DNA of 64,000 bases from Novosphingobium sp. RL4 (GTDB taxonomy: Bacteria; Pseudomonadota; Alphaproteobacteria; Sphingomonadales; Sphingomonadaceae). Positions 1 to 64,000 of this stretch are shown here, in pieces. The notes beneath the pieces are model-generated. The model worked only from the letters and a program-made list of their open reading frames with translations. It made no database searches and had not been told where the DNA came from. A program made the position numbers and the translations under genes. The stretch spans positions 2,568,001 through 2,632,000 of the forward strand of contig NZ_CP141944.1 of the NCBI RefSeq assembly GCF_035658495.1. The letters are read 5' to 3'. The stretch's first letter is position 1; every line of letters starts with the position of its first letter.

Positions 1-748
1 TCGTGCGGGGCGTACCGGCAAGCTGACCGTCGATCGCGGCAAGCGCGCTCTGGGCAGCGGAGAGATCCGCGTCGAGATCGCGAAGCTGCGTGCGCGAGCT
101 TTCCAGCCGCTGCGCCACTGCTGCCCCGCCCAGCGCCATTTCGGGGTGCTGGGCCTCGAAAGTGGTGCGGCGCTGTTCCGCCGATTCAAGTTCCTTTTCG
201 CGCTGGCGCAGCTGCTGGTTCACGAACTCCAGCGTCTCGACCATGTCACCGCGATCGCCCGACAGGTTCTCCTCGCGAAAAATGTCGATCAGCTTCTGCG
301 CCACTTCACGGGCAAGCTGGGCATTCTCGGCATCGGAGAAAGAGGAATAGTTCGCGGTCGCAGTGATCTCGAACAGGTTGTCCTGCTGGCTGACCACGGA
401 CACGTTCTTGCCAAGGCCGAGAACCGTGGATTCCATCTGCTTGGGAGACTGGATCGTATCGCCCAGCCGCGTCCCGCGCACGACCTTCTCGAGGTTCACG
501 GCGCTGGTCAGGGTTTGCCGGATGCGCTCGATATCGCGCTTCTTGTCGGCCACGCCGATACCCACCTGCTCGGCCAAGGCGTCATCGAGCTGGATGAAGA
601 TGCGGGCTTTGGATTCGTAGGAATTGGGGATCAGGGCCACCACCAGCCAGCCCAGCAGGCAGATCGCCCAGGCCGCCGCAAGCGCGATCCAGCGCCGGTG
701 CCAGACGCTGTGGAGGGCGGCGAGCAGTTCTTCGTAAAGGCCGTTCAT
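1..748 (-). CDS. XrtA-system polysaccharide chain-length determinant (Wzz/GumC-like), 3' end outside window
   Basis: The reading frame opens at an ATG (746-748) and runs off the left edge, so about 249 codons are visible. The N-terminus is a short cytoplasmic segment, then a hydrophobic membrane helix at about residues 20-40, then a Wzz-type periplasmic region in which exported chains are measured. After about residue 150 the protein becomes rich in Q, E, R and K with coiled-coil character, as in GumC/Wzz co-polymerases. It lies 28 bp downstream of the Wza-like export gene and shares its strand, as expected for a polysaccharide export operon. The C-terminus is not visible, so I cannot say whether a second membrane helix or a tyrosine-kinase domain follows. 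Confidence 0.85.
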   Translation of the reverse strand, partial: MNGLYEELLAALHSVWHRRWIALAAAWAICLLGWLVVALIPNSYESKARIFIQLDDALAEQVGIGVADKKRDIERIRQTLTSAVNLEKVVRGTRLGDTIQSPKQMESTVLGLGKNVSVVSQQDNLFEITATANYSSFSDAENAQLAREVAQKLIDIFREENLSGDRGDMVETLEFVNQQLRQREKELESAEQRRTTFEAQHPEMALGGAAVAQRLESSRTQLRDLDADLSAAQSALAAIDGQLAGTPRT

Positions 749-776
749 CGCGCCAATCCCATCTCGCGCCCGATCC

Positions 777-1421
777 TCAGAACATGCTTTCAGGGATGAT
801 AATGACATCGCCGGGGTTCAGCATGACGTTTGCCTTGCTGTCGCCCTTCTTGAGCAGATCGCCCAGACGCAGGGCATATTCCGTCTGCTTGCCTGCCGTC
901 TTGTCGAAGCGGATCAGACGTGCGCGATTGCCCGCAGCATATTCCGACAGACCGCCCACCGCGATCATCGCATCCAGCACGGTCATGTTGGCGCGATAGG
1001 GAATGGAAGCCGGTTTCTCGGTCGCGCCGACGACGCGGACCTGCTGGCTGTACGTGCCGGCAAACCCGTCCACGATGACCGAAACCAGAGGGTCCTCGAT
1101 ATATTGGGAGAGCTGCAGGCGGATATCCTCCGCCAGCATGGCCGGGGTCTTGCCCACCGCAGGCATGTCCGCGATCAGCGGCGTGGTGATGCGGCCATCG
1201 GGCCGAACCTGAACCTTCGCGCCGAGTTCGGGGTTGCGCCAGACGAACACGGTGAGCTGGTCCAGCGGACCGATGATGTACTCCTCGCTCGGCCCCTCCT
1301 GCATCGCAACGAACTGCGCGGGCGGAAGCTGGGGGCCGGACGCAGGCCCCGCACAGCCGGTCAGGACGACGCTGGCAAGCGCAGAGGCAGCCAGGAGTCG
1401 GGTCGGACGGCGGTGCGGCAT
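777..1421 (-). CDS. Polysaccharide export outer-membrane lipoprotein (Wza/GumB-like, XrtA-associated)
   Basis: This 214-aa protein starts with a lipoprotein signal peptide ending in the lipobox L-T-G-C, with the acylated cysteine at residue 23. The mature part holds a Poly_export domain (about residues 45-125) followed by one SLBB-like domain (about 125-205). The family forms the outer-membrane channel for exopolysaccharide. At 214 residues it is of the short GumB type, not the longer Wza type. The ATG has a purine-rich AAGGGAAGAG just upstream on the minus strand. It is followed directly by the chain-length determinant gene, and the rest of the exosortase-associated genes lie upstream, so it most likely exports the polymer of this cluster. 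Confidence 0.9.
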   Translation of the reverse strand: MPHRRPTRLLAASALASVVLTGCAGPASGPQLPPAQFVAMQEGPSEEYIIGPLDQLTVFVWRNPELGAKVQVRPDGRITTPLIADMPAVGKTPAMLAEDIRLQLSQYIEDPLVSVIVDGFAGTYSQQVRVVGATEKPASIPYRANMTVLDAMIAVGGLSEYAAGNRARLIRFDKTAGKQTEYALRLGDLLKKGDSKANVMLNPGDVIIIPESMF

Positions 1422-1592
1422 AAGCTCTTCCCTTCAGGCGCCGGCCTGCCGATCGCTGTTACGATGCGGCAAACGTGGCAAAATCCAGCCTGCGCTATCG
1501 CCTAAAAGGGTGAACATTGCGTTAGCCTTCACCAACCGATTGGCACCCGGTCCCGCATTGGGACAACATGCCTGTCGAATGCTAACCGTGCT

Positions 1593-2819
1593 TCAGACCA
1601 GCATTTCCAGTGCCGCCCCCTGCCCGAGGAACTGCGCCGGGCTCGCCGAGGCGCCGTAAGCGCCGGCACAGAACACCGCGACCAGATCGCCGACTTCGGC
1701 CCGCGGAAAGCCTCCCTTGTCCGCCAGCTTGTCCAGCGGAGTGCAGAGGCAGCCGACAATTGACGCTTCCTCCTCGACCGGCGCATCGAAGCGCGTGGCG
1801 ATGGCCGAAGGGTAGTTGCGCCGCACCACCGTTCCGAAGTTTCCGGACGCGGCCAACTGATGGTGAAGGCCGCCATCGGTAACGAGGAAAACTTCGCCGT
1901 GGCTTTCCTTCCGGTCAATCACGCGAGCAATATAAACACCTGATTCGCCAACGAGATAACGGCCGAGTTCGATGCAGAACGCGGTCTCGCGCAGAACATC
2001 GGGCAAGCGCTCGAAACGCTCGGCCAGACGCTCGCCGACAAGGGCCAGATCGACCGGAGTATCTCCCGGGAAGTAGGGAATGCCGAGCCCCCCGCCGAGA
2101 TTGCAGTGCGGCAAGGCCGTGCCGCTCTCTTCCGCGAGCCTTGCGGCCAGATCGAGCGCCTGCCCCTGCGTTTCCGCAATGGCTGATGCGTCCAGCGCCT
2201 GGCTGCCCGCGAATATGTGAAATCCGCGCCACTCCGCCCCGCTGGACACCACTTCGCGCACGAGCGCAGGCACTCGCGCGGCATCGATTCCGAACGGCTT
2301 TGCGCCGCCACCCATCTTCATGCCCGATCCCTTGAGATCGAAATCGGGGTTCACGCGAATGGCGAGGCGCGGAGTAACGCCAAGCGTTTCAGCGATTCCG
2401 ATGGCGCGGCGGGCCTCGGCCTCCGATTCGAGGTTGAGCGTCACGCCGGCGCGGATTGCGGCGTCCAGTTCACGGTCACGCTTGCCCGGGCCAGCAAAGC
2501 TGACTTGCGCAGGATCGATGCCTGCCGCCCGCACGATCGCCAACTCGCCGCCGGAGGCAATGTCGAAACCGTCGACCAGCCCGTCCATCAGCGACAACAG
2601 GGGCGGGAAAGGATTGGCCTTCACGGCATAATGCAGCGCCAGCCGCTCCGGCATGGCCACCCGGATATCGGCAACGCACCTGCGCACGAGATTTGCGCTG
2701 TAGAGGAACAGGGGCGTATCCCCTGCCTGCTCCACCCAATCCGTAACCGGCCTGCCGCCCACCACCAGAACACCGCGCGCAGCTTCGAAGCCCGCCGGAA
2801 TCGGACCGAGCGGCTTCAT
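1593..2819 (-). CDS. PLP-dependent decarboxylase, exosortase A system-associated
   Basis: This 408-aa protein has the alanine-racemase-type TIM barrel (about residues 40-290) and the C-terminal beta domain of the diaminopimelate/ornithine decarboxylase family. The PLP lysine is K67 in the motif HYAVKAN. A glycine-rich phosphate-binding stretch (NLGGGLG) and a C-terminal CxCTPLD motif are also present. Its ATG overlaps the stop of the upstream acyl-CoA ligase by 4 bp (ATGA), so the two are translationally coupled. The family always occurs in XrtA exopolysaccharide loci. Its substrate is not established, and I infer from context that it supplies or modifies an amino-acid-derived group for the polymer. 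Confidence 0.9.
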   Translation of the reverse strand: MKPLGPIPAGFEAARGVLVVGGRPVTDWVEQAGDTPLFLYSANLVRRCVADIRVAMPERLALHYAVKANPFPPLLSLMDGLVDGFDIASGGELAIVRAAGIDPAQVSFAGPGKRDRELDAAIRAGVTLNLESEAEARRAIGIAETLGVTPRLAIRVNPDFDLKGSGMKMGGGAKPFGIDAARVPALVREVVSSGAEWRGFHIFAGSQALDASAIAETQGQALDLAARLAEESGTALPHCNLGGGLGIPYFPGDTPVDLALVGERLAERFERLPDVLRETAFCIELGRYLVGESGVYIARVIDRKESHGEVFLVTDGGLHHQLAASGNFGTVVRRNYPSAIATRFDAPVEEEASIVGCLCTPLDKLADKGGFPRAEVGDLVAVFCAGAYGASASPAQFLGQGAALEMLV

Positions 2820-4348
2820 GCGCCTGCCGCCGCGAGTTCGGCGGCAAGACCGTTCCTGTCGATCTTGCCATTCGGCCCGACAGGCATTGAATCGCGCCAG
2901 TGGATCACTTTGGGTTGCATGAAATTCGGTAGTTCCTGCATGAGTTTACGCGGCAATTCCGAGGTTGTTTCGAAGCCCGGTGCAGCGCGGACAACCAGAT
3001 GCACCGCCTGCCCAAGGCGCGCGTCCGGCACGCCCAGGGCAACGGCTTCAACCACGAGACCTGTCGCAAGCGCGGCTTCCTCCACCTCCTGCGGGCTGAT
3101 GCGGTTTCCGGCGCTCTTGATCATGGCGTCACGGCGACCGACGAAATAGAGCAGCCCATCCGCACTGCGCCGCACCCTGTCACCGGACCACACCGCCATG
3201 CCGCCATAGTGGGAGCCGAGGGGCGCCAGCTTGTAGCGCTCAGCCGTGCGCTCCTGATCGTGCCAGTAGCCTTGCGCCACCAATGGCCCGCAGTGGACCA
3301 GTTCACCTTCCTCGTCATCGGCAGCGATAAAGCCCGCATCGTTGACGACCAGCACTTCCGCGTGCGGGATCGCCTTCCCCATCGAAGTGGGATGGCTGTC
3401 GATCAACGAAGGGTCGAGGTAAGTGGAACGGAACGCCTCCGTAAGGCCGTACATCGCGAAAAGGCGGGCACCGGGGAACAGCGCGCGCATCCTGCGGACG
3501 AGATCGACAGTGAGCGCACCGCCGCTGTTGGTCAATCGGCGCAGTTTTCCGGCCGTTTCACCCGGCCAATCCAGCTCGCAGACCTGCACCCATAGCGGCG
3601 GCACGGCCGCGAGCGTGGTGATCCCGTGCCGGCCCACCGCCTTCATGACATCGCGCGGCACCAGATAGTCCAGCGGAACCACGCAGCCACCGGCGTACCA
3701 TGTCGAAAGAAGCTGGTTCTGCCCGTAATCGAACGATAGCGGCAATACCGCCAGGGTCCGGTCATCGGGAGCAAGACCAAGGTAGTCGGCCACGCTTTCC
3801 GCGCCCAGCCACATATTGGCATGGCTGAGCATCACGCCCTTGGGCCGCCCCGTGGAGCCGCTGGTGTAGAGGATCGCCGCCAGATCATCGGGATCGGCCT
3901 GCGAAGGCGCCAGTTCTCCATCCAGCATTGCAGCATCGGCCAGCGCCGCGGCTTCATCGACCAGACGGCAATCGGCAGGCACATCCGCTTCGGCAAGCGA
4001 GGCCAGCCGAGAAGGCGTGCCGATCAGCATGACCGCGCCGCTATCTGCCAGGATATGCGCGACCTGCCCATGCTTGAGCAACGGATTGACCGGCACATGC
4101 ACCAGTCCCGCGCGCGCGGCCGCCAACGGGAGCAGGCAGGTCAGTTCCCCCTTAGCTGCCCATGAAGCGATACGCGCGCCTTTTGCCGGAACTTCCACTG
4201 CGAGCCACGCCGCAAGTCTGGAGACACGCGATCTTAAGGCCTTGTAGTCCAGCACTTCTCCGCGCAGCACCAGGGCCTCGGCCGAATCCTCTCCCCGAAG
4301 GGCGAGATGGTCGAGCGGCAGGATCGGCTTTTCGGTACTGCCGGGCAT
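2816..4348 (-). CDS. AMP-forming acyl-CoA ligase, exosortase A system-associated
   Basis: This 510-aa member of the ANL superfamily has the phosphate-binding signature YTSGSTGRPKG, the YGLTE adenylation motif and the C-terminal PNGKIDR lysine loop. Such enzymes activate a carboxylate as acyl-AMP and pass it to CoA or to a carrier protein. An acyl carrier protein is encoded in the divergent operon, which makes it a plausible acceptor (inference). I start at the ATG at 4346-4348. A TTG 14 codons upstream is also in frame but would overlap the start of the divergent acetyltransferase gene. The 3' end overlaps the decarboxylase by 4 bp. Confidence 0.9.
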   Translation of the reverse strand: MPGSTEKPILPLDHLALRGEDSAEALVLRGEVLDYKALRSRVSRLAAWLAVEVPAKGARIASWAAKGELTCLLPLAAARAGLVHVPVNPLLKHGQVAHILADSGAVMLIGTPSRLASLAEADVPADCRLVDEAAALADAAMLDGELAPSQADPDDLAAILYTSGSTGRPKGVMLSHANMWLGAESVADYLGLAPDDRTLAVLPLSFDYGQNQLLSTWYAGGCVVPLDYLVPRDVMKAVGRHGITTLAAVPPLWVQVCELDWPGETAGKLRRLTNSGGALTVDLVRRMRALFPGARLFAMYGLTEAFRSTYLDPSLIDSHPTSMGKAIPHAEVLVVNDAGFIAADDEEGELVHCGPLVAQGYWHDQERTAERYKLAPLGSHYGGMAVWSGDRVRRSADGLLYFVGRRDAMIKSAGNRISPQEVEEAALATGLVVEAVALGVPDARLGQAVHLVVRAAPGFETTSELPRKLMQELPNFMQPKVIHWRDSMPVGPNGKIDRNGLAAELAAAGA

Positions 4349-4383
4349 GACGGGGAAAGGCTCCGAAAGGGTTCGAACGGGAC

Positions 4384-5400
4384 GTGGCAAAGGTCGATTA
4401 TCACCGCGATCTTAAGCAAGTGCAATCGGACGGCCAGCTAGCGCTGTGGCTTTCCGAGGGCAACCAGCACGCCCCTTTCGACCGTATCGAATGGTTTCGG
4501 GCGCTGGCGGAGCATTGCGCTCCAGACGCCTTTATCGCCGCGGCGTGTGACGGCGAGGATTTTGCGGTACTGCCCCTGCAGGGAGCATCCGGGCACCTTC
4601 ACGCACTGTCGAACTGGTATACCTTCCGCTTCCGCGCGCTCTGTTCAGACGCAGAACGGCCATTGGCGGTACTGGCGGGCGACCTTGCCGGAAAGGCCCG
4701 CCGCATCACGCTGAGCGGCGTACCGGACGAGGACGGCAGCGCCGCCCTGCTCGAACGCGCCTTCCGCAAGGCAGGCTGGCTCGTCCGCCGTGAGATTTGC
4801 GACAGCAATCATGTCCTGCCAGTAGCCGGTCGCAGCTACGCGCACTATCTCGCCTCGCGCCCCGGCAACTTGCGCACGACGCTGAAACGCAAGGCGGGCA
4901 AGCTCGAAATCGAAGTTCTCACCCGTTTCGATGCCGCAGCCTGGGCAGCCTACGAAGCGATCTATGCCGAAAGCTGGAAGCCCGAGGAAGGCAGCCCCGC
5001 ATTCCTGCGCGCCTTCGCGCAAGCCGAAGGTTCTGCGGGACGACTGCGGCTGGGCATTGCGCGCTGCGGCGGACAGGCCATCGCCGCGCAGATGTGGACG
5101 GTCGAACATGGCACGGCATGGATACACAAACTCGCTCACCGGCAAGCGGCGAAGCACCTCTCCCCCGGTTCGGTCCTGAGCGCGGCGCTTTTCCGCCATG
5201 TGATCGACACGGACGGTGTCGAACTCGTGGATTTCGGTACAGGCGACGATCCGTACAAGCGGGACTGGATGGAATTTGTGCGTCCGCGATACCGGCTCGA
5301 CATGTTCCGCCCCGGGTCTCCGCTGAATTGGCCTCGTCTGGGGCGTGATATCTTGCGGGCAGGGCTTGAGCGCCTTGCCGCAACCGCGAAGCGCGGCTAG
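4384..5400 (+). CDS. GNAT/FemAB-like acetyltransferase (BioF2-like domain), XrtA cluster
   Basis: The product is 338 aa and starts at a GTG. It has the fold pattern of the CelD/FemAB-type acetyltransferases (Acetyltransf_6), with the typical stretch of basic residues (TTLKRK) at about residue 160 and a conserved YDP-like region near the C-terminus (GTGDDPYKRDW). These enzymes transfer acyl or aminoacyl groups in polysaccharide or cell-wall biosynthesis. The gene heads the rightward operon and lies only 35 bp from the start of the divergent ligase, so the two operons must share a very compact promoter region. Acyl donor and acceptor are unknown; the acyl carrier protein next door is a candidate donor. 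Confidence 0.8.
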   Translation: MAKVDYHRDLKQVQSDGQLALWLSEGNQHAPFDRIEWFRALAEHCAPDAFIAAACDGEDFAVLPLQGASGHLHALSNWYTFRFRALCSDAERPLAVLAGDLAGKARRITLSGVPDEDGSAALLERAFRKAGWLVRREICDSNHVLPVAGRSYAHYLASRPGNLRTTLKRKAGKLEIEVLTRFDAAAWAAYEAIYAESWKPEEGSPAFLRAFAQAEGSAGRLRLGIARCGGQAIAAQMWTVEHGTAWIHKLAHRQAAKHLSPGSVLSAALFRHVIDTDGVELVDFGTGDDPYKRDWMEFVRPRYRLDMFRPGSPLNWPRLGRDILRAGLERLAATAKRG

Positions 5401-5439
5401 AGGCGCGGGGTTAACGACAAATGCCCGAAGAGAGGGGCC

Positions 5440-5703
5440 ATGCAAGACGAAACCGACCTGTTGCTGCGCCGCATCCTGACGGATGTGCTGGGCCTCAAGC
5501 AGGGACAAGCCGAGACGTTCGATGCCGATACCGGGCTGTTCGGGCATTTGCCCGAACTGGACTCGATGGCGGTTGCCGGCCTCCTGACCGAGCTGGAAGA
5601 CCGGCTCGACATCATCATCGAGGACGACGAGATCGACGGCGAGATGCTGGAGACCTTCGGCGCCCTGCTCGAATTCGCGAAAGCCAAGCGCGCCACGGCG
5701 TGA
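5440..5703 (+). CDS. Acyl carrier protein, exosortase A system-associated
   Basis: This 87-aa acidic protein has the four-helix layout of acyl carrier proteins. The 4'-phosphopantetheine attachment serine is S42 in the motif LDSMAV. It lies 39 bp after the acetyltransferase gene and 22 bp before hydrolase 2. In this setting it probably carries the acyl group activated by the AMP-forming ligase of the divergent operon and presents it to the FemAB-like transferase (inference from gene order). It is much more acidic than its neighbours, as is usual for the family. The sequence gives no sign of a link to fatty-acid synthesis. Confidence 0.9.
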   Translation: MQDETDLLLRRILTDVLGLKQGQAETFDADTGLFGHLPELDSMAVAGLLTELEDRLDIIIEDDEIDGEMLETFGALLEFAKAKRATA

Positions 5704-5725
5704 TTCGCGCTGGGGGAATCGCAGG

Positions 5726-6397
5726 ATGACCCCCACGACATGGCCCTGCCCCCTGCCCGATGGCGGCATGGAAAAGGAATATGCGCTCGCGTTCGATCGC
5801 GGGCGGGCGCAGCGGGTCCTGATCGTTCCTGCCCTGTTCGACGAGGGCAATCGCATGCGCCGCCTCACGGTGGAGGTCATGCGACGCCTTGACCGCGCCG
5901 GGATCGACAGCCTTGCCCCGGACCTGCCGGGAACGAACGAGAGCGTGCTCGCTCTCGAATCGATAGGCCCGGCCCAATGGCGAACCGCGATGGCCGCGGC
6001 TGCCGCGCATTTCGGCGCAACGCACGTCCTCGGCATTCGCGGAGGCTGCCTGTTCACACCGAGCCTGCCGAAATGGCACTACGCACCGGTAAAGGGCGCC
6101 CAGATCCTGCGCTCCATGTTGCGCGCCCGCATGTTTGCAGACCGCGAGGCGGGACGCGAACAGACGCGGGAAGCCTTGACGGACATGGCCCGTACCGAAG
6201 GCATTATGCTCGCCGGATATCCATTGAACGCCGGGCTTTTCCGGGAGATCGAAACATTGGAGCCCAATCCCTCCGTACCCATCATCGAGCAGGAGCGGAT
6301 CGGAGGTAGCGGCTTGTGGCTGAGAGCGGAACCGGATGAGGATGCGTCTCAGGCCGATGCGCTCGCCGCATTGCTGAGCGAGGCTCTGCGAGCATGA
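5726..6397 (+). CDS. Hydrolase 2, exosortase A system-associated
   Basis: This 223-aa alpha/beta-hydrolase-fold protein matches the layout of the XrtA-associated hydrolase 2 family: an early VPALFDEGNRMRR motif and a strand-turn at about residue 100. The place where a GxSxG nucleophile elbow would be expected reads GIRGG, so I see no catalytic serine. The protein may be non-catalytic or use another residue. The 3' end overlaps hydrolase 1 by 4 bp (ATGA), so the pair are translationally coupled and may form a complex. The role in exopolysaccharide or PEP-CTERM biology is unknown. Confidence 0.85.
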   Translation: MTPTTWPCPLPDGGMEKEYALAFDRGRAQRVLIVPALFDEGNRMRRLTVEVMRRLDRAGIDSLAPDLPGTNESVLALESIGPAQWRTAMAAAAAHFGATHVLGIRGGCLFTPSLPKWHYAPVKGAQILRSMLRARMFADREAGREQTREALTDMARTEGIMLAGYPLNAGLFREIETLEPNPSVPIIEQERIGGSGLWLRAEPDEDASQADALAALLSEALRA

Positions 6398-7173
6398 CGC
6401 GGCGGCACTTCACTTTCCCCTGTGAAGGCTCGCAGCTCGCCGCGAGCCTTGATGAAGCGCCGGCAGACACCGGTCTGCTAATCGTGTCCGGCGGCAATGA
6501 AGTACGCGCCGGCGCGTGGAACGGGCAGGCCCGGCTCGCCGTGCGAATTGCTGCCGAAGGGTTTCCCGTGCTCCGTTTCGACCGGCGCGGCGTGGGAGAC
6601 AGTGAGGGCGAGAACTGCGGCTTCCGATCGAGCACGCCGGATATCCGCGCAGCGCTCGGCGCATTTCGCGCGGCTTGCCCGCAAATGCGCCGTGTCGTCG
6701 GGCTGGGAAACTGCGACGCTGCCAGCGCACTGATGCTGGCAGAAGGCGCCGGGCTCGGCGCGCTGGTACTGTCCAACCCATGGACGATCGAGGACGAGGC
6801 CGGGGACGCTCCGGCCGAAGTCGTGCGCAGCCACTATCGCCGCCGGATGACCGATCCGGCCGCCATCAGGCGCCTCCTCACGGGAAAAGTTGCGATAGCC
6901 CAACTGATCCGCAGCCTCGTTGCCGCGTCGCGTCCGGGCGTGGCGGAACCTGCCGGTCTGGCGCAGGAAATGGCGCGCGGCCTCGCCGTATTTTCAGGTA
7001 GGGTGCGGTTGCTCGTCGCCGAAAGGGACCGCACGGGTCTCGCATTTCTGGCCAATTGGGACAAATCGGACACCCGCGTGCGCCGCTGTTCCGGCGCCAC
7101 GCACAGCTACGTCGAGCCGGAGGCGCAGGACTGGTTGATCGGGCAAGTGCTGGACGCCTTGCGTCACGCCTAG
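6394..7173 (+). CDS. Hydrolase 1, exosortase A system-associated
   Basis: This 259-aa alpha/beta hydrolase is the standard partner of hydrolase 2. The FDRRGVGDSEG motif at about residues 60-72 is typical of the fold. The nucleophile elbow reads GLGNCDAAS, which suggests a cysteine where serine hydrolases have serine. The C-terminal ATHSY supplies a likely catalytic histidine. It is the last gene of the rightward XrtA operon; a GC-rich hairpin follows within 25 bp, and then the convergent trxB. The substrate is not known for any member of the family. Confidence 0.85.
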   Translation: MTRRHFTFPCEGSQLAASLDEAPADTGLLIVSGGNEVRAGAWNGQARLAVRIAAEGFPVLRFDRRGVGDSEGENCGFRSSTPDIRAALGAFRAACPQMRRVVGLGNCDAASALMLAEGAGLGALVLSNPWTIEDEAGDAPAEVVRSHYRRRMTDPAAIRRLLTGKVAIAQLIRSLVAASRPGVAEPAGLAQEMARGLAVFSGRVRLLVAERDRTGLAFLANWDKSDTRVRRCSGATHSYVEPEAQDWLIGQVLDALRHA

Positions 7174-7195
7174 TTGCGCAAGGCGTTCCTATCGA

Positions 7196-7227
7196 GAGAG
7201 GCCCGGGGGCTGAGCCCCGGACCTCTC
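7196..7227. terminator. GC-rich hairpin between convergent genes
   Basis: A 13-bp stem with one mismatch (7196-7208 pairs with 7215-7227) and a 6-nt loop lies between hydrolase 1 and the convergent trxB. There is no clear T tract on either strand, so termination is plausible from position but not proven. Confidence 0.4.
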
Positions 7228-7239
7228 CTATCTACAAAG

Positions 7240-8208
7240 TCAGGCTTCGACCTTCGCCGCTTCGGCGAAATCCCGCGCCGCAAGATAACGCTCGGCATCG
7301 AGCGCCGCCATGCAGCCGGTACCGGCAGCGGTAATGGCCTGGCGATAGACGTGATCCATCACGTCGCCGCAAGCGAAAACGCCGGCGATATCGGTCTTGG
7401 GCGTGCCCGGCTGGACGAGGAGATAGCCGGTCTCGTCCATGGCCAGCTTGCCCTTGAACAGTTCCGTCGCCGGTGCGTGTCCGATGGCGACGAAAGCACC
7501 GTCCGTAAGGATTTCGCTCTGCTCGCCGGTCTTGGTGTCGATCAGCGCAAGGGCGCGCAGTTCGCCATTTTCGCCTTCCATGAAGCGTTCGACGCGCTTG
7601 TCCCAAACGACGTTGATCTTCGGGTTCGCGAAAAGGCGGTCCTGCAGGATCTTCTCGGCGCGCAAGCTGTCTCGGCGGTGGATCAGGGTCACTTCGTCGG
7701 AATGGTTGGTGAGGTAGAGCGCTTCCTCGACCGCGGTATTGCCGCCGCCGATCACCACGACCTTCTTGCCGCGATAGAAGAAACCATCGCACGTGGCGCA
7801 GGCCGAGACGCCCTTGCCCGAAAGTTCCTGCTCGCCGGGGACGCCGAGCCACTGCGCCTGTGCGCCGGTGGCGATGACGAGGGTATCGCCCTCATAGATA
7901 TCGCCCGAATCGCCGACAGCCTTGAAGATCGGGCCGTTGAGGTCAACCGAGGTGATGATGTCGTACATCATGCGGGTGCCGACATGGACAGCCTGCGCCT
8001 CCATTTCCTGCATCAGCCAGGGGCCCTGAATGACTTCGCGGAAACCGGGATAATTCTCGACGTCGGTGGTGATGGTAAGCTGGCCGCCGGGCTGCAGACC
8101 CTGCACAACGATCGGCTCCATCCCGGCGCGCGCGCCATAGATCGCGGCCGAGAGACCGGCCGGGCCGGAACCGATGATGAGCATGCGGGTCTTGTGCGTC
8201 GTCGCCAT
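7240..8208 (-). CDS. trxB: Thioredoxin-disulfide reductase
   Basis: This 322-aa flavoprotein has an N-terminal FAD motif (GSGPAGLSAA, about residues 13-22), the redox-active CATC motif at about residue 138, the NADPH-binding GGGNTAVEEA motif and the C-terminal FACGDVMDH FAD motif. Length and domain order match low-molecular-weight TrxB. It transfers electrons from NADPH to thioredoxin. The chosen ATG has GGAGA 7 nt upstream; the open frame extends much farther upstream but shows no homology there. It is transcribed away from the alpha/beta hydrolase at 8413. Confidence 0.97.
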   Translation of the reverse strand: MATTHKTRMLIIGSGPAGLSAAIYGARAGMEPIVVQGLQPGGQLTITTDVENYPGFREVIQGPWLMQEMEAQAVHVGTRMMYDIITSVDLNGPIFKAVGDSGDIYEGDTLVIATGAQAQWLGVPGEQELSGKGVSACATCDGFFYRGKKVVVIGGGNTAVEEALYLTNHSDEVTLIHRRDSLRAEKILQDRLFANPKINVVWDKRVERFMEGENGELRALALIDTKTGEQSEILTDGAFVAIGHAPATELFKGKLAMDETGYLLVQPGTPKTDIAGVFACGDVMDHVYRQAITAAGTGCMAALDAERYLAARDFAEAAKVEA

Positions 8209-8412
8209 GTGAAAGTCTCCGGCGTGAATGTGTCGAATATCGTTGGGGCGCGAGATAGGGCCAAGCACCCCGGTTTGCCAAGCGGCAGGCCGCATAAGGA
8301 ATATCTTGATCCCCGCAAATCCGCACTTGGCGGATCGGGTTTCCGCCTCGCGGCGGCGCGGAATACCGGTGCCCCCATTGACCTGCGCCGCGCCGGGGAT
8401 CACGATTTCGGC

Positions 8413-9291
8413 ATGAAAAGCCAGCTCGGACCGACCTCCAACCGTTTCATCTCGCAGCGCCTGCGGCTCAACTATGTCGACTGGGGCAACCCGGACGCGC
8501 CGCCGCTGATTCTCCAGCACGGCGGGCGCGACCATTGCCGCAGCTGGGATTGGGTGGCCGAGGAACTGCGACAGGACTGGCACGTGATCTGTCCGGATCT
8601 GCGCGGCCACGGCGATTCCGAATGGTCTCCCGAGGGCCACTACGGAATGGACGCCCTCGTCTACGATTTCGCCCAGCTCGTGCATACGTTGGGGCACGAG
8701 AAAGTGACCATCATCGCCCATTCGCTCGGCGGAAACGTCGCAACGCGCTTCACCGGCCTGTTCCCCGAGAAAGTCGAGAAATTCGTCAATATCGAAGGGC
8801 TCGGCCCGCCACCGCACATCCGCCGCCAGATGGAAGAGCGCGGGATCGGCGACCGGCTGAAACAATGGATCGAGGACAAGCGCCGGGCCTCCGGACGGAT
8901 GCCGCGCAAGTACGCGACCCGCAAGGACGCCTACCAGCGGATGAAAGAGGAGAACTCCTTCCTTACCGAGGAGCAGGCACGCCATCTGACGATCCATGGC
9001 GCCAGCCGCAACGAGGACGGCACCTGGAGCTGGAAATTCGACAACTACGTCAATGTCTGGTCCGTATCGGATCTGCCGACTTCGGATGTGGTTGCCTTGT
9101 GGCAAGCCATCACCTGCCCCGTGCTCATGCTGTGGGGCAAGAACAGCTTCTCGCAGAGCCCGGCCGACGACGGGCGGATAGACTGGTTCCCCACGGCTCG
9201 GCTAGTCGAATACGAAGACGCCGGCCATTGGCTCCATCATGACCAGTTCAACAGGTTCATGGGTGACGTGAAGGCATTTCTCGCGCCCTGA
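8413..9291 (+). CDS. Alpha/beta-fold hydrolase
   Basis: This 292-aa protein is a classical alpha/beta hydrolase. It has the oxyanion motif HGGRD, the stretch PDLRGHGDS, the nucleophile elbow AHSLGG with S104, a cap region rich in charged residues (about 135-180), and a C-terminal DAGHWLHHD with the catalytic histidine. No signal peptide is visible, so it is probably cytosolic. The fold includes esterases, epoxide hydrolases and haloalkane dehalogenases; the sequence alone does not settle the substrate. It is divergent from trxB with about 200 bp between them and stands alone as a transcription unit. Confidence 0.85.
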   Translation: MKSQLGPTSNRFISQRLRLNYVDWGNPDAPPLILQHGGRDHCRSWDWVAEELRQDWHVICPDLRGHGDSEWSPEGHYGMDALVYDFAQLVHTLGHEKVTIIAHSLGGNVATRFTGLFPEKVEKFVNIEGLGPPPHIRRQMEERGIGDRLKQWIEDKRRASGRMPRKYATRKDAYQRMKEENSFLTEEQARHLTIHGASRNEDGTWSWKFDNYVNVWSVSDLPTSDVVALWQAITCPVLMLWGKNSFSQSPADDGRIDWFPTARLVEYEDAGHWLHHDQFNRFMGDVKAFLAP

Positions 9292-9436
9292 ACCCCACCC
9301 TGTTCGCACGGCCCCTCCAACCCATCGCAAGCGCGATTCCAGATAGACACCCTTGCAACCTTCCTCTTGCTTATAATAACCATGCTTAGTACCTGCGCGA
9401 CACGACGAGTCTCGCCTGAAAGGCACTGGAAAAAGC

Positions 9437-10543
9437 ATGAACGCCGAAACAACGATCGCGGCAGAGAACCAGATTTCCCTGCCCGTCCGCCCGGCCAGGC
9501 GTCGTCTGCGAAGGGTTCTGATGCTGGCTGGGCCGCTGGTCGCCTTGACGGGTGTGATCTGGTTCTACCTCGCCGGAGGTCGCTACGAAGAAACCGACAA
9601 TGCGGCGCTTCAGACCGGCATGGTCGCGATCAGCCCCAGCATCGCCGGCACGGTCGTTTCCGTCGAAGTGCGGGAGAATCAGCACGTCCGTAAGGGTGAC
9701 GTGCTGTTCCGCATCAAGTCCGGCAGTTTTGCAGCAGCGGTGTCGGAGGCGGAAGCCGAACTGGCCAAGTCCCGGACAGACGCGAGTTCGCAGCGGGCAG
9801 ACTATCGCGAAGCACTGTCGCAGGTCGGCGCGGCAAGGGCGAAACAGGATTATGCGGCAAGCGAAGCCGCTCGCCAGAAATCGCTCATGGCAGAGGGAAT
9901 TTCCTCTCGCGCGCAGTACGAACAGGCTGCAACCGAAGCGCGCACCGCCCGCGAAGGCGTCGCCGCTGCCGAGGCCCGAGCCGAAAGCCTTCGCGCCAGC
10001 CTTGCCGGCCTGATCGAGGGTGACACCTCAACCCTGCCCGAAGTGCGCAAGGCGGCGGCAAAACTGGACCAGGCGCGGATAGACCTTTCCGACACCGTCG
10101 TCCGGGCCCCGCAGGACGGCGTGGTGACACGCGTGAACCAGCTTCAGCCCGGTAACTACGTCACCCCGGGCCGCGCCGTTTTCATGCTAACCGGCGAACG
10201 TTTCTGGGTGCAGGCGAACTTCAAGGAAGATCAACTGCGCTACATGCGCGCGGGCCAGCACGCCACGGTCAGACTCGACGCCTTCCCCGACCGCGCCTTC
10301 AAGGGCCATGTCGAAAGTTTCAGCCCCGGGACCGGATCGAGCTTCGCGGTGCTTCCGGCGGACAATGCAACCGGCAACTGGGTCAAGGTCGTCCAGCGAC
10401 TGCCGGTCCAGATCGCGATAGAAGAATCCGCAGGCGACCTTCCGCTCGGCGCGGGCCTGAGCGTCCATGTCGAAGTCGATACCCGCCATGAACGTCGCTT
10501 GTTCGCCGCCGATACACCGGCCGCGCCGGCACGCCGGCCTTGA
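9437..10543 (+). CDS. HlyD/EmrA-type membrane fusion protein of an efflux system
   Basis: The 368-aa protein has a short cytoplasmic N-terminus, one membrane helix (about residues 27-47), a biotinyl-lipoyl-like hairpin domain, a long alpha-helical coiled coil (about 95-200) and a beta-barrel domain. This is the layout of EmrA-type periplasmic adaptor proteins. It links the inner-membrane EmrB-type pump encoded next to the outer-membrane lipoprotein channel encoded third. The start codon follows GGAAAAAGC. No regulator gene is adjacent, which is unusual for an emrAB operon. Confidence 0.9.
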   Translation: MNAETTIAAENQISLPVRPARRRLRRVLMLAGPLVALTGVIWFYLAGGRYEETDNAALQTGMVAISPSIAGTVVSVEVRENQHVRKGDVLFRIKSGSFAAAVSEAEAELAKSRTDASSQRADYREALSQVGAARAKQDYAASEAARQKSLMAEGISSRAQYEQAATEARTAREGVAAAEARAESLRASLAGLIEGDTSTLPEVRKAAAKLDQARIDLSDTVVRAPQDGVVTRVNQLQPGNYVTPGRAVFMLTGERFWVQANFKEDQLRYMRAGQHATVRLDAFPDRAFKGHVESFSPGTGSSFAVLPADNATGNWVKVVQRLPVQIAIEESAGDLPLGAGLSVHVEVDTRHERRLFAADTPAAPARRP

Positions 10544-10572
10544 GCCGGAACGGCGGTTCCGCGGTGCCAGCC

Positions 10573-12105
10573 ATGCCCGCATCCCCCTATCCCACGCCGA
10601 TGCGGCGTCTGCTGATAACCATCCCTTCGATGATCGCATCGACCATGGTTGCGGTGGACATCACCATCGCCAATGTCGCGCTGCCGCACATGCAGGCGAG
10701 CCTTTCAGCCTCGCAGGAACAGGTGCTCTGGGTGTTGACGAGCTACCTCGTTGCCGGGGCCATCGCCACGCCGCTCAGCGGCTGGCTGGCCGGGCGGGTA
10801 GGCCGCAAGAACGTCATGCTGTTCTCGGTAGCCGGCTTCACTGCCGCGTCAGCGCTCTGCGGGCTCGCCACGGATCTGCAGACCATCATTCTTGCCCGGT
10901 TTTTGCAGGGAGCCTGCGGAGCCGGGCTGGTCCCGCTCAGTCAGGCTATCCTGCTCGATATCAACCCGCCCGAGGATCATGCCAAAGCCATGGCGATCTT
11001 CGCGCTCGGCTCGATGGCGGGACCGATCGTCGGGCCCACGCTCGGCGGCTATCTTACCGATGCGATGTCCTGGCGCTGGGTGTTCTTCATCAACGTGCCT
11101 TTCGGCATCCTTGCCTTCATCGGCATGTCGATCTTCCTCGTGCGCCGGAAGAGCCGGGTGAAGACGCGCTTCGACCTGTTGGGCTTCGTCATGGTCTCGG
11201 TCGCGTTGACGTCGCTCCAGCTCCTGCTCGACCGGGGAGAGCATCTCGACTGGTTCGACTCCTCCGAAATCCGCATCTACGCCGTGGTTCTCGCTCTCGC
11301 GACCTACCTCATGGCCGTTCACATGGCGACTTCAAGGGATACCTTCATCCGGCCGCAGCTGTTCCGCGACCGGAATTTCGCGATCGGTTCGGTCTTCAGC
11401 ATGATGATCGGTATAGTCGCCTTCGCCACGATCCCGATGATCGTGGTCATGACCCAGTCATTGCTTGGCTATTCCGCGCTCCAAGCCGGGTTCATCAGTC
11501 TGCCCCGCGCGATCGGCACGCTGATCTCGATGCTGCTGGTCACCCGGCTGGTGAAGTTCGTCGACACCCGCATCATCATCGTCACCGGGCTCATACTGAT
11601 GGGCTGCGGGATGTTGATGTATTCTCACGTCGATCTCTACGTCGACCAGAGCACGCTCGTTCTGGCAGGACTGGTGCAGGGACTGGGCAGCGGGATGATC
11701 TTCGTGCCGCTCTCGGTGATCGTGTTCTCCACGCTCGATCCGGCGCTGCGCAACGAAGGCGCTTCGATGTTCGCACTCACGCGCAATGTCGGCAATGCCG
11801 TGGGCATATCGGTGATACAGTATCAGTTCGTCCACTATATCGCCGCATCACGCAGCGAACTGGTGCAGGGCATAAGGCCCGACAATCCCGTGTTCGACTA
11901 CGCACGGCCAGGTTTCGACTTCGATTCGACCCAGTCCCTGACCCGGATCTACGGCGAGGTCGTCAGGCAGGCGACGATGGTCGGCGACATTTCACTCTTT
12001 CACATGGTGTTCGTGCTGACGCTCTGCCTCATCCCGCTCGTCCTGATGATGCGCGTGAAGAAGGCGAACGATGTCGACACCAGCACTCTTGCACTCGGGG
12101 AATAA
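10573..12105 (+). CDS. DHA2-family MFS drug efflux transporter (EmrB/QacA-like)
   Basis: The product is about 510 aa with 14 predicted membrane helices, as in the DHA2 (EmrB/QacA) subfamily. Motif A-like GWLAGRVGRKNVML follows the second helix, and motif C (GPIVGPTLGG) lies in the fifth. It pumps toxic compounds out with proton influx. I place the start at ATG 10573. A TTG at 10540 overlaps the stop of the adaptor gene and is possible, but no homologous sequence is evident between them. Together with the EmrA-like adaptor and the NodT-like channel it forms a tripartite pump. Confidence 0.9.
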   Translation: MPASPYPTPMRRLLITIPSMIASTMVAVDITIANVALPHMQASLSASQEQVLWVLTSYLVAGAIATPLSGWLAGRVGRKNVMLFSVAGFTAASALCGLATDLQTIILARFLQGACGAGLVPLSQAILLDINPPEDHAKAMAIFALGSMAGPIVGPTLGGYLTDAMSWRWVFFINVPFGILAFIGMSIFLVRRKSRVKTRFDLLGFVMVSVALTSLQLLLDRGEHLDWFDSSEIRIYAVVLALATYLMAVHMATSRDTFIRPQLFRDRNFAIGSVFSMMIGIVAFATIPMIVVMTQSLLGYSALQAGFISLPRAIGTLISMLLVTRLVKFVDTRIIIVTGLILMGCGMLMYSHVDLYVDQSTLVLAGLVQGLGSGMIFVPLSVIVFSTLDPALRNEGASMFALTRNVGNAVGISVIQYQFVHYIAASRSELVQGIRPDNPVFDYARPGFDFDSTQSLTRIYGEVVRQATMVGDISLFHMVFVLTLCLIPLVLMMRVKKANDVDTSTLALGE

Positions 12106-12106
12106 C

Positions 12107-13546
12107 GTGTTCCGCAAGGCCTCCGTCCTGCTACCGCTCCTGCTGACCGCCGCCTGCATGAAGGTTGGCCCGGATTTCGCGGCTCCGCCGCCGCCTTCTG
12201 CATCGCCGGGGTATGCTCAAGGCGCGTACCCCGGCGCAGTGCTGGGAGATGGCCCGCAAGCGGGCTGGTGGAACGCTTTTGCATCTCCCGAACTGGATAG
12301 CCTGGTGCAGCGCGCACTGGCCGGAAACCATTCGCTCGCCGCAAGCCGCGCGACGCTGGAAAAGGCGCGGGAGCGCATCGCCGCCGCTGCCGGTCGCCGC
12401 CTTCCGCAAGTCGATGCCAATGGGCGCGCCGAGTATCAACGCGTCAACCTCGCCGCCTTCGGCCTGTCCGACAGTTTTGGTGGCGCCGAAATTCCCAATC
12501 CCGAATTCGACCTCTACACTTTGGGGGCCGGGATCAGTTACGACCTCGACCTGTTCGGTCGCAACTCTCGTGCGCTGGAACAGACCAAGGCGCAAGCCGA
12601 AGCCGAGGGCCGCGCCACGCAGGCCGCGCACCTGCTCATCGCCGGGCGGGTGGTCGAACAGGTCCTCGCCATCGCCGCACTCAACGACCGCATCGCCACG
12701 GTGCGCCAGCTTCTCTCGGAAGACGAACGAAACGTTACGCTGACCGAGGCCAGGCGCAAGGGAGGGGACGGCACTCTGGTGGAAGTGCTCAGTGCGCAGG
12801 GCCAACTCGCCGAAGACCGCGCGAACATGCCTTCGTTCGAACAGCAGCTTGTCGAAGGGCGCGCCATGCTGGCCGTGCTGCTCGGAATATCACCCGCCGA
12901 ACTCGGCCCTACTCCCTTCACCCTGCAGCAGTTCACCCTGCCCGCACGCGTACCCGTCGCCCTGCCTTCGGCGCTGGTTCACAAGCGGCCTGACATTCTT
13001 GAAGCCGAAGCACGGCTTCATGCCGCCATTGCCGCAGTCGGCGTGGCGACGGCCCAACTCTATCCCGACGTGACGATCGGCGCGTCGCTGACGCAGCAGA
13101 CCTCGCAACCCGGACAGATCACCAGCAGTCGCTTCAATGCCTTCGATATTTTCGCGGGCCTCTCGGCCCCGATCTTCCATGGCGGCACGCTGAAAGCGGA
13201 AAAGCGCGGCGCCGAGGCCGAAGCACGCGGCGCATCGGCGCAGTACCAGCAAGTGGTGACGGAAGCTTTCGGGCAGGTTTCCGGGCTGCTTTCGGCGCTC
13301 GGCAATGACAACCGTGAATTCGCCGAACGACAGTCCGCAGCCGATCTGGCCGATCGTTCGCTCCACCTGTCACGCCGCAGCTTCAAGGTGGGCAACAGCG
13401 GCGTGCTGCAGGTTCTCGACGCCAACCGTGCCTATCAACGTGCACAGCTTACCCTGCTCGACACGCGCAGCCGCCAATACCGGAACGTGGCGCGGCTCTA
13501 CGTCGCCACGGCGGGAGGCTGGGTGACGGACAGCAGCGAGAACTGA
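12107..13546 (+). CDS. RND-type outer-membrane efflux lipoprotein (NodT family)
   Basis: From the GTG at 12107 the product is 479 aa with a compact lipoprotein signal peptide ending T-A-A-C (cysteine 17). This start follows GGGGAAT and lies just past the emrB-like stop. An ATG at 12071 would put a polar stretch ahead of the signal peptide and is less likely. Two repeated OEP helical domains follow (about residues 55-260 and 270-470), as in TolC/OprM/NodT channels. It is the exit duct of the efflux system formed with the two upstream genes. Confidence 0.9.
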   Translation: MFRKASVLLPLLLTAACMKVGPDFAAPPPPSASPGYAQGAYPGAVLGDGPQAGWWNAFASPELDSLVQRALAGNHSLAASRATLEKARERIAAAAGRRLPQVDANGRAEYQRVNLAAFGLSDSFGGAEIPNPEFDLYTLGAGISYDLDLFGRNSRALEQTKAQAEAEGRATQAAHLLIAGRVVEQVLAIAALNDRIATVRQLLSEDERNVTLTEARRKGGDGTLVEVLSAQGQLAEDRANMPSFEQQLVEGRAMLAVLLGISPAELGPTPFTLQQFTLPARVPVALPSALVHKRPDILEAEARLHAAIAAVGVATAQLYPDVTIGASLTQQTSQPGQITSSRFNAFDIFAGLSAPIFHGGTLKAEKRGAEAEARGASAQYQQVVTEAFGQVSGLLSALGNDNREFAERQSAADLADRSLHLSRRSFKVGNSGVLQVLDANRAYQRAQLTLLDTRSRQYRNVARLYVATAGGWVTDSSEN

Positions 13547-13577
13547 CGCGGCACCCGGAGCCGGGCCGCTTTCGCGC

Positions 13578-13784
13578 TCAGGTAAGCAGGAAGTAACCGA
13601 GCCCGAGCCAGCAACAGGCGCAAAGGCCCACCGCGATCAACAACCCGCGAGCGTCATGGACCTGATCCCGCGATCCTGCGTCCTGCCCGGCATAGACCAA
13701 TCCCGAACTGATCCCCATCTGCAGGCCAGCAAGCTGGTCCGGACGGCGTTCGAAACGGATAATTCCTTCTTCAGCGACCTTCAT
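13578..13784 (-). CDS. Small tail-anchored membrane protein, unknown function
   Basis: I choose the ATG at 13784 because GGGGA lies 7 nt upstream; longer in-frame starts lack a ribosome binding site. The 68-aa product has a charged N-terminal part (EEGIIRFERRPD) and ends in a hydrophobic helix rich in G, L and C (about residues 47-66). I do not recognise a family. It lies antisense between the efflux operon and modA and shares an operon with neither. It could be a conserved sphingomonad small membrane protein or an accidental ORF. Confidence 0.45.
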   Translation of the reverse strand: MKVAEEGIIRFERRPDQLAGLQMGISSGLVYAGQDAGSRDQVHDARGLLIAVGLCACCWLGLGYFLLT

Positions 13785-14063
13785 CAAGTCATCCCCACAA
13801 GACATCCCAACCAGCACGCGGCGGTTTCCCCGCCGGTTCCATGCCCGTCCGTCTTTTGGCGTGACGGCCTGGAACTGTTCGCGCATCGACGATGCTAACA
13901 CCTTCCCCTGAGCTTGCACAGAGTACTCCCGCATAGACCGCTTGGAAAAGATGTTCCGATTCAGACCAGCCCTCCGCATGAATTTCCGAGCCATCATTGC
14001 CTTGCAAACACGACCTCAGGCCATATACGAACGAATACAGCCAAACCTGGAGATCATTCGAAG

Positions 14064-14834
14064 ATGCGCCGGCTTCTCGCCATTCTGATCTCGCTTTTTG
14101 CGGCCTTCACGGCACTTTCGCCTTCGGCCATGGCGCAGCAGTCAGGTCCGCTCGTGCTTGCTGCGGCCAGTCTCCAGGAATCGATGAACGCCGCCGCGGA
14201 TGCCTGGGTCGCCAAAGGCCATTCCCGACCGAAAATCTCCTTCGCGGGATCTTCCGCCCTTGCCCGCCAGGTCGAGGCCGGCGCCCCTGCCGACCTGTTC
14301 ATCTCCGCGGACGAGCCCTGGATGGACGAAGTGCAGTCCAAGGGTCTTCTGCGCCCGAAGACCCGCGTATCGTTTCTCACCAACAACCTGGTGCTGATCG
14401 CCCCCGCCGGAAAGCCTGTGCGCATCAAGATCCGTCCCGGCTTTCCGCTGGCCGCCGCGCTCGGCTCCGGCCGGCTGGCCGTGGCGGACCCGAATGCGGT
14501 CCCCGCAGGACTTTACGCCCGACAGGCACTGACCCGGCTCAAGGTCTGGCCCTCGGTCCAGAACAGGCTCGCACCGGCCGAAAACGTTCGCGCCGCCCTC
14601 GCGCTGGTCAGCCGGGGCGCCGCGCCGCTCGGCATAGTCTACAGCACTGATGCGAAAGCCGAACCCGGCGTGCGGGTCGCCGATACGTTCCCCCCATCCT
14701 CGCACGATCCGATCAGCTACCCGGTCGCGGTTCTCGCCTCATCCCGACACCGCGATGCCGAGGCATTTCGCCGGTTCCTGATCTCCGCCGAAGGCAAGGC
14801 CGTGTTCCGCCGCTTCGGCTTCGGCACGCGCTGA
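14064..14834 (+). CDS. modA: Molybdate ABC transporter substrate-binding protein
   Basis: This 256-aa periplasmic protein has a Sec signal peptide ending AMAQQ (about residue 25). It carries the ModA hallmarks: LVLAAASLQESM at the start of the mature protein, FAGSSALARQVEAGAPADLFISAD, and the domain-crossing GRLAVADPNAVPAG. It binds molybdate (or tungstate) in the periplasm and hands it to ModB. It is followed after 16 bp by modB. I see no signal of a molybdenum-cofactor riboswitch or a convincing ModE site in the 280 bp upstream. Confidence 0.95.
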   Translation: MRRLLAILISLFAAFTALSPSAMAQQSGPLVLAAASLQESMNAAADAWVAKGHSRPKISFAGSSALARQVEAGAPADLFISADEPWMDEVQSKGLLRPKTRVSFLTNNLVLIAPAGKPVRIKIRPGFPLAAALGSGRLAVADPNAVPAGLYARQALTRLKVWPSVQNRLAPAENVRAALALVSRGAAPLGIVYSTDAKAEPGVRVADTFPPSSHDPISYPVAVLASSRHRDAEAFRRFLISAEGKAVFRRFGFGTR

Positions 14835-14850
14835 CGCACCTTTTCCGCTC

Positions 14851-15552
14851 GTGACGCTGCTCACTCCCGACGAATGGCAGGTCCTGATCCTGTCGCTAAA
14901 GGTGAGCGGAGTTGCCATGGTGGCCGCGCTACCTGTTGCCTTCGCCCTGGCATGGATACTGGCACGCTGGCGCTTTCCGGGCAAAGTGCTGATCGACGCA
15001 CTGGTTCACCTGCCCCTGGTCTTGCCCCCTGTCGTCACTGGCTGGTTGCTGCTGATCGCGTTCGGCACCAACGGACCGCTGGGCCGCTTTTTCGCCGAAT
15101 GGCTGGGCCTCACCTTCATCTTCCGCTGGACCGGCGCCGCGCTCGCAGCTGCGGTCATGGCTCTCCCCCTGATGGTTCGTGCGATGCGGCTTTCTATCGA
15201 AGCCGTGGATCGCCGCCTTGAAGACGCAGCCCGGACGCTCGGTGCAGGGCACTGGCATACGTTCCGAACGATCACCCTCCCGCTGGCAATGCCGGGCGTT
15301 CTGGCTGGCCTGGTGCTGGGCCTTGCCCGCTCTATCGGCGAATTCGGCGCAACGATCACTTTCGCCTCCAACATTCCCGGCGAGACGCAGACCCTCCCGC
15401 TCGCGATCTATAGCGCGCTGCAGATGCCCGGTGCGGAGTGGCAGGTCACGCGGCTTGCCGTGCTGTCCATCCTCGTCTCCGTTATCGCCCTCGTGGCGTC
15501 CGAGTGGCTGGCGCGGCGCAGCGGTCAGGGGCGTGCCCATCATGCCCTTTGA
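14851..15552 (+). CDS. modB: Molybdate ABC transporter permease
   Basis: This 233-aa protein starts at a GTG and has five to six membrane helices. The EAA-type cytoplasmic loop (about residues 125-155, DAARTLGAGHWHTFRTITLP) contacts the ATPase. The late GLARSIGEFGATITF motif is diagnostic for ModB. It forms the membrane channel of the molybdate importer. It overlaps modC by 11 bp, so the order modA-modB-modC is a tight operon. Confidence 0.95.
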   Translation: MTLLTPDEWQVLILSLKVSGVAMVAALPVAFALAWILARWRFPGKVLIDALVHLPLVLPPVVTGWLLLIAFGTNGPLGRFFAEWLGLTFIFRWTGAALAAAVMALPLMVRAMRLSIEAVDRRLEDAARTLGAGHWHTFRTITLPLAMPGVLAGLVLGLARSIGEFGATITFASNIPGETQTLPLAIYSALQMPGAEWQVTRLAVLSILVSVIALVASEWLARRSGQGRAHHAL

Positions 15553-16177
15553 TCTCGACATCTCGCTCCGCCGCGGAACGGAACGTTTCGATTATGCCTT
15601 CCGCACGGAAAAAGGCGGGCTGACGGCACTGTTCGGTCCGTCAGGCGCAGGCAAGACATCCCTGCTCGATGCGATTTCCGGCCTTGCCCGGCCTGTCCAG
15701 GGCCGCATCCATGTCGAAGACACCGTGCTGTTCGACAGCACGAAGCGGATAGATCTCAGGCCCGAACAGCGCCGCTGTGGCTACGTGTTCCAGGACCTGC
15801 GGCTCTTTTCCCATCGGTCCGTACGCGACAACCTGCTCTACGGGTGGCGCCTTGCACCTGCTGGCCAACGCTGGATGGATCTGGAAACCGCGCTGGGCTT
15901 TCTCGGAATTGGCCATCTGCTGGAGCGCATGCCCGCGACGCTTTCGGGCGGCGAAGCCCAGCGCGTGGCAATCGGCCGCGCCCTGCTTTCCGGTCCGCGG
16001 TTCCTTCTGATGGACGAGCCTCTCGCCTCGGTTGACGCCGAAAGGCGTGAGGAAATCCTGACCGTGATCGAGCGCATACGCGACGAACTGGCGCTGCCGA
16101 TCCTTTATGTCAGCCATGACCGTGCCGAAGTGGACCGGCTTGCCGACCGCGTCATCGCCATCGAACGGCGCGGCTGA
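15542..16177 (+). CDS. modC: Molybdate ABC transporter ATP-binding protein (short form)
   Basis: This ABC ATPase has the Walker A motif GPSGAGKTS, a Q-loop (YVFQDLRLFSH), the signature LSGGEAQRVAIGRALL and the Walker B motif FLLMDEPLASVD followed by the switch histidine (VSHD). At 211 aa it ends right after the nucleotide-binding domain. Well-studied ModC proteins are about 350 aa and carry a C-terminal Mop/TOBE domain that senses molybdate, so this copy lacks that regulatory part. The ATG at 15542 overlaps modB. Confidence 0.93.
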   Translation: MPFDLDISLRRGTERFDYAFRTEKGGLTALFGPSGAGKTSLLDAISGLARPVQGRIHVEDTVLFDSTKRIDLRPEQRRCGYVFQDLRLFSHRSVRDNLLYGWRLAPAGQRWMDLETALGFLGIGHLLERMPATLSGGEAQRVAIGRALLSGPRFLLMDEPLASVDAERREEILTVIERIRDELALPILYVSHDRAEVDRLADRVIAIERRG

Positions 16178-16236
16178 CGGACTTTCAAAAATTGCGGCCC
16201 CGCCAGATTGACAGCCCCCTGCGTTTCGCACAAACA

Positions 16237-16253
16237 GGAATAGTAATTCTAAT
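16237..16253 (+). promoter_or_regulatory. Operator-like element, copy A (GGAAT-N4-ATTCTAAT)
   Basis: The sequence GGAATAGTAATTCTAAT contains the inverted arms GAAT/ATTC around a 4-bp centre. It lies 41 bp before the start of the deglycosidase alpha gene. Over 24 bp around it (16231-16254) it differs at one position from copy B at 23604. A TTGACA lies 23 bp upstream (16208-16213). It is one of five copies, all in intergenic regions of this catabolic locus. Confidence 0.75.
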
Positions 16254-16294
16254 ACTATGAGGCGCTGCACGGGCACGCCCGGGAGAAGGGGTTG

Positions 16295-17299
16295 ATGGCG
16301 AAGATAGAACGGGGCGTGAGCCTTTACAGCTTCCAGGAAGAAATGTTCCTGGGGCAGATGTCGGTTGAGGACTGCATTGCCTTTGGCGCCTCAATCGGCG
16401 CGAAAGGGATCGAGATCCTGCCCGAACAGAACATGCCGCGTTTCCCCCACATCGACGATGCGGAAGTGGCGCGCTGGCAGGACATGCTGGCCCGCCACGG
16501 CGCGCATTTCACTTGTTACGACATGTTCCTCGACACCAAGCTGCGCAAGGGCGAGACCCTCTCGGACGAGGAGCAGGTGGAAAGTATCCGGCGCGACCTC
16601 GTGCTCTGCAACCGGCTCGGCATCCGCAACATGCGTGTGCTTGTCTTCGTGCGCCCCGACATCCTCGAAAAATGCGTGCCCCATGCGGAGGAACTGGATG
16701 TCCACATGGGCGTGGAAGTCCATGCACCGTGGCATCTCGAACATGCATGGATCCTCCGCACCATCGACGTGGCGGACCGGATCGGCACGAAGCATCTAGG
16801 CATCCTGCCCGACATGGGCATCTTCATGAAACACTACCCGCCGGAATTCCGCGCCCGCTTCGAACGGCAGGGTGCGCGGCCGGAAGTGGCGCAGTTCATC
16901 GTCGACCAGCACGAACAGAAGATCATGTGCGAATACACGATCTACGAAGTCGCGGTGAAGATGGGCGGCAACAAGGCCGAGATCGCCATGGCCGAGACAC
17001 TGCGCCACGCGCCTTACGCCAACCCTAAACGGATCGGCGATTATGCACCGTACTTCCGCCATATACAGGCCAAGTTCTACGGCATGGCACAAGACTGCAC
17101 GGACCCCACTATCGCCTACGACGACGTGATACCCGAACTGGTGAAATGCGGCTGGGAAGGCACGCTTTCGAGCGAATACGAAGGCAATCGCTGGATCCAG
17201 GACGTCTCGCCGGTCGACAGCCGCGAGCAGGTCCGCCGCCAGCATGTGATGTTCGAGCGCCTGATAGCCAAGGCCGAAGCGGAACTGGAGACCGCCTGA
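16295..17299 (+). CDS. C-glycoside deglycosidase alpha-subunit-like TIM-barrel protein (sugar phosphate isomerase/epimerase family)
   Basis: This 334-aa protein has the xylose-isomerase-like TIM barrel. A probable divalent-metal site is visible at E141 (VEVHAP), D173 (LPDMG), H256 (RHIQAKF) and E294 (SSEYEG). In the known C-glycoside deglycosidases a large TIM-barrel subunit and a small beta subunit cleave the C-C bond of 3-oxo-C-glycosides by metal-assisted elimination. The next gene encodes the beta-subunit family, which makes that role likely; cleavage of 3-oxo-O-glycosides is the alternative. The ATG follows GGGAGAAGGG, and a TTG one codon earlier is less likely. The gene has an operator copy 41 bp upstream. 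Confidence 0.8.
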   Translation: MAKIERGVSLYSFQEEMFLGQMSVEDCIAFGASIGAKGIEILPEQNMPRFPHIDDAEVARWQDMLARHGAHFTCYDMFLDTKLRKGETLSDEEQVESIRRDLVLCNRLGIRNMRVLVFVRPDILEKCVPHAEELDVHMGVEVHAPWHLEHAWILRTIDVADRIGTKHLGILPDMGIFMKHYPPEFRARFERQGARPEVAQFIVDQHEQKIMCEYTIYEVAVKMGGNKAEIAMAETLRHAPYANPKRIGDYAPYFRHIQAKFYGMAQDCTDPTIAYDDVIPELVKCGWEGTLSSEYEGNRWIQDVSPVDSREQVRRQHVMFERLIAKAEAELETA

Positions 17300-17691
17300 T
17301 GTTCGACAAGTATCTTATCGACGCCGCTTCGCTGCGCAACACCGGCCCGGCCGATGCGCCCACGGGGTTCTCCTTCGAGGCCAAGCTCGGCTATTATCGC
17401 GGGCTTGGCCTCTCGATGATCGAGAAGCTGGACGTGTCCATCGACGGGGCCTCGCTTCCGCGCGCGGCGGTTCGCTTCGATGAAGGCGGAGGCGCCATCA
17501 CGCTGGACGAGATGGAAACCGCTTACGACCGGCGGTGGCCCTTCGGGACAGCGGCGACGATCCTTGTCGATCATCCGGGCGGGTTCCCCGATGGCGAGCA
17601 CGAACTCGCTCTGCTCCAGCAACTCCGTGTTTCCTACCTGCCTTTCCCGTCGATCAACACCGATGCCAAGCGCGTCTCGCTCGAGGCATGA
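17299..17691 (+). CDS. C-glycoside deglycosidase beta-subunit-like protein (DUF6379 family)
   Basis: The 130-aa protein begins MFDKYLID and contains the features I know from the DUF6379/deglycosidase beta subunit family: GFSFEAKLGYYRGLGLS at the N-terminus, a central IDG...R..GG segment, and the C-terminal LRVSYLPFP. In characterised systems this small beta-sheet subunit packs on the TIM-barrel subunit and is needed for activity. Its ATG overlaps the stop of the alpha gene (ATGA), which fits an obligate complex. No signal peptide is visible, so the complex is cytosolic. The family assignment is from sequence pattern; no search was run. Confidence 0.75.
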   Translation: MFDKYLIDAASLRNTGPADAPTGFSFEAKLGYYRGLGLSMIEKLDVSIDGASLPRAAVRFDEGGGAITLDEMETAYDRRWPFGTAATILVDHPGGFPDGEHELALLQQLRVSYLPFPSINTDAKRVSLEA

Positions 17692-19295
17692 TGAACCGGC
17701 GTGACGCGCTGCATTTGGGCGCGGTGGCAGGACTGGTGACGGGCCTTCCCGCACCGGCGCTCGCCGCCGCCGGGAAGCCTCCCGCGAGGAACGGGATCGA
17801 GGGCCAGCGCCGGGCCGATCAAGGGGATGGCACCTACCTCAATCCAGTACTCGCCGGCGACTATCCCGATCCGACGATTCTCAAAGACGGCGAAGACTAC
17901 TATCTCACGCATTCCTCTTTCGAAGCCGCGCCCGGACTGCTGATCTGGCATTCGCGCGATCTCGTGAACTGGACGCCGATAGCTTCCGCGTTGGAAAAGC
18001 CGCTGGGCACGGTCTTCGCGGTCGATCTCGTGAAGCATGAAGGGCGATATTACATTTACATTCCGTTCATGGCGGCGCCGTGGTCGGAAGGGCTCAAAAG
18101 CTTCGCCAACATCTGTGTCAGCCACGCGGACGATATTCGCGGACCGTGGAGCGAGCCGGTCGACCTCGGCATCGGCGGCCTGATCGACCCCGGCCATGTC
18201 GTGGGTGAAAACGGCAAACGCTATCTCTTCCTGTCCGGTGTCAACCGCGTGCGCCTGACCGACGACGGCCTCGCCACGGACGGTCCGGTGGAGAAAGTCT
18301 ATGACGGGTGGAAATATCCTGACGACTGGGTGACCGAAGCCTACTCGCTGGAAGGCCCCAAGTTGTTCCGGCGAGGCGACTGGTTTTATCTCGTGACAGC
18401 GGTGGGCGGCACCGCCGGCCCCCCTACCGGCCACATGGTGACGGTGGCCCGTTCGCGCTCGGTTCACGGGCCTTGGGAGGACTGCCCTCACAATCCCGTG
18501 ATCCGCACCTGGAACCCTGCGGACAAATGGCTGTCCCGCGGTCACGCCACCTTCGTGGAAGGTCCTGCGGGAGATTGGTGGGCCGTCTATCACGGATATG
18601 AGAACGGCTTCTACACGCTCGGTCGGCAGACCCTGCTCGAACCGATCCGGTGGGACAAGCAGGGCTGGCCTCACGCGATGGGCGCCGACCTTGCACGCCC
18701 GCTCGCCAAGCCTTCCGGGGGCGAGGCGGGGCCGCACGGCATGGCGTGGTCGGACGATTTCTCAGGCCAGTCTCTCGGCTCGCGCTGGCGTTTCTACAAC
18801 CAGGCCCCGGGCGCTGGTGCACGGGCAACCGTCGGCGGCAATGCGCTGACACTTGCAGCGAAAGGCACCGGACCGCAGGACTGCTCTCCGCTGACCCACC
18901 TTGTCGGCGATCACGCCTACGAGTGCTCAGTCTCTGTAGAGCTGACGGACGGTGCGTCTGCAGGGTTGCTCCTGTTCTTCAACGACCGGCTGTTCCTCGG
19001 CATGGCTTACGATGGCGAGCGCATGGTAAGCTATCGTGGCGGCAAGGCGAGTTACTGGCAGGAGCCGGTGGAGAAAGGCAGCAGGATCGACTTGCGGATC
19101 GTCAACGATCGGCAAATCGTCTCCATGTATCACCGCACGCCAGGTGGTGAGTGGGTTCGCCACGCTGTTCGCAGCGAAGTCTCCGGCTACCACGCCAATA
19201 CCATGGACGACCTGGCAAGCCTGCGCCCGGCGATCTTCGCCAGCGGCAAGGGTTCGGCACGTTTCAGGGACTATCGTTACAAGGCGCTTGCCTGA
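17688..19295 (+). CDS. GH43-family glycosidase with Tat-type signal peptide
   Basis: This 535-aa protein begins with an NRRDALHLG twin-arginine motif and a hydrophobic stretch ending PALAAA, so it is probably exported by Tat. The five-bladed propeller of family 43 follows: YPDPTI (general base Asp), IDPGH (pKa-tuning Asp) and SLEGPK (general acid Glu). A C-terminal beta-sandwich (about residues 360-535) resembles the XynB_C/concanavalin-like domain. GH43 enzymes are mostly beta-xylosidases and alpha-L-arabinofuranosidases; the exact sugar is unclear. The ATG overlaps the beta-subunit gene, so it belongs to the deglycosidase operon. It could trim a pentose from a diglycoside before uptake (inference). 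Confidence 0.88.
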   Translation: MMNRRDALHLGAVAGLVTGLPAPALAAAGKPPARNGIEGQRRADQGDGTYLNPVLAGDYPDPTILKDGEDYYLTHSSFEAAPGLLIWHSRDLVNWTPIASALEKPLGTVFAVDLVKHEGRYYIYIPFMAAPWSEGLKSFANICVSHADDIRGPWSEPVDLGIGGLIDPGHVVGENGKRYLFLSGVNRVRLTDDGLATDGPVEKVYDGWKYPDDWVTEAYSLEGPKLFRRGDWFYLVTAVGGTAGPPTGHMVTVARSRSVHGPWEDCPHNPVIRTWNPADKWLSRGHATFVEGPAGDWWAVYHGYENGFYTLGRQTLLEPIRWDKQGWPHAMGADLARPLAKPSGGEAGPHGMAWSDDFSGQSLGSRWRFYNQAPGAGARATVGGNALTLAAKGTGPQDCSPLTHLVGDHAYECSVSVELTDGASAGLLLFFNDRLFLGMAYDGERMVSYRGGKASYWQEPVEKGSRIDLRIVNDRQIVSMYHRTPGGEWVRHAVRSEVSGYHANTMDDLASLRPAIFASGKGSARFRDYRYKALA

Positions 19296-19302
19296 TCGGC
19301 TA

Positions 19303-19336
19303 CGAGGGGGAGGCGGCCTGGCCGCCCTCCCCCTCG
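19303..19336. terminator. Strong hairpin between convergent genes
   Basis: A nearly perfect GC-rich inverted repeat (16 bp per arm with one bulge and a very small loop) lies between the GH43 gene and the convergent MFS gene. It has no T tract but sits exactly where a bidirectional terminator is needed. Confidence 0.5.
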
Positions 19337-19355
19337 CTATGGAATACAATTCCAG

Positions 19356-20780
19356 TCACGCGTCATGTTCGGGGAACAAGGGCGCCGGAAGCCGGAACGC
19401 CAGAACCAGGCATATCAGCATCAGCCCTTCGATGGCGGCGATCGCAGGCAGGACCGCGCCGACCTCTCCTGTCGGCGCACCGGCGAAGAAGGCCGTACCG
19501 ACTATGGCGATGCCCAGCGCCATGCCGAGTTCCTGCACCGTCTTGATGAAACCGCTTGCCGTGCCCGCATGGCTCCGGTCGACGCGCGCGAGGATCACCG
19601 GCGTCAGCGGGCCGCTGGTCATGCCCATGCCGGTCCCGGCAAGAGCAAGACATGGCAGTGCCCACCAGAACGACACGTCGGTCTCGATCCACGCCAGAGT
19701 GCCTCCGGCAAACAATGCCATCAGCGTGATCCCGCCTACCAGCACCCATTTGCCGTGGCTCGTCACGAGCTTGCGGCCGAGAAAGGCAATACCGAGCATG
19801 ACCCCGGCGCTGAACGGGATGTGCAGCAGGCCGGTTTCCAGTGGAGAGAAACCGAGCAATTTCTGCGCCCCGAATGCGAAGACGAACAGGAAGCCGCCCG
19901 TCGCCGCGCCGAATGCCAGCGCGATCGCAAGGCCAAGCGCGAACTGCCTTTGATGGAAGAGTTCAGGCGCATAAAGCGTCGCGGCCCCGACTTTTGCGCG
20001 TCTCTCGGTCCGCCGCCAGACCAGCGCCAGCATGATCGGAGCCGCGAAGAGCAAGGCGAGATGCCAGGGTTGCCAGCCAAGGTCATGCCCCCGCACAAGC
20101 GGATAGAGCATCGCAGCCATAGACGCGGCGAACAGCATGGTTCCACCACCGTCGATCCCGCGCGTCAGGGACGAACGCGCAGAAGGCAGCAACTTCCACG
20201 CGACGATCACTGCCAACACGCCGACCGGCACGTTGATGAGGAACACACTGCGCCACCCCAGGCCGAAGGGATTGGCATGGATCAGCACGCCGCCGATGAT
20301 CGGCCCGCAGATGGCTGAAAGGCCGCCGATGACGCCGACCCATGCCAGCTTCGCCACGCGCTCCAGTGGCTGGAACAGGACCTGGATCAATGCCATGACC
20401 TGCGGCGCCATCATCGCCCCCGCTCCGCCTTGAAGCACGCGCGCGGCGATGAGTTGTTCCGGGCTGCGAGAGAGCCCGCAAAGCATCGAGGCAAACGTGA
20501 AGCCCGCCACGCCGCCAATGAACAGGCGATTGTAGCCGAAAGCATCCCCCAGCCGGCCGCCCAGCATCAACAGCAGGGCAAATGCCAGCGAGTAGCCCGC
20601 CGCGACCCATTGCGCCTGTGCCGCCGCCGCGCCGAAGTCCTGTTCGATCACCGGCAGCGCGGTGTTGACGATGGTGACGTCCACGATCTCAAGAACCAGC
20701 GCCACCATCAATGTCAGGTAGGCCAGCGATTTCTGTCGCTCGGTCAGGTCCATGACCTGCGCCGGAAACGGCGATGCCAT
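19356..20780 (-). CDS. DHA2-family MFS transporter in the sugar-dehydrogenase operon
   Basis: This product of about 474 aa has 14 predicted membrane helices. Motif A (GGRLGDAFGYNRLFI) and the motif-C stretch GPIIGGVLIHANPFG are typical of DHA2 transporters. I start at ATG 20780; a TTG three codons upstream overlaps the stop of the GMC gene. It is the last gene of the leftward operon with the dehydrogenase subunits and shares its operator. In this context it could export a toxic aglycone or import a glycoside; sequence alone does not decide. Confidence 0.85.
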   Translation of the reverse strand: MASPFPAQVMDLTERQKSLAYLTLMVALVLEIVDVTIVNTALPVIEQDFGAAAAQAQWVAAGYSLAFALLLMLGGRLGDAFGYNRLFIGGVAGFTFASMLCGLSRSPEQLIAARVLQGGAGAMMAPQVMALIQVLFQPLERVAKLAWVGVIGGLSAICGPIIGGVLIHANPFGLGWRSVFLINVPVGVLAVIVAWKLLPSARSSLTRGIDGGGTMLFAASMAAMLYPLVRGHDLGWQPWHLALLFAAPIMLALVWRRTERRAKVGAATLYAPELFHQRQFALGLAIALAFGAATGGFLFVFAFGAQKLLGFSPLETGLLHIPFSAGVMLGIAFLGRKLVTSHGKWVLVGGITLMALFAGGTLAWIETDVSFWWALPCLALAGTGMGMTSGPLTPVILARVDRSHAGTASGFIKTVQELGMALGIAIVGTAFFAGAPTGEVGAVLPAIAAIEGLMLICLVLAFRLPAPLFPEHDA

Positions 20781-20785
20781 GGCGG

Positions 20786-22480
20786 TCAAATTACGCCTTC
20801 CTTCAGCATCGAAACCGCCGTCGCGCAGGCCCGCGCAGTGAGCGCCATGTAAGTGAGCGAAGGGTTCTGGCAGGCAGATGAGCTCATCTGTGCGCCATCG
20901 GTGACGAACAGGTTTGGAATGTCGTGGGCCTGGCTAAGGCGATTGAGCACCGAAGTCCCTGGGTCCCAACCCATCCGCGCGCCGCCCATTTCGTGAATGG
21001 AAGTGCCGCCATGGCCCGGCTTGTCGAAGCCCATGATGACGTGGCCGCCCGCGTCGGTCAGCATCGCGGTCGCCTCGCGATGCGCATCGGCAAGCGCCGC
21101 CATTTCCTCCTTGCCATGCTCGAAGGCAATCTCGAGCTGGCGGACGCCGCGCGGGTCCGTGCGGTTGCTCAGCGTCAGTCGATTGCTGGCGCGCGGCATC
21201 GAATCCGCGAAGACCACCAGCACCATCGTCCACGGACCGATCTGGTGCAGCTCTTCCTTGTAATCCTTGCCGATGCCGCCCATCCGCTTGCCGCGCGTCC
21301 AGGTGCCTTGCAGCGCGCCGCCCTGGAACGAATAGCCGCGCGTGAAGCCGTCCCCGTCCAGCGTGTCGAGATTGCGGAAACGCGGGATGACGATGCCGGT
21401 GGGCCGATTGCCGAAGCTGGTCCGGCCTTCGAATCCAGGCATCACCGCCATGGCCGCCATCGTATTGGCATGGTCCATGATGTGCGTGCCGAGCACCCCA
21501 CTCGAATTGGCAAGGCCGCGAGGCATCGCTTCGCTAGCCGAGTTGAGCATGAGGTGGACCGAGTTGAACGCCCCCGCGTTCAGAAACACCACGCGGGCAT
21601 AGGCAACCTTGTGCTCGCCGGTCTTCGTGTCGATCCAGCGCACCCCGGTAACCCGGCCGGTCTTCGCATCGTAATCCACCTTGTGGACCTGCGCGTCGGT
21701 AACGACCTTGAGCCGCCCGGTCTTCTTCGCCGCCGGCAGTGTTGCCGATTGCGTCGAGAAGTAGGCGCCGTAGGAACAGCCGCGCGCGCAGATGCTGCGA
21801 TACTGGCAGTGCGCCCGGCCCTGTTCGGGACGTGCCTCGGTAAGGTTCGCGGTGCGGCCGATTGTCATCACCCGGTCCGGATACTTCGCCCGGATCCGCT
21901 CACGGACGGCCGCCTCGACACAGTTCAATTCCATCGGCGGCAGAAAACGGCCGTCCGGAAGCTGGGCCAGCCCTTCCGCCGCGCCCGATACGCCGACGAA
22001 TTCCTCTACCTTGTCGTACCACGGGGCAAGGTCGGCATAGCGGATCGGCCAGTCGGTGCCGAAACCATCCCGCTTGTTGGCGCCGAAATCATAGTCCGAC
22101 CAGCGGTAGCACTGCCGCCCCCATGTCAGCGAACGCCCGCCGAGCTGGTAGGAGCGGAACCAGTCGAAGTCCTTGCCCTTCGCCTTCTGGTAGGGCTGCT
22201 CGGCATCGTTGACGAAGTGGCCTTCGGTGAACTCGTTGAAATGCCGGTTGAGCATCTGCACCGGATATTCGCGGGCATAAAGCTCGGCGTCGCCCTGCCC
22301 TCGAAACGGCATTTCCCACGGGGCCTTGAGTTCGGTCTCATAGCCCGTCTGATGCTCGATATTGCGGCCGCGCTCGACCATCAGGACGGTAAGGCCCGCC
22401 TCGGTCAGTTCCTTGGCCGCCCAGCCGCCGGTAATGCCGGAGCCAACGACAATAGCGTCGAATTGCGTGTTGTTGGTCAT
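20786..22480 (-). CDS. GMC-family sugar (glycoside 3-) dehydrogenase, catalytic subunit
   Basis: The 564-aa protein has the N-terminal FAD motif VGSGITGGWAAKEL, the GMC active-site histidine region (SIHEMGGARMG) and the C-terminal SSSACQNPSLTYMALTARA with the paired asparagine. A cysteine cluster CQYRSICARGC in the middle is like the iron-sulfur ligands of bacterial glucoside 3-dehydrogenases. With the small subunit encoded 1 bp upstream it probably oxidises C3 of a glycosyl residue and passes electrons to the respiratory chain. A 3-oxo-glycoside is exactly the substrate of the deglycosidase pair encoded at 16.3 kb. The start ATG is set by the small-subunit stop. Confidence 0.88.
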   Translation of the reverse strand: MTNNTQFDAIVVGSGITGGWAAKELTEAGLTVLMVERGRNIEHQTGYETELKAPWEMPFRGQGDAELYAREYPVQMLNRHFNEFTEGHFVNDAEQPYQKAKGKDFDWFRSYQLGGRSLTWGRQCYRWSDYDFGANKRDGFGTDWPIRYADLAPWYDKVEEFVGVSGAAEGLAQLPDGRFLPPMELNCVEAAVRERIRAKYPDRVMTIGRTANLTEARPEQGRAHCQYRSICARGCSYGAYFSTQSATLPAAKKTGRLKVVTDAQVHKVDYDAKTGRVTGVRWIDTKTGEHKVAYARVVFLNAGAFNSVHLMLNSASEAMPRGLANSSGVLGTHIMDHANTMAAMAVMPGFEGRTSFGNRPTGIVIPRFRNLDTLDGDGFTRGYSFQGGALQGTWTRGKRMGGIGKDYKEELHQIGPWTMVLVVFADSMPRASNRLTLSNRTDPRGVRQLEIAFEHGKEEMAALADAHREATAMLTDAGGHVIMGFDKPGHGGTSIHEMGGARMGWDPGTSVLNRLSQAHDIPNLFVTDGAQMSSSACQNPSLTYMALTARACATAVSMLKEGVI

Positions 22481-22481
22481 G

Positions 22482-23114
22482 TCAGCCGAAATCCACTGCG
22501 GTCCAGTCGCTGGAGAATGCGCGGTCGCCGGGCTTGAGAGGGATGTCCCACTCCCATTTTCCGGGCACCAGTTCATAGCGAAGTTCCTGCGATCCGCCGG
22601 CTTCGCTGGTGTAGTAGCCGGTCAGGATCAGCCCCTTGATCGCCGTCCACGGCGATGGTGGCGCGCCTTGGGCGAAAGCCTGGGTATCGAGCGCCGTCAG
22701 TAGCCGCACACGTTCCGCCGGGTCATGTCGCAGAAAATCGCCGCCCGCCGCGCGGTCGAGCGTGTGTTCCAGCCATGGGAGATGGCGCAGCGAACCGTCG
22801 CGGCGACGGAACGGTTCAAGCGCCGCCGTCACCATGCCTGCGGCCATCGGCGCGCGCGTGCCGGAAAGACCATGGGCAAGCGCCAGCACGACGAAATCGC
22901 CGACCCCCACGTCCTTCGCGCCAGGCGTATCGGTGCGCGGGATCACGAGATCGGAAACCTCCGCGATCAGATTGCGCTGGCGGTCGCTCGGCAGTTCGCG
23001 CTCGTCGAGAGCGGTAAGCTTCACGCCCGCTGCAGGAATGCCCAGAGCCAGCGCCAGCAGCGCCGCACCCGCGGTGAATTCGCGGCGGTTCCAGCCGGAA
23101 GTATGAGCGCTCAT
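22482..23114 (-). CDS. Gluconate 2-dehydrogenase subunit 3-family protein (dehydrogenase small subunit)
   Basis: This 210-aa protein starts with a twin-arginine signal (NRREFTAG, then a hydrophobic run to about residue 30). The mature part contains IAEVSDLVIPRTDTPGAKDVGVGDF, the signature of the gluconate-dehydrogenase gamma-subunit family. In glucoside 3-dehydrogenases this subunit carries the catalytic subunit through the Tat pathway and anchors it to the electron-transfer chain. It lies 1 bp ahead of the GMC gene. Its ATG overlaps the stop of a 28-codon remnant ORF (ATGA), so it was once translationally coupled to a gene now lost. Confidence 0.9.
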   Translation of the reverse strand: MSAHTSGWNRREFTAGAALLALALGIPAAGVKLTALDERELPSDRQRNLIAEVSDLVIPRTDTPGAKDVGVGDFVVLALAHGLSGTRAPMAAGMVTAALEPFRRRDGSLRHLPWLEHTLDRAAGGDFLRHDPAERVRLLTALDTQAFAQGAPPSPWTAIKGLILTGYYTSEAGGSQELRYELVPGKWEWDIPLKPGDRAFSSDWTAVDFG

Positions 23115-23197
23115 GCGTCGATATCCCTTGTCGGCGCATTGCCCGCATGGTCGGCTTCCTGGCCTGCGATCCGAGAGAGGCCCTTTATCGTCTTCAT
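23111..23197 (-). pseudogene. 28-codon remnant ORF, possible fused ends of a lost sugar isomerase gene
   Basis: This ORF reads MKTIKG and then LSRIAGQEADHAGNAPTRDI with two final residues, and its stop overlaps the ATG of the small-subunit gene. MKTIKG is the usual start of sugar phosphate isomerase/epimerase proteins found next to Gfo/Idh and GMC genes, which continue with PxxFLAQF; that continuation is absent here. I infer that an in-frame deletion left only the first six codons joined to the last codons of such a gene. The call rests on a very short match and may be wrong. Confidence 0.4.
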
Positions 23198-23214
23198 GAT
23201 CCGTCTCATTTCGA

Positions 23215-23499
23215 TCAGGCGGGGAGATGGTGGAAGTTCGGCGTCGTCACCGCCACGAAATCGATCCCGTCCTCACGCGCGGCTTCTTCGCGCAGCATCG
23301 TCTCGAGATCGGCATAGGCACGCGCCGGATCGATGCGATAGCTTTCTCCCGCCTGCTGCGAGCGCACGGCATCGCTGCTGAAAGCGCCCGCCACCAGTTC
23401 GATCTCGCGGTCCATTTCGGCAGCGATTCGGTGGACCGAGCCAATGAACGACCCCGGCCCTCTGCCGACAATGCCCATCCGCAGGCGCGCTTTCGTCAT
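23215..23499 (-). pseudogene. N-terminal fragment of a Gfo/Idh/MocA-family oxidoreductase
   Basis: The 94 codons read as the start of a Gfo/Idh/MocA protein: the NAD-binding GIVGRGPGSFIGSVHR, then ELVAGAFSSDAVRSQ, then IDFVAVTTPNFHHLPA and an immediate stop. Intact family members are 340-400 aa, so about three quarters of the gene is missing. The start is intact, with GAGAGGAAGC in front and an operator copy 19 bp further upstream, so transcription and translation initiation are preserved. It probably encoded an NAD-dependent 3-oxidation or reduction step in the pathway. The lost part is not present elsewhere in the window. Confidence 0.8.
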
Positions 23500-23518
23500 G
23501 CTTCCTCTCGTATGATTT

Positions 23519-23535
23519 ATAATGATGGTTCTAAT
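23519..23535 (+). promoter_or_regulatory. Operator-like element, copy E (degenerate)
   Basis: The sequence ATAATGATGGTTCTAAT matches the shared element at AAT-N4-xTTCTAAT. It lies 20 bp upstream of the Gfo/Idh-remnant start and shares a divergent intergenic region with copy B, 85 bp away. It is the weaker half-site match of the five. Confidence 0.55.
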
Positions 23536-23571
23536 TTTATATGAGGGGTCAGGTCAAGGCCTTCGATTGCA

Positions 23572-23600
23572 TTGACCGCGGTCAGAAACGCCGATATCAA
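23572..23600 (+). promoter_or_regulatory. Candidate sigma-70 promoter of the MFS gene
   Basis: TTGACC (23572-23577) and TATCAA (23595-23600) are separated by 17 bp. The operator copy B begins 4 bp after the -10 box, so a bound regulator would cover the transcription start. The MFS start codon is 52 bp downstream. Confidence 0.55.
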
Positions 23601-23603
23601 ACA

Positions 23604-23620
23604 GGAATAGAAATTCTAAT
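23604..23620 (+). promoter_or_regulatory. Operator-like element, copy B (GGAAT-N4-ATTCTAAT)
   Basis: The sequence GGAATAGAAATTCTAAT differs from copy A at one base, and the identity continues for several bases on each side. It lies 32 bp before the MFS gene at 23653, just downstream of the candidate promoter, the usual place for repressor binding. Confidence 0.75.
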
Positions 23621-23652
23621 ATAGCGCCGGACAGCGGCGCGGGCGGAGAGGC

Positions 23653-24864
23653 ATGAACCCGGTTTCCCGATTCTTCAGCAAGCTCACCATGAAGCCGCAG
23701 GGCATGACGATCGTCATCGCGGCCTTCCTTCCGATCTTCGCGATCGTCTCGATGTTCCCGATCGTGGCATCGATGATCGCCCACTTCCAGACCGACCCGG
23801 ACGCCGCGGCCAAAGTGCCGCTCATGGTCACCGCGCCGGGCCTCACCATCGCGATCCTCGCACCGTTCGCGGGCTGGTTCGTGGACAAGTTCGGCCGCCG
23901 CCGGCTGCTGCTGATCTGCACGTTCTTCTACGGCCTGTTCGGCACCCTGCCGTTCTTCCTCGACGACCTGAACCACATTTTCGCCAGCCGCCTGGCGCTG
24001 GGCGTTTGCGAGGCGGGCATCCTCACCATCGTCAACACCCTGCTCGGCGATTACTGGGATAACGAAAGCCGCCGAAACTGGCTGTTCCTGCAAGGGGTGA
24101 TCGGGCCGTTCCTGGCTTCGGGCGTGATCCTGATGTCTGGGCTTGTCGCCTCGATGCGGTGGAACGGCGGCTTCCTCGTCTATCTGGTCGCCTTCCCGAT
24201 CTATTTCGCGATGCTGGCGTTCCTCTACGAACCCAAGGGCCGCGCGGCACATGATGAAACTCCGGCAGAGCCGACCGGCGAGAAGGCTCGCTTCCCGGTC
24301 GGCGCCGCGCTCGGCGTCGCCGCGCTGACGCTGTTCTCGGCCGCACAGTACTACGTCTTCATCGTCAACGGCAGCATTGCCTTCGGCGAAGTGGGCGTCA
24401 CCGATCCCGCCGCCGTCGCCAAGATGAGCTTCCTTCCCAGCCTGTTCGTCATTCTCGGCGCGCTGCTGTTCCGTATCCTCTCGGGCCGATCCAACGGCGT
24501 ACAGCTCGGCGCCTTCCTTGCGATTCTCGGCACCGGCCTTGCCGTGATCGGTCTTGCCCGCAACCCGGGCGAGATGATCGTCGGCCTTGCCATCCAGCAG
24601 ACCGGCGCGGGCATGGCAGTGCCCTCTCTCATCGCCTGGGCCCAGACCAAGTTCCCCTTCGAGCATCGCGGCCGGGGCATGGGCATCTGGACCGGATCGT
24701 TCTTCTTCGGACAGTTCATCTCGCCTGTGCTCGTTCATCAGGCGAATGGTGCGACGGGCTCCATGCAGGGCGCGTTCCTCAGCGCGGGCGTACTCTCGCT
24801 GACAGTCGCCCTCGCCGCGCTCGGCATGGGCATGACACGCAGGCGAACGCCGCTGATGGCGTGA
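23653..24864 (+). CDS. MFS transporter, probable glycoside or aglycone importer
   Basis: The 403-aa protein has 12 predicted membrane helices. The motif-A loop between helices 2 and 3 reads GWFVDKFGRRRLLL. The ATG follows GGCGGAGAGG. It is a single-gene transcription unit with its own promoter and operator copy B and ends in a strong terminator. The neighbourhood suggests it brings glycosides, or sugars released from them, across the inner membrane after passage through the TonB receptor. Its substrate cannot be read from the sequence. Confidence 0.88.
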   Translation: MNPVSRFFSKLTMKPQGMTIVIAAFLPIFAIVSMFPIVASMIAHFQTDPDAAAKVPLMVTAPGLTIAILAPFAGWFVDKFGRRRLLLICTFFYGLFGTLPFFLDDLNHIFASRLALGVCEAGILTIVNTLLGDYWDNESRRNWLFLQGVIGPFLASGVILMSGLVASMRWNGGFLVYLVAFPIYFAMLAFLYEPKGRAAHDETPAEPTGEKARFPVGAALGVAALTLFSAAQYYVFIVNGSIAFGEVGVTDPAAVAKMSFLPSLFVILGALLFRILSGRSNGVQLGAFLAILGTGLAVIGLARNPGEMIVGLAIQQTGAGMAVPSLIAWAQTKFPFEHRGRGMGIWTGSFFFGQFISPVLVHQANGATGSMQGAFLSAGVLSLTVALAALGMGMTRRRTPLMA

Positions 24865-24885
24865 TCCGGCAACGCCGCGCATAAG

Positions 24886-24923
24886 AAAGGCCCGCCGGGA
24901 GCGATCCCGGCGGGCCTTTTCTT
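24886..24923. terminator. Bidirectional rho-independent terminator
   Basis: A perfect 15-bp stem (24886-24900 with 24905-24919) closed by a 4-nt loop is followed by TTCTTT. It separates the MFS gene from the convergent GH3 gene; the stem starts with AAA, giving a T run on the other strand as well. Confidence 0.9.
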
Positions 24924-24938
24924 TGGGATTGCTGCGCT

Positions 24939-27320
24939 TCAGGCGAGCGCAGCAATCTCCATTTCCAAGGTCAGCCCCTCATCTTCGCAATGGCGCGCAA
25001 GACGCAGCACGAGATGGTCGGCTACGGGTTCCCAGCCCTGCTCGCCCCAGCGCTGCAGCGCGCGCGGTTCGAGCGGCACGGCAATGCGGCGGCTCTCCCC
25101 CGCAGCCAGTTCGACGCGGGCGAAGCCCACCAGCGCGCACTCGGGGTTATCGCGATAGACCTGCACGACATCGCTGCCGGTGCGGTCCGAGGTGTTGGTA
25201 ACGGTGAGGTGCAGCATGCCTCCTTCGACCGCAGCGCTCGCCCACGCGAAGCGCGCATAGCCCATGCCCGAGCCGAACGGATGACGCGCAGCCTTTCCGC
25301 TCGCTGCGAGACCGCGATAGCCCAGCAGTGTGCCTTCCGAATAGGTCAGCGTGCCGTCACTTGCAGGCTGAAGCGCGAACGCCGGGTAGTCGCCCTCATC
25401 CGCAGCCATGGTCACCGGAAGACGGCCACCCGGCTCGCGCGTACCGGAAAGCACGTCGGCCAGAGCGCGGGCGAAGCCCTCCCCCGGATACCAGACCGAC
25501 AGCAGCGCCGCCGTCCTGTCTTCCCACGCGCTGTCAAAAGCATGGCCGACGTTGACGACCACCGCCGTGCGCGGATTGGCAGCCGTCACCGCTTCGATCA
25601 GGTGGATTTGCTCGGCAGGCAGCAGGGTGTCGGCGCGGTCCTTGCTCTCGACACTGGAGTCCGAAGTCTCTCCCACGATCAAGAAGACCGCATCCGCCGC
25701 ACGCGCTGCATCGACCGCGGCCTGCAGCATTTCCTCGGCACTGCCGGGGCCGCGCAGGCCATACCACAAGCCCTGCACACGGCCCCCTGTCCACGAGAAT
25801 TCGACTGCGATCGTCACTTCCTGTCCCTCCGCGAGATGGAAGCTCACATGATCGGAATCGCCGCGCTTGAGCACGCCCATCACGTCGCCCGCCGGGATCT
25901 CCCCGCCTGCACGCATGACTTCCTCACCGTCGACGAGAATGCGCGCCGCGCCGGTAGAGCCGAGGTGCAGCATATGCGCGCCGGCGCGCTTCGCGGTGTA
26001 GCGCCCGCTGGCACGCACCGAGCCCGGTTCGGTAAAGCGCGCCTGATCGTGGACCCCGACGAACCAGACAAGCGAGTTGGTATCGCGCGTCTCGCGTGTG
26101 AGCACGTCGCCCACGCAATCCGGCGCACCGAAGTACTCAAGCGTCATGCCGCTCGTGCAGCCGTCGCCGATATCGAGCGCGGGTGTCACACTCATGTTCG
26201 GCAGACGCGGCTGCGGATCGACACCGGGTTCGAACAGGATCTCGCACGAAGCGCCGTAGGCCGCGCGCAAGGTCTCCACCGGCGTCGGCGCATCGGGCGA
26301 AATCGAAATCTTGGCGAAAGTGCCGCCCTGGAAGCATGGCGCCCAGGCATTGGGGCCGATCACCGCCAGCGTCTTCACCGTTCCGGGCACGAGCGGCAGC
26401 ATATCGCCTTCGTTGCGCAGCAGGGTAAATCCGGCCGCGGCAGCCTCTACCAGCAGGGCCTCGGCTTCGGCAGCAGGTATCGGCGGCGCCTTGTCGCCGG
26501 TGATCCGGCGCGCGACCGCAGCGATGCGTGATGCAGCATCCTCCACCCGCGCCGGATCGACCGCCCCTGCCGCGACAGCCGCTTCCAGCTTGCCCCCCAT
26601 GAACCGCGAAGGTCCGGGCATTTCCAGATCGAGGCCGGCATTGATCGTGCCTTCGCTGGAATGCGTGCCGAACCAATCGCTCATGATGAGGCCTTCGAAG
26701 CACCAGTCCTGCTTGACGACTTGCGTAAGAACATGGGCCTGCTCCGAGCACCACGACCCGTTGACGCGGTTATAGGCGGCCATCAACCCGACGCAGCCCG
26801 CGTCTGCAGCATATTGGAATGGCAGCAGATAGACTTCGCGCAAAGTCCTCTCGTCCACGCGCACGTCGACTTCGTCACGCGAGGTCTCGCTATCGTTGCA
26901 GACCAGATGCTTGGCGACCGAGCCGGTGCCGGTCGATTGCAGGCCCTTCACCCATTCCGCCCCGAGCACACCGGTCAGCACCGGGTCTTCCGAGAAATAC
27001 TCAAAAGCCCGGCCTGCCAGCGGACTGCGTGCGAGGTTGAGGTTGGGCGCCAGCACCGCATCCACCCCGCGCAAGACGGCCTCGCTGCCGACCAGTGCGC
27101 CGACGCGGCGGGTCAGGTCGCGATCCCAGGTCGCGCCGAGCAGGGTCGAGCATGGGCTTAACAAGGCGATGTCGCGCTCATCCACTTTGCCGCTGGCGAT
27201 ACCGAGCGGTCCATCGGACATGGTGAAGGCAGGAATGCCCGCATCGGGCACCGCGAAAGTGGCCCACATCGCGCCGCCCGCGGTGAGCGCGCATGCTTGT
27301 GAAAGGGTCACGTCGCTCAT
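24939..27320 (-). CDS. GH3 beta-glucosidase with inserted PA14 domain
   Basis: The 793-aa protein has the GH3 N-terminal barrel with the catalytic nucleophile D215 in the motif GLIMSDWFGTH and the substrate-binding KHLVCND. The second GH3 domain is interrupted by a PA14-like beta domain (about residues 400-540), as in some aryl-beta-glucosidases. A fibronectin III-like domain closes the protein. No signal peptide is visible, so it acts in the cytoplasm on imported glucosides. The ATG overlaps the FMN reductase gene by 4 bp. The family fits removal of O-linked glucose from aromatic glucosides. Confidence 0.93.
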   Translation of the reverse strand: MSDVTLSQACALTAGGAMWATFAVPDAGIPAFTMSDGPLGIASGKVDERDIALLSPCSTLLGATWDRDLTRRVGALVGSEAVLRGVDAVLAPNLNLARSPLAGRAFEYFSEDPVLTGVLGAEWVKGLQSTGTGSVAKHLVCNDSETSRDEVDVRVDERTLREVYLLPFQYAADAGCVGLMAAYNRVNGSWCSEQAHVLTQVVKQDWCFEGLIMSDWFGTHSSEGTINAGLDLEMPGPSRFMGGKLEAAVAAGAVDPARVEDAASRIAAVARRITGDKAPPIPAAEAEALLVEAAAAGFTLLRNEGDMLPLVPGTVKTLAVIGPNAWAPCFQGGTFAKISISPDAPTPVETLRAAYGASCEILFEPGVDPQPRLPNMSVTPALDIGDGCTSGMTLEYFGAPDCVGDVLTRETRDTNSLVWFVGVHDQARFTEPGSVRASGRYTAKRAGAHMLHLGSTGAARILVDGEEVMRAGGEIPAGDVMGVLKRGDSDHVSFHLAEGQEVTIAVEFSWTGGRVQGLWYGLRGPGSAEEMLQAAVDAARAADAVFLIVGETSDSSVESKDRADTLLPAEQIHLIEAVTAANPRTAVVVNVGHAFDSAWEDRTAALLSVWYPGEGFARALADVLSGTREPGGRLPVTMAADEGDYPAFALQPASDGTLTYSEGTLLGYRGLAASGKAARHPFGSGMGYARFAWASAAVEGGMLHLTVTNTSDRTGSDVVQVYRDNPECALVGFARVELAAGESRRIAVPLEPRALQRWGEQGWEPVADHLVLRLARHCEDEGLTLEMEIAALA

Positions 27321-27904
27321 GCCACTGCCTCCGTCCGAAAACCCATGATCTGCTCCGCCTGCGCACGCACGGCGCGGGCGATGCCTTCGTCCGCCAGCGT
27401 ACCGTCGGGCGCGAAAGGCTTCTGCTCCACCGAGTTGACCGCAACGCCTACCGGTGTCGGCCAGCCGCGCATCGCGTGAACCACGTCGCGCATCGCCGAA
27501 AGCGTGGTACCGCAAGCCTGCCAACCCGCCGCTGTCACCACGAGGCCGACCGGACGCCCATCGAAATAGACCCTTGGATCGCCGCGCAAGTCTTCAAGCA
27601 GGTCGATGGCGTTCTTCACGAGGCCGGAATAGCCCCCGTGATAGCCGGGGCTGCCGATAACGATCCCATCCGCGCTGCGGACGGCCTCGACGAGCGCCTG
27701 CTCTTCGGGCGTGCGGTCCGGGCCTTCAGGGTTGAAATGCGGCAAGGCGGCAAGCGCCGCCCCATCGAACATCACGGTTTCCGCGCCCAGTGCCGCGCAT
27801 TCGACAAGCACGGCACGCACGATCCGTTCACTGGACGAGGCCTGGCGGAACGTGCCGCCAAGCCCCACGACCCGCCGGGGCGCGGCGGACGAAATCACGG
27901 TCAT
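27317..27904 (-). CDS. NADPH-dependent FMN reductase
   Basis: This 195-aa flavodoxin-like protein has the FMN phosphate loop GTFRQASSSER near the N-terminus and the flavin-contacting SPGYHGGYSGLVKN at about residue 85, both typical of the NADPH-dependent FMN reductase family. Such enzymes supply reduced FMN to two-component monooxygenases. The luciferase-like monooxygenase encoded directly upstream is the obvious partner. GAGGAG lies 6 nt before the ATG. A GC-rich hairpin separates it from the monooxygenase gene. Confidence 0.9.
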   Translation of the reverse strand: MTVISSAAPRRVVGLGGTFRQASSSERIVRAVLVECAALGAETVMFDGAALAALPHFNPEGPDRTPEEQALVEAVRSADGIVIGSPGYHGGYSGLVKNAIDLLEDLRGDPRVYFDGRPVGLVVTAAGWQACGTTLSAMRDVVHAMRGWPTPVGVAVNSVEQKPFAPDGTLADEGIARAVRAQAEQIMGFRTEAVA

Positions 27905-27920
27905 CGCATTCTCCTCAAGC

Positions 27921-27946
27921 GGCGCGGCCTTCTTGCGGGCCGCGCC
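27921..27946 (-). other. Intercistronic hairpin between monooxygenase and FMN reductase genes
   Basis: A perfect 9-bp GC stem (27921-27929 with 27938-27946) and an 8-nt loop lie inside the operon, just ahead of the reductase ribosome binding site. It has no T tract; it could stabilise the upstream mRNA part or reduce downstream expression. Confidence 0.4.
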
Positions 27947-27959
27947 ATTCTATTTGCCA

Positions 27960-29072
27960 TCAAGCCGGAACGGCGGCCTTGAACGCCGGCATCACCTTTT
28001 CGGCCATCAGGCGCAGGGTCTGGTCGCCATAAGCAAGGCGTTGCTCGGTCAACGGTCCCGTAGTGGTGCCGCACAGCACATTGCCGATGCCGAGTTCGGC
28101 GTAAGGCGCCAGATGCTCCGCCACCGTTTCCGGCGAGCCGTAGAGGCACCAGGTGCCGATCCAGTCGTCGGACAAAGCGTCCGGCGTGCGGTCGGTCTTC
28201 TTGTTGGCATCGTCGCTTTCGGCACGCGCATTGAACTCGGCCTCGCGCTCGATCGCGTCCTGGTAGCTGCGCAGGATCGCTTCCAGTTCCTCGCGCGCCT
28301 GGTCGTCGCTCTCTGCAACATGGACCACCTGATAGGTATGTGTCGTCCAGTCGAGCGCGGCCTTCACCACTTCGTCCGAATGCCCGGCTTCAAGCAGGAA
28401 ACCCTTGTAGATATCGAACCACTTCTTGACGTGCGCGAAAGGCTCGGTGCCGCCGATCTTGGGCGGGGTGAAAGCGGGAATGAAGGCCGGCCAGCCGTTC
28501 TCGGCCGCGCGGCGCGAACTGGCCTCCTTCATCGCCACAGGCATCAACCGCGCATGGCCCGGCGTATAGGGCGAAGGCGTGATGCGCTGTAGCACGCGGC
28601 CCTTGTAAGGTCCGTTGTCGATCACCACCGCCGGATCTTCCATCTGCTTGGCCCAGAGCTGTTCTGCCAGCGCAAGGTTGTTCTCCGCGATCGCGCCCGC
28701 GTCCTTGTAGTCGACCGCAAAGCCGATCATCTCTTCCGGCGTCGTGCCTGAACCAACGCCGACCAGCAGCTTGCCGTCAGTCAACTGGTCGAGAATGTTG
28801 ATCCGCTCGGCAAGGCGCACCGGGTGGTGCAACGGCACCGAAACCACGGAGAAGCCGAAATGCATCTTCGGCATCTGCGCGGCCAGGTAGCCTGCGAAAA
28901 TGAAGCTGTCGCTCGCCACCGGCATGTAACCGTTGAAGTGGTGGTCCGGCAGGAAGATCGCGTCGTAATCGAGCTCGGCGGCAAGTTTTGCGTGACCCTC
29001 AAGGTCCTTCATCAGCTTCCGGTCCTGATCCGGACCAAGCGAACGGGCGTTCAGAAAAACGGAAAAGCGCAT
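27960..29072 (-). CDS. LLM-class flavin-dependent monooxygenase (luciferase-like)
   Basis: The 370-aa protein has the luciferase-like TIM barrel. Visible landmarks are FLPDHHFNGYMP near residue 50, LDQLTDGKLLVGVGSG at about 100-115 and a C-terminal GSPETVAEHLAPY. These enzymes insert oxygen with FMNH2 delivered by a separate reductase, which is encoded next in the operon. The ATG at 29072 has the strong GGGAGGGGAAG in front; a start seven codons upstream is less likely. It heads the operon monooxygenase - reductase - GH3, controlled from operator copy D. It may attack the aglycone, but this is inferred from context. Confidence 0.88.
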   Translation of the reverse strand: MRFSVFLNARSLGPDQDRKLMKDLEGHAKLAAELDYDAIFLPDHHFNGYMPVASDSFIFAGYLAAQMPKMHFGFSVVSVPLHHPVRLAERINILDQLTDGKLLVGVGSGTTPEEMIGFAVDYKDAGAIAENNLALAEQLWAKQMEDPAVVIDNGPYKGRVLQRITPSPYTPGHARLMPVAMKEASSRRAAENGWPAFIPAFTPPKIGGTEPFAHVKKWFDIYKGFLLEAGHSDEVVKAALDWTTHTYQVVHVAESDDQAREELEAILRSYQDAIEREAEFNARAESDDANKKTDRTPDALSDDWIGTWCLYGSPETVAEHLAPYAELGIGNVLCGTTTGPLTEQRLAYGDQTLRLMAEKVMPAFKAAVPA

Positions 29073-29138
29073 CTTCCCCTCCCTTGGGGCCATAGCCGCC
29101 GCCGCGATGGCGTGCGGTTCAGTGTGAAATAAAACTGA

Positions 29139-29155
29139 ATTAGAATTGACGTTCT
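29139..29155 (-). promoter_or_regulatory. Operator-like element, copy D, between monooxygenase operon and tetR
   Basis: On the minus strand the sequence reads AGAAC-N4-ATTCTAAT, one arm base off the consensus. It lies 27 bp before the tetR start and 66 bp before the monooxygenase start, so one bound repressor could control both and allow autoregulation. Confidence 0.7.
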
Positions 29156-29182
29156 TATTTCGATAGGCTGTTTGTTGCGGTC

Positions 29183-29872
29183 ATGTCAACAAGCGCAAAG
29201 CCCCGCCCCGGCGAAAAAAAGGCCGAAAAGAAACTGGCCGTCGATTCCGTCAGCCGAAAGCCCCAGCAGGGGCGCAGCAAGGCTTCGCTCGAAAGGATGG
29301 TCAGTGCCGCCAAGAAGCTCATGCTGGAACGCGGAAGCGAGGAGTTCACGCTTCAGGAAGTGAGCCAGACCGGCAATGTCTCGATCGGCTCGATCTACCT
29401 GCGGTTCGAGAGCAAGGAGAACCTCGTCCGCGCGGTTATCGGCGATCACCTCAAACGCATGGAAGAGCGCGAGAATGAGATGATGGAGCGGGTGCGTGGA
29501 GTATCCAGCTCGCTGAACACCGTCGTTCCCGCCTTCGTCGAAAACTACGCCGAGCTGCTGCGGGAAGAGGCCCCCCTCCTCCGCCAGAGCATGGCCCGCG
29601 CCGCCTTCGATCCACTGGTCGCCGAACCCGGCCGGCAGAGCGCCAATCGCGCCGCGGCGCTCGGCATCGGCGCCATGCTGGAATACCGCGACCAGTTCGG
29701 GGGCACCGATCAGGAGCGCAAGGCGAATGCCGCCTATCAGATCATCTTCGCCACCCTTGCCCGACAGTTGAGCCTCGGCTCGACCGGGGAGTCCGTCCAT
29801 CCTCAGGACTGGAAGGAACTGAAGATAGAACTGGGCCGGATGTGCCTGGCCTACCTCACGACTGACCTCTAG
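29183..29872 (+). CDS. TetR/AcrR-family regulator, probable master regulator of the glycoside locus
   Basis: The 229-aa protein has a basic N-terminal tail (residues 1-35) and then the TetR helix-turn-helix (about 36-85) with FTLQEVSQTGNVSIGSIYLR, followed by an all-helical ligand-binding domain. Genes of this family commonly sit beside their own operator, and copy D lies directly upstream. It is the only regulator gene in the 16-32 kb region, so it is the best candidate for binding all five operator copies (inference). The N-terminal tail is longer than usual for the family. Confidence 0.9.
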   Translation: MSTSAKPRPGEKKAEKKLAVDSVSRKPQQGRSKASLERMVSAAKKLMLERGSEEFTLQEVSQTGNVSIGSIYLRFESKENLVRAVIGDHLKRMEERENEMMERVRGVSSSLNTVVPAFVENYAELLREEAPLLRQSMARAAFDPLVAEPGRQSANRAAALGIGAMLEYRDQFGGTDQERKANAAYQIIFATLARQLSLGSTGESVHPQDWKELKIELGRMCLAYLTTDL

Positions 29873-29900
29873 GCGCATTGCCTTCTCCAGCGCGGGAATG

Positions 29901-29932
29901 AAAAAGAGGGGCGCAGCCAGTAGCTGCGCCCC
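29901..29932 (-). terminator. Rho-independent terminator of the TonB receptor gene
   Basis: A perfect 9-bp stem (29908-29916 with 29924-29932) is followed on the minus strand by CTCTTTTT. It lies about 80 bp past the receptor stop codon and 35 bp past the convergent tetR stop. Confidence 0.8.
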
Positions 29933-30014
29933 CGATCGTTGCCCGGCGATATGGTGCCTTCGCGGACGCTTGCAGGAGGAGAAGCGCGCCCGCCCGCGGA
30001 GGATCACCGAGACA

Positions 30015-32219
30015 TCAGAAATTCACGCTCGCCCGGACGCCGTAAGTGCGCGGCGGCTGGAACTGGTAATTGTTGGTGAACGACACGAAGTTCTGCTGCG
30101 CATAGGCCAGCACATTCTTGTCGAAGATGTTGCGTACGAAAGCCTGGATCTTCCAGCCTCCAACGTCAGGCTGGTAGGCCAGAGACGCATTCGCCATGAA
30201 GAAGTCTTCCGTAGAGACATCATCCAGATTGAAAACGGAGAAGTAATATTTCGAGGAATACTTCCCGTCGAGATGAGCCGTGACCTTTCCACCGGCGAAG
30301 AGGAAGTCCTGATCCAGTGAGCCGGTCACGGTGAACGTCGGGGCATTTGGCAGACGGTTGCCGCTGATATCCACGGGGCTGTTGTCGCCATCGTTGACCT
30401 CGATACCGTTGCCGAACTTGGTGTGCAGGTAAGTGCCGTTGACGCCGATCCGCGTATGCTCGGCCACCAGCGCCTTCACTTCCGCCTCGGCACCGAAGAT
30501 CTTGGCATTGCCGACATTGAAGATGCCGCTGCCGCCGTCGATCACGCTGGATGTCTGCGAGGCCTGATAGCCCCGATAATTCGAGTAGAAGACGTCAGCG
30601 TTGATCTGGAGCGAGTTGCCCAGGAACGAATTCTTCGTACCCAGTTCGAAGGCGTCCAGCTTTTCCGGACCGTAGGGTATCGAGGCCGCGCTGCCGTTGG
30701 AATTGAAGCCGCCCGATTTGTAGCCGCGGTCGTACTTCGCATAGATCAGCGTATCGGGCGTGGGATGGTAGTTCAGCCCGGCGTGCCAGGTCGGCTGGCT
30801 CTCGCTGAGCTTGCCTTCACCCGGCGTAACGATCGGGTCCGCAGAGATGAACGGGCTGGCCAAAGCTGCAAGGTCCAGCACGGCCTGACCTGTGCGGCTC
30901 TTCTTGTCCCAGGTGTAGCGGCCGCCCACGCTCAGTTCGAGTTGATCGGTAAGATCGAAATCGACCTGCCCGAAGACCGCCTGCGAGCGGGTCTTGATCC
31001 TGTAGTCGAACTTGATGCCGTATTGATCGGGCTGCCCCAGTGCCGCCAGCGGGCCGCCGATCGCAAAGTCGCCGGTCATGTCGCGGTTGTAGAGCCCGGA
31101 ATCGACGGTGTTGTTCTCCTGGAACCGGAAATAGCCCGCCTGGAAGAACAGACGCGAAGCGGAGTCATTGCTCACGCGGAATTCGTGGTTCCAGGTCTTG
31201 GGGGTCTCGCTCTGGCGGAACTGGCGGTTCGCCGGATAGGATGGCCCGGTGGCATCGACCACGTTTTTCCAGTGCTGTTCGTCGTAGCCGCCCGAATAGA
31301 TGAAGTTCAGGTTGCCGCTGGTGTTGTAGGCCAGTTCCCAGCGAACGCGGTCCCCTTCGAGCCGCGTGGAAATCGGCGTGGTACCCACGAAGTCTCCGAT
31401 ATCGTCGAGGTCAGGCTGAGGGCCGCCGAGCGTCCCCCGCAGCACGGCATCGCCATGGACCTTGCGGGAGTCGTGCTGGTAGGAAACCCATGCCGAGAAG
31501 CCACCCGACTGATAAAGCGCCTGAAGCCGACCCGATGCAAAATTCTCGTCGTCGGCATCCTTCGTCGGCGCGTCCAGCTTGCGGTAGCCGTCATGGGTCA
31601 TGAAAGTGCCCGAAGCGCGGATCGCGAAGTTGTCGCTCACCGCGAGATTGGCGCCCATCTCCCCGTTGAAGGTACCGAAGTTGCCCACTTCGACCGAACT
31701 GTAGCCCCCGTTGGAGAACTGCGGCCGGTTGGTAATGATGCTGACGAGACCGCCGGTGGAGTTGCGCCCGTTGAGCGTGCCCTGCGGCCCCTTGAGCACC
31801 TCGATACGCGCGAGATCGTACATCGAGGCGTTTATCGAGAACGGTCGGTTGGTGTAGAATCCGTCGCGTGCAATCGGCACGGAAGGATCGCCGATCTCCG
31901 TCACGTCGGTGGAGGCAACGCCGCGCACTGCAACGAATGCTGCGCCCGCCGAAGGCGAGATGTTCACGCTGGGGTCGATCAGGGCGAGGTCCCGGACCGA
32001 CACGACGCCGGCATCGCGCAGTGCATCGCCGGAGTAGACGTTGAGCGCGATCGGGGTGTCCTGCGCGTCGGAGGCGGTGCGGTTTGCCGTAACGATGATA
32101 TCGCCCAGACCCTGGCTCTGCGCGGCCGTATCATCGCTTGCCTGAGTGGCAGTCTGCGCGTGGGCCATGACAGGAACGGCCAGCGCGGACGTCGAAAGAA
32201 GCACGAATGCCAGTCTCAT
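30015..32219 (-). CDS. TonB-dependent outer-membrane receptor
   Basis: This 734-aa protein has a Sec signal peptide ending AHAQT (about residue 23), a plug domain (DIIVTANRTASDAQDTPIAL, then GPQGTLNGRNSTGG) and a 22-strand barrel ending in the terminal phenylalanine (SVNF) expected for outer-membrane insertion. The ATG at 32219 follows GGGAGAG. Receptors of this FecA/FepA-like sphingomonad group import plant compounds and glycosides as well as iron complexes. Operator copy C upstream ties it to the glycoside regulon, so I expect it to import the regulon's substrate. Confidence 0.93.
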   Translation of the reverse strand: MRLAFVLLSTSALAVPVMAHAQTATQASDDTAAQSQGLGDIIVTANRTASDAQDTPIALNVYSGDALRDAGVVSVRDLALIDPSVNISPSAGAAFVAVRGVASTDVTEIGDPSVPIARDGFYTNRPFSINASMYDLARIEVLKGPQGTLNGRNSTGGLVSIITNRPQFSNGGYSSVEVGNFGTFNGEMGANLAVSDNFAIRASGTFMTHDGYRKLDAPTKDADDENFASGRLQALYQSGGFSAWVSYQHDSRKVHGDAVLRGTLGGPQPDLDDIGDFVGTTPISTRLEGDRVRWELAYNTSGNLNFIYSGGYDEQHWKNVVDATGPSYPANRQFRQSETPKTWNHEFRVSNDSASRLFFQAGYFRFQENNTVDSGLYNRDMTGDFAIGGPLAALGQPDQYGIKFDYRIKTRSQAVFGQVDFDLTDQLELSVGGRYTWDKKSRTGQAVLDLAALASPFISADPIVTPGEGKLSESQPTWHAGLNYHPTPDTLIYAKYDRGYKSGGFNSNGSAASIPYGPEKLDAFELGTKNSFLGNSLQINADVFYSNYRGYQASQTSSVIDGGSGIFNVGNAKIFGAEAEVKALVAEHTRIGVNGTYLHTKFGNGIEVNDGDNSPVDISGNRLPNAPTFTVTGSLDQDFLFAGGKVTAHLDGKYSSKYYFSVFNLDDVSTEDFFMANASLAYQPDVGGWKIQAFVRNIFDKNVLAYAQQNFVSFTNNYQFQPPRTYGVRASVNF

Positions 32220-32272
32220 CAAACTCTCCCATGTCGGCGCTACCCTCAACTCGGCGCACCTTTTATAAAACC

Positions 32273-32289
32273 GGAATACCTATTCTAAT
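32273..32289 (+). promoter_or_regulatory. Operator-like element, copy C, upstream of the TonB receptor
   Basis: The sequence GGAATACCTATTCTAAT matches both arms of the element exactly. On the receptor strand a TTGACG (32309-32314) and CATAAT (32288-32293), spaced 15 bp, form a weak promoter whose -10 box overlaps the element. Confidence 0.75.
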
Positions 32290-32346
32290 TATGACGCGAA
32301 TCGCGCCCCGTCAAGCGGCGAGCGGTCCAAACTGCGGGACATGAGA

Positions 32347-32392
32347 AAAGCGGCGTGCTGCCAGAGCTATCGCCCTGGAAACACGCCGCTTT
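32347..32392 (-). terminator. Probable terminator of the exported protein gene at 32413
   Basis: An 11-bp perfect stem (32347-32357 with 32382-32392) with a long loop lies 20 bp past the stop codon. On the minus strand it is followed by TTTTCTCAT. Function is inferred from position. Confidence 0.5.
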
Positions 32393-32412
32393 CGATATTG
32401 CTGTTTACAGCG

Positions 32413-32898
32413 TTAGTGCGCCGCGAACGCGGATGCCGGCTGCCTGTAGGGAAGAAGTTGCCCTGCCGCTTCCACCAGCGGGTCTCTCCCGACGGCGATG
32501 GCGAGGCCCTGAGTCACCTGGCGCAACTGCGCACAGTTCAGCCATGGATGGCCCGCGCCATACTGATTGACCATGACGCCATACAGCCGGTCCAGCGCCC
32601 GGACACCGTTCTTCACGCCATAAAGGTGAACGTAATCAGCCCTGACCCGGCGCGCGGCGAGATCGAGATCGCCACGATGCACGCGGCTGAATGTCCGATA
32701 GTCGGCCTGAAAATCGTCGCCGGTGTTTTCACAGCGCATGGCTGTCACTTTCAGCATCGCATCGAGGCGTTGCAGGCGTTCCGCGCTGGCGTCAGCATGC
32801 AGGGCGGCGGCCGGCGGTGCCAATCCCAACGTGGCAACGCAGACGGCAGCGATCAGCGATCCGGCTCGAACCCGGCGTTTCGCAAGGCAGGTGCTCAT
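32413..32898 (-). CDS. Exported protein of unknown function
   Basis: The 161-aa product has a basic N-terminus and a signal peptide with a cleavage site near AAALHA (about residue 33). The mature protein is helical, with the stretch TGDDFQADYRTFSRVHRGDLDLAARRV. I believe related sphingomonad proteins carry misleading automatic names such as S-adenosylhomocysteine hydrolase; nothing in the sequence supports that enzyme. AAGGAGGAGGAG lies 7 nt before the ATG, so translation should be strong. It is monocistronic. Confidence 0.8.
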   Translation of the reverse strand: MSTCLAKRRVRAGSLIAAVCVATLGLAPPAAALHADASAERLQRLDAMLKVTAMRCENTGDDFQADYRTFSRVHRGDLDLAARRVRADYVHLYGVKNGVRALDRLYGVMVNQYGAGHPWLNCAQLRQVTQGLAIAVGRDPLVEAAGQLLPYRQPASAFAAH

Positions 32899-33003
32899 GA
32901 TGGTGCTCCTCCTCCTTGGCGGGAATTGGCTCCCGTCTCGTTAGGAAAATTCCCATAACGTAGTTAACATCACCTAAACAGGCACCCCGGCCTGCGAGCC
33001 TCA

Positions 33004-33031
33004 TTGCCGGAAGGCATTCGGCGTCTATATC
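33004..33031 (+). promoter_or_regulatory. Candidate promoter of the peroxiredoxin gene
   Basis: TTGCCG (33004-33009) and TATATC (33026-33031) are spaced 16 bp, 41 bp ahead of the start codon. The gap to the divergent exported-protein gene allows no other arrangement. Confidence 0.5.
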
Positions 33032-33072
33032 TGCGGTCCTTGCGGTTCATTTGCATGAGAAGGATTCACACC

Positions 33073-33552
33073 ATGACCATCGCCGTTGGTGACAAGCTGC
33101 CCGACGTAAAGCTCATCAAGGCCACCGAGAGCGGCCCTGAACCGGTACAGAGCGCCGACTTCTTCGCAGGCCGGAAAGTGGCGCTGTTCTCGGTCCCCGG
33201 CGCGTTCACCCCGACCTGCTCCGCCAAGCACCTGCCCGGCTTCGTCGACAAGGCGGCCGATCTGAAGGCCAGCGGCATCGACGAAATCGCCTGCACCGCC
33301 GTCAACGATGCTTTCGTCATGGGTGCGTGGGGCAAGGCTTCGGGATCGAGTGATGTGACCATGCTGTCCGACGGCAACGGCGATTTCGTGAAGGCGATCG
33401 ACCTCGTCATGGATGGCACCGGCTTCGGCATGGGCCATCGCGGCAAGCGCTTCTCGATGGTCGTCAACGACGGCGTGGTCGAACAGCTCAACGTCGAGGC
33501 GCCGGGTGCGTTCGAGGTCAGCTCGGCAGACTACATGCTCGGCCAGCTCTAA
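33073..33552 (+). CDS. Peroxiredoxin (Prx5/redoxin type)
   Basis: This 159-aa thioredoxin-fold protein carries the peroxidatic cysteine C49 in the motif PGAFTPTC, diagnostic of the Prx5 subfamily. It reduces hydrogen peroxide and alkyl hydroperoxides in the cytosol. The start at 33073 follows AGAAGGA; an in-frame start at 33004 is less likely because homology begins at MTIAVGDKLP. A second cysteine lies in EIACTAVND, near the position of the resolving cysteine in some members. The gene is monocistronic with its own promoter and terminator. Confidence 0.93.
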   Translation: MTIAVGDKLPDVKLIKATESGPEPVQSADFFAGRKVALFSVPGAFTPTCSAKHLPGFVDKAADLKASGIDEIACTAVNDAFVMGAWGKASGSSDVTMLSDGNGDFVKAIDLVMDGTGFGMGHRGKRFSMVVNDGVVEQLNVEAPGAFEVSSADYMLGQL

Positions 33553-33570
33553 GCGCCCTGCGAAAACCGG

Positions 33571-33608
33571 AAAAAAGGCGGCCTTCCTGTGGGAGGGCCG
33601 CCTTTTTT
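33571..33608 (+). terminator. Rho-independent terminator of the peroxiredoxin gene
   Basis: A 13-bp perfect stem (33571-33583 with 33596-33608) begins with six A and ends with six T, 18 bp past the stop codon. It is strong on both strands. Confidence 0.9.
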
Positions 33609-33712
33609 CACGTCCATTCCATCGACGGGGCGTTGGCTTGCCCTCTCCTGTCCTGATCGCCTTGCCCGGCTGCCGGGGGACGTTTAGCGTCGCCACAAAG
33701 CGAGGAGTTTTC

Positions 33713-34393
33713 ATGGCACGTTCGGTTATCGTCACCGGTGGTTTCGGCATTCTTGGCGCCGCTGTCGCCGCCGCATTCGCGCAGGCCGGCAACAAGGTCG
33801 CCCGCATCGACTTCGCCCCTGCCGCCAGAGAGCCGCTCGCAGGCGCACTGGATATCGGCGGCGTGGACCTGGCCGACGCCGGCGCCACCGGCGAAGCACT
33901 GGCCCAGATCGTTGCGGCGCACGGCGGGATAGACGTGCTGGTCAACGTCGCGGGCGGCTTCACCTGGGAAACGCTGGAAGGCGGATCGATCGCTGCCTGG
34001 GCGAAGATGCAGGCCATGAACCTGACAACCGCCGCCACCATCACCCAGCTCGCACTACCCGAACTGCGGAAGTCAGAGGCCGGCCGCATCGTCAACATCG
34101 GCGCCGGGGCCGCCATCAAGGCCGGCGCGGGCATGGGCGCCTATGCCGCCTCCAAGTCGGGCGTCCACCGCCTGACCGAAGCTCTTGCGGAAGAACTTGC
34201 GGGCACCAGCGTCACCGTGAATGCCGTGCTGCCCAGCATCATCGACACCCCGGCCAATCGTGCCGACATGCCTGACGCCGATTACTCCACCTGGGTGCAG
34301 CCCTCGGCCATCGCCGAAGTCATCGGATTCCTTGCCTCGGATGCAGGACGCTCGATCACCGGCGCCCTGATCCCCGTCACACGGGGAGGGTGA
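33713..34393 (+). CDS. SDR-family oxidoreductase lacking the usual catalytic serine
   Basis: The 226-aa Rossmann protein has the cofactor motif TGGFGILG at residues 8-15, NVAGG at 78-82 and the catalytic Y144 and K148 (YAASK). The position 13 residues before the tyrosine, normally serine, is alanine (A131 in NIGAGAA). Loss of that serine is known in some SDR lineages such as dihydropteridine reductases, so it may still be active. GAGGAG precedes the ATG. It is a single gene between the peroxiredoxin and a convergent membrane protein gene, and its substrate is unknown. Confidence 0.88.
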   Translation: MARSVIVTGGFGILGAAVAAAFAQAGNKVARIDFAPAAREPLAGALDIGGVDLADAGATGEALAQIVAAHGGIDVLVNVAGGFTWETLEGGSIAAWAKMQAMNLTTAATITQLALPELRKSEAGRIVNIGAGAAIKAGAGMGAYAASKSGVHRLTEALAEELAGTSVTVNAVLPSIIDTPANRADMPDADYSTWVQPSAIAEVIGFLASDAGRSITGALIPVTRGG

Positions 34394-34429
34394 GCCCGCA
34401 GGCTTGCCCGGCGCCGCTTTCAGGCCCGG

Positions 34430-35878
34430 TCAGCGCCTTTTCGGAACATAGACCTGCATTCCGTCCTGCCCCCTGAACACCCGCCGCCATTTTGGCGAGC
34501 GGCCCAGTTCACGCGCGAGCGGCGCATTGTGGTCTTCCTGAATGAGAAACGCGGCCGGATGCCATTTGGCAATGACGTCGACCAGAGGAACGTACCCGTT
34601 CTCGATGCCGCCGTTGTATTGCCACTCGTCATGGCCGTAGCGGTAGTACCGGCCGTCGTAGGCAACGCGCCAGGCCGGCCAGCCTGCATCGATGATAGGC
34701 CCACCATAAGGAAAATCGGCATAGACCGTGCCGCGCACGCCCTGCTTCTTGAGATGCGCGATCGCCTCCAGCGGCAGGTTGGGACCGAACCGGGTAGGAG
34801 CGGCAAACGGGACGACCAGCACCACCGCCAGGACGGCGGCAACGGGCAGCCAGCGCGGAACCGGCCGGACCTCATCCGGCGATGCCGTTCCTGTCGCAGT
34901 CGCCGCGCGGGCGATCACCGGCACCATCGCCAGCGCCCAGAACAGCACGAAACGATAGGCCGTCACGGTCATGACGAGAAGCGCCAGCGCCACCAGCAGT
35001 TCGCTCCAGTCGAAGCGGCGTTCTTTCTGGCGCAGCAATAGCCAACAGGTCACCAGCAAGGTCAGGAGAACCGGAATCGCGTTCTCCCAGTTCGCCGATA
35101 TCCATAGCGGGCGCCATTCGCTCGCACCGATGGCAAGGCTCATCTCGGCATTGGTCGCCGATATCGCCAGAATCGAGAAACCATCGGGTGTCGCGAACAT
35201 CGCGGCGATCGCCGCCACGGTGAGGATGGCCGAAGCAATCGGGATGCGCCGGGTCCGGCCGCGCAGCCAGGCCAGTGCGTCAACGGCGGTGTGAACGCCA
35301 AGCGCCAGCACGCCGACGCTCACCGAAGGGTGAAAGTTCTGCCAGAGCACCAGCAACGGCAGCCCCAGCCCGATCATCACGAGCGGCTTCGGCCGAAGCC
35401 GCAGCATTGCGAGCAATAGCCCAAAGCCCAGCGCGGCGAAGCTTTGCGGGCGAATGCTGGCCGTGGGCAATGCGGCCAGGAATGCAAGGACAAGCGCCAG
35501 CGCAACAGCATGAGCGGCTGCCCCTCGGCTGCGACATGCGGCGGCAACGGCCCAGAACCCGCCAAGCCAACAGAGCGCATCGAAGGCGCGAAGCGCGCCC
35601 CAGCCGCCCAGAGACCTGACGAGAGCCATGCTCGCCTGCGCCAGCCAGCCGACCGCCGGAAGCGGCTCGCCCAGATGGAGCGCGGCGAAGGGTTCCCGCG
35701 CGATCGGGCCGCCATGATCGAGGATGATCTCGCCCAGCTTGAGCTGCCAGAAGATGTCCACATCCCAGACGCTGCGCAGCAGCAGGACGAGCAGCATGGC
35801 AGCCGGGACGAGCGCGATCATCCCATGCAGCAGGCGAACCTTGCTCCGCCCTTCGATGCTTTCGATCCGACCGCTCAC
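34430..35878 (-). CDS. Polytopic membrane protein, possibly GT-C-type glycosyltransferase
   Basis: The 482-aa protein starts at a GTG preceded by GGGGGATAAG. About ten hydrophobic helices span residues 15-370, and a soluble C-terminal domain (about 385-482) follows. The first loop contains WDVDIFWQLKLGEIILDHG, with acidic residues soon after helix 1 as in GT-C glycosyltransferases and related bacterial membrane proteins. I cannot name a family with certainty. It lies alone between the SDR gene (convergent) and folE. Confidence 0.75.
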   Translation of the reverse strand: MSGRIESIEGRSKVRLLHGMIALVPAAMLLVLLLRSVWDVDIFWQLKLGEIILDHGGPIAREPFAALHLGEPLPAVGWLAQASMALVRSLGGWGALRAFDALCWLGGFWAVAAACRSRGAAAHAVALALVLAFLAALPTASIRPQSFAALGFGLLLAMLRLRPKPLVMIGLGLPLLVLWQNFHPSVSVGVLALGVHTAVDALAWLRGRTRRIPIASAILTVAAIAAMFATPDGFSILAISATNAEMSLAIGASEWRPLWISANWENAIPVLLTLLVTCWLLLRQKERRFDWSELLVALALLVMTVTAYRFVLFWALAMVPVIARAATATGTASPDEVRPVPRWLPVAAVLAVVLVVPFAAPTRFGPNLPLEAIAHLKKQGVRGTVYADFPYGGPIIDAGWPAWRVAYDGRYYRYGHDEWQYNGGIENGYVPLVDVIAKWHPAAFLIQEDHNAPLARELGRSPKWRRVFRGQDGMQVYVPKRR

Positions 35879-36000
35879 CTTATCCCCCGCCGCATGGCAA
35901 GCCGCTTCCTTCGCCGCAGGCCGGGGACGGTTTCAAGCCCCTCGCCTGCGGAAGCGGGGATAAGCGCGCCGGTTTCCCGGATTGGGGATGGTTTCCGCGA

Positions 36001-36609
36001 TCAGTAGCCCATCAGGCTGAGCACTTCCTTGCGGCTGCGCTCATCGTCGAGGAATGTCCCCATCATGCGGCTGGTGATCATGCTCACGCCCGGCGTGCGC
36101 ACGCCCCGCGCGGTCATGCAGGCATGGCTGGCCTCGATCACGACGGCGACGCCCTGGGGCTTGAGGTGTTCCCAGATGCACTGGGCCACTTCGGCAGTGA
36201 GGCGCTCCTGGATCTGGAGGCGCCGCGCGAATCCGTGAAGCACGCGGGCGAGCTTCGAGATGCCCACGACATGATCCTTGGGCAGATAGGCGATCGCCGC
36301 CTTGCCGATGATGGGCGCCATGTGATGTTCGCAGTGCGACTGGAACGGAATGTCCTTCAGCAGCACGACTTCGTCATAGCCGCCCACTTCCTCGAACACA
36401 CGGCTGAGGTGAACTGCCGGGTCTTCTCCATAGCCCTGGCAATATTCCCGCCAGGCGCGTGCCACGCGCTTCGGCGTGTCCAGCAGGCCTTCGCGCGAGG
36501 GATCGTCGCCCGCCCATTCGATGAGGGTGCGGATCGCCTGCTGCACGTGCTCGGGGACGGCGGGCTTGCCCAGCGGGTTGTCCTCGTCGGGACCGTCGAG
36601 GCTGCTCAT
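36001..36609 (-). CDS. folE: GTP cyclohydrolase I
   Basis: The 202-aa protein carries the zinc and active-site residues of FolE: C93 with H95 and H96 in SHCEHHM, and C164 in ASHACMTARG. It converts GTP to dihydroneopterin triphosphate, the first step of tetrahydrofolate synthesis. Length and motif order match the bacterial type I enzyme. The start overlaps the phospholipase D-family gene upstream by 4 bp (ATGA), so the two are co-translated, a pairing with no evident metabolic reason. Confidence 0.97.
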   Translation of the reverse strand: MSSLDGPDEDNPLGKPAVPEHVQQAIRTLIEWAGDDPSREGLLDTPKRVARAWREYCQGYGEDPAVHLSRVFEEVGGYDEVVLLKDIPFQSHCEHHMAPIIGKAAIAYLPKDHVVGISKLARVLHGFARRLQIQERLTAEVAQCIWEHLKPQGVAVVIEASHACMTARGVRTPGVSMITSRMMGTFLDDERSRKEVLSLMGY

Positions 36610-38141
36610 CCCTTCTTACTCCTTCGCAATCTATCCATAAGGTGCAGCCGCATGAGCTGCCCCTTGCGGCGGAAGAGACCGCGCCGCTCGATCGGCTCGA
36701 ACATCTCCCCGGGACGTTCCGGGTCGAGCAGAGCACTTTCACCGAGCGCTCTTTCAGCTTCGGTGAGATGTTTCAAGGGCAAGGGTTCCAGATGTTTGCC
36801 CAAGGGCACAAGGCTTTCGATCATGGCCGCCATCGAACCCTGGCGATCGAGCGCCTCGGCGATGGTCTCCTCGGTCACACCGCAATGCTCGGAGAGCAGG
36901 CGATAGCGCAGGCCCGTGATCGCGGAAGACACATGGGCATTGGCGGGCCGCGCGGCATCGATGAACACGTCGCATTCCGAATCGAGGCCCATCGAGCGGT
37001 TGTTCATGTTCGCGGAACCCACCCGCAGTATCTCGTCGTCGACGATCATCAGCTTGGCATGAACGTATATGGGCGTGCCGTCGGAGGCGACCGGATAGAA
37101 TATGCGGAACCGCCCGGCATGATCGGCATTGCGCAGCGTGCGGACGAGTTCGACGCGCGCGGTATCCATCGCGATCTGCTCCAGCCAGCCGTCGGCGGTG
37201 CAGGGATTGATGATGAGAAACTCGGGCGGATCGTCCTCCAGAAGCCGCTCGCAGATGGCCTCGGCAATGGCGCGCGATGCGAAGTACTGGGTCTCGGCAT
37301 AAACGAAGCGCTTCGCCCGGCGGATCTGCTCCACGAACAGCGCCTCGATCTCGCTCACTTGCGGGCAATCGCCATATTCGGCGCGGGTGCGGGCGATACC
37401 GATCTCCACGTTCTCGAATTCGGCGCGCAGTTCCTCGGGCCACGGGCTGAAATCCTGCGGCGCGCAAGGCACCAGTTCGGCGCCGCCCGCCACCTTCCAG
37501 CGTTCCCGCCCCAGATCGCCCAACGCGCCTGCCACCTCGCCTTCCATCACCATGGTAACGTCGTGCCACGGACCATAGAGCTTTCCGGTCGGCTTCCGCC
37601 GCCGCTTGTCCCTGGGCAAGTGCTCGGGCGTGTCCCAGCGGTCGGAAGTCATGTCGATCCCGCCGCAGGCCGCGAAAACATCGTCCACCACCACGATCTT
37701 CTGGTGATGGCTGCATCCGATGGGATGGGCGCCGTCGAACTTGAAATCGATTCGATCGCGCAAGGCCCAGCGGATCAGGTCAACGATCATGGTGCCCCGA
37801 AACAGCGACTTCACCAGCGAGAAATTCCACTTCAGGAGCAGGATTTCCAGACGAGGATTGCTCTTCACCAGCCAGATGATGAACGAGCCGAGCCGCGCCG
37901 GAAACTTCTCGTGCCGCCCTCGCTGCCACCATCGCCTTCCCGAAGAGAGCAATATGCGCGAATCGAAGTCCCAGCCGATCATGAAGATGCGCTGGCGTGC
38001 CTCCTCCATCACCCCGCGCATCAATTCGAAATAGTCCGCCGCGTCGATAACGACGTAAGCGCGCTTCGCCATGGCATAACGCCAGACCGTCGGCGACGCA
38101 GGGCCATCGCCCTCGCCTCCGTTTTCAGAATCCCGATCCAT
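36606..38141 (-). CDS. Phospholipase D-family protein (cardiolipin synthase-like)
   Basis: The protein of about 511 aa has the two HKD motifs of the phospholipase D superfamily: HHQKIVVVDD in the first half and HAKLMIVDD in the second, each followed by a serine- or asparagine-containing loop (GSANMNNRS). There is no clear membrane helix at the N-terminus, unlike classical cardiolipin synthases. It could be a phospholipase or transphosphatidylase. I start at the ATG at 38141, 6 nt after AAGG; an ATG nine codons upstream is also possible. It is co-translated with folE. Confidence 0.88.
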   Translation of the reverse strand: MDRDSENGGEGDGPASPTVWRYAMAKRAYVVIDAADYFELMRGVMEEARQRIFMIGWDFDSRILLSSGRRWWQRGRHEKFPARLGSFIIWLVKSNPRLEILLLKWNFSLVKSLFRGTMIVDLIRWALRDRIDFKFDGAHPIGCSHHQKIVVVDDVFAACGGIDMTSDRWDTPEHLPRDKRRRKPTGKLYGPWHDVTMVMEGEVAGALGDLGRERWKVAGGAELVPCAPQDFSPWPEELRAEFENVEIGIARTRAEYGDCPQVSEIEALFVEQIRRAKRFVYAETQYFASRAIAEAICERLLEDDPPEFLIINPCTADGWLEQIAMDTARVELVRTLRNADHAGRFRIFYPVASDGTPIYVHAKLMIVDDEILRVGSANMNNRSMGLDSECDVFIDAARPANAHVSSAITGLRYRLLSEHCGVTEETIAEALDRQGSMAAMIESLVPLGKHLEPLPLKHLTEAERALGESALLDPERPGEMFEPIERRGLFRRKGQLMRLHLMDRLRRSKKG

Positions 38142-38168
38142 CGCTTGCCTTGCTGAACCACCCACCAT

Positions 38169-38529
38169 CCGCGATCAAGCGTCCAGCCCACAGGATGTTC
38201 CCTGCCCCATTTGTCCGACAGATGGCACAGCCTGTCGCCCCGGGAATCTCCGTATGGCGGATTTCCGCCATTTCGCCGCGAAAATACGTCAACTGAGCGG
38301 TTGATCCGGCACAGTTCAGCCGCCATTCCGTTTCGCGGATGCAACATGCATCGTTCTCGTCCGTTCCTTCCCACGTGACAAATGCACGCGGAACGGACTT
38401 TCGGCTTCAAGCCGAAACCAACCGTCCGGGTCGTGTTTTCCGGACCACCATTCACGCTTCTGCGCTGCGACTGTGCAGAAGCCGAGCCGGGACCGTTGGG
38501 TCGGTTCCCGCATCGAGAAGGAGTACGCC
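38169..38529. other. Intergenic region with a perfect 19-bp palindrome
   Basis: I see no gene in these 361 bp. The main structure is TTTCGGCTTCAAGCCGAAA at 38399-38417, a perfect inverted repeat around one central base, flanked by CGGAC and GTCCG that extend a possible larger hairpin. It lies about 110 bp before the start of the exported repeat protein, so it could be an operator or a leader-RNA hairpin of that gene. The rest is GC-rich sequence between divergent genes. Confidence 0.55.
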
Positions 38530-39132
38530 ATGAAGAAAACTCTCATCGCCGCCGCGATCGCCGCAGCGACCCTGTCTCCGGTCGCCGTGATGGCGCAGGG
38601 CGCGGCCGCAACCGCCGTCGCACCGACGGTGGGCGCCAAGGTCTATGGCCCCGACGGCACCGAAGTTGGCTCCGTTGAAGCGGTGCAGAGCGGTGTCGTG
38701 ACCGTCAACACCGGCACTGCGCGCGCCGGCCTCCCGGTCGCTTCCTTCGCCATGCGCGAAAAGGGCCTGACGATCGGGATGAACAAGGCGCAGCTCGAAG
38801 CCGCCGTCAGCGGCGCCAAGGCCGAAAGCAGCGCCGAGCTTGCCAGCGCATTCGTTGCCGATGCCCCGGTAAAGAGCAGCGACGGTGTCGTCCTTGGCAC
38901 CATCAGCAAGGCTGAAGGCGACGACGTGTTCGTCAACCTCAGCAATGGCTCCGTGGCCCAGCTCAAGAAGTCCTACTTCGGCCTGGGCGCGGACAAGTCG
39001 CTGGCGCTGGGCATGACGGCCGCCTCCTTCAACTCGCAGCTCCAGTCCAGCTCGGGCGGTCAGCCCGGAGCCGATGCCCAGGCAGCACCCTCGGGTGCGG
39101 CGGGCGCGGCTGCGACGCCCACCGGCCAGTAA
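38530..39132 (+). CDS. Exported protein with two PRC-barrel-like repeats
   Basis: The 200-aa product begins with a signal peptide ending VMAQG (about residue 23). Two related units of about 55 residues follow: VYGPDGTEVGSVEAV... and VKSSDGVVLGTISKA..., each with a G-x-x-x-G-T/S-V/I core and ending in a helical L-GM-xx-F/L-x-x-Q/A-L segment. A low-complexity tail rich in A, G and S ends the protein. AAGGAG lies 6 nt before the ATG. I do not know its function; such repeats suggest a small beta-barrel pair in the periplasm. Confidence 0.8.
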   Translation: MKKTLIAAAIAAATLSPVAVMAQGAAATAVAPTVGAKVYGPDGTEVGSVEAVQSGVVTVNTGTARAGLPVASFAMREKGLTIGMNKAQLEAAVSGAKAESSAELASAFVADAPVKSSDGVVLGTISKAEGDDVFVNLSNGSVAQLKKSYFGLGADKSLALGMTAASFNSQLQSSSGGQPGADAQAAPSGAAGAAATPTGQ

Positions 39133-39163
39133 CGCTTCCGCCTCGACGCGGATCAAAACAAGG

Positions 39164-39197
39164 AGCCGGGGACACGCCAGTGTTCCCGGCTTTTTTT
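39164..39197 (+). terminator. Rho-independent terminator of the exported repeat protein gene
   Basis: A 12-bp stem with one G-T pair (39164-39175 with 39180-39191) and a 4-nt loop is followed by a run of seven T, about 30 bp past the stop codon. Confidence 0.9.
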
Positions 39198-39268
39198 CGC
39201 CCTGACGCGCCCGGAGCGCATTCTTCGGGACCGGTGCGCATGAAGCGCGAATCTCAGAGCGGCAGACG

Positions 39269-39309
39269 CGAAAAACCCCGCCCGAGCCAAAGCCCTGCGG
39301 GGTTTTTCG
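39269..39309. terminator. Bidirectional terminator after the tRNA-Arg array
   Basis: A perfect 13-bp inverted repeat (39269-39281 with 39297-39309) with A and T runs on both outer sides lies 13 bp past the 3' end of the last tRNA. It ends the leftward tRNA transcript. Confidence 0.88.
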
Positions 39310-39321
39310 TGTGTGCTGCAA

Positions 39322-39398
39322 TGGTGCGCCCGGAACGATTCGAACGTCCGACCCTCAGATTCGTAGTCTGATGCTCTATCCAGCTGAGCTACGGGCGC
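39322..39398 (-). tRNA. tRNA-Arg (anticodon ACG), copy 1
   Basis: The minus strand folds into a complete cloverleaf: acceptor GCGCCCG paired with CGGGCGC, D-loop with AGCTGG, anticodon loop CTACGAA and T-loop GTTCGAATC. CCA is encoded. ACG would be read as ICG after deamination. It is the third tRNA in transcription order and identical to copies 2 and 3. Confidence 0.97.
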
Positions 39399-39453
39399 AT
39401 ATTGCAGTATCTATGTCTGTACCCCCATCGGCCAAAGGCCTTTGAAGGAGAAA

Positions 39454-39530
39454 TGGTGCGCCCGGAACGATTCGAACGTCCGACCCTCAGATTCGTAGTC
39501 TGATGCTCTATCCAGCTGAGCTACGGGCGC
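39454..39530 (-). tRNA. tRNA-Arg (anticodon ACG), copy 2
   Basis: Identical 77-nt tRNA with encoded CCA, separated from copy 1 by 55 bp and from copy 3 by 43 bp. The spacers share a short GAAGGAGA segment next to the 3' end, a trace of tandem duplication. Confidence 0.97.
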
Positions 39531-39573
39531 AAAATTTCATTTTCCAACCAATGCCCACACCCCCGAAGGAGAA

Positions 39574-39650
39574 TGGTGCGCCCGGAACGATTCGAACGTC
39601 CGACCCTCAGATTCGTAGTCTGATGCTCTATCCAGCTGAGCTACGGGCGC
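39574..39650 (-). tRNA. tRNA-Arg (anticodon ACG), copy 3
   Basis: Identical 77-nt tRNA with encoded CCA. It is the promoter-proximal copy, starting 12 bp after the -10 box of the promoter at 39663-39691. Confidence 0.97.
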
Positions 39651-39662
39651 GTTGGAGAGGCG

Positions 39663-39691
39663 CCAATAGGAGCGGTTCGCTCTGCCGTCAA
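39663..39691 (-). promoter_or_regulatory. Promoter of the tRNA-Arg array
   Basis: On the minus strand TTGACG (39686-39691) and TATTGG (39663-39668) are spaced 17 bp, with the first tRNA base 12 bp after the -10 box. The promoter lies directly against the 3' end of the mutT-like gene. Confidence 0.75.
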
Positions 39692-39694
39692 CGC

Positions 39695-40141
39695 CTATAT
39701 TGCCTTCTGGCGCAGGAATATGGATAACTTTTTCGCAAGGGGATAATCGAGCGGCGGCATCGAGAGATCGGCGATCGCATCCGGGCCATACCATCCGAGC
39801 GCTTCCGCCTCGATCGGTCGCGGTTCGCGGCCCCATTCACTGCATGCATATAAAAGAATGACAATGGCCCGTCCTGCCCGGCCATCCTTTCCGGCGGCAC
39901 CCGGCCCACTGGCGAAGCCTACAGGCATCAGGGAAGCCGGATCGACCAATAGGCCCAGTTCCTCTTCCAGTTCCCGCGCAGCGGCCTGCTCCGGCGTTTC
40001 GCCCGGATCGACCTTGCCGCCGGGGAACTCCCAAAGCCCGCCGTGCATCGACGTGTAGGGCCTTTGCTGCATCAGGACCTGCCCATCCCCGCGCACCAGC
40101 GCCACGGCGACAACCAACAGGGGTGTAAAGGAATTTTCCAG
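39695..40141 (-). CDS. mutT: NUDIX hydrolase, MutT-type 8-oxo-dGTP diphosphatase, probable CTG start
   Basis: The protein of 148 aa has a perfect Nudix box (GGKVDPGETPEQAAARELEE followed by ELGL). Members of this group remove 8-oxo-dGTP from the nucleotide pool. The only conventional start, TTG at 40117, lies inside the first beta strand (LVVAVALV) and has no ribosome binding site. Eight codons upstream a CTG at 40139-40141 is preceded by AAAGGAGG with 8 nt spacing, which gives a normal N-terminus. I therefore choose CTG; no ATG or GTG is available in frame. Confidence 0.85.
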   Translation of the reverse strand: MENSFTPLLVVAVALVRGDGQVLMQQRPYTSMHGGLWEFPGGKVDPGETPEQAAARELEEELGLLVDPASLMPVGFASGPGAAGKDGRAGRAIVILLYACSEWGREPRPIEAEALGWYGPDAIADLSMPPLDYPLAKKLSIFLRQKAI

Positions 40142-40217
40142 TTTAACGCCCTCCTTTAGGAACTCTTTAACGCTAAAATGCTATTTTATGAAATACTCAG
40201 GTCAGGTGCAGGTATTC

Positions 40218-40406
40218 ATGACTATTGATTCAGTCATAATCAGACTCATCAAAGACAAGTCCGGCGCCACTGCCGTTGAATACGCCTTGATTCTTGCGAT
40301 GATCGTCCTCGTCATGATCGTTGCTCTGGATGGCGTCGCCACCGAGACCGTTGGCATTTGGGACAATATCGCTGAAAAGTCGGCCGCAGCCACATCGGGT
40401 CAGTGA
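40218..40406 (+). CDS. Flp/Fap-type pilin
   Basis: From the ATG at 40218 the prepilin is 62 aa. The class III leader ends at G16, followed by the processing motif ATAVEYALI with the required Glu at +5 and a hydrophobic helix (about residues 22-42). An ATG ten codons upstream gives an unusually long leader and lacks a ribosome binding site. Flp pilins form tight-adherence pili with the Tad secretion system. No tad genes lie in the window, so the machinery must be elsewhere. The region around it is richer in A and T than its neighbours. Confidence 0.85.
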   Translation: MTIDSVIIRLIKDKSGATAVEYALILAMIVLVMIVALDGVATETVGIWDNIAEKSAAATSGQ

Positions 40407-40532
40407 AAACGTTTCCGGTTTAAGTTTTTTTCAACACTTGTGGGGCATTCCTAAGCCTGTCCAAAGCGCCGAAGCGAGTGCCTGGCGGGGCGGACCGGGT
40501 ACACAAGACTGCTTTCATTCAGGAGACACCAC

Positions 40533-40709
40533 ATGAAGTTCCTCGCCAAGCTGCGCCGCAACGAACAGGGCGCCACCGCCATCGAATACGGCCTGATCGC
40601 CGCCCTCATTGCCGTTGCCGCGATCGCCGCGATGCAGGGCATGGGCTCGCAGCTCAAGTCGACCTTCGAAAAGACCTCGACCACGCTTGAGAACGCGAAC
40701 GCCGACTAA
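40533..40709 (+). CDS. Flp/Fap-type pilin, second copy
   Basis: This 58-aa prepilin has a leader ending at G13, the motif ATAIEYGLI with Glu at +5 and a hydrophobic helix (about residues 17-37). AGGAG lies 7 nt before the ATG. It differs clearly in sequence from the pilin 126 bp upstream, so the two are paralogues rather than a recent duplication. A strong terminator follows. This copy looks like the major-pilin type because of its strong translation start (inference). Confidence 0.92.
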   Translation: MKFLAKLRRNEQGATAIEYGLIAALIAVAAIAAMQGMGSQLKSTFEKTSTTLENANAD

Positions 40710-40737
40710 GCCCGGCCGCGACAAGCGAAAACAGATC

Positions 40738-40770
40738 GGGGCGGCGGGGAAACCCGCCGCCCCTTTCGTT
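40738..40770 (+). terminator. Rho-independent terminator of the second pilin gene
   Basis: A perfect 11-bp GC stem (40738-40748 with 40753-40763) closed by a GAAA tetraloop is followed by TTTCGTT. It also separates the pilin gene from the convergent protease gene. Confidence 0.85.
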
Positions 40771-40792
40771 TGCGGTTCGTACGAAGGCGAAC

Positions 40793-42286
40793 TCAGTAAG
40801 TCACTATCTTGACCTTTTGCCCCGGAACCAGGCGCGTTCCGGCCTGCATGCCGTTGAGCACCAGGAACCGATCCAGCGCGGCATCCGTGTAAGCCATCCG
40901 GCCGGCCAGCGATTGCACGGTGTCGCCCGCCTTTACAGTCAGCACGGAGAGACGGCGCGGACGGACCTGCCCGGCTTCGGCAACTGAAATCCGGCGCATG
41001 CTCTTGAACATCCCATTGAACGCCCCGGCACCGCCCACACGGGTGATCGTCACGAAGTGATAGGCTTTTCCGCCTCCAAAATCATAAGCGAAGACCGTCA
41101 CGTCCACCGGCCCGCTCGATGCCTGAACCCTCGCCACGCCGTAAGCAGCCGAAAGACCGTTCACATTCGCCCGCTCGATGCTGGAAGGCACGATTCGCGC
41201 CTGCCCCGATTCGGTCAGGCTGGAAAACACCGACTGGATGTAGGCGTCGAGCCCGGTCCCCATCTGCCCGCCGGAAAACTGCGCCTTGCCCGATTCCCCA
41301 TTGATCGACACGGCCTGGGTTCCGTTGACGAGATAGAAGCCGTTAGGTGCCTCGAAGGCCAGCCGCAGTTCCGGATGCGTGAAGCGATTCCCGTCGATCA
41401 TGCCCTGCTTGGGATCGTCTCCGTAGACCAGCCCGTCGATTCGGGTGAGGAATACGTCGCGATTCGTCATTCCCGATGCGCCGCTCCCCGCCTGCGCAAG
41501 CGCGTCCCGCACGCGAGAGGCAGGGTCCGGGTGCGTGGAAGCCCATTGCGGTACCTGATTCGCCGAGCCGCGCAATTGCGCCTCAAGCGCATTCTGGCGC
41601 GCCAGGCTGTCGAGCACGGTACTCATCGCACGCGGATCGTATCCGGCGCGCTTGAGATAGGTAATGCCGAGACGGTCGGCTTCCAGTTCCTGGGAGCGCG
41701 AGTATTTAAGCGTCAGCATCTGCGAACCTTGCGAAGCGATCTGCTGGCCCAGCCGCCCGAACGCATTGTCGCCCAGCAGAACCCCGGAGAGAACCGAGCC
41801 GAGCACGCCCAGCAACTGGTTGCGCGATGCCGCTTGCTGCCGCTTGGCCGAATGTCGCGCCGCCACGTGGCCGACCTCATGACCCAGCACGCCCGCCAGT
41901 TCCGCCTCGTTGTTCATGAGTGCGGTAAGCTGCCGGGTGACGTAGATGTAGCCACCGGGGATGGCGAAGGCGTTGTTCACCGGCGAATTCAGCAGCGTCA
42001 CGGTGAAATCGCCGCGCGCGTTGGACAGACCGGACTGCACGGCGATGGTCTTGCCCACCTGCTCGACATAGGCGGCCTGCGGCCCCGTCACCGAGCCGCC
42101 GAATTCGGCGAGCAGGTCGGGATGGGCCTTGGCGCCTTCCGCCTTGTCGGCGCGGCTGATCGCACTGACTGTCGCGGGATAGGCCGCGGCGGCCGACGCC
42201 ATGCCGGTGGCGGTCGGAAGGAACGACATGGCGGCGGCAGTAACCGCCATTACCGACCGGCTCCTGACTGAATGAACTGCGAACAT
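40793..42286 (-). CDS. M48-family metalloprotease with C-terminal LysM domain
   Basis: The 497-aa product has an N-terminal signal peptide (cleaved near residue 34, ASAAAA), the zinc motif HEVGH, a third ligand glutamate in ELEADRLG, and a C-terminal LysM domain (LTVKAGDTVQSL... to the end) that binds peptidoglycan. BepA-type periplasmic proteases of this family assist or degrade outer-membrane proteins. GGAGGGGAAGGGG precedes the ATG. It is downstream of xerD in the same direction with an 82-bp gap. Tetratricopeptide repeats of classical BepA are not seen; a different middle domain takes their place. Confidence 0.92.
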   Translation of the reverse strand: MFAVHSVRSRSVMAVTAAAMSFLPTATGMASAAAAYPATVSAISRADKAEGAKAHPDLLAEFGGSVTGPQAAYVEQVGKTIAVQSGLSNARGDFTVTLLNSPVNNAFAIPGGYIYVTRQLTALMNNEAELAGVLGHEVGHVAARHSAKRQQAASRNQLLGVLGSVLSGVLLGDNAFGRLGQQIASQGSQMLTLKYSRSQELEADRLGITYLKRAGYDPRAMSTVLDSLARQNALEAQLRGSANQVPQWASTHPDPASRVRDALAQAGSGASGMTNRDVFLTRIDGLVYGDDPKQGMIDGNRFTHPELRLAFEAPNGFYLVNGTQAVSINGESGKAQFSGGQMGTGLDAYIQSVFSSLTESGQARIVPSSIERANVNGLSAAYGVARVQASSGPVDVTVFAYDFGGGKAYHFVTITRVGGAGAFNGMFKSMRRISVAEAGQVRPRRLSVLTVKAGDTVQSLAGRMAYTDAALDRFLVLNGMQAGTRLVPGQKVKIVTY

Positions 42287-42368
42287 GGCCCCTTCCCCTC
42301 CGGCTATCTTGATCTGCGTCTTCTTCCCGTCAGGCAACGGCAAGCGCAAGTGGTTGTTCCCGCTCTTT

Positions 42369-43247
42369 TCACCCCCGCGCGAGGGGGTGGCGGGCATTCA
42401 CCAGTGCGACCAGCCGCGCACTGTCGACATGCGTGTAGATCTGCGTCGTCGCGATGTCGGCGTGTCCCAGCAACATCTGGAGGACGCGCAGGTCCGCGCC
42501 GCCTTCCAGCAGATGCGTCGCGAAGGCATGGCGCAGGACATGCGGCGAGACGCGCGTGGGATCGATATCCGCCCTCGCGGCCAGTGCGCGCAGCAGCTGG
42601 AACAGGCGCACCCTTGTCAGATGCCCGCTCTCTCCGCTCGAAGGGAACAGGAACTTCGAATTTCCGCGCCGCACCGCCAGCCACTGGGTCAGCACCGACC
42701 TTGCGCGCCCGCTCACCGGCACCATGCGCTGTTGCCCGCCCTTGCCGGTAACATGGAGAAACGGCGCATCGCGGGGCACCGCCGCGAGCGGCAGGGAGAC
42801 CAGTTCGGTTGCGCGCAGCCCCGATCCGTAGAGCAGTTCCAGCAAGGCCAGCAGCCGGACCGCATCCGACCGTCCGCCCCGTGCCTCCGCTTCGGCCGTG
42901 GCCAGAAACCGTTCGACTTCCTCGTGAGAAAGCAGGCGCGGCAAGGGACGGCGGGTGCGCGGACGCGGCAGGGAACCTGAGGGATCGTCGCCCCGCACCC
43001 CCTCGTCGACTAGGAAGCCGTAGAACTGCCGCAGCGCGGAGCAGCGCCGCGCAAGGCTCGACGCAGCAAGGCCGCTCCACGCATCTCCGAGCCTGGCCAG
43101 AGCATCGCCATCGGCCGTCTCGATATCGCCGAGCGCCTCAGCCGCTGCCACGAGGTCGCGGCGATAGGCGGCCAGCGTATTGGCCGCCGCTCCGCGTTCG
43201 GCCGCCAGCATGGCCAGGAAACGCTCGGCGTGACCTTCGCCGACCAT
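42369..43247 (-). CDS. xerD: Site-specific tyrosine recombinase XerD
   Basis: The 292-aa protein has the SAM-like N-terminal core-binding domain and the C-terminal catalytic domain with the tyrosine-recombinase residues: Arg in GLRATEL, HVLRHAFATHLL, the later His in LLGHADI and the nucleophile Tyr in TTQIYTHV. Length is that of chromosomal XerD. XerD with XerC resolves chromosome dimers at dif. It sits in an operon with an exported protein and the M48 protease, close to aroKB, a conserved alphaproteobacterial order. No mobile element surrounds it. Confidence 0.93.
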   Translation of the reverse strand: MVGEGHAERFLAMLAAERGAAANTLAAYRRDLVAAAEALGDIETADGDALARLGDAWSGLAASSLARRCSALRQFYGFLVDEGVRGDDPSGSLPRPRTRRPLPRLLSHEEVERFLATAEAEARGGRSDAVRLLALLELLYGSGLRATELVSLPLAAVPRDAPFLHVTGKGGQQRMVPVSGRARSVLTQWLAVRRGNSKFLFPSSGESGHLTRVRLFQLLRALAARADIDPTRVSPHVLRHAFATHLLEGGADLRVLQMLLGHADIATTQIYTHVDSARLVALVNARHPLARG

Positions 43248-43253
43248 GCCGCG

Positions 43254-45152
43254 TCAGGCCCGTGCCACGGCTTCCGCAGCGATCATCCGCGCCTCTGCGT
43301 CAAGCCCGACCGTGCGCAGCGCCGAAACGATGTGATAGAGATAGCGCGGGGTCATACGCTGCCAGTTGGCCCCTTGCATGCCGAGCCCGGCCAATAGCGC
43401 CACACTGGCCGGATCACCGGCTGCAGCCGCCTTGTCGATCGCGGCCGTGAACAGGGTCGTGCTGTCGAGTTGCAGGCCCCATTCGCCCGAGTAGCGTGAG
43501 GCCACGCCCTGATCTACGCGTTCCAGACCGGCAAGCCCCGCGACGAGGAAGGCGCTCTTTCGCTTGTTCCGGCTTTCGTCGGCATCGAAATACGTGCTGA
43601 TCGCCCCCGAATCCACAGAGCGTATCCGGCCCGGCGCCGCCAGTGTCAGCAGCCCCCAGCCCTCGCTACCGGACGCAACGATCGAAGACCACGCCAGCGC
43701 ATTGGTATCGTAACCGGCTGCCAGCATCGAGGCGATCAGCGCCGAGGCATCCGCTTCCATGTCCTTGCTCGGCGCGATGCGGGCGGCGGCGGCGGCCGTC
43801 AGCACCTGCCGCGAATAGGCCGCATCGCCCCCGCCGGCGCCGTTCCACAAGCTCTGCATTGCCGAGAACCGCGCTGCGGGAGCGTCCAGCGTATAGGCAT
43901 CGCGCAGGCTTTCCGCCCGCTTCTGCCATTCGCCGGTAACATCCCCATCCGCGTAGATCTGGGCGTAGAGATCGACCATCGCCGCATTCGAGAGCACGCC
44001 TGCCCCGCCCGCCCGGTCTGCCGCGACCGCGCGCCGTTCCAGCCCGACCATCGGGGCCAGCGCCGTGGCATAGGCATACATCGGTCCGGCGCCGGACATC
44101 GCGCTTTCCGGCGGGGTCAGGCCCACGCCAATGGCAAGGCCATAGCGCCAGGGCGTCATCGTATCGACGTTGTTCCACTCGATCGTAACGGCCTTGCGGG
44201 AACGCCCTGCCGCGCCGGCGTATTTCTGCGCCAGCAGCGAATCGATGCGCTCCAGCTTGCCGCTGACACGCGCGCGTTCAAGCTTCGAGATCGCCGAGGC
44301 ACCGCCGCCCCGGAAGGCCTCGCAGATCGCCTGGGCTGCGTTCCATTCAGGATCGTCCCGCAGCGAACCCTGGATCGACATGACCGGGCACATGCCCGTG
44401 AAATCGGCGGAACGCTGATAGACGTCGAACGCCTCGTTTCCGATCTCGGGCGTGAAGTTCGATATGTCGATACCTTGCAGCAAGGCGCGGGCGGCATCGG
44501 TTTCACCCATGCGGAGCAGCAGGCCGACCCGCAGGGCCAGGAACTGCTGCGGGCTCATTCCCGCCGGAGTCTCGAGACGCGAGGCAAGCGCGCGGCGCAG
44601 CAGGATATGGCCCCATCGCGAAAACACCGCGCCCCGGTTTGCCGCGATCGCGGACTGGACAAGATAGGGATTCTGCTCGGCGAGCGACGCCTCCGGCATC
44701 CCGCCCTCGCTCTCGTCGATAAGGCCGATCCGCTCCATCGAGCGGCGCGCGCCCGAAGGCATGTCGAGGTCGAGCTTGTCCCCCAGCAGGGCTTCGAAAT
44801 CCTCGGGCGACATGCGCTCCAGTTCTTCGAGGCTCGGCAGGCGTGACAGCGTGCTCTTGCCGTTCACGTCAGTGGTAACGAAGGAATCCGTGGCGAATGG
44901 CGGCACCTGCGCAGGCAACGGCTGGACCACGGGGGTCGACACCGAACGCGGCGCCGTGGCCGGCGTGCCCGTGGCAGGGCGATTCGCAGGTGGCGGCGTA
45001 GCGGGCGCCTGCGTGGGCGCGGGCTCTGAGAACATCTTGGGCAGCAGCGATTCCGGGGCATCCTGCGCCATCGCCCACGCGGACGTCACGGCGAGCGAAG
45101 CGCCGGCGAGCAAGTGCCAGGTCCTCATATATGTTCCCTTGCGAGGCTTCAT
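43254..45152 (-). CDS. Large exported alphaproteobacterial protein of unknown function
   Basis: From the ATG at 45152 the product is 632 aa. It has a signal peptide ending WAMAQD, a low-complexity Pro/Ala/Thr-rich linker (about residues 40-95) and then a long helical region with repeat-like sections. I do not recognise a family domain. The ATG overlaps the stop of the small gene upstream (ATGA) and has GGAG 8 nt before it; ATG 45128, after AAGGGAA, is the alternative. It ends 6 bp before xerD. The constant position beside xerD and aroK suggests a conserved cell-envelope role (inference). Confidence 0.85.
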   Translation of the reverse strand: MKPRKGTYMRTWHLLAGASLAVTSAWAMAQDAPESLLPKMFSEPAPTQAPATPPPANRPATGTPATAPRSVSTPVVQPLPAQVPPFATDSFVTTDVNGKSTLSRLPSLEELERMSPEDFEALLGDKLDLDMPSGARRSMERIGLIDESEGGMPEASLAEQNPYLVQSAIAANRGAVFSRWGHILLRRALASRLETPAGMSPQQFLALRVGLLLRMGETDAARALLQGIDISNFTPEIGNEAFDVYQRSADFTGMCPVMSIQGSLRDDPEWNAAQAICEAFRGGGASAISKLERARVSGKLERIDSLLAQKYAGAAGRSRKAVTIEWNNVDTMTPWRYGLAIGVGLTPPESAMSGAGPMYAYATALAPMVGLERRAVAADRAGGAGVLSNAAMVDLYAQIYADGDVTGEWQKRAESLRDAYTLDAPAARFSAMQSLWNGAGGGDAAYSRQVLTAAAAARIAPSKDMEADASALIASMLAAGYDTNALAWSSIVASGSEGWGLLTLAAPGRIRSVDSGAISTYFDADESRNKRKSAFLVAGLAGLERVDQGVASRYSGEWGLQLDSTTLFTAAIDKAAAAGDPASVALLAGLGMQGANWQRMTPRYLYHIVSALRTVGLDAEARMIAAEAVARA

Positions 45153-45307
45153 CGCGGCAGCTCCGGAACCGGCACCGGCTGGACGATATCGCGGACCGGA
45201 GAACGACCGCCATCCATCCACGCCCAGACACCCAGAACGACCGCCAGTACGACGATGGAAACGGCAGCCACGCCTGAAAACCTGCGCCTGCGTTTTTGTA
45301 TCGTCAC
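45149..45307 (-). CDS. Small membrane-anchored protein (52 aa)
   Basis: The GTG start follows AAGGCGA. The product has a strongly basic N-terminus (KRRRRFSG), one hydrophobic helix (about residues 13-30), a short periplasmic part rich in proline and valine (VQPVPVPELP) and no recognised domain. Its TGA overlaps the ATG of the following large exported protein gene, which points to translational coupling. It is divergent from aroK with 58 bp between the starts. It is below usual length cut-offs and may be missed in annotations. Confidence 0.7.
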   Translation of the reverse strand: MTIQKRRRRFSGVAAVSIVVLAVVLGVWAWMDGGRSPVRDIVQPVPVPELPR

Positions 45308-45327
45308 TCGCCTTCCTTCACCGATGC

Positions 45328-45355
45328 TTGCGCTGCGACCTAGCGCAACTATAGG
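45328..45355 (+). promoter_or_regulatory. Promoter of aroKB with palindrome in the spacer
   Basis: TTGCGC (45328-45333) and TATAGG (45350-45355) are spaced 16 bp. The repeat TTGCGCT (45328-45334) and AGCGCAA (45342-45348) forms a 7-bp palindrome over the -35 box. Transcription would start within about 5 nt of the aroK ATG. Confidence 0.5.
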
Positions 45356-45365
45356 CGATGGAGCA

Positions 45366-45941
45366 ATGGACGTTCAACAAACCCGGTTTTCCGCACAGGA
45401 AATTGCCGCACTCGCGCGGCGCATCGATCGCCCCATCGTGCTGGTCGGAATGATGGGCGTGGGCAAGTCCAGCGTCGGCAAGCGCCTTGCCACGCTGCTC
45501 GACTGCGCCTTCGTCGACGCCGACGATGAGATTGAGCGCTCGGCGCAGATGACGATCCCCGAGATTTTCGAGACTTACGGCGAGGATTACTTCCGCGACG
45601 GCGAACGCCGGGTAATCTCCCGCCTCATCGAATCCGGCGTGGAACGCTGCGTGATCGCCACCGGCGGCGGCGCGTTCTGCAACGAGACGACGCGGGCGCT
45701 GATCCTCGACAAGGCGATCACCGTCTGGCTCGACAGCGAGGTGGACACCCTTGTCGAACGCACCGCGCGCAAGGATCACCGTCCGCTCCTGCGCGGCGGA
45801 GATCCGCGCGACATACTCGCCCGGCTGCGCGAAGACCGCAGGCCGCACTATTCGCAGGCACCGATCCATGTGATCAGCAACAGCGGGCCTCACGTTCAGA
45901 CCATCAACAAGGTCCTTCAGGGAATTTCGCAATGGCTGTAA
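45366..45941 (+). CDS. aroK: Shikimate kinase
   Basis: The 191-aa kinase has the Walker A motif GMMGVGKSS (about residues 28-36), the shikimate-binding DADDEIE, the TGGGAF motif and the lid region (ARKDHRPLL). It phosphorylates shikimate in the pathway to aromatic amino acids. The start codon is only 10 bp after the -10 box, so the mRNA is leaderless or has a very short leader. The last 10 bp overlap aroB. Confidence 0.95.
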   Translation: MDVQQTRFSAQEIAALARRIDRPIVLVGMMGVGKSSVGKRLATLLDCAFVDADDEIERSAQMTIPEIFETYGEDYFRDGERRVISRLIESGVERCVIATGGGAFCNETTRALILDKAITVWLDSEVDTLVERTARKDHRPLLRGGDPRDILARLREDRRPHYSQAPIHVISNSGPHVQTINKVLQGISQWL

Positions 45942-47044
45942 TCCCCGTCGATATCGCCGGTCGTCCCTATGAAGTCCGGGTCGGAGCCGGTCTGCTCGCG
46001 GAACTCGTGCCGCAGTGCCGCGGGCGCCTGCGAAAGCGCGGCGTGCCGATCATCACGGACATCAACGTCCATGCGGCCTGGGGTCAGGTGGTCGAGGCAA
46101 GCCTGCGCGAAAGCGGCCACGAGCCGCACTGGCGCATCCTGCCTGCCGGTGAGGCGACCAAATCCTGGGAAGAACTGGCGGCGACCGTCAACTGGCTCCT
46201 GTCGCTCGAAGTGGAGCGCGGCGACCATATCATCGCGCTGGGCGGCGGGGTGATCGGCGACCTTACGGGCTTCTGCGCCTCGGTTCTCAAGCGCGGCTGC
46301 AAGTTCATCCAGGTTCCCACCACCCTGCTCGCCCAGGTCGATTCGAGCGTCGGCGGCAAGACCGCGATCAATACGCCGGCGGGCAAGAACCTCGTCGGCG
46401 CGTTCCATCAGCCCTCGCTGGTGCTGGCCGACCTTTCCGCCCTCGAAACGCTGCCGGAACGCGAGCTTCGGGCCGGTTATGCCGAAGTGGTGAAATACGG
46501 CCTGATCGACGATGCCGACTTCTTCGCCTGGTGCGATGCCAATGGCGGCGCGATGATCGCCGGAGACAGCCAGCTTCGCGAATATGCCGTGGCGCATTCC
46601 GTGGCGAGCAAGGCGCGGATCGTTGCCGAGGATGAGTTCGAAACCACGGGAAAGCGTGCGCTTCTCAACCTTGGCCACACTTTCGGCCATGCGCTGGAAG
46701 CGGAAACCGGCTTCTCCTCCCGACTGCTTCACGGCGAGGCGGTCGCGCTCGGCATGGTGCTGGCGGCCCGCTATTCGGCCCGCCGCGAACTGCTGCCCCG
46801 GGCCAGCGCCGAGCATATCGCCAACCATATCCGCGAGATCGGCCTGCCCTCCAGCCTTCCGGAACTGAGCCTCGATTGCGATGGCGGGAAACTGGTCGGT
46901 CACATGCTCCACGACAAGAAGATGGACGCCGGAACCCTGCCGTTCCTGCTGCTCAAGGGCATCGGACAGACCTATCTGGACAAGCAGGTTTCGCTCGAAG
47001 ACGTCGCCGCATTCCTTGACGAGGAACTGACCCGCCAGCCCTGA
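45932..47044 (+). CDS. aroB: 3-dehydroquinate synthase
   Basis: The 370-aa enzyme has the NAD-binding stretch GGGVIGDLTGF, the zinc ligands in EVVKYG (Glu), LNLGHTFGHALE (His) and LLHGEAVALGM (His), and the conserved VDSSVGGKTAIN. It converts DAHP to 3-dehydroquinate with zinc and NAD. The ATG lies in the last codons of aroK, a common arrangement. Downstream there are 120 bp with no gene, then the POT transporter. Confidence 0.97.
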   Translation: MAVIPVDIAGRPYEVRVGAGLLAELVPQCRGRLRKRGVPIITDINVHAAWGQVVEASLRESGHEPHWRILPAGEATKSWEELAATVNWLLSLEVERGDHIIALGGGVIGDLTGFCASVLKRGCKFIQVPTTLLAQVDSSVGGKTAINTPAGKNLVGAFHQPSLVLADLSALETLPERELRAGYAEVVKYGLIDDADFFAWCDANGGAMIAGDSQLREYAVAHSVASKARIVAEDEFETTGKRALLNLGHTFGHALEAETGFSSRLLHGEAVALGMVLAARYSARRELLPRASAEHIANHIREIGLPSSLPELSLDCDGGKLVGHMLHDKKMDAGTLPFLLLKGIGQTYLDKQVSLEDVAAFLDEELTRQP

Positions 47045-47237
47045 ACCGCCTGCTTTCAGGCACTTGGCGGCCCCGGTATTGAACGACACCTAAAGGGTAC
47101 AGAGAAGGCGAGAGCCGTAACCGGCACCCCTGCATCGCACTTAGCTCTCATAGACGGGGCTCGTGCGTGACATTACAATAACGCGCCACTATGGTGCGCG
47201 CTTGGACAACAAAAGTACCGGGCCGCACCAGACCGCC

Positions 47238-48632
47238 ATGACACTTTCAGAAGCCACTCCCGAGCTCGACTTCCCCGAGGAGATCGAGCGAGACGACCGC
47301 GCCTTCCTGGGCCACCCCAAGGGCCTCGGCTACCTCTCCTTCGTCGAGGGCTGCGAGCGATTCTCCTACTACTCCATGCAGACGCTGCTCGTGCTCTACA
47401 TGGTCAAGTACCTGCTGCTGCCGGAGAACGTCGGCAAGGTCATGGGGCTGTCGTGGCTGCGCGGCTGGCACTATGCCGGGCTTGAGGGGCAGCCGCTCGC
47501 ATCGGCGATCTTCGGCGACTATACCTCGCTCGTCTATCTGACCCCTATTCTCGGCGGCATCGTCGCCGACCGCTGGCTCGGTCGCAAGGCCACCCTGATC
47601 GCTGGCGCCGTGGTCATGTCGCTCGGCCACTTCCTCATGGCGTTCGAGGGCATGTTCCTCTTCGCGCTGATCTCGCTGGTCGTGGGCGTCGGCCTGTTCA
47701 AGGGCAATATCGCCAGCCAGGTCGGCGAACTCTACAAGCCCGGCGACCTGCGCCGCGCCATGGCGTTCCAGATCTTCTACATCGCCATCAACGTTTCGGT
47801 CATCGCCGCGCCGCTGATCGCCGGCACCCTGGGCGAGAAAGTGGGCTGGCACTACGGCTTCGGTACTGCCGGCGTGGTCATGGTGCTGGGCCTGATCATC
47901 TACCTGAGGGCCGGACACTGGCTTCCCGCCGATAACCGCGCTCCGAAGGGGGAAAAGGCGCAAAAAATCCGCCTGACCCGTTCCGACTGGCCCCGCCTCG
48001 GCGCACTGGCCGTGCTGGTGCCGGTGCTGGCCATCGCGATGATGAGCAATCAGGAAATCTTCAACGCCTACCTCGTCTGGGCGGACGACAAGTTCCAGCT
48101 GACCTTCTTCGGCGATACCCTGCCGACGAGCTGGATGATCACCGTGGACGCCACCCTCAGCTTCTCCATGCTGGTTGCCGTGGCGGCATTCTGGAAGTGG
48201 TACTCGACCCGCACCGGCCGCGAGCCCGACGAACTGGGCAAGATGATCATCGGCTCGGTGTTCAGCATCATGGGCGGCATGTGCCTCGTCATCGCCGCCG
48301 CAACCGCAGGCAATGCCAAGATCGGCCTGTTCTGGCCGGTGATGTTCCACCTGTTCAACTCGATCGGTTTCGCGCACATCATGCCGGTCAGCCTGGCACT
48401 GTTCACCAAGGTCGCCCCGCGCGCGCTCAATGCGACGGTGGTGGGCATCTACTACCTTGCGTTCTTCGGCGCCAACAAGGTGGTGGGCGAAGTGGGCGGC
48501 TGGTATTCCTCGATGGATACCGTGTCTTTCTGGCTGATCCACGTCGCCTCGGCCGCCGTGGGCCTGATCGCCTTCGCGGCGTTCAAGATCGCACTGGGCA
48601 AGACGCTGGCCGGTGAGCCCGGCCCCGCCTGA
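47238..48632 (+). CDS. POT/PTR2-family proton-dependent oligopeptide transporter
   Basis: The 464-aa protein has 12-14 predicted membrane helices. The family signatures are present: ERFSYYSMQTLL with the proton-coupling E-x-x-E/R-F-x-Y region near residue 43, and GVGLFKGNIASQVGELY in helix 5, where KPN of most family members is KGN here. It imports di- and tripeptides with protons. I start at ATG 47238; a GTG 25 codons upstream would add an unrelated polar stretch. It is a single-gene unit. Confidence 0.92.
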   Translation: MTLSEATPELDFPEEIERDDRAFLGHPKGLGYLSFVEGCERFSYYSMQTLLVLYMVKYLLLPENVGKVMGLSWLRGWHYAGLEGQPLASAIFGDYTSLVYLTPILGGIVADRWLGRKATLIAGAVVMSLGHFLMAFEGMFLFALISLVVGVGLFKGNIASQVGELYKPGDLRRAMAFQIFYIAINVSVIAAPLIAGTLGEKVGWHYGFGTAGVVMVLGLIIYLRAGHWLPADNRAPKGEKAQKIRLTRSDWPRLGALAVLVPVLAIAMMSNQEIFNAYLVWADDKFQLTFFGDTLPTSWMITVDATLSFSMLVAVAAFWKWYSTRTGREPDELGKMIIGSVFSIMGGMCLVIAAATAGNAKIGLFWPVMFHLFNSIGFAHIMPVSLALFTKVAPRALNATVVGIYYLAFFGANKVVGEVGGWYSSMDTVSFWLIHVASAAVGLIAFAAFKIALGKTLAGEPGPA

Positions 48633-48640
48633 TAGCAAAG

Positions 48641-48668
48641 CGGCGCCCCTGCTCAGGCAAGGGCGCCG
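48641..48668. terminator. Hairpin between convergent genes
   Basis: An 8-bp GC stem (48641-48648 with 48661-48668) with a 12-nt loop follows the POT transporter gene and precedes the end of the leftward operon. The T run after it is weak (TTCT). Confidence 0.45.
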
Positions 48669-48692
48669 TTCTGGGACCAAGCGGAAAGCCCG

Positions 48693-49475
48693 TCAGCCGA
48701 ACACGGCGACCGACTGCATCCCCGCGATCACCGGCCTGCCCGCTGCATTCCACTGAAGGATTTGCTCGCTCGCCCCGCCGCCGCGCGCGAATTCGCTGGT
48801 GGAGCGCAGCAGCCACCAGCCATCCTCCGTCGTCGGCACAGGCTCCAGCATGTTGACGTGCCAGTGCATCGAGCTGATCGGCACGCGGAAGCCCAGCAGC
48901 GGCAGCACCGCCGTTGGCAAGGCATCGCCCACGAGCACCGCTTCAAGCGCCGGGTCGAGATTTTCGCGCGCCCTGAGCCGCACCCACCAGCACAGATCCG
49001 CTTCGCCCAGCGCCGACTTCGGCAGGGCAAAGCGCGCATCGAAGTTCTGCTTCAGGAACTGCGGTGCATGGTCCATCGGCACCGGTTTGGCATCCGCGAC
49101 CGGGCTCACGCCTTCCGGCAGCGGATAACCGGCGATATCGGCAGCGCTTTCGATCTGGCGCATGAACACGAAGCTGGCGCTGAAACCCACGCCCTTCTCG
49201 TTCGACAGTTCCGCCGCAACCCAGGTGGCGTTGCGCCCCTTGCGCACGATCCGCGCCCGCACCTCCACGCGGCCTGCCAGCGGCGCGATCATCGCGAACT
49301 GGCCCGAACGCAGCGGCGGCAATTCGGGATCGACCCGCTGCGCCGCTGCCAGCGCCAGCGCCGAAGTCAGCCCGCCGTAAGCGGTGCGGCCCTGAAGCCA
49401 GTCATCGGTGATATCGAACGCGAAACCGCCCTCGATTTCCTCTGCCTCGGCCAGAAGCGCGGCGAAACCCGTCAT
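48693..49475 (-). CDS. Acyl-CoA thioesterase family protein (TesB-like double hot-dog)
   Basis: The 260-aa protein has the double hot-dog layout of the 4HBT_3/TesB-like family: DWLQGRTAYGGLTSAL in the first domain and LPLLGFRVPISSMHWHVN in the second. Such enzymes hydrolyse acyl-CoA. It is the last gene of the propionyl-CoA operon, with its ATG overlapping the stop of the tRNA-binding protein gene by 1 bp. It may release CoA from excess acyl-CoA (inference). Confidence 0.88.
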   Translation of the reverse strand: MTGFAALLAEAEEIEGGFAFDITDDWLQGRTAYGGLTSALALAAAQRVDPELPPLRSGQFAMIAPLAGRVEVRARIVRKGRNATWVAAELSNEKGVGFSASFVFMRQIESAADIAGYPLPEGVSPVADAKPVPMDHAPQFLKQNFDARFALPKSALGEADLCWWVRLRARENLDPALEAVLVGDALPTAVLPLLGFRVPISSMHWHVNMLEPVPTTEDGWWLLRSTSEFARGGGASEQILQWNAAGRPVIAGMQSVAVFG

Positions 49476-49846
49476 CAGAACAACCTCGAACCATTGGGCA
49501 CCGGCTGGTCCGGTGCGAATAGGACCACGCGCCCTTCCTCGTCCGCGAAGCCGAGCGTCAATGCCTCGGACAGCGCCTTGCCGATCTGGCGCGTGGGAAA
49601 GTTCACGACCGCCGCCACCTGCCGCCCGACCAGGTCCTCCGGCGCATAGAGCGCGGCGACTTGCCCCACGCTCCTGCGCTCGCCAATGCCGGGGCCGAAA
49701 TCGATCCGCAGCTTGCAGCTTGGCTTGCGCGCGCCCTCGTAGACTTCCGCGGCGACGATGGTGCCGACGCGGATGTCCACTTTCAGGAAGTCGTCGAAGG
49801 ATATCTGCTCGGCCGCGAATGCGGCGGGGTCGTGGTCCAGATGCAT
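49475..49846 (-). CDS. tRNA-binding protein (CsaA-like)
   Basis: This 123-aa protein is a single OB-fold of the type found at the N-terminus of PheT and the C-terminus of MetG. Landmarks are FLKVDIRVGTIVAAE and the late PTRQIGKALSEALTLGF. CsaA binds tRNA and has been linked to protein export in Bacillus. It lies directly after pccA with no gap. Its link to propionyl-CoA metabolism is unclear, but the same order occurs because the operon is tightly packed. Confidence 0.92.
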   Translation of the reverse strand: MHLDHDPAAFAAEQISFDDFLKVDIRVGTIVAAEVYEGARKPSCKLRIDFGPGIGERRSVGQVAALYAPEDLVGRQVAAVVNFPTRQIGKALSEALTLGFADEEGRVVLFAPDQPVPNGSRLF

Positions 49847-51871
49847 TTATTCCATTTCGAGGATCACGGCGTCCACCGCAAGGCTTTCGCCCGCCTTGGC
49901 ATTGACCGCCTTCACCACGCCCGACTTTTCGGCGCGCAGGATGTTCTCCATCTTCATGGCTTCCACCACGGCCAGCGGCTGGCCGGCTTCCACCTTGTCG
50001 CCCTCGCCCACATGGAGCGCGACGAGCAGGCCCGGCATCGGGCAGATCAGGTACTTCGAAAGATCCGGCGGAATCTTTTCGATCATGTGCTCGTTCAGCG
50101 AAGCCACCCGGCTCGGCAGGATCAGCACATCGTGGATGCAGCCGCGCGTGGTCATCTTCAGGCCCGTGCGCGTGGGCGCAACGCGGATGCCGATGGCCTC
50201 GCCGTCGATCTCGGCATCGATCAGGCGGTCGCCCGGCGTGTATTCCATCGCGAGATCAACCGAGATGCCGTTCACCGTCACGTCCTCATCGTCGATGACG
50301 ACTTCGAAAGGCGCCTTGTCGATGATGACGGTCCATTCCGAAGGCGGCGCCAGACGGCGCGAAGCCAGTTGCCCGTCCACGCGGCGCGCACGGTCGGCCC
50401 GGGCGGTGGCGACGAACGCGGCAACGGCGGCCAGCTTGCCCTGGAGTTCCTCGGACGCAGGCGCGCCGGTGAAGCCTTCGGGATATTCCTCGGCGATGAA
50501 GCCGGTGGTCAGTTCGCCCGAGCGGAAGCGCGGGTGCTGCATGATGGCCGAAACGAAATCGATGTTGTGGCCAAGGCCCTCGATCTCGAACAGGTCGAGC
50601 GCGGCAACCTGCTTGTCCGCCGCTTCGTCACGCGTCTCGCCCCAGGTGATCAGCTTGGCGATCATCGGGTCGTAGAACATCGAGACTTCGCCGCCTTCGT
50701 AGACGCCGTCATCGACACGCACGCCGTCGATACCGCGGCGGCCGTTTGCGGAGCCATCGTCGTCCCAGCCGTCAACCGGCGGCTGATAGCGCACGAGGCG
50801 GCCGGTCGACGGCAGGAAGCCGCGATAGGGATCTTCGGCGTAGACGCGGTTTTCGATGGCCCAGCCGTCGATCTTCACGTCCGCCTGCGTCATCTCCAGC
50901 TTTTCGCCGGCGGCGACGCGGATCATCTGCTCGACCAGATCGACGCCGGTGATCGCCTCGGTAACCGGGTGCTCCACCTGAAGGCGGGTGTTCATTTCGA
51001 GGAAGTAGAAGCTCTCGCCCGTCGGGTCCGCGCCCGAGACGATCAGTTCGACGGTGCCCGCCGAATAGTAGCCCACCGCACGCGACAGGGCGACGCACTG
51101 CTCGCCCATGGCCTTGCGCATCTTCTCGGTGACGAAGGGCGACGGCGCTTCCTCCACCACCTTCTGGTGGCGGCGCTGGATCGAGCATTCGCGCTCGTTC
51201 AGGTAGAGGATGTTGCCGTGCTTGTCGCCGAGGATCTGGATCTCGATGTGGCGCGGGTTGAGGATGAACTTCTCGATGAAGACGCGGTCGTCGCCGAAGG
51301 AATTGAGGCCCTCGCGCTTCACGCTCTCGAAGCCCTCGCGCACGTCCTTTTCGTCATAGGCAAGGCGCATGCCCTTGCCGCCGCCGCCCGCGCTGGCCTT
51401 CATCATCACCGGATAGCCGATCTCGTTCGAGATGCGCACGGCGTGCTCGGTATCCTCGATCTCACCGACGAAGCCGGGCACCACATTGACGCCGGCCTGC
51501 TTGGCAAGCTTCTTGGACTCGATCTTGTCACCCATCGCAGCGATCGCGCCGACGGGAGGGCCGATGAACTCGATACCCTCTGCGGCCAGCGCCTCTGCGA
51601 AGGAGGTACGCTCGGACAGGAAGCCATAGCCCGGATGGACGGCTTCGGCGCCGGTCTGCTTGCAGGCCTGGATGATCTTGTCGGCAATCAGGTACGACTG
51701 CGCGGCGGGCGCGGGGCCGATGTGGACGGCCTCATCGGCCATCTGCACGAAAGGCGCACGGGCATCGGCGTCCGAATAGACGGCCACCGTCTGGATGCCC
51801 ATCCGGCGCGCGGTCTTGATCACGCGGCAGGCAATCTCGCCCCGGTTTGCGATGAGGATTTTCTTGAACAT
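49847..51871 (-). CDS. pccA: Propionyl-CoA (acyl-CoA) carboxylase, biotin carboxylase/biotin carrier subunit
   Basis: The 674-aa protein holds an N-terminal biotin carboxylase domain (about residues 1-450; ATP-grasp loop GGGGKGMR, ERECSIQRRHQK, the MNTRLQVEHPVTE motif), a linker domain, and a C-terminal biotinyl domain with the biotinylated lysine in AMKMEN. It carboxylates biotin and passes the carboxyl group to PccB. The beta subunit gene is at the other end of the operon, and biotin synthase lies between them. The ATG follows the small membrane protein gene by 1 bp. Confidence 0.95.
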   Translation of the reverse strand: MFKKILIANRGEIACRVIKTARRMGIQTVAVYSDADARAPFVQMADEAVHIGPAPAAQSYLIADKIIQACKQTGAEAVHPGYGFLSERTSFAEALAAEGIEFIGPPVGAIAAMGDKIESKKLAKQAGVNVVPGFVGEIEDTEHAVRISNEIGYPVMMKASAGGGGKGMRLAYDEKDVREGFESVKREGLNSFGDDRVFIEKFILNPRHIEIQILGDKHGNILYLNERECSIQRRHQKVVEEAPSPFVTEKMRKAMGEQCVALSRAVGYYSAGTVELIVSGADPTGESFYFLEMNTRLQVEHPVTEAITGVDLVEQMIRVAAGEKLEMTQADVKIDGWAIENRVYAEDPYRGFLPSTGRLVRYQPPVDGWDDDGSANGRRGIDGVRVDDGVYEGGEVSMFYDPMIAKLITWGETRDEAADKQVAALDLFEIEGLGHNIDFVSAIMQHPRFRSGELTTGFIAEEYPEGFTGAPASEELQGKLAAVAAFVATARADRARRVDGQLASRRLAPPSEWTVIIDKAPFEVVIDDEDVTVNGISVDLAMEYTPGDRLIDAEIDGEAIGIRVAPTRTGLKMTTRGCIHDVLILPSRVASLNEHMIEKIPPDLSKYLICPMPGLLVALHVGEGDKVEAGQPLAVVEAMKMENILRAEKSGVVKAVNAKAGESLAVDAVILEME

Positions 51872-51872
51872 C

Positions 51873-52151
51873 TCAATCCCTGTCTTTTGTCATGCGCCAA
51901 GCGGCGAAAAGTCCCACCAAGATCAGAACGATCAGGCTCCCCGGAAACATGAGGAACTTGATCAACCCATCGTTCTTGCACTCCGCACTGCCAGGGCGAC
52001 CGCAGTCTCCCATTGCTGCCCCGCCCAGCAACGTCACCACAAAGGCGCTGCCAAGCAGGCCACCGCCAATGCAGCCCAAATGCTGTTTCAGGCTTGTGCC
52101 GGAATCGCTAAAACTCACCGGTCGCCGCCCCTCACACCGGTCGAACGTCAC
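51873..52151 (-). CDS. Small membrane protein of unknown function, in the propionyl-CoA operon
   Basis: The 92-aa product starts at a GTG that overlaps the stop of the LprI-like gene (GTGA). It has two hydrophobic helices (about residues 25-47 and 66-86) with a short cysteine-containing loop (CGRPGSAECKNDG) between them. I do not recognise a family. It ends 1 bp before pccA. Coupling on both sides supports that it is translated, but its role is unknown. Confidence 0.6.
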   Translation of the reverse strand: MTFDRCEGRRPVSFSDSGTSLKQHLGCIGGGLLGSAFVVTLLGGAAMGDCGRPGSAECKNDGLIKFLMFPGSLIVLILVGLFAAWRMTKDRD

Positions 52152-52519
52152 CGCTCGCCCGTTTCCACAACGGCGCGCAGTTGTTTTGTGCGCGCCTCGG
52201 TCAATTCCTTGAGGCAACCGTTCTGCTGGAGCGGCCAGATCGTGCCGCTTTCCTCACGCGGGCCGTTTTCTGCGAGGCACTGGGCATCGCGATAGGCGAG
52301 CCACTTGCGCTGCGCATCGAGCAACCGATTGAAATTTCCGCCGGGGCCCTGCCTGTCGGCGGCCTTCGCCGCCGCTGCCGCCTTCCCCCAGGCCTCGTTC
52401 ATCGCCCGGTCGGCCGACTGGAAGTCGCGGTACGAACACACGTTCATGTCCGTCTGCGTCATCGCATTGGCGCAATCGATCGCGGGCTCCGAGGCCAGGA
52501 GAAGGATCGGCAGGATCAC
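52148..52519 (-). CDS. LprI/DUF1311-domain exported protein
   Basis: The 123-aa protein has a short hydrophobic N-terminus (residues 1-9), then the cysteine-rich pattern of the DUF1311 family: DCANAMTQTDMNVCSYRDF at residues 15-33, then AQRKWLAYRDAQC and NGCLKELTEART. The family includes lysozyme-inhibitor-like lipoproteins (LprI). The start is a GTG 7 bp after the bioB stop, with only a weak ribosome binding site. Its place inside the propionyl-CoA operon has no obvious functional reason. Confidence 0.85.
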   Translation of the reverse strand: MILPILLLASEPAIDCANAMTQTDMNVCSYRDFQSADRAMNEAWGKAAAAAKAADRQGPGGNFNRLLDAQRKWLAYRDAQCLAENGPREESGTIWPLQQNGCLKELTEARTKQLRAVVETGER

Positions 52520-52526
52520 GCGCGGA

Positions 52527-53576
52527 TCACTCAGCCGCTTCCAGCTTGGCGCAGCCCTTGGGCATGCGCTGGGCTTCGACCTGAGCCTCGGTCAGTTCGA
52601 TGGCCATCGGCTTGATGCCGAGGCGGGCGAACATGGCCATGTCGCTGTCGTCACCGGCATTCGGTGCGGTGAGCAACTGGTCGCCGGTGAAGATCGAGTT
52701 GGCGCCGGCCATGAAGCACATCGCCTGCGTCATTTCGGACATCGATTCGCGGCCCGCCGAGAGGCGCACCATCGACAGCGGCATGGTGATGCGCGCGACC
52801 GCCACGGTGCGCACGAATTCCACGTCGTCGATCTTGGCGAGCGGGGTATCGGCCAGCATGTCGCCCAGCACCGTGCCCTTTACCGGCACCAGCGCGTTGA
52901 CCGGAACCGACTGCGGGTGATCGGGCAGCGTCGCCAGCGTGTGGACGAAGCCCACGCGATCGGCGCGCGTCTCGCCCATGCCGACGATGCCGCCGGAGCA
53001 GACGTTGATGCCCGCCATGCGCACGTTCGACAGCGTGTCGAGACGGTCGTCCATCGTGCGCGTGGTGATCACCTGGTCATAGCGCTCGGGCGAGGTGTCG
53101 ATGTTGTGGTTGTAGTAATCGAGACCCGCGTCCGAAAGCATGTCCGCCTGATCGGGCGTCAGCATGCCCAGCGTCATGCAGGTTTCGAGCCCGAGCGCGC
53201 GCACGCCCTTCACCATCTCGATGATGGCGGGCATGTCGCGGTCCTTGGGGTTGCGCCAGGCGGCGCCCATGCAGAAGCGGGTGGAGCCCTGGTCCGCCGC
53301 CTGCGCCGCGCGCTGGAGCACCTGCTGCACTTCCATCAGCTTCGTTGCCTTGACGCCGCTGTTCGCCGAAACCGACTGCGAGCAATAGCCGCAGTCTTCC
53401 ACGCAGCCGCCGGTCTTGATCGAAAGCAGCGTGGAAAGCTGCACTTCGTTCGCCCGGTGATTGGCCCGGTGAACCTCGGCCGCGCGGAACACCAGTTCGG
53501 TGAACGGCAGGTCGAAGAGTTCGGCGATCTCTTCGCGGGTCCAGTCGTTGCGCGGTTCAAAACGGGGGTCGGTCAT
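52527..53576 (-). CDS. bioB: Biotin synthase
   Basis: The 349-aa radical-SAM enzyme has the cluster cysteines C58, C62 and C65 in CVEDCGYC and the conserved [12 protein letters not shown] and [12 protein letters not shown] motifs. It converts dethiobiotin to biotin using two iron-sulfur clusters. AGGAAG lies 6 nt before the ATG at 53576; the frame is open for 80 more codons upstream but without family sequence. It lies between methylmalonyl-CoA mutase and pccA, whose product needs biotin. No bioA, bioD or bioF is in the window. Confidence 0.97.
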
Positions 53577-53694
53577 CAAAATCTTCCTGTTACGTTCGGA
53601 CGCGCGGCACGGAGCCGGAGTCCAGTCGATGCCGCCCGCATAGAGCGGAGCGGCGTCTCGTGCCAGTTTCCCGTGTTCCCCCGCACGGCAATCA

Positions 53695-55845
53695 TCACTC
53701 GGCCGTGGCCAGCGCGTCGCCCACCGGCGGCATGTTGTGGCCGAGCAGGCGCAGCACATCGGCCGCGCATTCCACGACGTTGGAGCCGGGGCCGTAGATG
53801 CCCTGAACGCCCGCACCGCGCAGATATTCGTAGTCTTGCGGCGGGATGACGCCGCCCGCGATCACCTTGACGTCCCCTCGCCCGGCTTCGCGCAGCTTCT
53901 GGATCAGTTCGGGAATCAGCGTCTTGTGGCCCGCCGCCAGCGACGATGCACCCACCACGTCCACGTCGCTTTCCAGCGCCAGCACCACGGTTTCCTGCGG
54001 AGTCTGGAACAGCGGACCGGACACCACGTCAAAGCCCATGTCCCCGAAGGCCGAGGCGATCACGTTCGCGCCGCGATCGTGGCCGTCCTGCCCCATCTTG
54101 GCGACCAGCAGCTTCGGCTTGCGGCCGAGGCGGCGTTCCACCGCGGCCACGCCGTCCAGCACCTGCTGCCAGCGGCTGTCGCCCTCGTAAGGCGCACCGT
54201 AAACACCCTTCACCGGGGTCGGCTGCGTACCATAACGCTGGAAGCTGTCTTCCATGGCCGAGCTGATCTCGCCCAGCGTGGCGCGCGCACGGGCGCATTC
54301 CACCGCCAGCGCGAGCAGGTTGTTCTCGATGCTCGATTCGCCCGCCGCACCTTCGCGAAGGGCCTTGAGAGCAGCCTGGCACGCCGCCTCGTCGCGATCC
54401 GCCTTCATCTTCTCGATGCGGGCGATCTGGCCTTCGCGGACCTTGGCGTTGTCCACTTCCAGCGTTTCCAGCAGGTCTTCGCTGGCAAGGCGGTACTTGT
54501 TGACGCCGACGATCACGTCGTCGCCCCGGTCCACGCGGGCCTGACGGGCAGCGGCAGCGGTCTCGATCATCGCCTTGGGCCAGCCGGCGGCGACAGCCTT
54601 GGCCATGCCGCCCTCGGCCTGCACGCGCTCGATGATCTCCCAGGCCTGATCGACCAGCTGCTTCGTGAGCGATTCGATATAGTAGGAGCCACCCAGCGGA
54701 TCGACGACATTGCACATGCCGGTCTCTTCCTGGATGATGATCTGCGTGTTGCGGGCGATGCGGGCCGAGAAGTCGGTCGGCAGCGCGATCGCCTCGTCCA
54801 GCGCGTTGGTGTGCAGCGACTGGGTGCCGCCCAGCATCGAGGCCATCGCCTCGATCGTGGTGCGAATGACGTTGTTGTAGGGGTCCTGCTCCTGCAGCGA
54901 AACACCCGACGTCTGGCAGTGCGTGCGCAGCATCTTCGACCGTTCGTCCTTGGCGCCAAGCTCCGTCATGACCCGGTGCCACAGCACGCGCGCGGCGCGC
55001 AGCTTGGCCACTTCCATGAAGAAGTTCATGCCGATGGCGAAGAAGAACGACAGGCGGCCCGCGAACTTGTCGATATCGAGGCCCGATGCCACGCCGTACT
55101 TCACGTATTCCGCGCCGTCGGCGATGGTGAAGGCCAGTTCCTGCACCTGCGTCGCACCGGCTTCCTGCATGTGGTAGCCGGAAATCGAGATCGAGTTGAA
55201 TTTCGGCATCTCGCGGCTGGTGTAGCCAAAGATGTCCGAGATGATCCGCATCGAAGGCTCGGGCGGGTAGATGTAGGTGTTGCGGACCATGAACTCCTTG
55301 AGGATGTCGTTCTGGATGGTCCCGTCGAGCAGCTTGCGGTCTACGCCCTGCTCCTCGCCCGCAACGATGAAGAAAGCCAGGATCGGGATCACCGCGCCGT
55401 TCATCGTCATCGAGACCGACATCTTGTCGAGCGGAATGCCGTCGAACAGGATCTTCATGTCCTCGACGGAATCGATGGCGACGCCCGCCTTGCCGACGTC
55501 ACCCACGACGCGCGGATGGTCGCTGTCGTAACCGCGATGGGTGGCAAGGTCGAAGGCGACCGAAAGGCCCTTCTGGCCCGCCGCAAGGTTGCGGCGATAG
55601 AAGGCGTTCGATTCCTCGGCAGTGGAGAAACCCGCGTACTGGCGGATGGTCCAGGGGCGGCCGGCATACATCGAGGCGCGCACGCCGCGCGTGAACGGCG
55701 CGAAGCCGGGAAGGCCGGGATCGACGGTCACGTCCTCGGCGGTGTAGAGCGGCTTCACCGCGATACCCTCGGGCGTGTTCCAGGTCAGGTCCCTACCCTT
55801 GACCTCCTTGTCGGCGGCTGCCTTCCAGTCGTTGATGTCTGCCAT
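53695..55845 (-). CDS. scpA: Methylmalonyl-CoA mutase
   Basis: The 716-aa protein has the large catalytic TIM barrel (about residues 1-550) with the acyl-CoA-binding [10 protein letters not shown] and the C-terminal cobalamin-binding domain with the base-off signature DGHDRGA. It converts (R)-methylmalonyl-CoA to succinyl-CoA with adenosylcobalamin. The single-chain length is that of the homodimeric ScpA type rather than an alpha/beta pair. The ATG at 55845 has GGAAGGG at good spacing. It follows the epimerase by 50 bp. There is no cobalamin riboswitch in the short gap upstream. Confidence 0.97.
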
Positions 55846-55895
55846 AGTCCGCATCCCTTCCGGCCCGCGCTGGTTGCGGCGGGCCGTGATCTTTC

Positions 55896-56333
55896 TCAGT
55901 GAGCGCCCTTGGGCGTTTCCATGATCTCTGTAAGCTGGCCGCCCATGTCCCTGGGGTGGACGAAGAAGATCAGCGTCCCATGCGCGCCCATGCGCGGCTC
56001 ACCCAGCACGCGCTTGCCAAGGCTTTCGAACCAGGCCTTGGCGGCGTGAATGTCCGGCACTTCGTAGCAGATGTGGTGCTGGCCCCCGAGCGGGTTCTTC
56101 TCCAGCCACTTGCCCACGGCCGAGTCCGTCGCTGTCGGCTGGAGCAGTTCGATCTGCGTGCCTGCCGTGCCATCCTCACCCGGCGTATTGACGAAGCAGA
56201 CGCGCACTTGCTGGCTTTCCAGCACGAACGGCTCGGTAATATCGGTGGCACCCATCACGTCCCGGTAGAACGCGATCGAGGCGTCGAGATCGGGCGTGGC
56301 GACGCCGATGTGATTGAGACGGCCCAGCTTCAC
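55896..56333 (-). CDS. mce: Methylmalonyl-CoA epimerase
   Basis: The 145-aa protein is a glyoxalase-fold (VOC) enzyme with the repeated metal-ligand pattern: [12 protein letters not shown] with the first His near residue 8, [11 protein letters not shown] in the second module and Glu ligands such as GGQLTEIME. It interconverts (S)- and (R)-methylmalonyl-CoA, linking the carboxylase product to the mutase. The start is a GTG whose bases overlap the thiolase stop (GTGA). It lies between thiolase and mutase, matching pathway order. Confidence 0.95.
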
Positions 56334-57511
56334 GCCACGTTCTCCAGCACGAGGGCGATGCCCTGCCCGCCGCCGATGCACATGGTGACAAGGCCGTACT
56401 TCCCACCCGTGCGCTTCAATTCGTACATGCACTTGATGGCGAGCATCGTGCCGGTCGCGCCAACCGGGTGGCCGATGGATACGCCCGAGCCGTTGGGGTT
56501 CACCTTCTCCGGATCGAAGCCGAGCACCTTGGACACGGCGGCGGCCTGCGCGGCGAAAGCCTCGTTGCTCTCGATCACGTCAATCTGACCCAGCGAAAGC
56601 CCGGCCCGCTCCAGTGCCACCGGCACCGCCTTGATCGGGCCTTCGCCCATGTAGGCGGGCTCGACCCCGGCATGGCCCCAGGCGAGGATCTTCGCAAACG
56701 GCTTGAGGCCGCGCTTTTCCACTTCCGAGGCCGTCGCCAGCACCACGGCGGCAGCACCGTCGTTGATGCCCGAGGCATTGCCTGCGGTAACCGTGCCGTC
56801 CTTCTTGAACGCTGGACGCATCGCGCCGAGCGTTTCGACGGTGGTGTCCGCGCGGACATGCTCGTCGGTATCGAATACGGTCACGCCCTTGCGGGTCTTC
56901 ACTTCGACGGGGAGGATCTGCTCCTTGAAGCGGCCTTCCGCGATGGCCTTGGCGGCGCGCTGGTGGCTGGTCGCGGCAACCGTGTCCATGTCCTCACGCG
57001 AGATGCAGTGGCGTTCGGCCACGTTCTCGGCGGTGATGCCCATGTGGTAGCCGCCGATGGCGTCCGACAGGCCCAGGGTCAGCGCGTCTTCCTGCGCGTT
57101 GTCGCCCATCTTCTTGCCCCAGCGCACGCCGTGGTCGTGATAGGGCACGTTCGACATCGATTCCGCGCCGCCCGCGACGGTGATCCCCGCCTCGCCCAGC
57201 TTCATCATCTGCGCGGCCGAAACGATCGCCTGCACGCCCGATCCGCAGAGGCGGTTGAGCGTCATCGAAGGCACTTCGAACGGCACGCCCGCGTTAAGGC
57301 CGATCACGCGGCTGAGCATCTCGTCCCTGGCGCTGGTCGGCATGACCTGGCCGATGACGATATGGCCAACGTCCTCAGGCGAAACGCCTGCACGGGCCAG
57401 CGCCTCGGTCACGACCTTGCCGCCGAGATCGGACGGCATGAACGACTTCAGCGAGCCGCCGAAATCGCCGACTGCCGTGCGTACGCCGCTGACGATGTAG
57501 ATGTCTTCCAT
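56330..57511 (-). CDS. Acetyl-CoA acetyltransferase (thiolase)
   Basis: The 393-aa thiolase has the nucleophilic cysteine in NRLCGSGVQAI (about residue 88), the substrate-binding GGAESMSN, the NEAFA motif, SIGHPVGATG with the catalytic His, and the C-terminal CIGGGQGIA with the second catalytic Cys. It catalyses reversible condensation or cleavage of acyl-CoA. Its place between pccB and the epimerase suggests it produces propionyl-CoA from odd-chain or branched acyl-CoA (inference). GGGAAG precedes the ATG at 57511. Confidence 0.95.
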   Translation of the reverse strand: MEDIYIVSGVRTAVGDFGGSLKSFMPSDLGGKVVTEALARAGVSPEDVGHIVIGQVMPTSARDEMLSRVIGLNAGVPFEVPSMTLNRLCGSGVQAIVSAAQMMKLGEAGITVAGGAESMSNVPYHDHGVRWGKKMGDNAQEDALTLGLSDAIGGYHMGITAENVAERHCISREDMDTVAATSHQRAAKAIAEGRFKEQILPVEVKTRKGVTVFDTDEHVRADTTVETLGAMRPAFKKDGTVTAGNASGINDGAAAVVLATASEVEKRGLKPFAKILAWGHAGVEPAYMGEGPIKAVPVALERAGLSLGQIDVIESNEAFAAQAAAVSKVLGFDPEKVNPNGSGVSIGHPVGATGTMLAIKCMYELKRTGGKYGLVTMCIGGGQGIALVLENVA

Positions 57512-57613
57512 GACCTGACTTCCCAATCTGGTTTTTCGATGCGTGCCGTCTTTCGCGGCTGGAGTGGATCGCAGCGCTCGCCCCCAGGCGATGCGCCGCG
57601 ATCCGTGACGCGA

Positions 57614-59140
<1,527 letters not shown>

Positions 59141-59219
59141 CCGGGTTCCCTTGGCAGTGACCTTGACGGCACGAATTCGTTGCCCTGCTAAGGCAGGTTG
59201 AAGCGCCAAGGTCAATAGT

Positions 59220-59237
59220 TTTAATCGAACGGTTAAA
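59220..59237 (-). promoter_or_regulatory. Candidate operator of the propionyl-CoA operon
   Basis: The 18-bp imperfect palindrome TTTAATCGAACGGTTAAA (14 of 18 bases symmetric) lies just upstream of a TTGACC (minus strand, 59210-59215) about 75 bp before the pccB ATG. Its position against the -35 box suits a TetR-type repressor or an activator. Confidence 0.5.
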
Positions 59238-59361
59238 CCACAAAAGCGGCAGCTTCGCGTCGATTTCGCCCCACCGATGTGTTTGCACGGGCCAAGATCG
59301 CCTGCACGGATTGATCCCGCCGACCTTGCGGTTTTCCGCCGCTCCTTGCCTCCAACGGAAA

Positions 59362-59395
59362 AGGCGCCGCGACTGTATGGACAGTCACGGCGCCT
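59362..59395 (-). terminator. Terminator hairpin on the minus strand
   Basis: A 15-bp stem with one mismatch (59362-59376 with 59381-59395) and a 4-nt loop is followed on the minus strand by TTTTCC. It would stop leftward transcription arriving from the IS element or from a small transcript before it reaches the pccB promoter. Confidence 0.65.
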
Positions 59396-59480
59396 CTCTA
59401 TTCCGCCGGGGGCAAAGCACCGGCCGATCGCGGCGATGACCGCTGGTCGGACAGGACTGTTGTCTAATTGATATTCTCAT
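59385..59480 (-). CDS. 31-codon ORF ending in a terminator, possible small peptide
   Basis: The ATG at 59480 has AAAAAGGA 6 nt upstream and a second ATG two codons earlier. The peptide is very basic (six arginines in its second half) and its stop codon lies inside the terminator hairpin. No homology is recognised. It could be a leader or small peptide gene with its own short transcript, or chance. Confidence 0.3.
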
Positions 59481-59593
59481 GGCCATTCCTTTTTCCCGGT
59501 GCCGACGGTTGTCTTCGAGGTCATCGGACAGCGTTTGATCGCGATGTGTCCAAGCCATCATGGTCGCGGCCAGGCGGAAGGGGGGACGTCTCT

Positions 59594-60773
59594 GGGTCCA
59601 ACTCGAGGTTGTGCCTCTACAGTCCGGGCGAGATCGTCCAGGCATGGCTAACCGGGAAGAAGAACGCTGGTTTCATGCCCAGCGAAACTCCGTCTCGTTC
59701 AGCCAAAGCGAGTGAAGCAGCACAGCCAGCTTGCGGGCAACCGCAATCTTGGCGCGCTTATTACCTTTGATTTCCGCAAGATTTTGCCCCCATTGCTGGA
59801 GCGCAAAAGGCCTTTTCACCCTAGACAGCATTATATTGGCCGCCTCATAGAGAGATCGCCTCAGCATCGGATCGCCAGCTTTGGAGATATGCCCTAGCAC
59901 ATCGCGGTCACCCGATTGGCTTCGACGTGGAGCAAGGCCTGCATAAGCGCCGACATCTTCGCTTCGGGCAAAGCGATGCGGATCTTCGACGCTGGCTGTG
60001 TATGTCAGGGCCGTGATTGGACCAACGCCAGGGACGCTCATCAGCCGAACGCACACCGGATCCGCCGCGGCCCGCCCTTCCAGCAGACGATTAGAAGCGC
60101 GCAACTGTTCCTCCATGACCTCGATACCGGCGATAAGCGGCGCGAAAAGGTCTGCGAGATCAGGGCGCTGCCGGAAAAGAGCTGCCAGACGTTCGCTGCG
60201 TTTGCCGGAGGTGGTGACCTTGCCCATTCGCAAGCCAAACAACTTCAGTAACCCGCGCAACTGGTTGGCCATGGCCACGCGCGTGGTAATCAGCTGCGCA
60301 CGGATCCGCAGCGCAGCCCGGTCGATGTGGGTGGCTGATGCTTTCATATGAACGCGCTTGAACCAGCCAGTGCGGGCGAGTTGCGCCAATCCCTCTGCAT
60401 CATGGACATCACTTTTGTTGACCCGAGCGGACAGCACGCCCTTGGCATGGCGGGCACAAATACATGCGACGGCCACTTCGCGTTCTGCCAGACCGTGGTA
60501 CAAAAAGGTCGACAAGGGGCCCGTCTCCAGCACCACCCGCGCTAGATCAGGGCAGTGCTTATTGAGCCATTTGGCCAACGCATCGGGATCGCTGGCCACC
60601 ACATCGCGCTTCAACACCGCGCCATCGTTATCGACGATACAAACGTGCGTGGTCTTGTCGCTCACATCCAATCCGGCATAGATCGACATCGGTCACCCTC
60701 CTGCATTGAAGCGTTCATTTGCGACTTCGTAACATGCAGGCAGGGTGGCTACATCAATTACGCGGGGTCCAAC
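59594..60773 (-). mobile_element. IS110-family insertion sequence (boundaries approximate)
   Basis: The element consists of one DEDD transposase gene with a short noncoding end upstream (about 80 bp) and a longer one downstream (about 80-200 bp). The 9-bp sequence GGGTCCAAC occurs at 59594-59602 and 60765-60773, just outside the gene on both sides; I take these as the approximate ends, giving about 1.2 kb. IS110 elements make no classical target duplication, so the repeat may reflect target and end similarity. A bridge RNA should be encoded in one noncoding end; here the longer one is downstream, as in the IS1111 subgroup. Confidence 0.6.
59673..60689 (-). CDS. IS110-family transposase
   Basis: The 338-aa protein has the RuvC-like DEDD domain with D8 (GLDVS), E55 (LETGPLS), D94 and D97 (KSDVHDAEG), a coiled-coil middle section and the C-terminal Transposase_20 domain (GVGPITALTY..., GDPMLRRSLYEAA with the catalytic serine). 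All key residues are present and the frame is intact, so the element could be active. It lies between the glutathione reductase gene and pccB and is read in the same direction as both. Confidence 0.93.
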   Translation of the reverse strand: MSIYAGLDVSDKTTHVCIVDNDGAVLKRDVVASDPDALAKWLNKHCPDLARVVLETGPLSTFLYHGLAEREVAVACICARHAKGVLSARVNKSDVHDAEGLAQLARTGWFKRVHMKASATHIDRAALRIRAQLITTRVAMANQLRGLLKLFGLRMGKVTTSGKRSERLAALFRQRPDLADLFAPLIAGIEVMEEQLRASNRLLEGRAAADPVCVRLMSVPGVGPITALTYTASVEDPHRFARSEDVGAYAGLAPRRSQSGDRDVLGHISKAGDPMLRRSLYEAANIMLSRVKRPFALQQWGQNLAEIKGNKRAKIAVARKLAVLLHSLWLNETEFRWA

Positions 60774-60785
60774 CAGCGACCAGCC

Positions 60786-62132
60786 TTACTTCATGAGCAC
60801 GAGTTCTTCCGACATCGTCGGGTGAACCGCGACGGTGGCGTCGAAGTCCGCCTTGGTGAGCCCGGCCTTCACCGCGATGGCAGCGGCCTGGATGATCTCG
60901 GGCGCATCCGGCCCGATCATGTGCAGGCCGACGACCTTGCCCGTCGTGCCTTCGCAGACCATCTTGTAGAGCGAGCGTTCATTGCGATGCGCCACGACGT
61001 TCTTCATCGGGCGGAAGTCGCTGGTGTAGATTTCCACCGAACCCAGCTGCTGGCGGGCCTGCGCTTCCGTCAGGCCCACCGCGCCGATCGGCGGGTGGCT
61101 GAACACGGCGGAGGGGATGCAGCCATAGTCCACCGTCGTCGGCTTGTCGCCGAACACGGTATCGGCAAAGGCCTGCCCTTCGCGGATGGCGACGGGGGTG
61201 AGCTGCACCCGGTTGGTCACGTCGCCCACGGCATAGATGTAGTCGACATTGGTCTGCGAATAGTCATTCACCCGGATCGCGTTCTTGTCGTCAAGCTCCA
61301 CGCCGACGTTCTCCAGCCCGAGCCCCTCGATATTGGGTACGCGGCCGGTGGCGAAGAGGACGCAGTCCACCTCGATCGGTTCGTGATTGGTCATCGAGAC
61401 GGTGAGCGAACCATCGGCGTTCTTCTCGATGCCGCGGAAGTCGGCATTGAAGCGGAAGTCGATGCCCTTGGTGATCGAGATCTGGAGGAGACGATCGCGC
61501 ATGGATTCGTCATAGCCGCGCAGAAGCTGGTCCGAGCGGTTGATGAGCGTCACCTTCGATCCGAACTGGTGGAAGATGCCCGCGAACTCGTTGGCGATGT
61601 AGCCTGCGCCGGCGATCAGGATGCGCTTGGGCAAGGCATCGAGGTGGAACGCCTCGTTGGAGGTGATGCCGTGTTCGTGGCCGGGGCAGGACGGCACCAT
61701 CGGGCGGGCGCCCGTGGCGATGAGGATGACCCTGGCGGTCTTCTTCTCGCCGCTGGCCAGCGTGATTTCGTGCGGGCCGGTGATCGCGGCGCGCTCGTGG
61801 AATATCTCGACCTTGTTGTTCTCGAGCGTCTGCGTGTAGATTCCGTTCAGCCGGTCGACGTCGCCCAGCACGTTGTCGCGCAGCTTCACCCAGTCGAACG
61901 TCGCTTGCGGAATGTCCCAGCCGAACTGCCTGGCGTCCTCGAGGTCCTCGGCGAAGTGCGCGCCGTAGACCAGCATCTTCTTGGGAACGCAGCCGCGGAT
62001 CACGCAAGTGCCGCCGACCCTGTACTCTTCGGCCACCGCCACGCGCGCGCCGTGCGCCGCCGCGATCCGGCTGGCGCGCACGCCGCCCGATCCTGCGCCG
62101 ATGGTAAAGAGGTCATAGTCGAATTCTGGCAT
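60786..62132 (-). CDS. gor: Glutathione-disulfide reductase
   Basis: The 448-aa flavoprotein has the FAD motif GAGSGGVRASRIAA, the redox disulfide C43/C48 in GGTCVIRGCVPKK, an NADPH-binding GAGYIANEFAG and the C-terminal HPTMSEEL with the catalytic histidine. It keeps glutathione reduced with NADPH. AGGAG lies 8 nt before the ATG at 62132. The IS110 element sits directly after its stop codon (within about 12 bp of the right repeat), so the insertion has spared the coding sequence. Confidence 0.96.
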   Translation of the reverse strand: MPEFDYDLFTIGAGSGGVRASRIAAAHGARVAVAEEYRVGGTCVIRGCVPKKMLVYGAHFAEDLEDARQFGWDIPQATFDWVKLRDNVLGDVDRLNGIYTQTLENNKVEIFHERAAITGPHEITLASGEKKTARVILIATGARPMVPSCPGHEHGITSNEAFHLDALPKRILIAGAGYIANEFAGIFHQFGSKVTLINRSDQLLRGYDESMRDRLLQISITKGIDFRFNADFRGIEKNADGSLTVSMTNHEPIEVDCVLFATGRVPNIEGLGLENVGVELDDKNAIRVNDYSQTNVDYIYAVGDVTNRVQLTPVAIREGQAFADTVFGDKPTTVDYGCIPSAVFSHPPIGAVGLTEAQARQQLGSVEIYTSDFRPMKNVVAHRNERSLYKMVCEGTTGKVVGLHMIGPDAPEIIQAAAIAVKAGLTKADFDATVAVHPTMSEELVLMK

Positions 62133-62327
62133 GCACTTGGCTCCTGCTGCGCCGGCCTGGTTCCGGGGCACCGGCGCATATGGGGCAGGACATCGCCGAT
62201 TGCCAACGGGTGTTTTGCCCACCCCCATCGCCTCCACCCGCATCCCGCAAGGCCGCCCGCGCCGCATGCCCCCGCAGAAGCGCGGGAACGGATCGTCGAA
62301 ACGCGCGCTCCGCTGGCCGCAAATACA

Positions 62328-62356
62328 TTGTCAACTAAAACAGTTGAGTTTATAGG
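62328..62356 (+). promoter_or_regulatory. Promoter with operator-like palindrome, upstream of the RBBP9-like hydrolase
   Basis: TTGTCA (62328-62333) and TATAGG (62351-62356) are spaced 17 bp. TCAACT (62331-62336) and AGTTGA (62342-62347) form a palindrome with a 5-bp centre covering the spacer and the end of the -35 box. A repressor bound here would block the polymerase. The start codon is 76 bp downstream. Confidence 0.6.
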
Positions 62357-62431
62357 AGTCGCATCGAGAGCCGCTCCCTACAGGACAGCCTGCGCCGGCG
62401 GACATCCCCTCCTGCATCGGGAGAAGAGAGA

Positions 62432-63079
62432 ATGGCAAAGACGAACCAGCACGCAGCACCCGCGCAAGAGCCCCTGGTGCTGCTCATCCCCGGTCTTGAC
62501 GGCAGCGGCCCCGGTCACTGGCAGCGCCGCTGGGCCGAAGAGATGGACAATGCCCAGATGGTCGACCTCGGCCTTTGGGAAAAGCCGCATCGCAACACCT
62601 GGATCAACCGCCTGAACCTATCGGTCCAGCGCGCCGGCCGGCCGGTGGTGCTGGTGGCGCACAGCCTCGGCTGCCTGTTGACGGCGTGGTGGGCGAAATT
62701 CGAACAGCCCGGCTGGTCTTCGCCCGTCGTGGGCGCGCTGCTGGTGGCCCCGCCGGAAGTGGACTTCTTCCCGCGCGACGACCGCCTGAACGGCTTCGCG
62801 CCAACGCCGAGCGACGAACTGCCCTTCCCCTCGATCCTCGTGGCCAGCCGCAACGATCCGTGGATCGGCTTCCCGACGGCACGGCTGCTGGCCCGCCAAT
62901 GGGGCAGCCAGTTCGTGGACGCGGGCGAGACCGGCCACATCAATGCGGATTCGAAGATCGGAAGCTGGGAAGACGGCAAGCAGCTGCTTCGCCAGTTGAC
63001 CGGCAGCGCCGCTGCCTCTGCCCGGCACTACCCATCGGCCCATGCCGACGGGTCGGACGGCCTTGAACTGGGCCACTGA
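62432..63079 (+). CDS. RBBP9/YdeN-family alpha/beta serine hydrolase
   Basis: The 215-aa protein has the family features: LLIPGLDGSGPGHWQRRW near the N-terminus, the nucleophile elbow VAHSLGC with S78, a catalytic Asp in SRNDPWI and the C-terminal His in AGETGHIN. Such hydrolases have unknown natural substrates. The tail of about 25 residues after the domain is unusual in composition (A, S, H, D). GGGAGAAGAGAGA precedes the ATG. It has its own promoter with a possible operator. Confidence 0.9.
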   Translation: MAKTNQHAAPAQEPLVLLIPGLDGSGPGHWQRRWAEEMDNAQMVDLGLWEKPHRNTWINRLNLSVQRAGRPVVLVAHSLGCLLTAWWAKFEQPGWSSPVVGALLVAPPEVDFFPRDDRLNGFAPTPSDELPFPSILVASRNDPWIGFPTARLLARQWGSQFVDAGETGHINADSKIGSWEDGKQLLRQLTGSAAASARHYPSAHADGSDGLELGH

Positions 63080-63103
63080 GCGCCAGGGCCGAATTCAGCA
63101 ACA

Positions 63104-63137
63104 AGCCGAAGGGGGCATGATCACGCCCCCTTCGGCT
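63104..63137. terminator. Hairpin between convergent hydrolase and pgi genes
   Basis: A perfect 13-bp stem (63104-63116 with 63125-63137) with an 8-nt loop lies between the two stop codons. There is no T tract, so it is a likely but unproven bidirectional terminator. Confidence 0.5.
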
Positions 63138-63148
63138 CAGGCTCTCGT

Positions 63149-64000
63149 TCAGGCGATCCCGGAAAGCTGAAGCAGCGCCTCGGTCGAAGGATCGAACGTG
63201 GTGCCGCCCTTCTCGATCTGCTTGGCGATCTCCTTGCCCAGTTCCACGCCGAACTGGTCGAACGGGTTGATCCCCATCAGCACGGCATTGGCGAACGTGC
63301 GGTGTTCATGGAACGCCACGAGCGCGCCGAACGTGGCGGGCGAGACTTCGTCGAGCAGGATCGTCGCCGAGGGACGGTCCCCCGGATAGGCGCGCGCGGG
63401 ATCTTCGCTGCCCTTGCCCGCCATCAGCGCCGCGCCCTGAGCGAAACAGTTCGACAGGAGGATGCGGTGATGCGCGGGGTTGAGATCGTCGCCCGGCGCG
63501 ATGGCGGCGATGAAGTCCACCGGGACGAGGTTGGTGCCCTGGTGGAGGAGCTGAAACACCGCATGCTGGGCATCGGTGCCGACTCCGCCCCAGGTGATCG
63601 GCGCGGTCGGCGCGACCACCGGCGAACCGTCCACCTTCACGCTCTTGCCGTTCGATTCCATCTCCAGCTGCTGGAGATAGTCGGGCAGCAGGGCGAGACG
63701 CTCGTCATAGGCGAAGACCGCGCGGGTCTGGCAGCCGCGCAGGCGCGTATAATACTGGTCGGCGAAGGCGGCGCGCAGCGGCAGGTTGTCGAGGCCGTCG
63801 GCGTCGCGGAAATGGATGTCCATCGCGGCCGCGCCGTCCAGCATTTCGGCGAAATCCGGCCAGCCCAGCGCCATGGCGACCGGGAAACCGATCGACGACC
63901 ACAGCGAGTAGCGGCCGCCCACGCTTTCCGAGAACGGCAGGATGCGGGTTTCGTCCACCCCCCACTCCATCGCCTTGTCCGGCGCGGCGGTCAGCGCGAC
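63149..64000 (-). CDS. pgi: Glucose-6-phosphate isomerase, N-terminal part outside window
   Basis: The visible 283 codons cover the C-terminal part of Pgi. Landmarks are GGRYSLWSSIGFPVAMALG (SIS fold), MESNGKSV, WGGVGTDAQHAVFQLLHQG with the catalytic His, and a C-terminal GINPFDQFGVELGK motif with the catalytic lysine. It interconverts glucose-6-phosphate and fructose-6-phosphate. The frame stays open to the right edge, so the gene continues there. Its stop lies 70 bp from the convergent hydrolase stop. Confidence 0.96.
   Translation of the reverse strand, partial: VALTAAPDKAMEWGVDETRILPFSESVGGRYSLWSSIGFPVAMALGWPDFAEMLDGAAAMDIHFRDADGLDNLPLRAAFADQYYTRLRGCQTRAVFAYDERLALLPDYLQQLEMESNGKSVKVDGSPVVAPTAPITWGGVGTDAQHAVFQLLHQGTNLVPVDFIAAIAPGDDLNPAHHRILLSNCFAQGAALMAGKGSEDPARAYPGDRPSATILLDEVSPATFGALVAFHEHRTFANAVLMGINPFDQFGVELGKEIAKQIEKGGTTFDPSTEALLQLSGIA

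Follow-up and report, generated by a model that had tools for sequence, protein, structure and literature searches.

Cleavage of C-glycosyl flavonoids is chemically hard. In the literature available to us, the characterised cleavage systems come from gut bacteria, soil actinobacteria and Deinococcus. Does a 16-kb gene set in Novosphingobium, lying in the 64,000-nucleotide stretch of DNA analysed here (the window), encode a further system of this kind, and how much of the route does it hold? We consider it likely that the set forms a regulon dedicated to breaking down aryl C-glycosides, and probably O-glycosides as well, by a non-hydrolytic route; judged by its genes, the locus is a variant of the already known 3-keto-glycoside catabolism. 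If true, a modular, specifically regulated version of C-glycoside cleavage is added in sphingomonads, in which a respiratory dehydrogenase would stand in place of an oxidase or NAD enzyme and a flavin oxygenase is associated. Its distinctive features would be a 22-bp operator, a metal site with Gln for His, and one linked oxygenase.

Gene content and the alpha/beta lyase

Profile searches recovered every gene named in the original prediction at about the positions it gave (Table 1): both C-glycoside deglycosidase (CGD) subunits, a GMC dehydrogenase with a small (gamma) subunit, a GH43, a GH3 containing PA14, two MFS transporters, a two-component FMN monooxygenase (a luciferase-like oxygenase, LLM, with an adjoining FMN reductase), and a TonB receptor. 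The divergent TetR gene and the truncated Gfo/Idh gene did not appear in that list. Read by eye, the gamma subunit carries a twin-arginine signal, the GH43 N-terminus is twin-arginine-like, and no signal peptide was seen on GH3. Alpha, gamma, and LLM each had no NCBIfam model above cut-off. TGATG overlaps were present at both the alpha/beta and beta/GH43 junctions, and a comparison of gene content with related loci, which had also been proposed, showed blocks of the cluster again; therefore, the arrangement is not due to chance.

Table 1. Features of the cluster and its promoter regions (window coordinates).
Feature	Coordinates	Strand	Evidence
Operator 1, upstream of alpha-beta-GH43	16233..16254	+	0 mismatches
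CGD alpha, TIM barrel	16295..17299	+	PF01261
CGD beta	17299..17691	+	PF19906 CGDB, E 3.1e-36; YYRG motif in alignment to beta subunits of known structure
GH43, arabinofuranosidase/xylosidase-like	17688..19295	+	PF04616, E 3.4e-84; PDB GH43 matches
Hairpin, likely terminator, between convergent units	19305..19334		inverted repeat, 2 mismatches
MFS transporter 1, DHA2-like	19356..20789	-	PF07690; TIGR00711 below cut-off
GMC FAD dehydrogenase large subunit	20786..22480	-	PF00732/PF05199
Dehydrogenase small (gamma) subunit, Gluconate_2-dh3	22482..23114	-	PF13618, E 6.3e-27
Gfo/Idh oxidoreductase gene stump, 94 codons	23215..23499	-	PF01408
Degenerate operator, upstream of stump-gamma-GMC-MFS unit	23515..23536		2 mismatches on +, 2 on -
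Operator 2, upstream of second MFS	23600..23621	+	0 mismatches
Second MFS transporter (MFS2)	23653..24864	+	PF07690
Hairpin, likely terminator, between convergent units	24888..24917		perfect 11-bp inverted repeat, then T-rich DNA
GH3 glycosidase with PA14 insert	24939..27320	-	PF00933, PF01915, PF07691; beta-glucosidase 7pjj, E 3.9e-112
NADPH-dependent FMN reductase	27317..27904	-	PF03358, E 1.8e-25
Luciferase-like flavin monooxygenase (LLM)	27960..29093	-	PF00296, E 8.9e-40; AF2 model, fold matches
Operator 3, between LLM and TetR	29138..29159		0 mismatches on -, 1 on +
TetR-family regulator, divergent	29183..29872	+	PF00440
TonB-dependent receptor	30015..32249	-	PF00593, PF07715
Operator 4, upstream of TonB receptor	32269..32290	+	0 mismatches

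Sequence and predicted fold support alpha and beta as a real CGD pair. Structures were predicted as single chains, with one model each for alpha and LLM. Comparison of alpha with known deglycosidases had been suggested as a check, and the model has the fold of solved CGDs; in the fold alignment, the closest was the C-glucosyl deglycosidase of Deinococcus aerius (PDB 8qvc, 8umc; 49% identity, rmsd 1.2 Å), likewise an alpha/beta lyase with a homologous beta subunit. Four of the five metal ligands (Glu, Asp, His, Lys, Glu) are kept in alpha, and the position of the His, which is present in the D. aerius enzyme, is taken here by Gln258. The catalytic His and second Glu (AgCGD2 H149, E307) correspond to H143 and E296 and were kept in all 79 aligned sequences (78 of 86 homologues, 280–420 aa, plus the window sequence). 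Beta is the sole PF19906 match in the whole genome, and its aligned YYRG motif matches the Tyr required for C–C cleavage (PuCGE Tyr39; DgpB numbering was inferred from 9m3a). From 172 confirmed relatives, 80 loci were kept, and beta was found in all 80, the loci having been chosen by alpha. DgpABC of gut bacteria also contains a homologous lyase. Among sphingomonads, CGDB has a scattered distribution and was found in a minority only, in 17 of 298 family genomes and 12 of 96 genera.

Members of the alpha/beta family can act on O-glycosides too: for PuCGE, the available text reports cleavage of 3-keto O- and C-glucosides alike (PMC10628242), and the C-specificity of alpha/beta therefore stays putative. 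The system might then serve plant-phenolic O-glycosides, with alpha/beta as an O-glycoside beta-eliminase and C–C cleavage not its role, which we regard as a serious but unlikely possibility. GH3 and GH43 here, as well as GH1, GH106, and GH39 in relatives, are O-glycosidase families, and Gln at the metal-site His position would fit too, but the same Gln is found in the M. testaceum enzyme 8qrz, deposited as a CGD. The closest solved enzyme being a C-glucosyl deglycosidase also speaks against the O-glycoside explanation, as does the constant presence, in these alpha-chosen loci, of beta, a contributor to the C-cleaving aglycone pocket.

A common operator in the cluster

The single regulon proposed in the original prediction gains support because a palindrome is confined, genome-wide, to promoter regions of the cluster. 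Its core, RGAAN6TTCTAAT, occurred four times in the genome, once in each of four cluster promoter regions (22-bp consensus AAYNRGAAN6TTCTAATW), and the genes are apparently controlled together through this common DNA switch. The TetR protein may be the one that binds the operator. For the gamma-GMC unit, the only site of its own is a degenerate one, and the exact operator was absent from this genome's fde-like operon. Gene identities, the alpha fold, conserved catalytic residues, and the rarity and placement of the operator are the computed support from the cluster itself.

The operator was searched for in 26 of the 298 genomes, of which 16 carry CGDB and 10 were picked from those lacking it. 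The proximity test took in all 25 CGDB matches outside this genome (26 in total), five being weak matches (E 1e-11 to 1e-14). An operator lay near deglycosidase genes in 12 of the 16 other CGD genomes; the exact form was missing from 3 of the 16. The 40 hits corresponded to 34 sites once both-strand matches were merged, 23 of them near CGDB, and 6 of the 40 hits were more than 20 kb from both markers. Co-occurrence of the motif with TetR was weak (14 of 24 loci with TetR vs 18 of 56 without, p 0.045, phylogeny ignored).

Putative sugar oxidation and steps encoded elsewhere

Among solved proteins, the GMC protein matched the large subunit of fructose dehydrogenase (E 7.2e-41). Alignment with this subunit showed that its Cys triad, C-x5-C-x3-C, is present in the GMC protein and was kept in 19 of 19 aligned locus copies (21 GMC copies found); we take these cysteines to be iron-sulfur ligands. 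Within 10-kb flanks, a GMC homologue (51–99% identity) occurred in 21 of the 80 loci and gamma in 19, adjoining GMC in 19. Other oxidation genes in the same flanks were a second GMC type (15/80) and Gfo (27/80), so the oxidation module differs from relative to relative. MFS2 homologues were found in 55 of 80 loci.

The subunits of Caulobacter LacABC presumably include counterparts of GMC and gamma. By these two proteins the cluster resembles LacABC, a three-component lactose 3-dehydrogenase in the available text (PMC9007349), whereas it has no cytochrome gene and the partner is a CGD lyase instead of a DUF1080 protein. A cytochrome c subunit gene was absent from the cluster, the sole C-x2-C-H match at 16–33 kb lying antisense to alpha; a small C-x2-C-H gene is located beside a hydratase gene on a second contig (C2). 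PurABC/CarABC of soil actinobacteria (PMC12724307) and a Pseudarthrobacter cluster (PMC10646112) also combine an FAD enzyme with an alpha/beta lyase, as far as the available texts describe them. PurA and CarA are described there as FAD oxidases (PMC12724307), unlike the GMC enzyme here with its gamma subunit and C-x5-C-x3-C, and the PurABC homologues reported for Pseudomonadota in the same available text come from database search only. DgpA appears in the texts at hand as an NAD-dependent Gfo/Idh enzyme (PMC12724307, PMC11239390), whereas only a Gfo stump lies in this cluster. Gfo/Idh as the local 3-oxidase was ruled out, as its gene is a 94-codon stump only.

A complete pathway within the cluster, as originally predicted, did not hold up, because no hydratase gene is present there and Gfo remains only as the stump, 73% identical to residues 1–91 of a 368-aa relative. 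Contig C2 carries intact homologues, an AtHYD-type hydratase and a Gfo gene, and in one relative (L032) hydratase and an intact Gfo gene lie beside the GMC dehydrogenase. The available text on the Agrobacterium GlycDH-AtOGE-AtHYD-Gfo operon (oxidation, elimination, hydration, reduction; PMC10628242) describes the same hydratase and Gfo types; AtOGE shows no sequence relationship to CGDs and lacks a beta subunit, whereas a CGD pair is encoded here and the genes are split over two contigs. C2 also holds an fde/ifc-like operon with an FAD monooxygenase, a glyoxalase-fold dioxygenase, and an alpha/beta hydrolase.

It is rather doubtful that GMC/gamma oxidises sugars or alcohols generically, without a connection to the lyase step. 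Fructose and glucose dehydrogenases are the solved enzymes closest to it, and few loci carry a homologue (21/80), but an exact operator and a degenerate one lie in the intergenic region that it has in common with MFS2, gamma adjoins the hydratase gene in five relatives (L032, L054, L082, L091, L100), and LacABC, by the available account, oxidises lactose at C3 (PMC9007349). That the locus is decaying, a leftover of the larger cluster found in relatives with its pathway no longer working, is very improbable: the Gfo stump, the lack of a neighbouring hydratase, and an fde-like operon that adjoins alpha in some relatives but not here would suit it, yet the remaining genes are open frames with alpha, beta, and GMC motifs kept, four exact operators persist, C2 has homologues of the missing functions, and three relatives (L033, L037, L089) equally lack hydratase and Gfo between gamma and MFS2.

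Proposed route and aglycone oxygenation

In the preferred reading, a C-glycoside regulon, the glycoside would be imported by the TonB receptor and its pentose decorations trimmed by a periplasmic GH43. The Tat-exported GMC/gamma enzyme would oxidise the sugar C3-OH and pass electrons to the respiratory chain, and the MFS carriers would bring the 3-keto-glycoside to the cytoplasm. There, the metal-dependent alpha/beta lyase is expected to release the aglycone and 2-hydroxy-3-keto-glucal by beta-elimination; the hydratase and Gfo reductase from the second contig may then yield glucose, and the aglycone would enter the fde/ifc-like A-ring operon on that contig, with the TetR protein on the 22-bp operator as the switch. 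We infer the substrate class, C3 regiochemistry, compartments, transport, operator binding by TetR, and LLM reaction. Computed support outside the cluster includes the hydratase, Gfo, and aglycone genes elsewhere in the genome and the linkage of LLM to CGD genes.

For aglycone attack, the fde/ifc-like operon seems the better candidate than the LLM pair. It contains the same three enzyme types as the fde (Herbaspirillum) and ifc (Variovorax) A-ring operons in the available texts (PMC11069340, PMC8552027, PMC10755750), a likeness at the level of enzyme type. In contrast to those operons, the counterpart genes lie outside the window: the FAD monooxygenase and FdeC-type dioxygenase were not found in this window's cluster and are located on C2.

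Aglycone oxygenation by the LLM pair, as originally proposed, is a guess. Naming of LLM failed by database names (among the 120 of 457 matches listed) and by fold, with RslO1 and bacterial luciferases tied on top. LLM and the TonB receptor belong to the cluster here and are unmentioned for PurABC/CarABC in the available text (PMC12724307). LLM was found in 8 of 298 family genomes, always within 17.3 kb of the deglycosidase beta gene, or in 8 of the 17 beta-carrying genomes (phylogeny ignored). Two of the eight matches (G100, G025) contain one internal stop each, so these copies may be broken. Tentatively, LLM and FMN reductase, which occur together in 15 of 16 LLM loci, could catalyse an oxygenation dedicated to aryl C-glycoside breakdown in some sphingomonads, a step so far undescribed and tied through the operator to a Gln-type metal lyase; its chemistry might be, for example, a Baeyer-Villiger-type reaction or a ring oxidation, acting on the keto-glycoside or the freed aglycone. 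Replacement of hydratase or Gfo by LLM was rejected, no association being seen (Gfo in 6 of 16 LLM loci vs 21 of 64 others, p 0.77, phylogeny ignored). The FAD monooxygenase was rarer with LLM in the 10-kb flanks (3 of 16 vs 32 of 64 loci; p 0.03, uncorrected for 16 pairs and for phylogeny), a weak negative association that gives a lead towards LLM substituting for that enzyme.

Gene inventory and predicted function of the cluster

Gene calls and Pfam scans of the window bore out every gene named in the original prediction, which comprised both subunits (alpha and beta) of a C-glycoside deglycosidase (CGD), a GH43, a GMC dehydrogenase with its small gamma subunit, two MFS transporters, a GH3, a two-component FMN monooxygenase (its oxygenase, of the luciferase-like type, is termed LLM below) and a TonB receptor. 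The same calls and scans added two genes, one encoding TetR and transcribed divergently, the other a truncated Gfo/Idh gene. The source genome has 5.45 Mb in two contigs, C1 and C2, and the nearest named relative among the loci found was Novosphingobium sp. ST904, with an alpha identity of 99%. Coordinates are collected in the table. On sequence comparison, the anatomy of the cluster and its common candidate operator are well supported. In broad terms the cluster is likely to serve the catabolism of 3-keto-glycosides, and the predicted deglycosidase would probably cleave C-glycosides.

Locations of the features discussed
Feature	Location	Strand
Window	C1:2568001-2632000	forward
Efflux operon	within window 9437-16177	+
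modABC-type molybdate transporter	within window 9437-16177	+
GMC gene	window 20786-22480	
Three tandem tRNA-Arg(ACG) genes	window 39320-39651	-
Candidate aglycone gene set	C2 near 88-93 kb	
Second sugar-oxidation locus (L131, L132)	G000 C2 ~1133-1146 kb	
Gln-type alpha homologue	L043:2975-3889	
Gln-type alpha homologue	L095:12125-13018	

The closest solved proteins to the GMC protein were the large subunits of fructose dehydrogenases, with which it has a C-x5-C-x3-C motif in common. This motif was present in all 19 aligned locus copies of GMC. The adjoining gene encodes a Gluconate_2-dh3 subunit (gamma), in which a twin-arginine motif was seen by eye. In layout the GMC/gamma pair is similar to LacABC, compared by subunit family. 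LacABC is the lactose 3-dehydrogenase of Caulobacter (PMC9007349). The GMC protein may oxidize the sugar at C3. Among the relatives the GMC gene was variable, occurring in 21 of the 80 loci with 10-kb flanks.

Five of the related loci (L040, L041, L054, L068, and L069) contained a second alpha homologue, and the extra copies in L040, L041, L054, and L069 were of the His type. The Gln-type homologues of L043 and L095 formed a second, separate clade, grouping with the fused Microbacterium deglycosidase (PDB 8qrz).

A palindrome common to the cluster promoters

A palindrome, first spotted by eye, was common to the promoter regions of the cluster. The comparison took in the intergenic DNA of the window itself and, from nine relatives, the stretch separating TetR from LLM. 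The core RGAAN6TTCTAAT matched four times in the window, against 0.01 matches expected from shuffles. Over the whole genome the only matches were these same four, and the reversed control pattern gave three. The window sites themselves went into defining the motif in part, so what truly tests it is how rare it is in the genome and where it falls in other genomes.

In the 80 related loci 52 matches were found, in 32 loci (a site matching on both strands being scored twice), and six permuted patterns gave 0-2 each; 45 of the 52 lay upstream of labelled genes. The 16 other CGD genomes held 40 matches, in 13 genomes, corresponding to 34 sites after merging of the two strands. Of the 40, 28 lay within 20 kb of the gene for the CGD beta subunit, CGDB (23 sites after merging), a further six lay within 20 kb of an FdeC-like dioxygenase gene, and six were near neither. 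Counted by genome, 12 of the 16 had a match near CGDB, and ten genomes without CGDB gave four matches altogether. Upstream of the LLM gene, a match was placed at about 44-91 bp in five of seven other LLM genomes.

TetR would be the obvious binder of this palindrome. Motif and TetR co-occurred weakly among the 80 loci (14/24 loci with TetR versus 18/56 without, p 0.045).

Hydratase, Gfo and candidate aglycone genes in relatives and on the second contig

The Gfo gene of the window is cut to 94 codons and adjoins gamma. In the related locus L032 the gene order was MFS-GMC-gamma-hydratase-Gfo. Gamma adjoins a hydratase in L032, L054, L082, L091, and L100, and the most economical explanation is therefore that the lineage of the window lost hydratase and an intact Gfo. 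In L033, L037, and L089, the interval from gamma to the second MFS contained neither gene.

On C2 the genome carries its single hydratase homologue, with 73% identity to the L032 copy; its protein matched the 2-hydroxy-3-keto-glucal hydratase 8ro4 with an E value of 6.3e-186. Close by is a Gfo gene that shares 56% identity with its L041 counterpart, and a small C-x2-C-H protein is encoded between the two. The second sugar-oxidation locus comprises two GMC/gamma pairs, a hydratase resembling that of Agrobacterium (AtHYD), a small C-x2-C-H protein and Gfo.

Going upstream from alpha in L033, L037, L039, and L089, the first block to carry labels was an operon encoding a FAD monooxygenase, a glyoxalase-fold dioxygenase, an alpha/beta hydrolase and a cyclase, joined in three of the four by a FAA hydrolase. 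In the window's genome this set of genes is located on C2. It is similar to fde and ifc, two operons for the flavonoid A-ring (PMC11069340, PMC8552027). The dioxygenase was present in 50 of the 298 family genomes and in 16 of the 17 bearing CGDB (p 6e-13 by Fisher's test, uncorrected for phylogeny).

Related literature and other features of the window

Among the literature matches listed for glycosides with sphingomonads and for LLM, TonB and C-glycoside topics, in a collection largely of open-access papers, there was no description of such a system in sphingomonads. The matches included a report on how Sphingobium degrades steroidal glycoalkaloids (PMC10653915), and Furlanetto 2024 is, by its title, a paper on D. 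aerius.

Upstream of the cluster lie a putative efflux operon (HlyD-like, DHA2-type MFS, and outer-membrane factor) and a putative molybdate transporter, both named by eye from the translations. The tandem tRNA genes are 80-nt copies with almost the same sequence (100% and 99% identity), at spacings of 132 and 120 nt.
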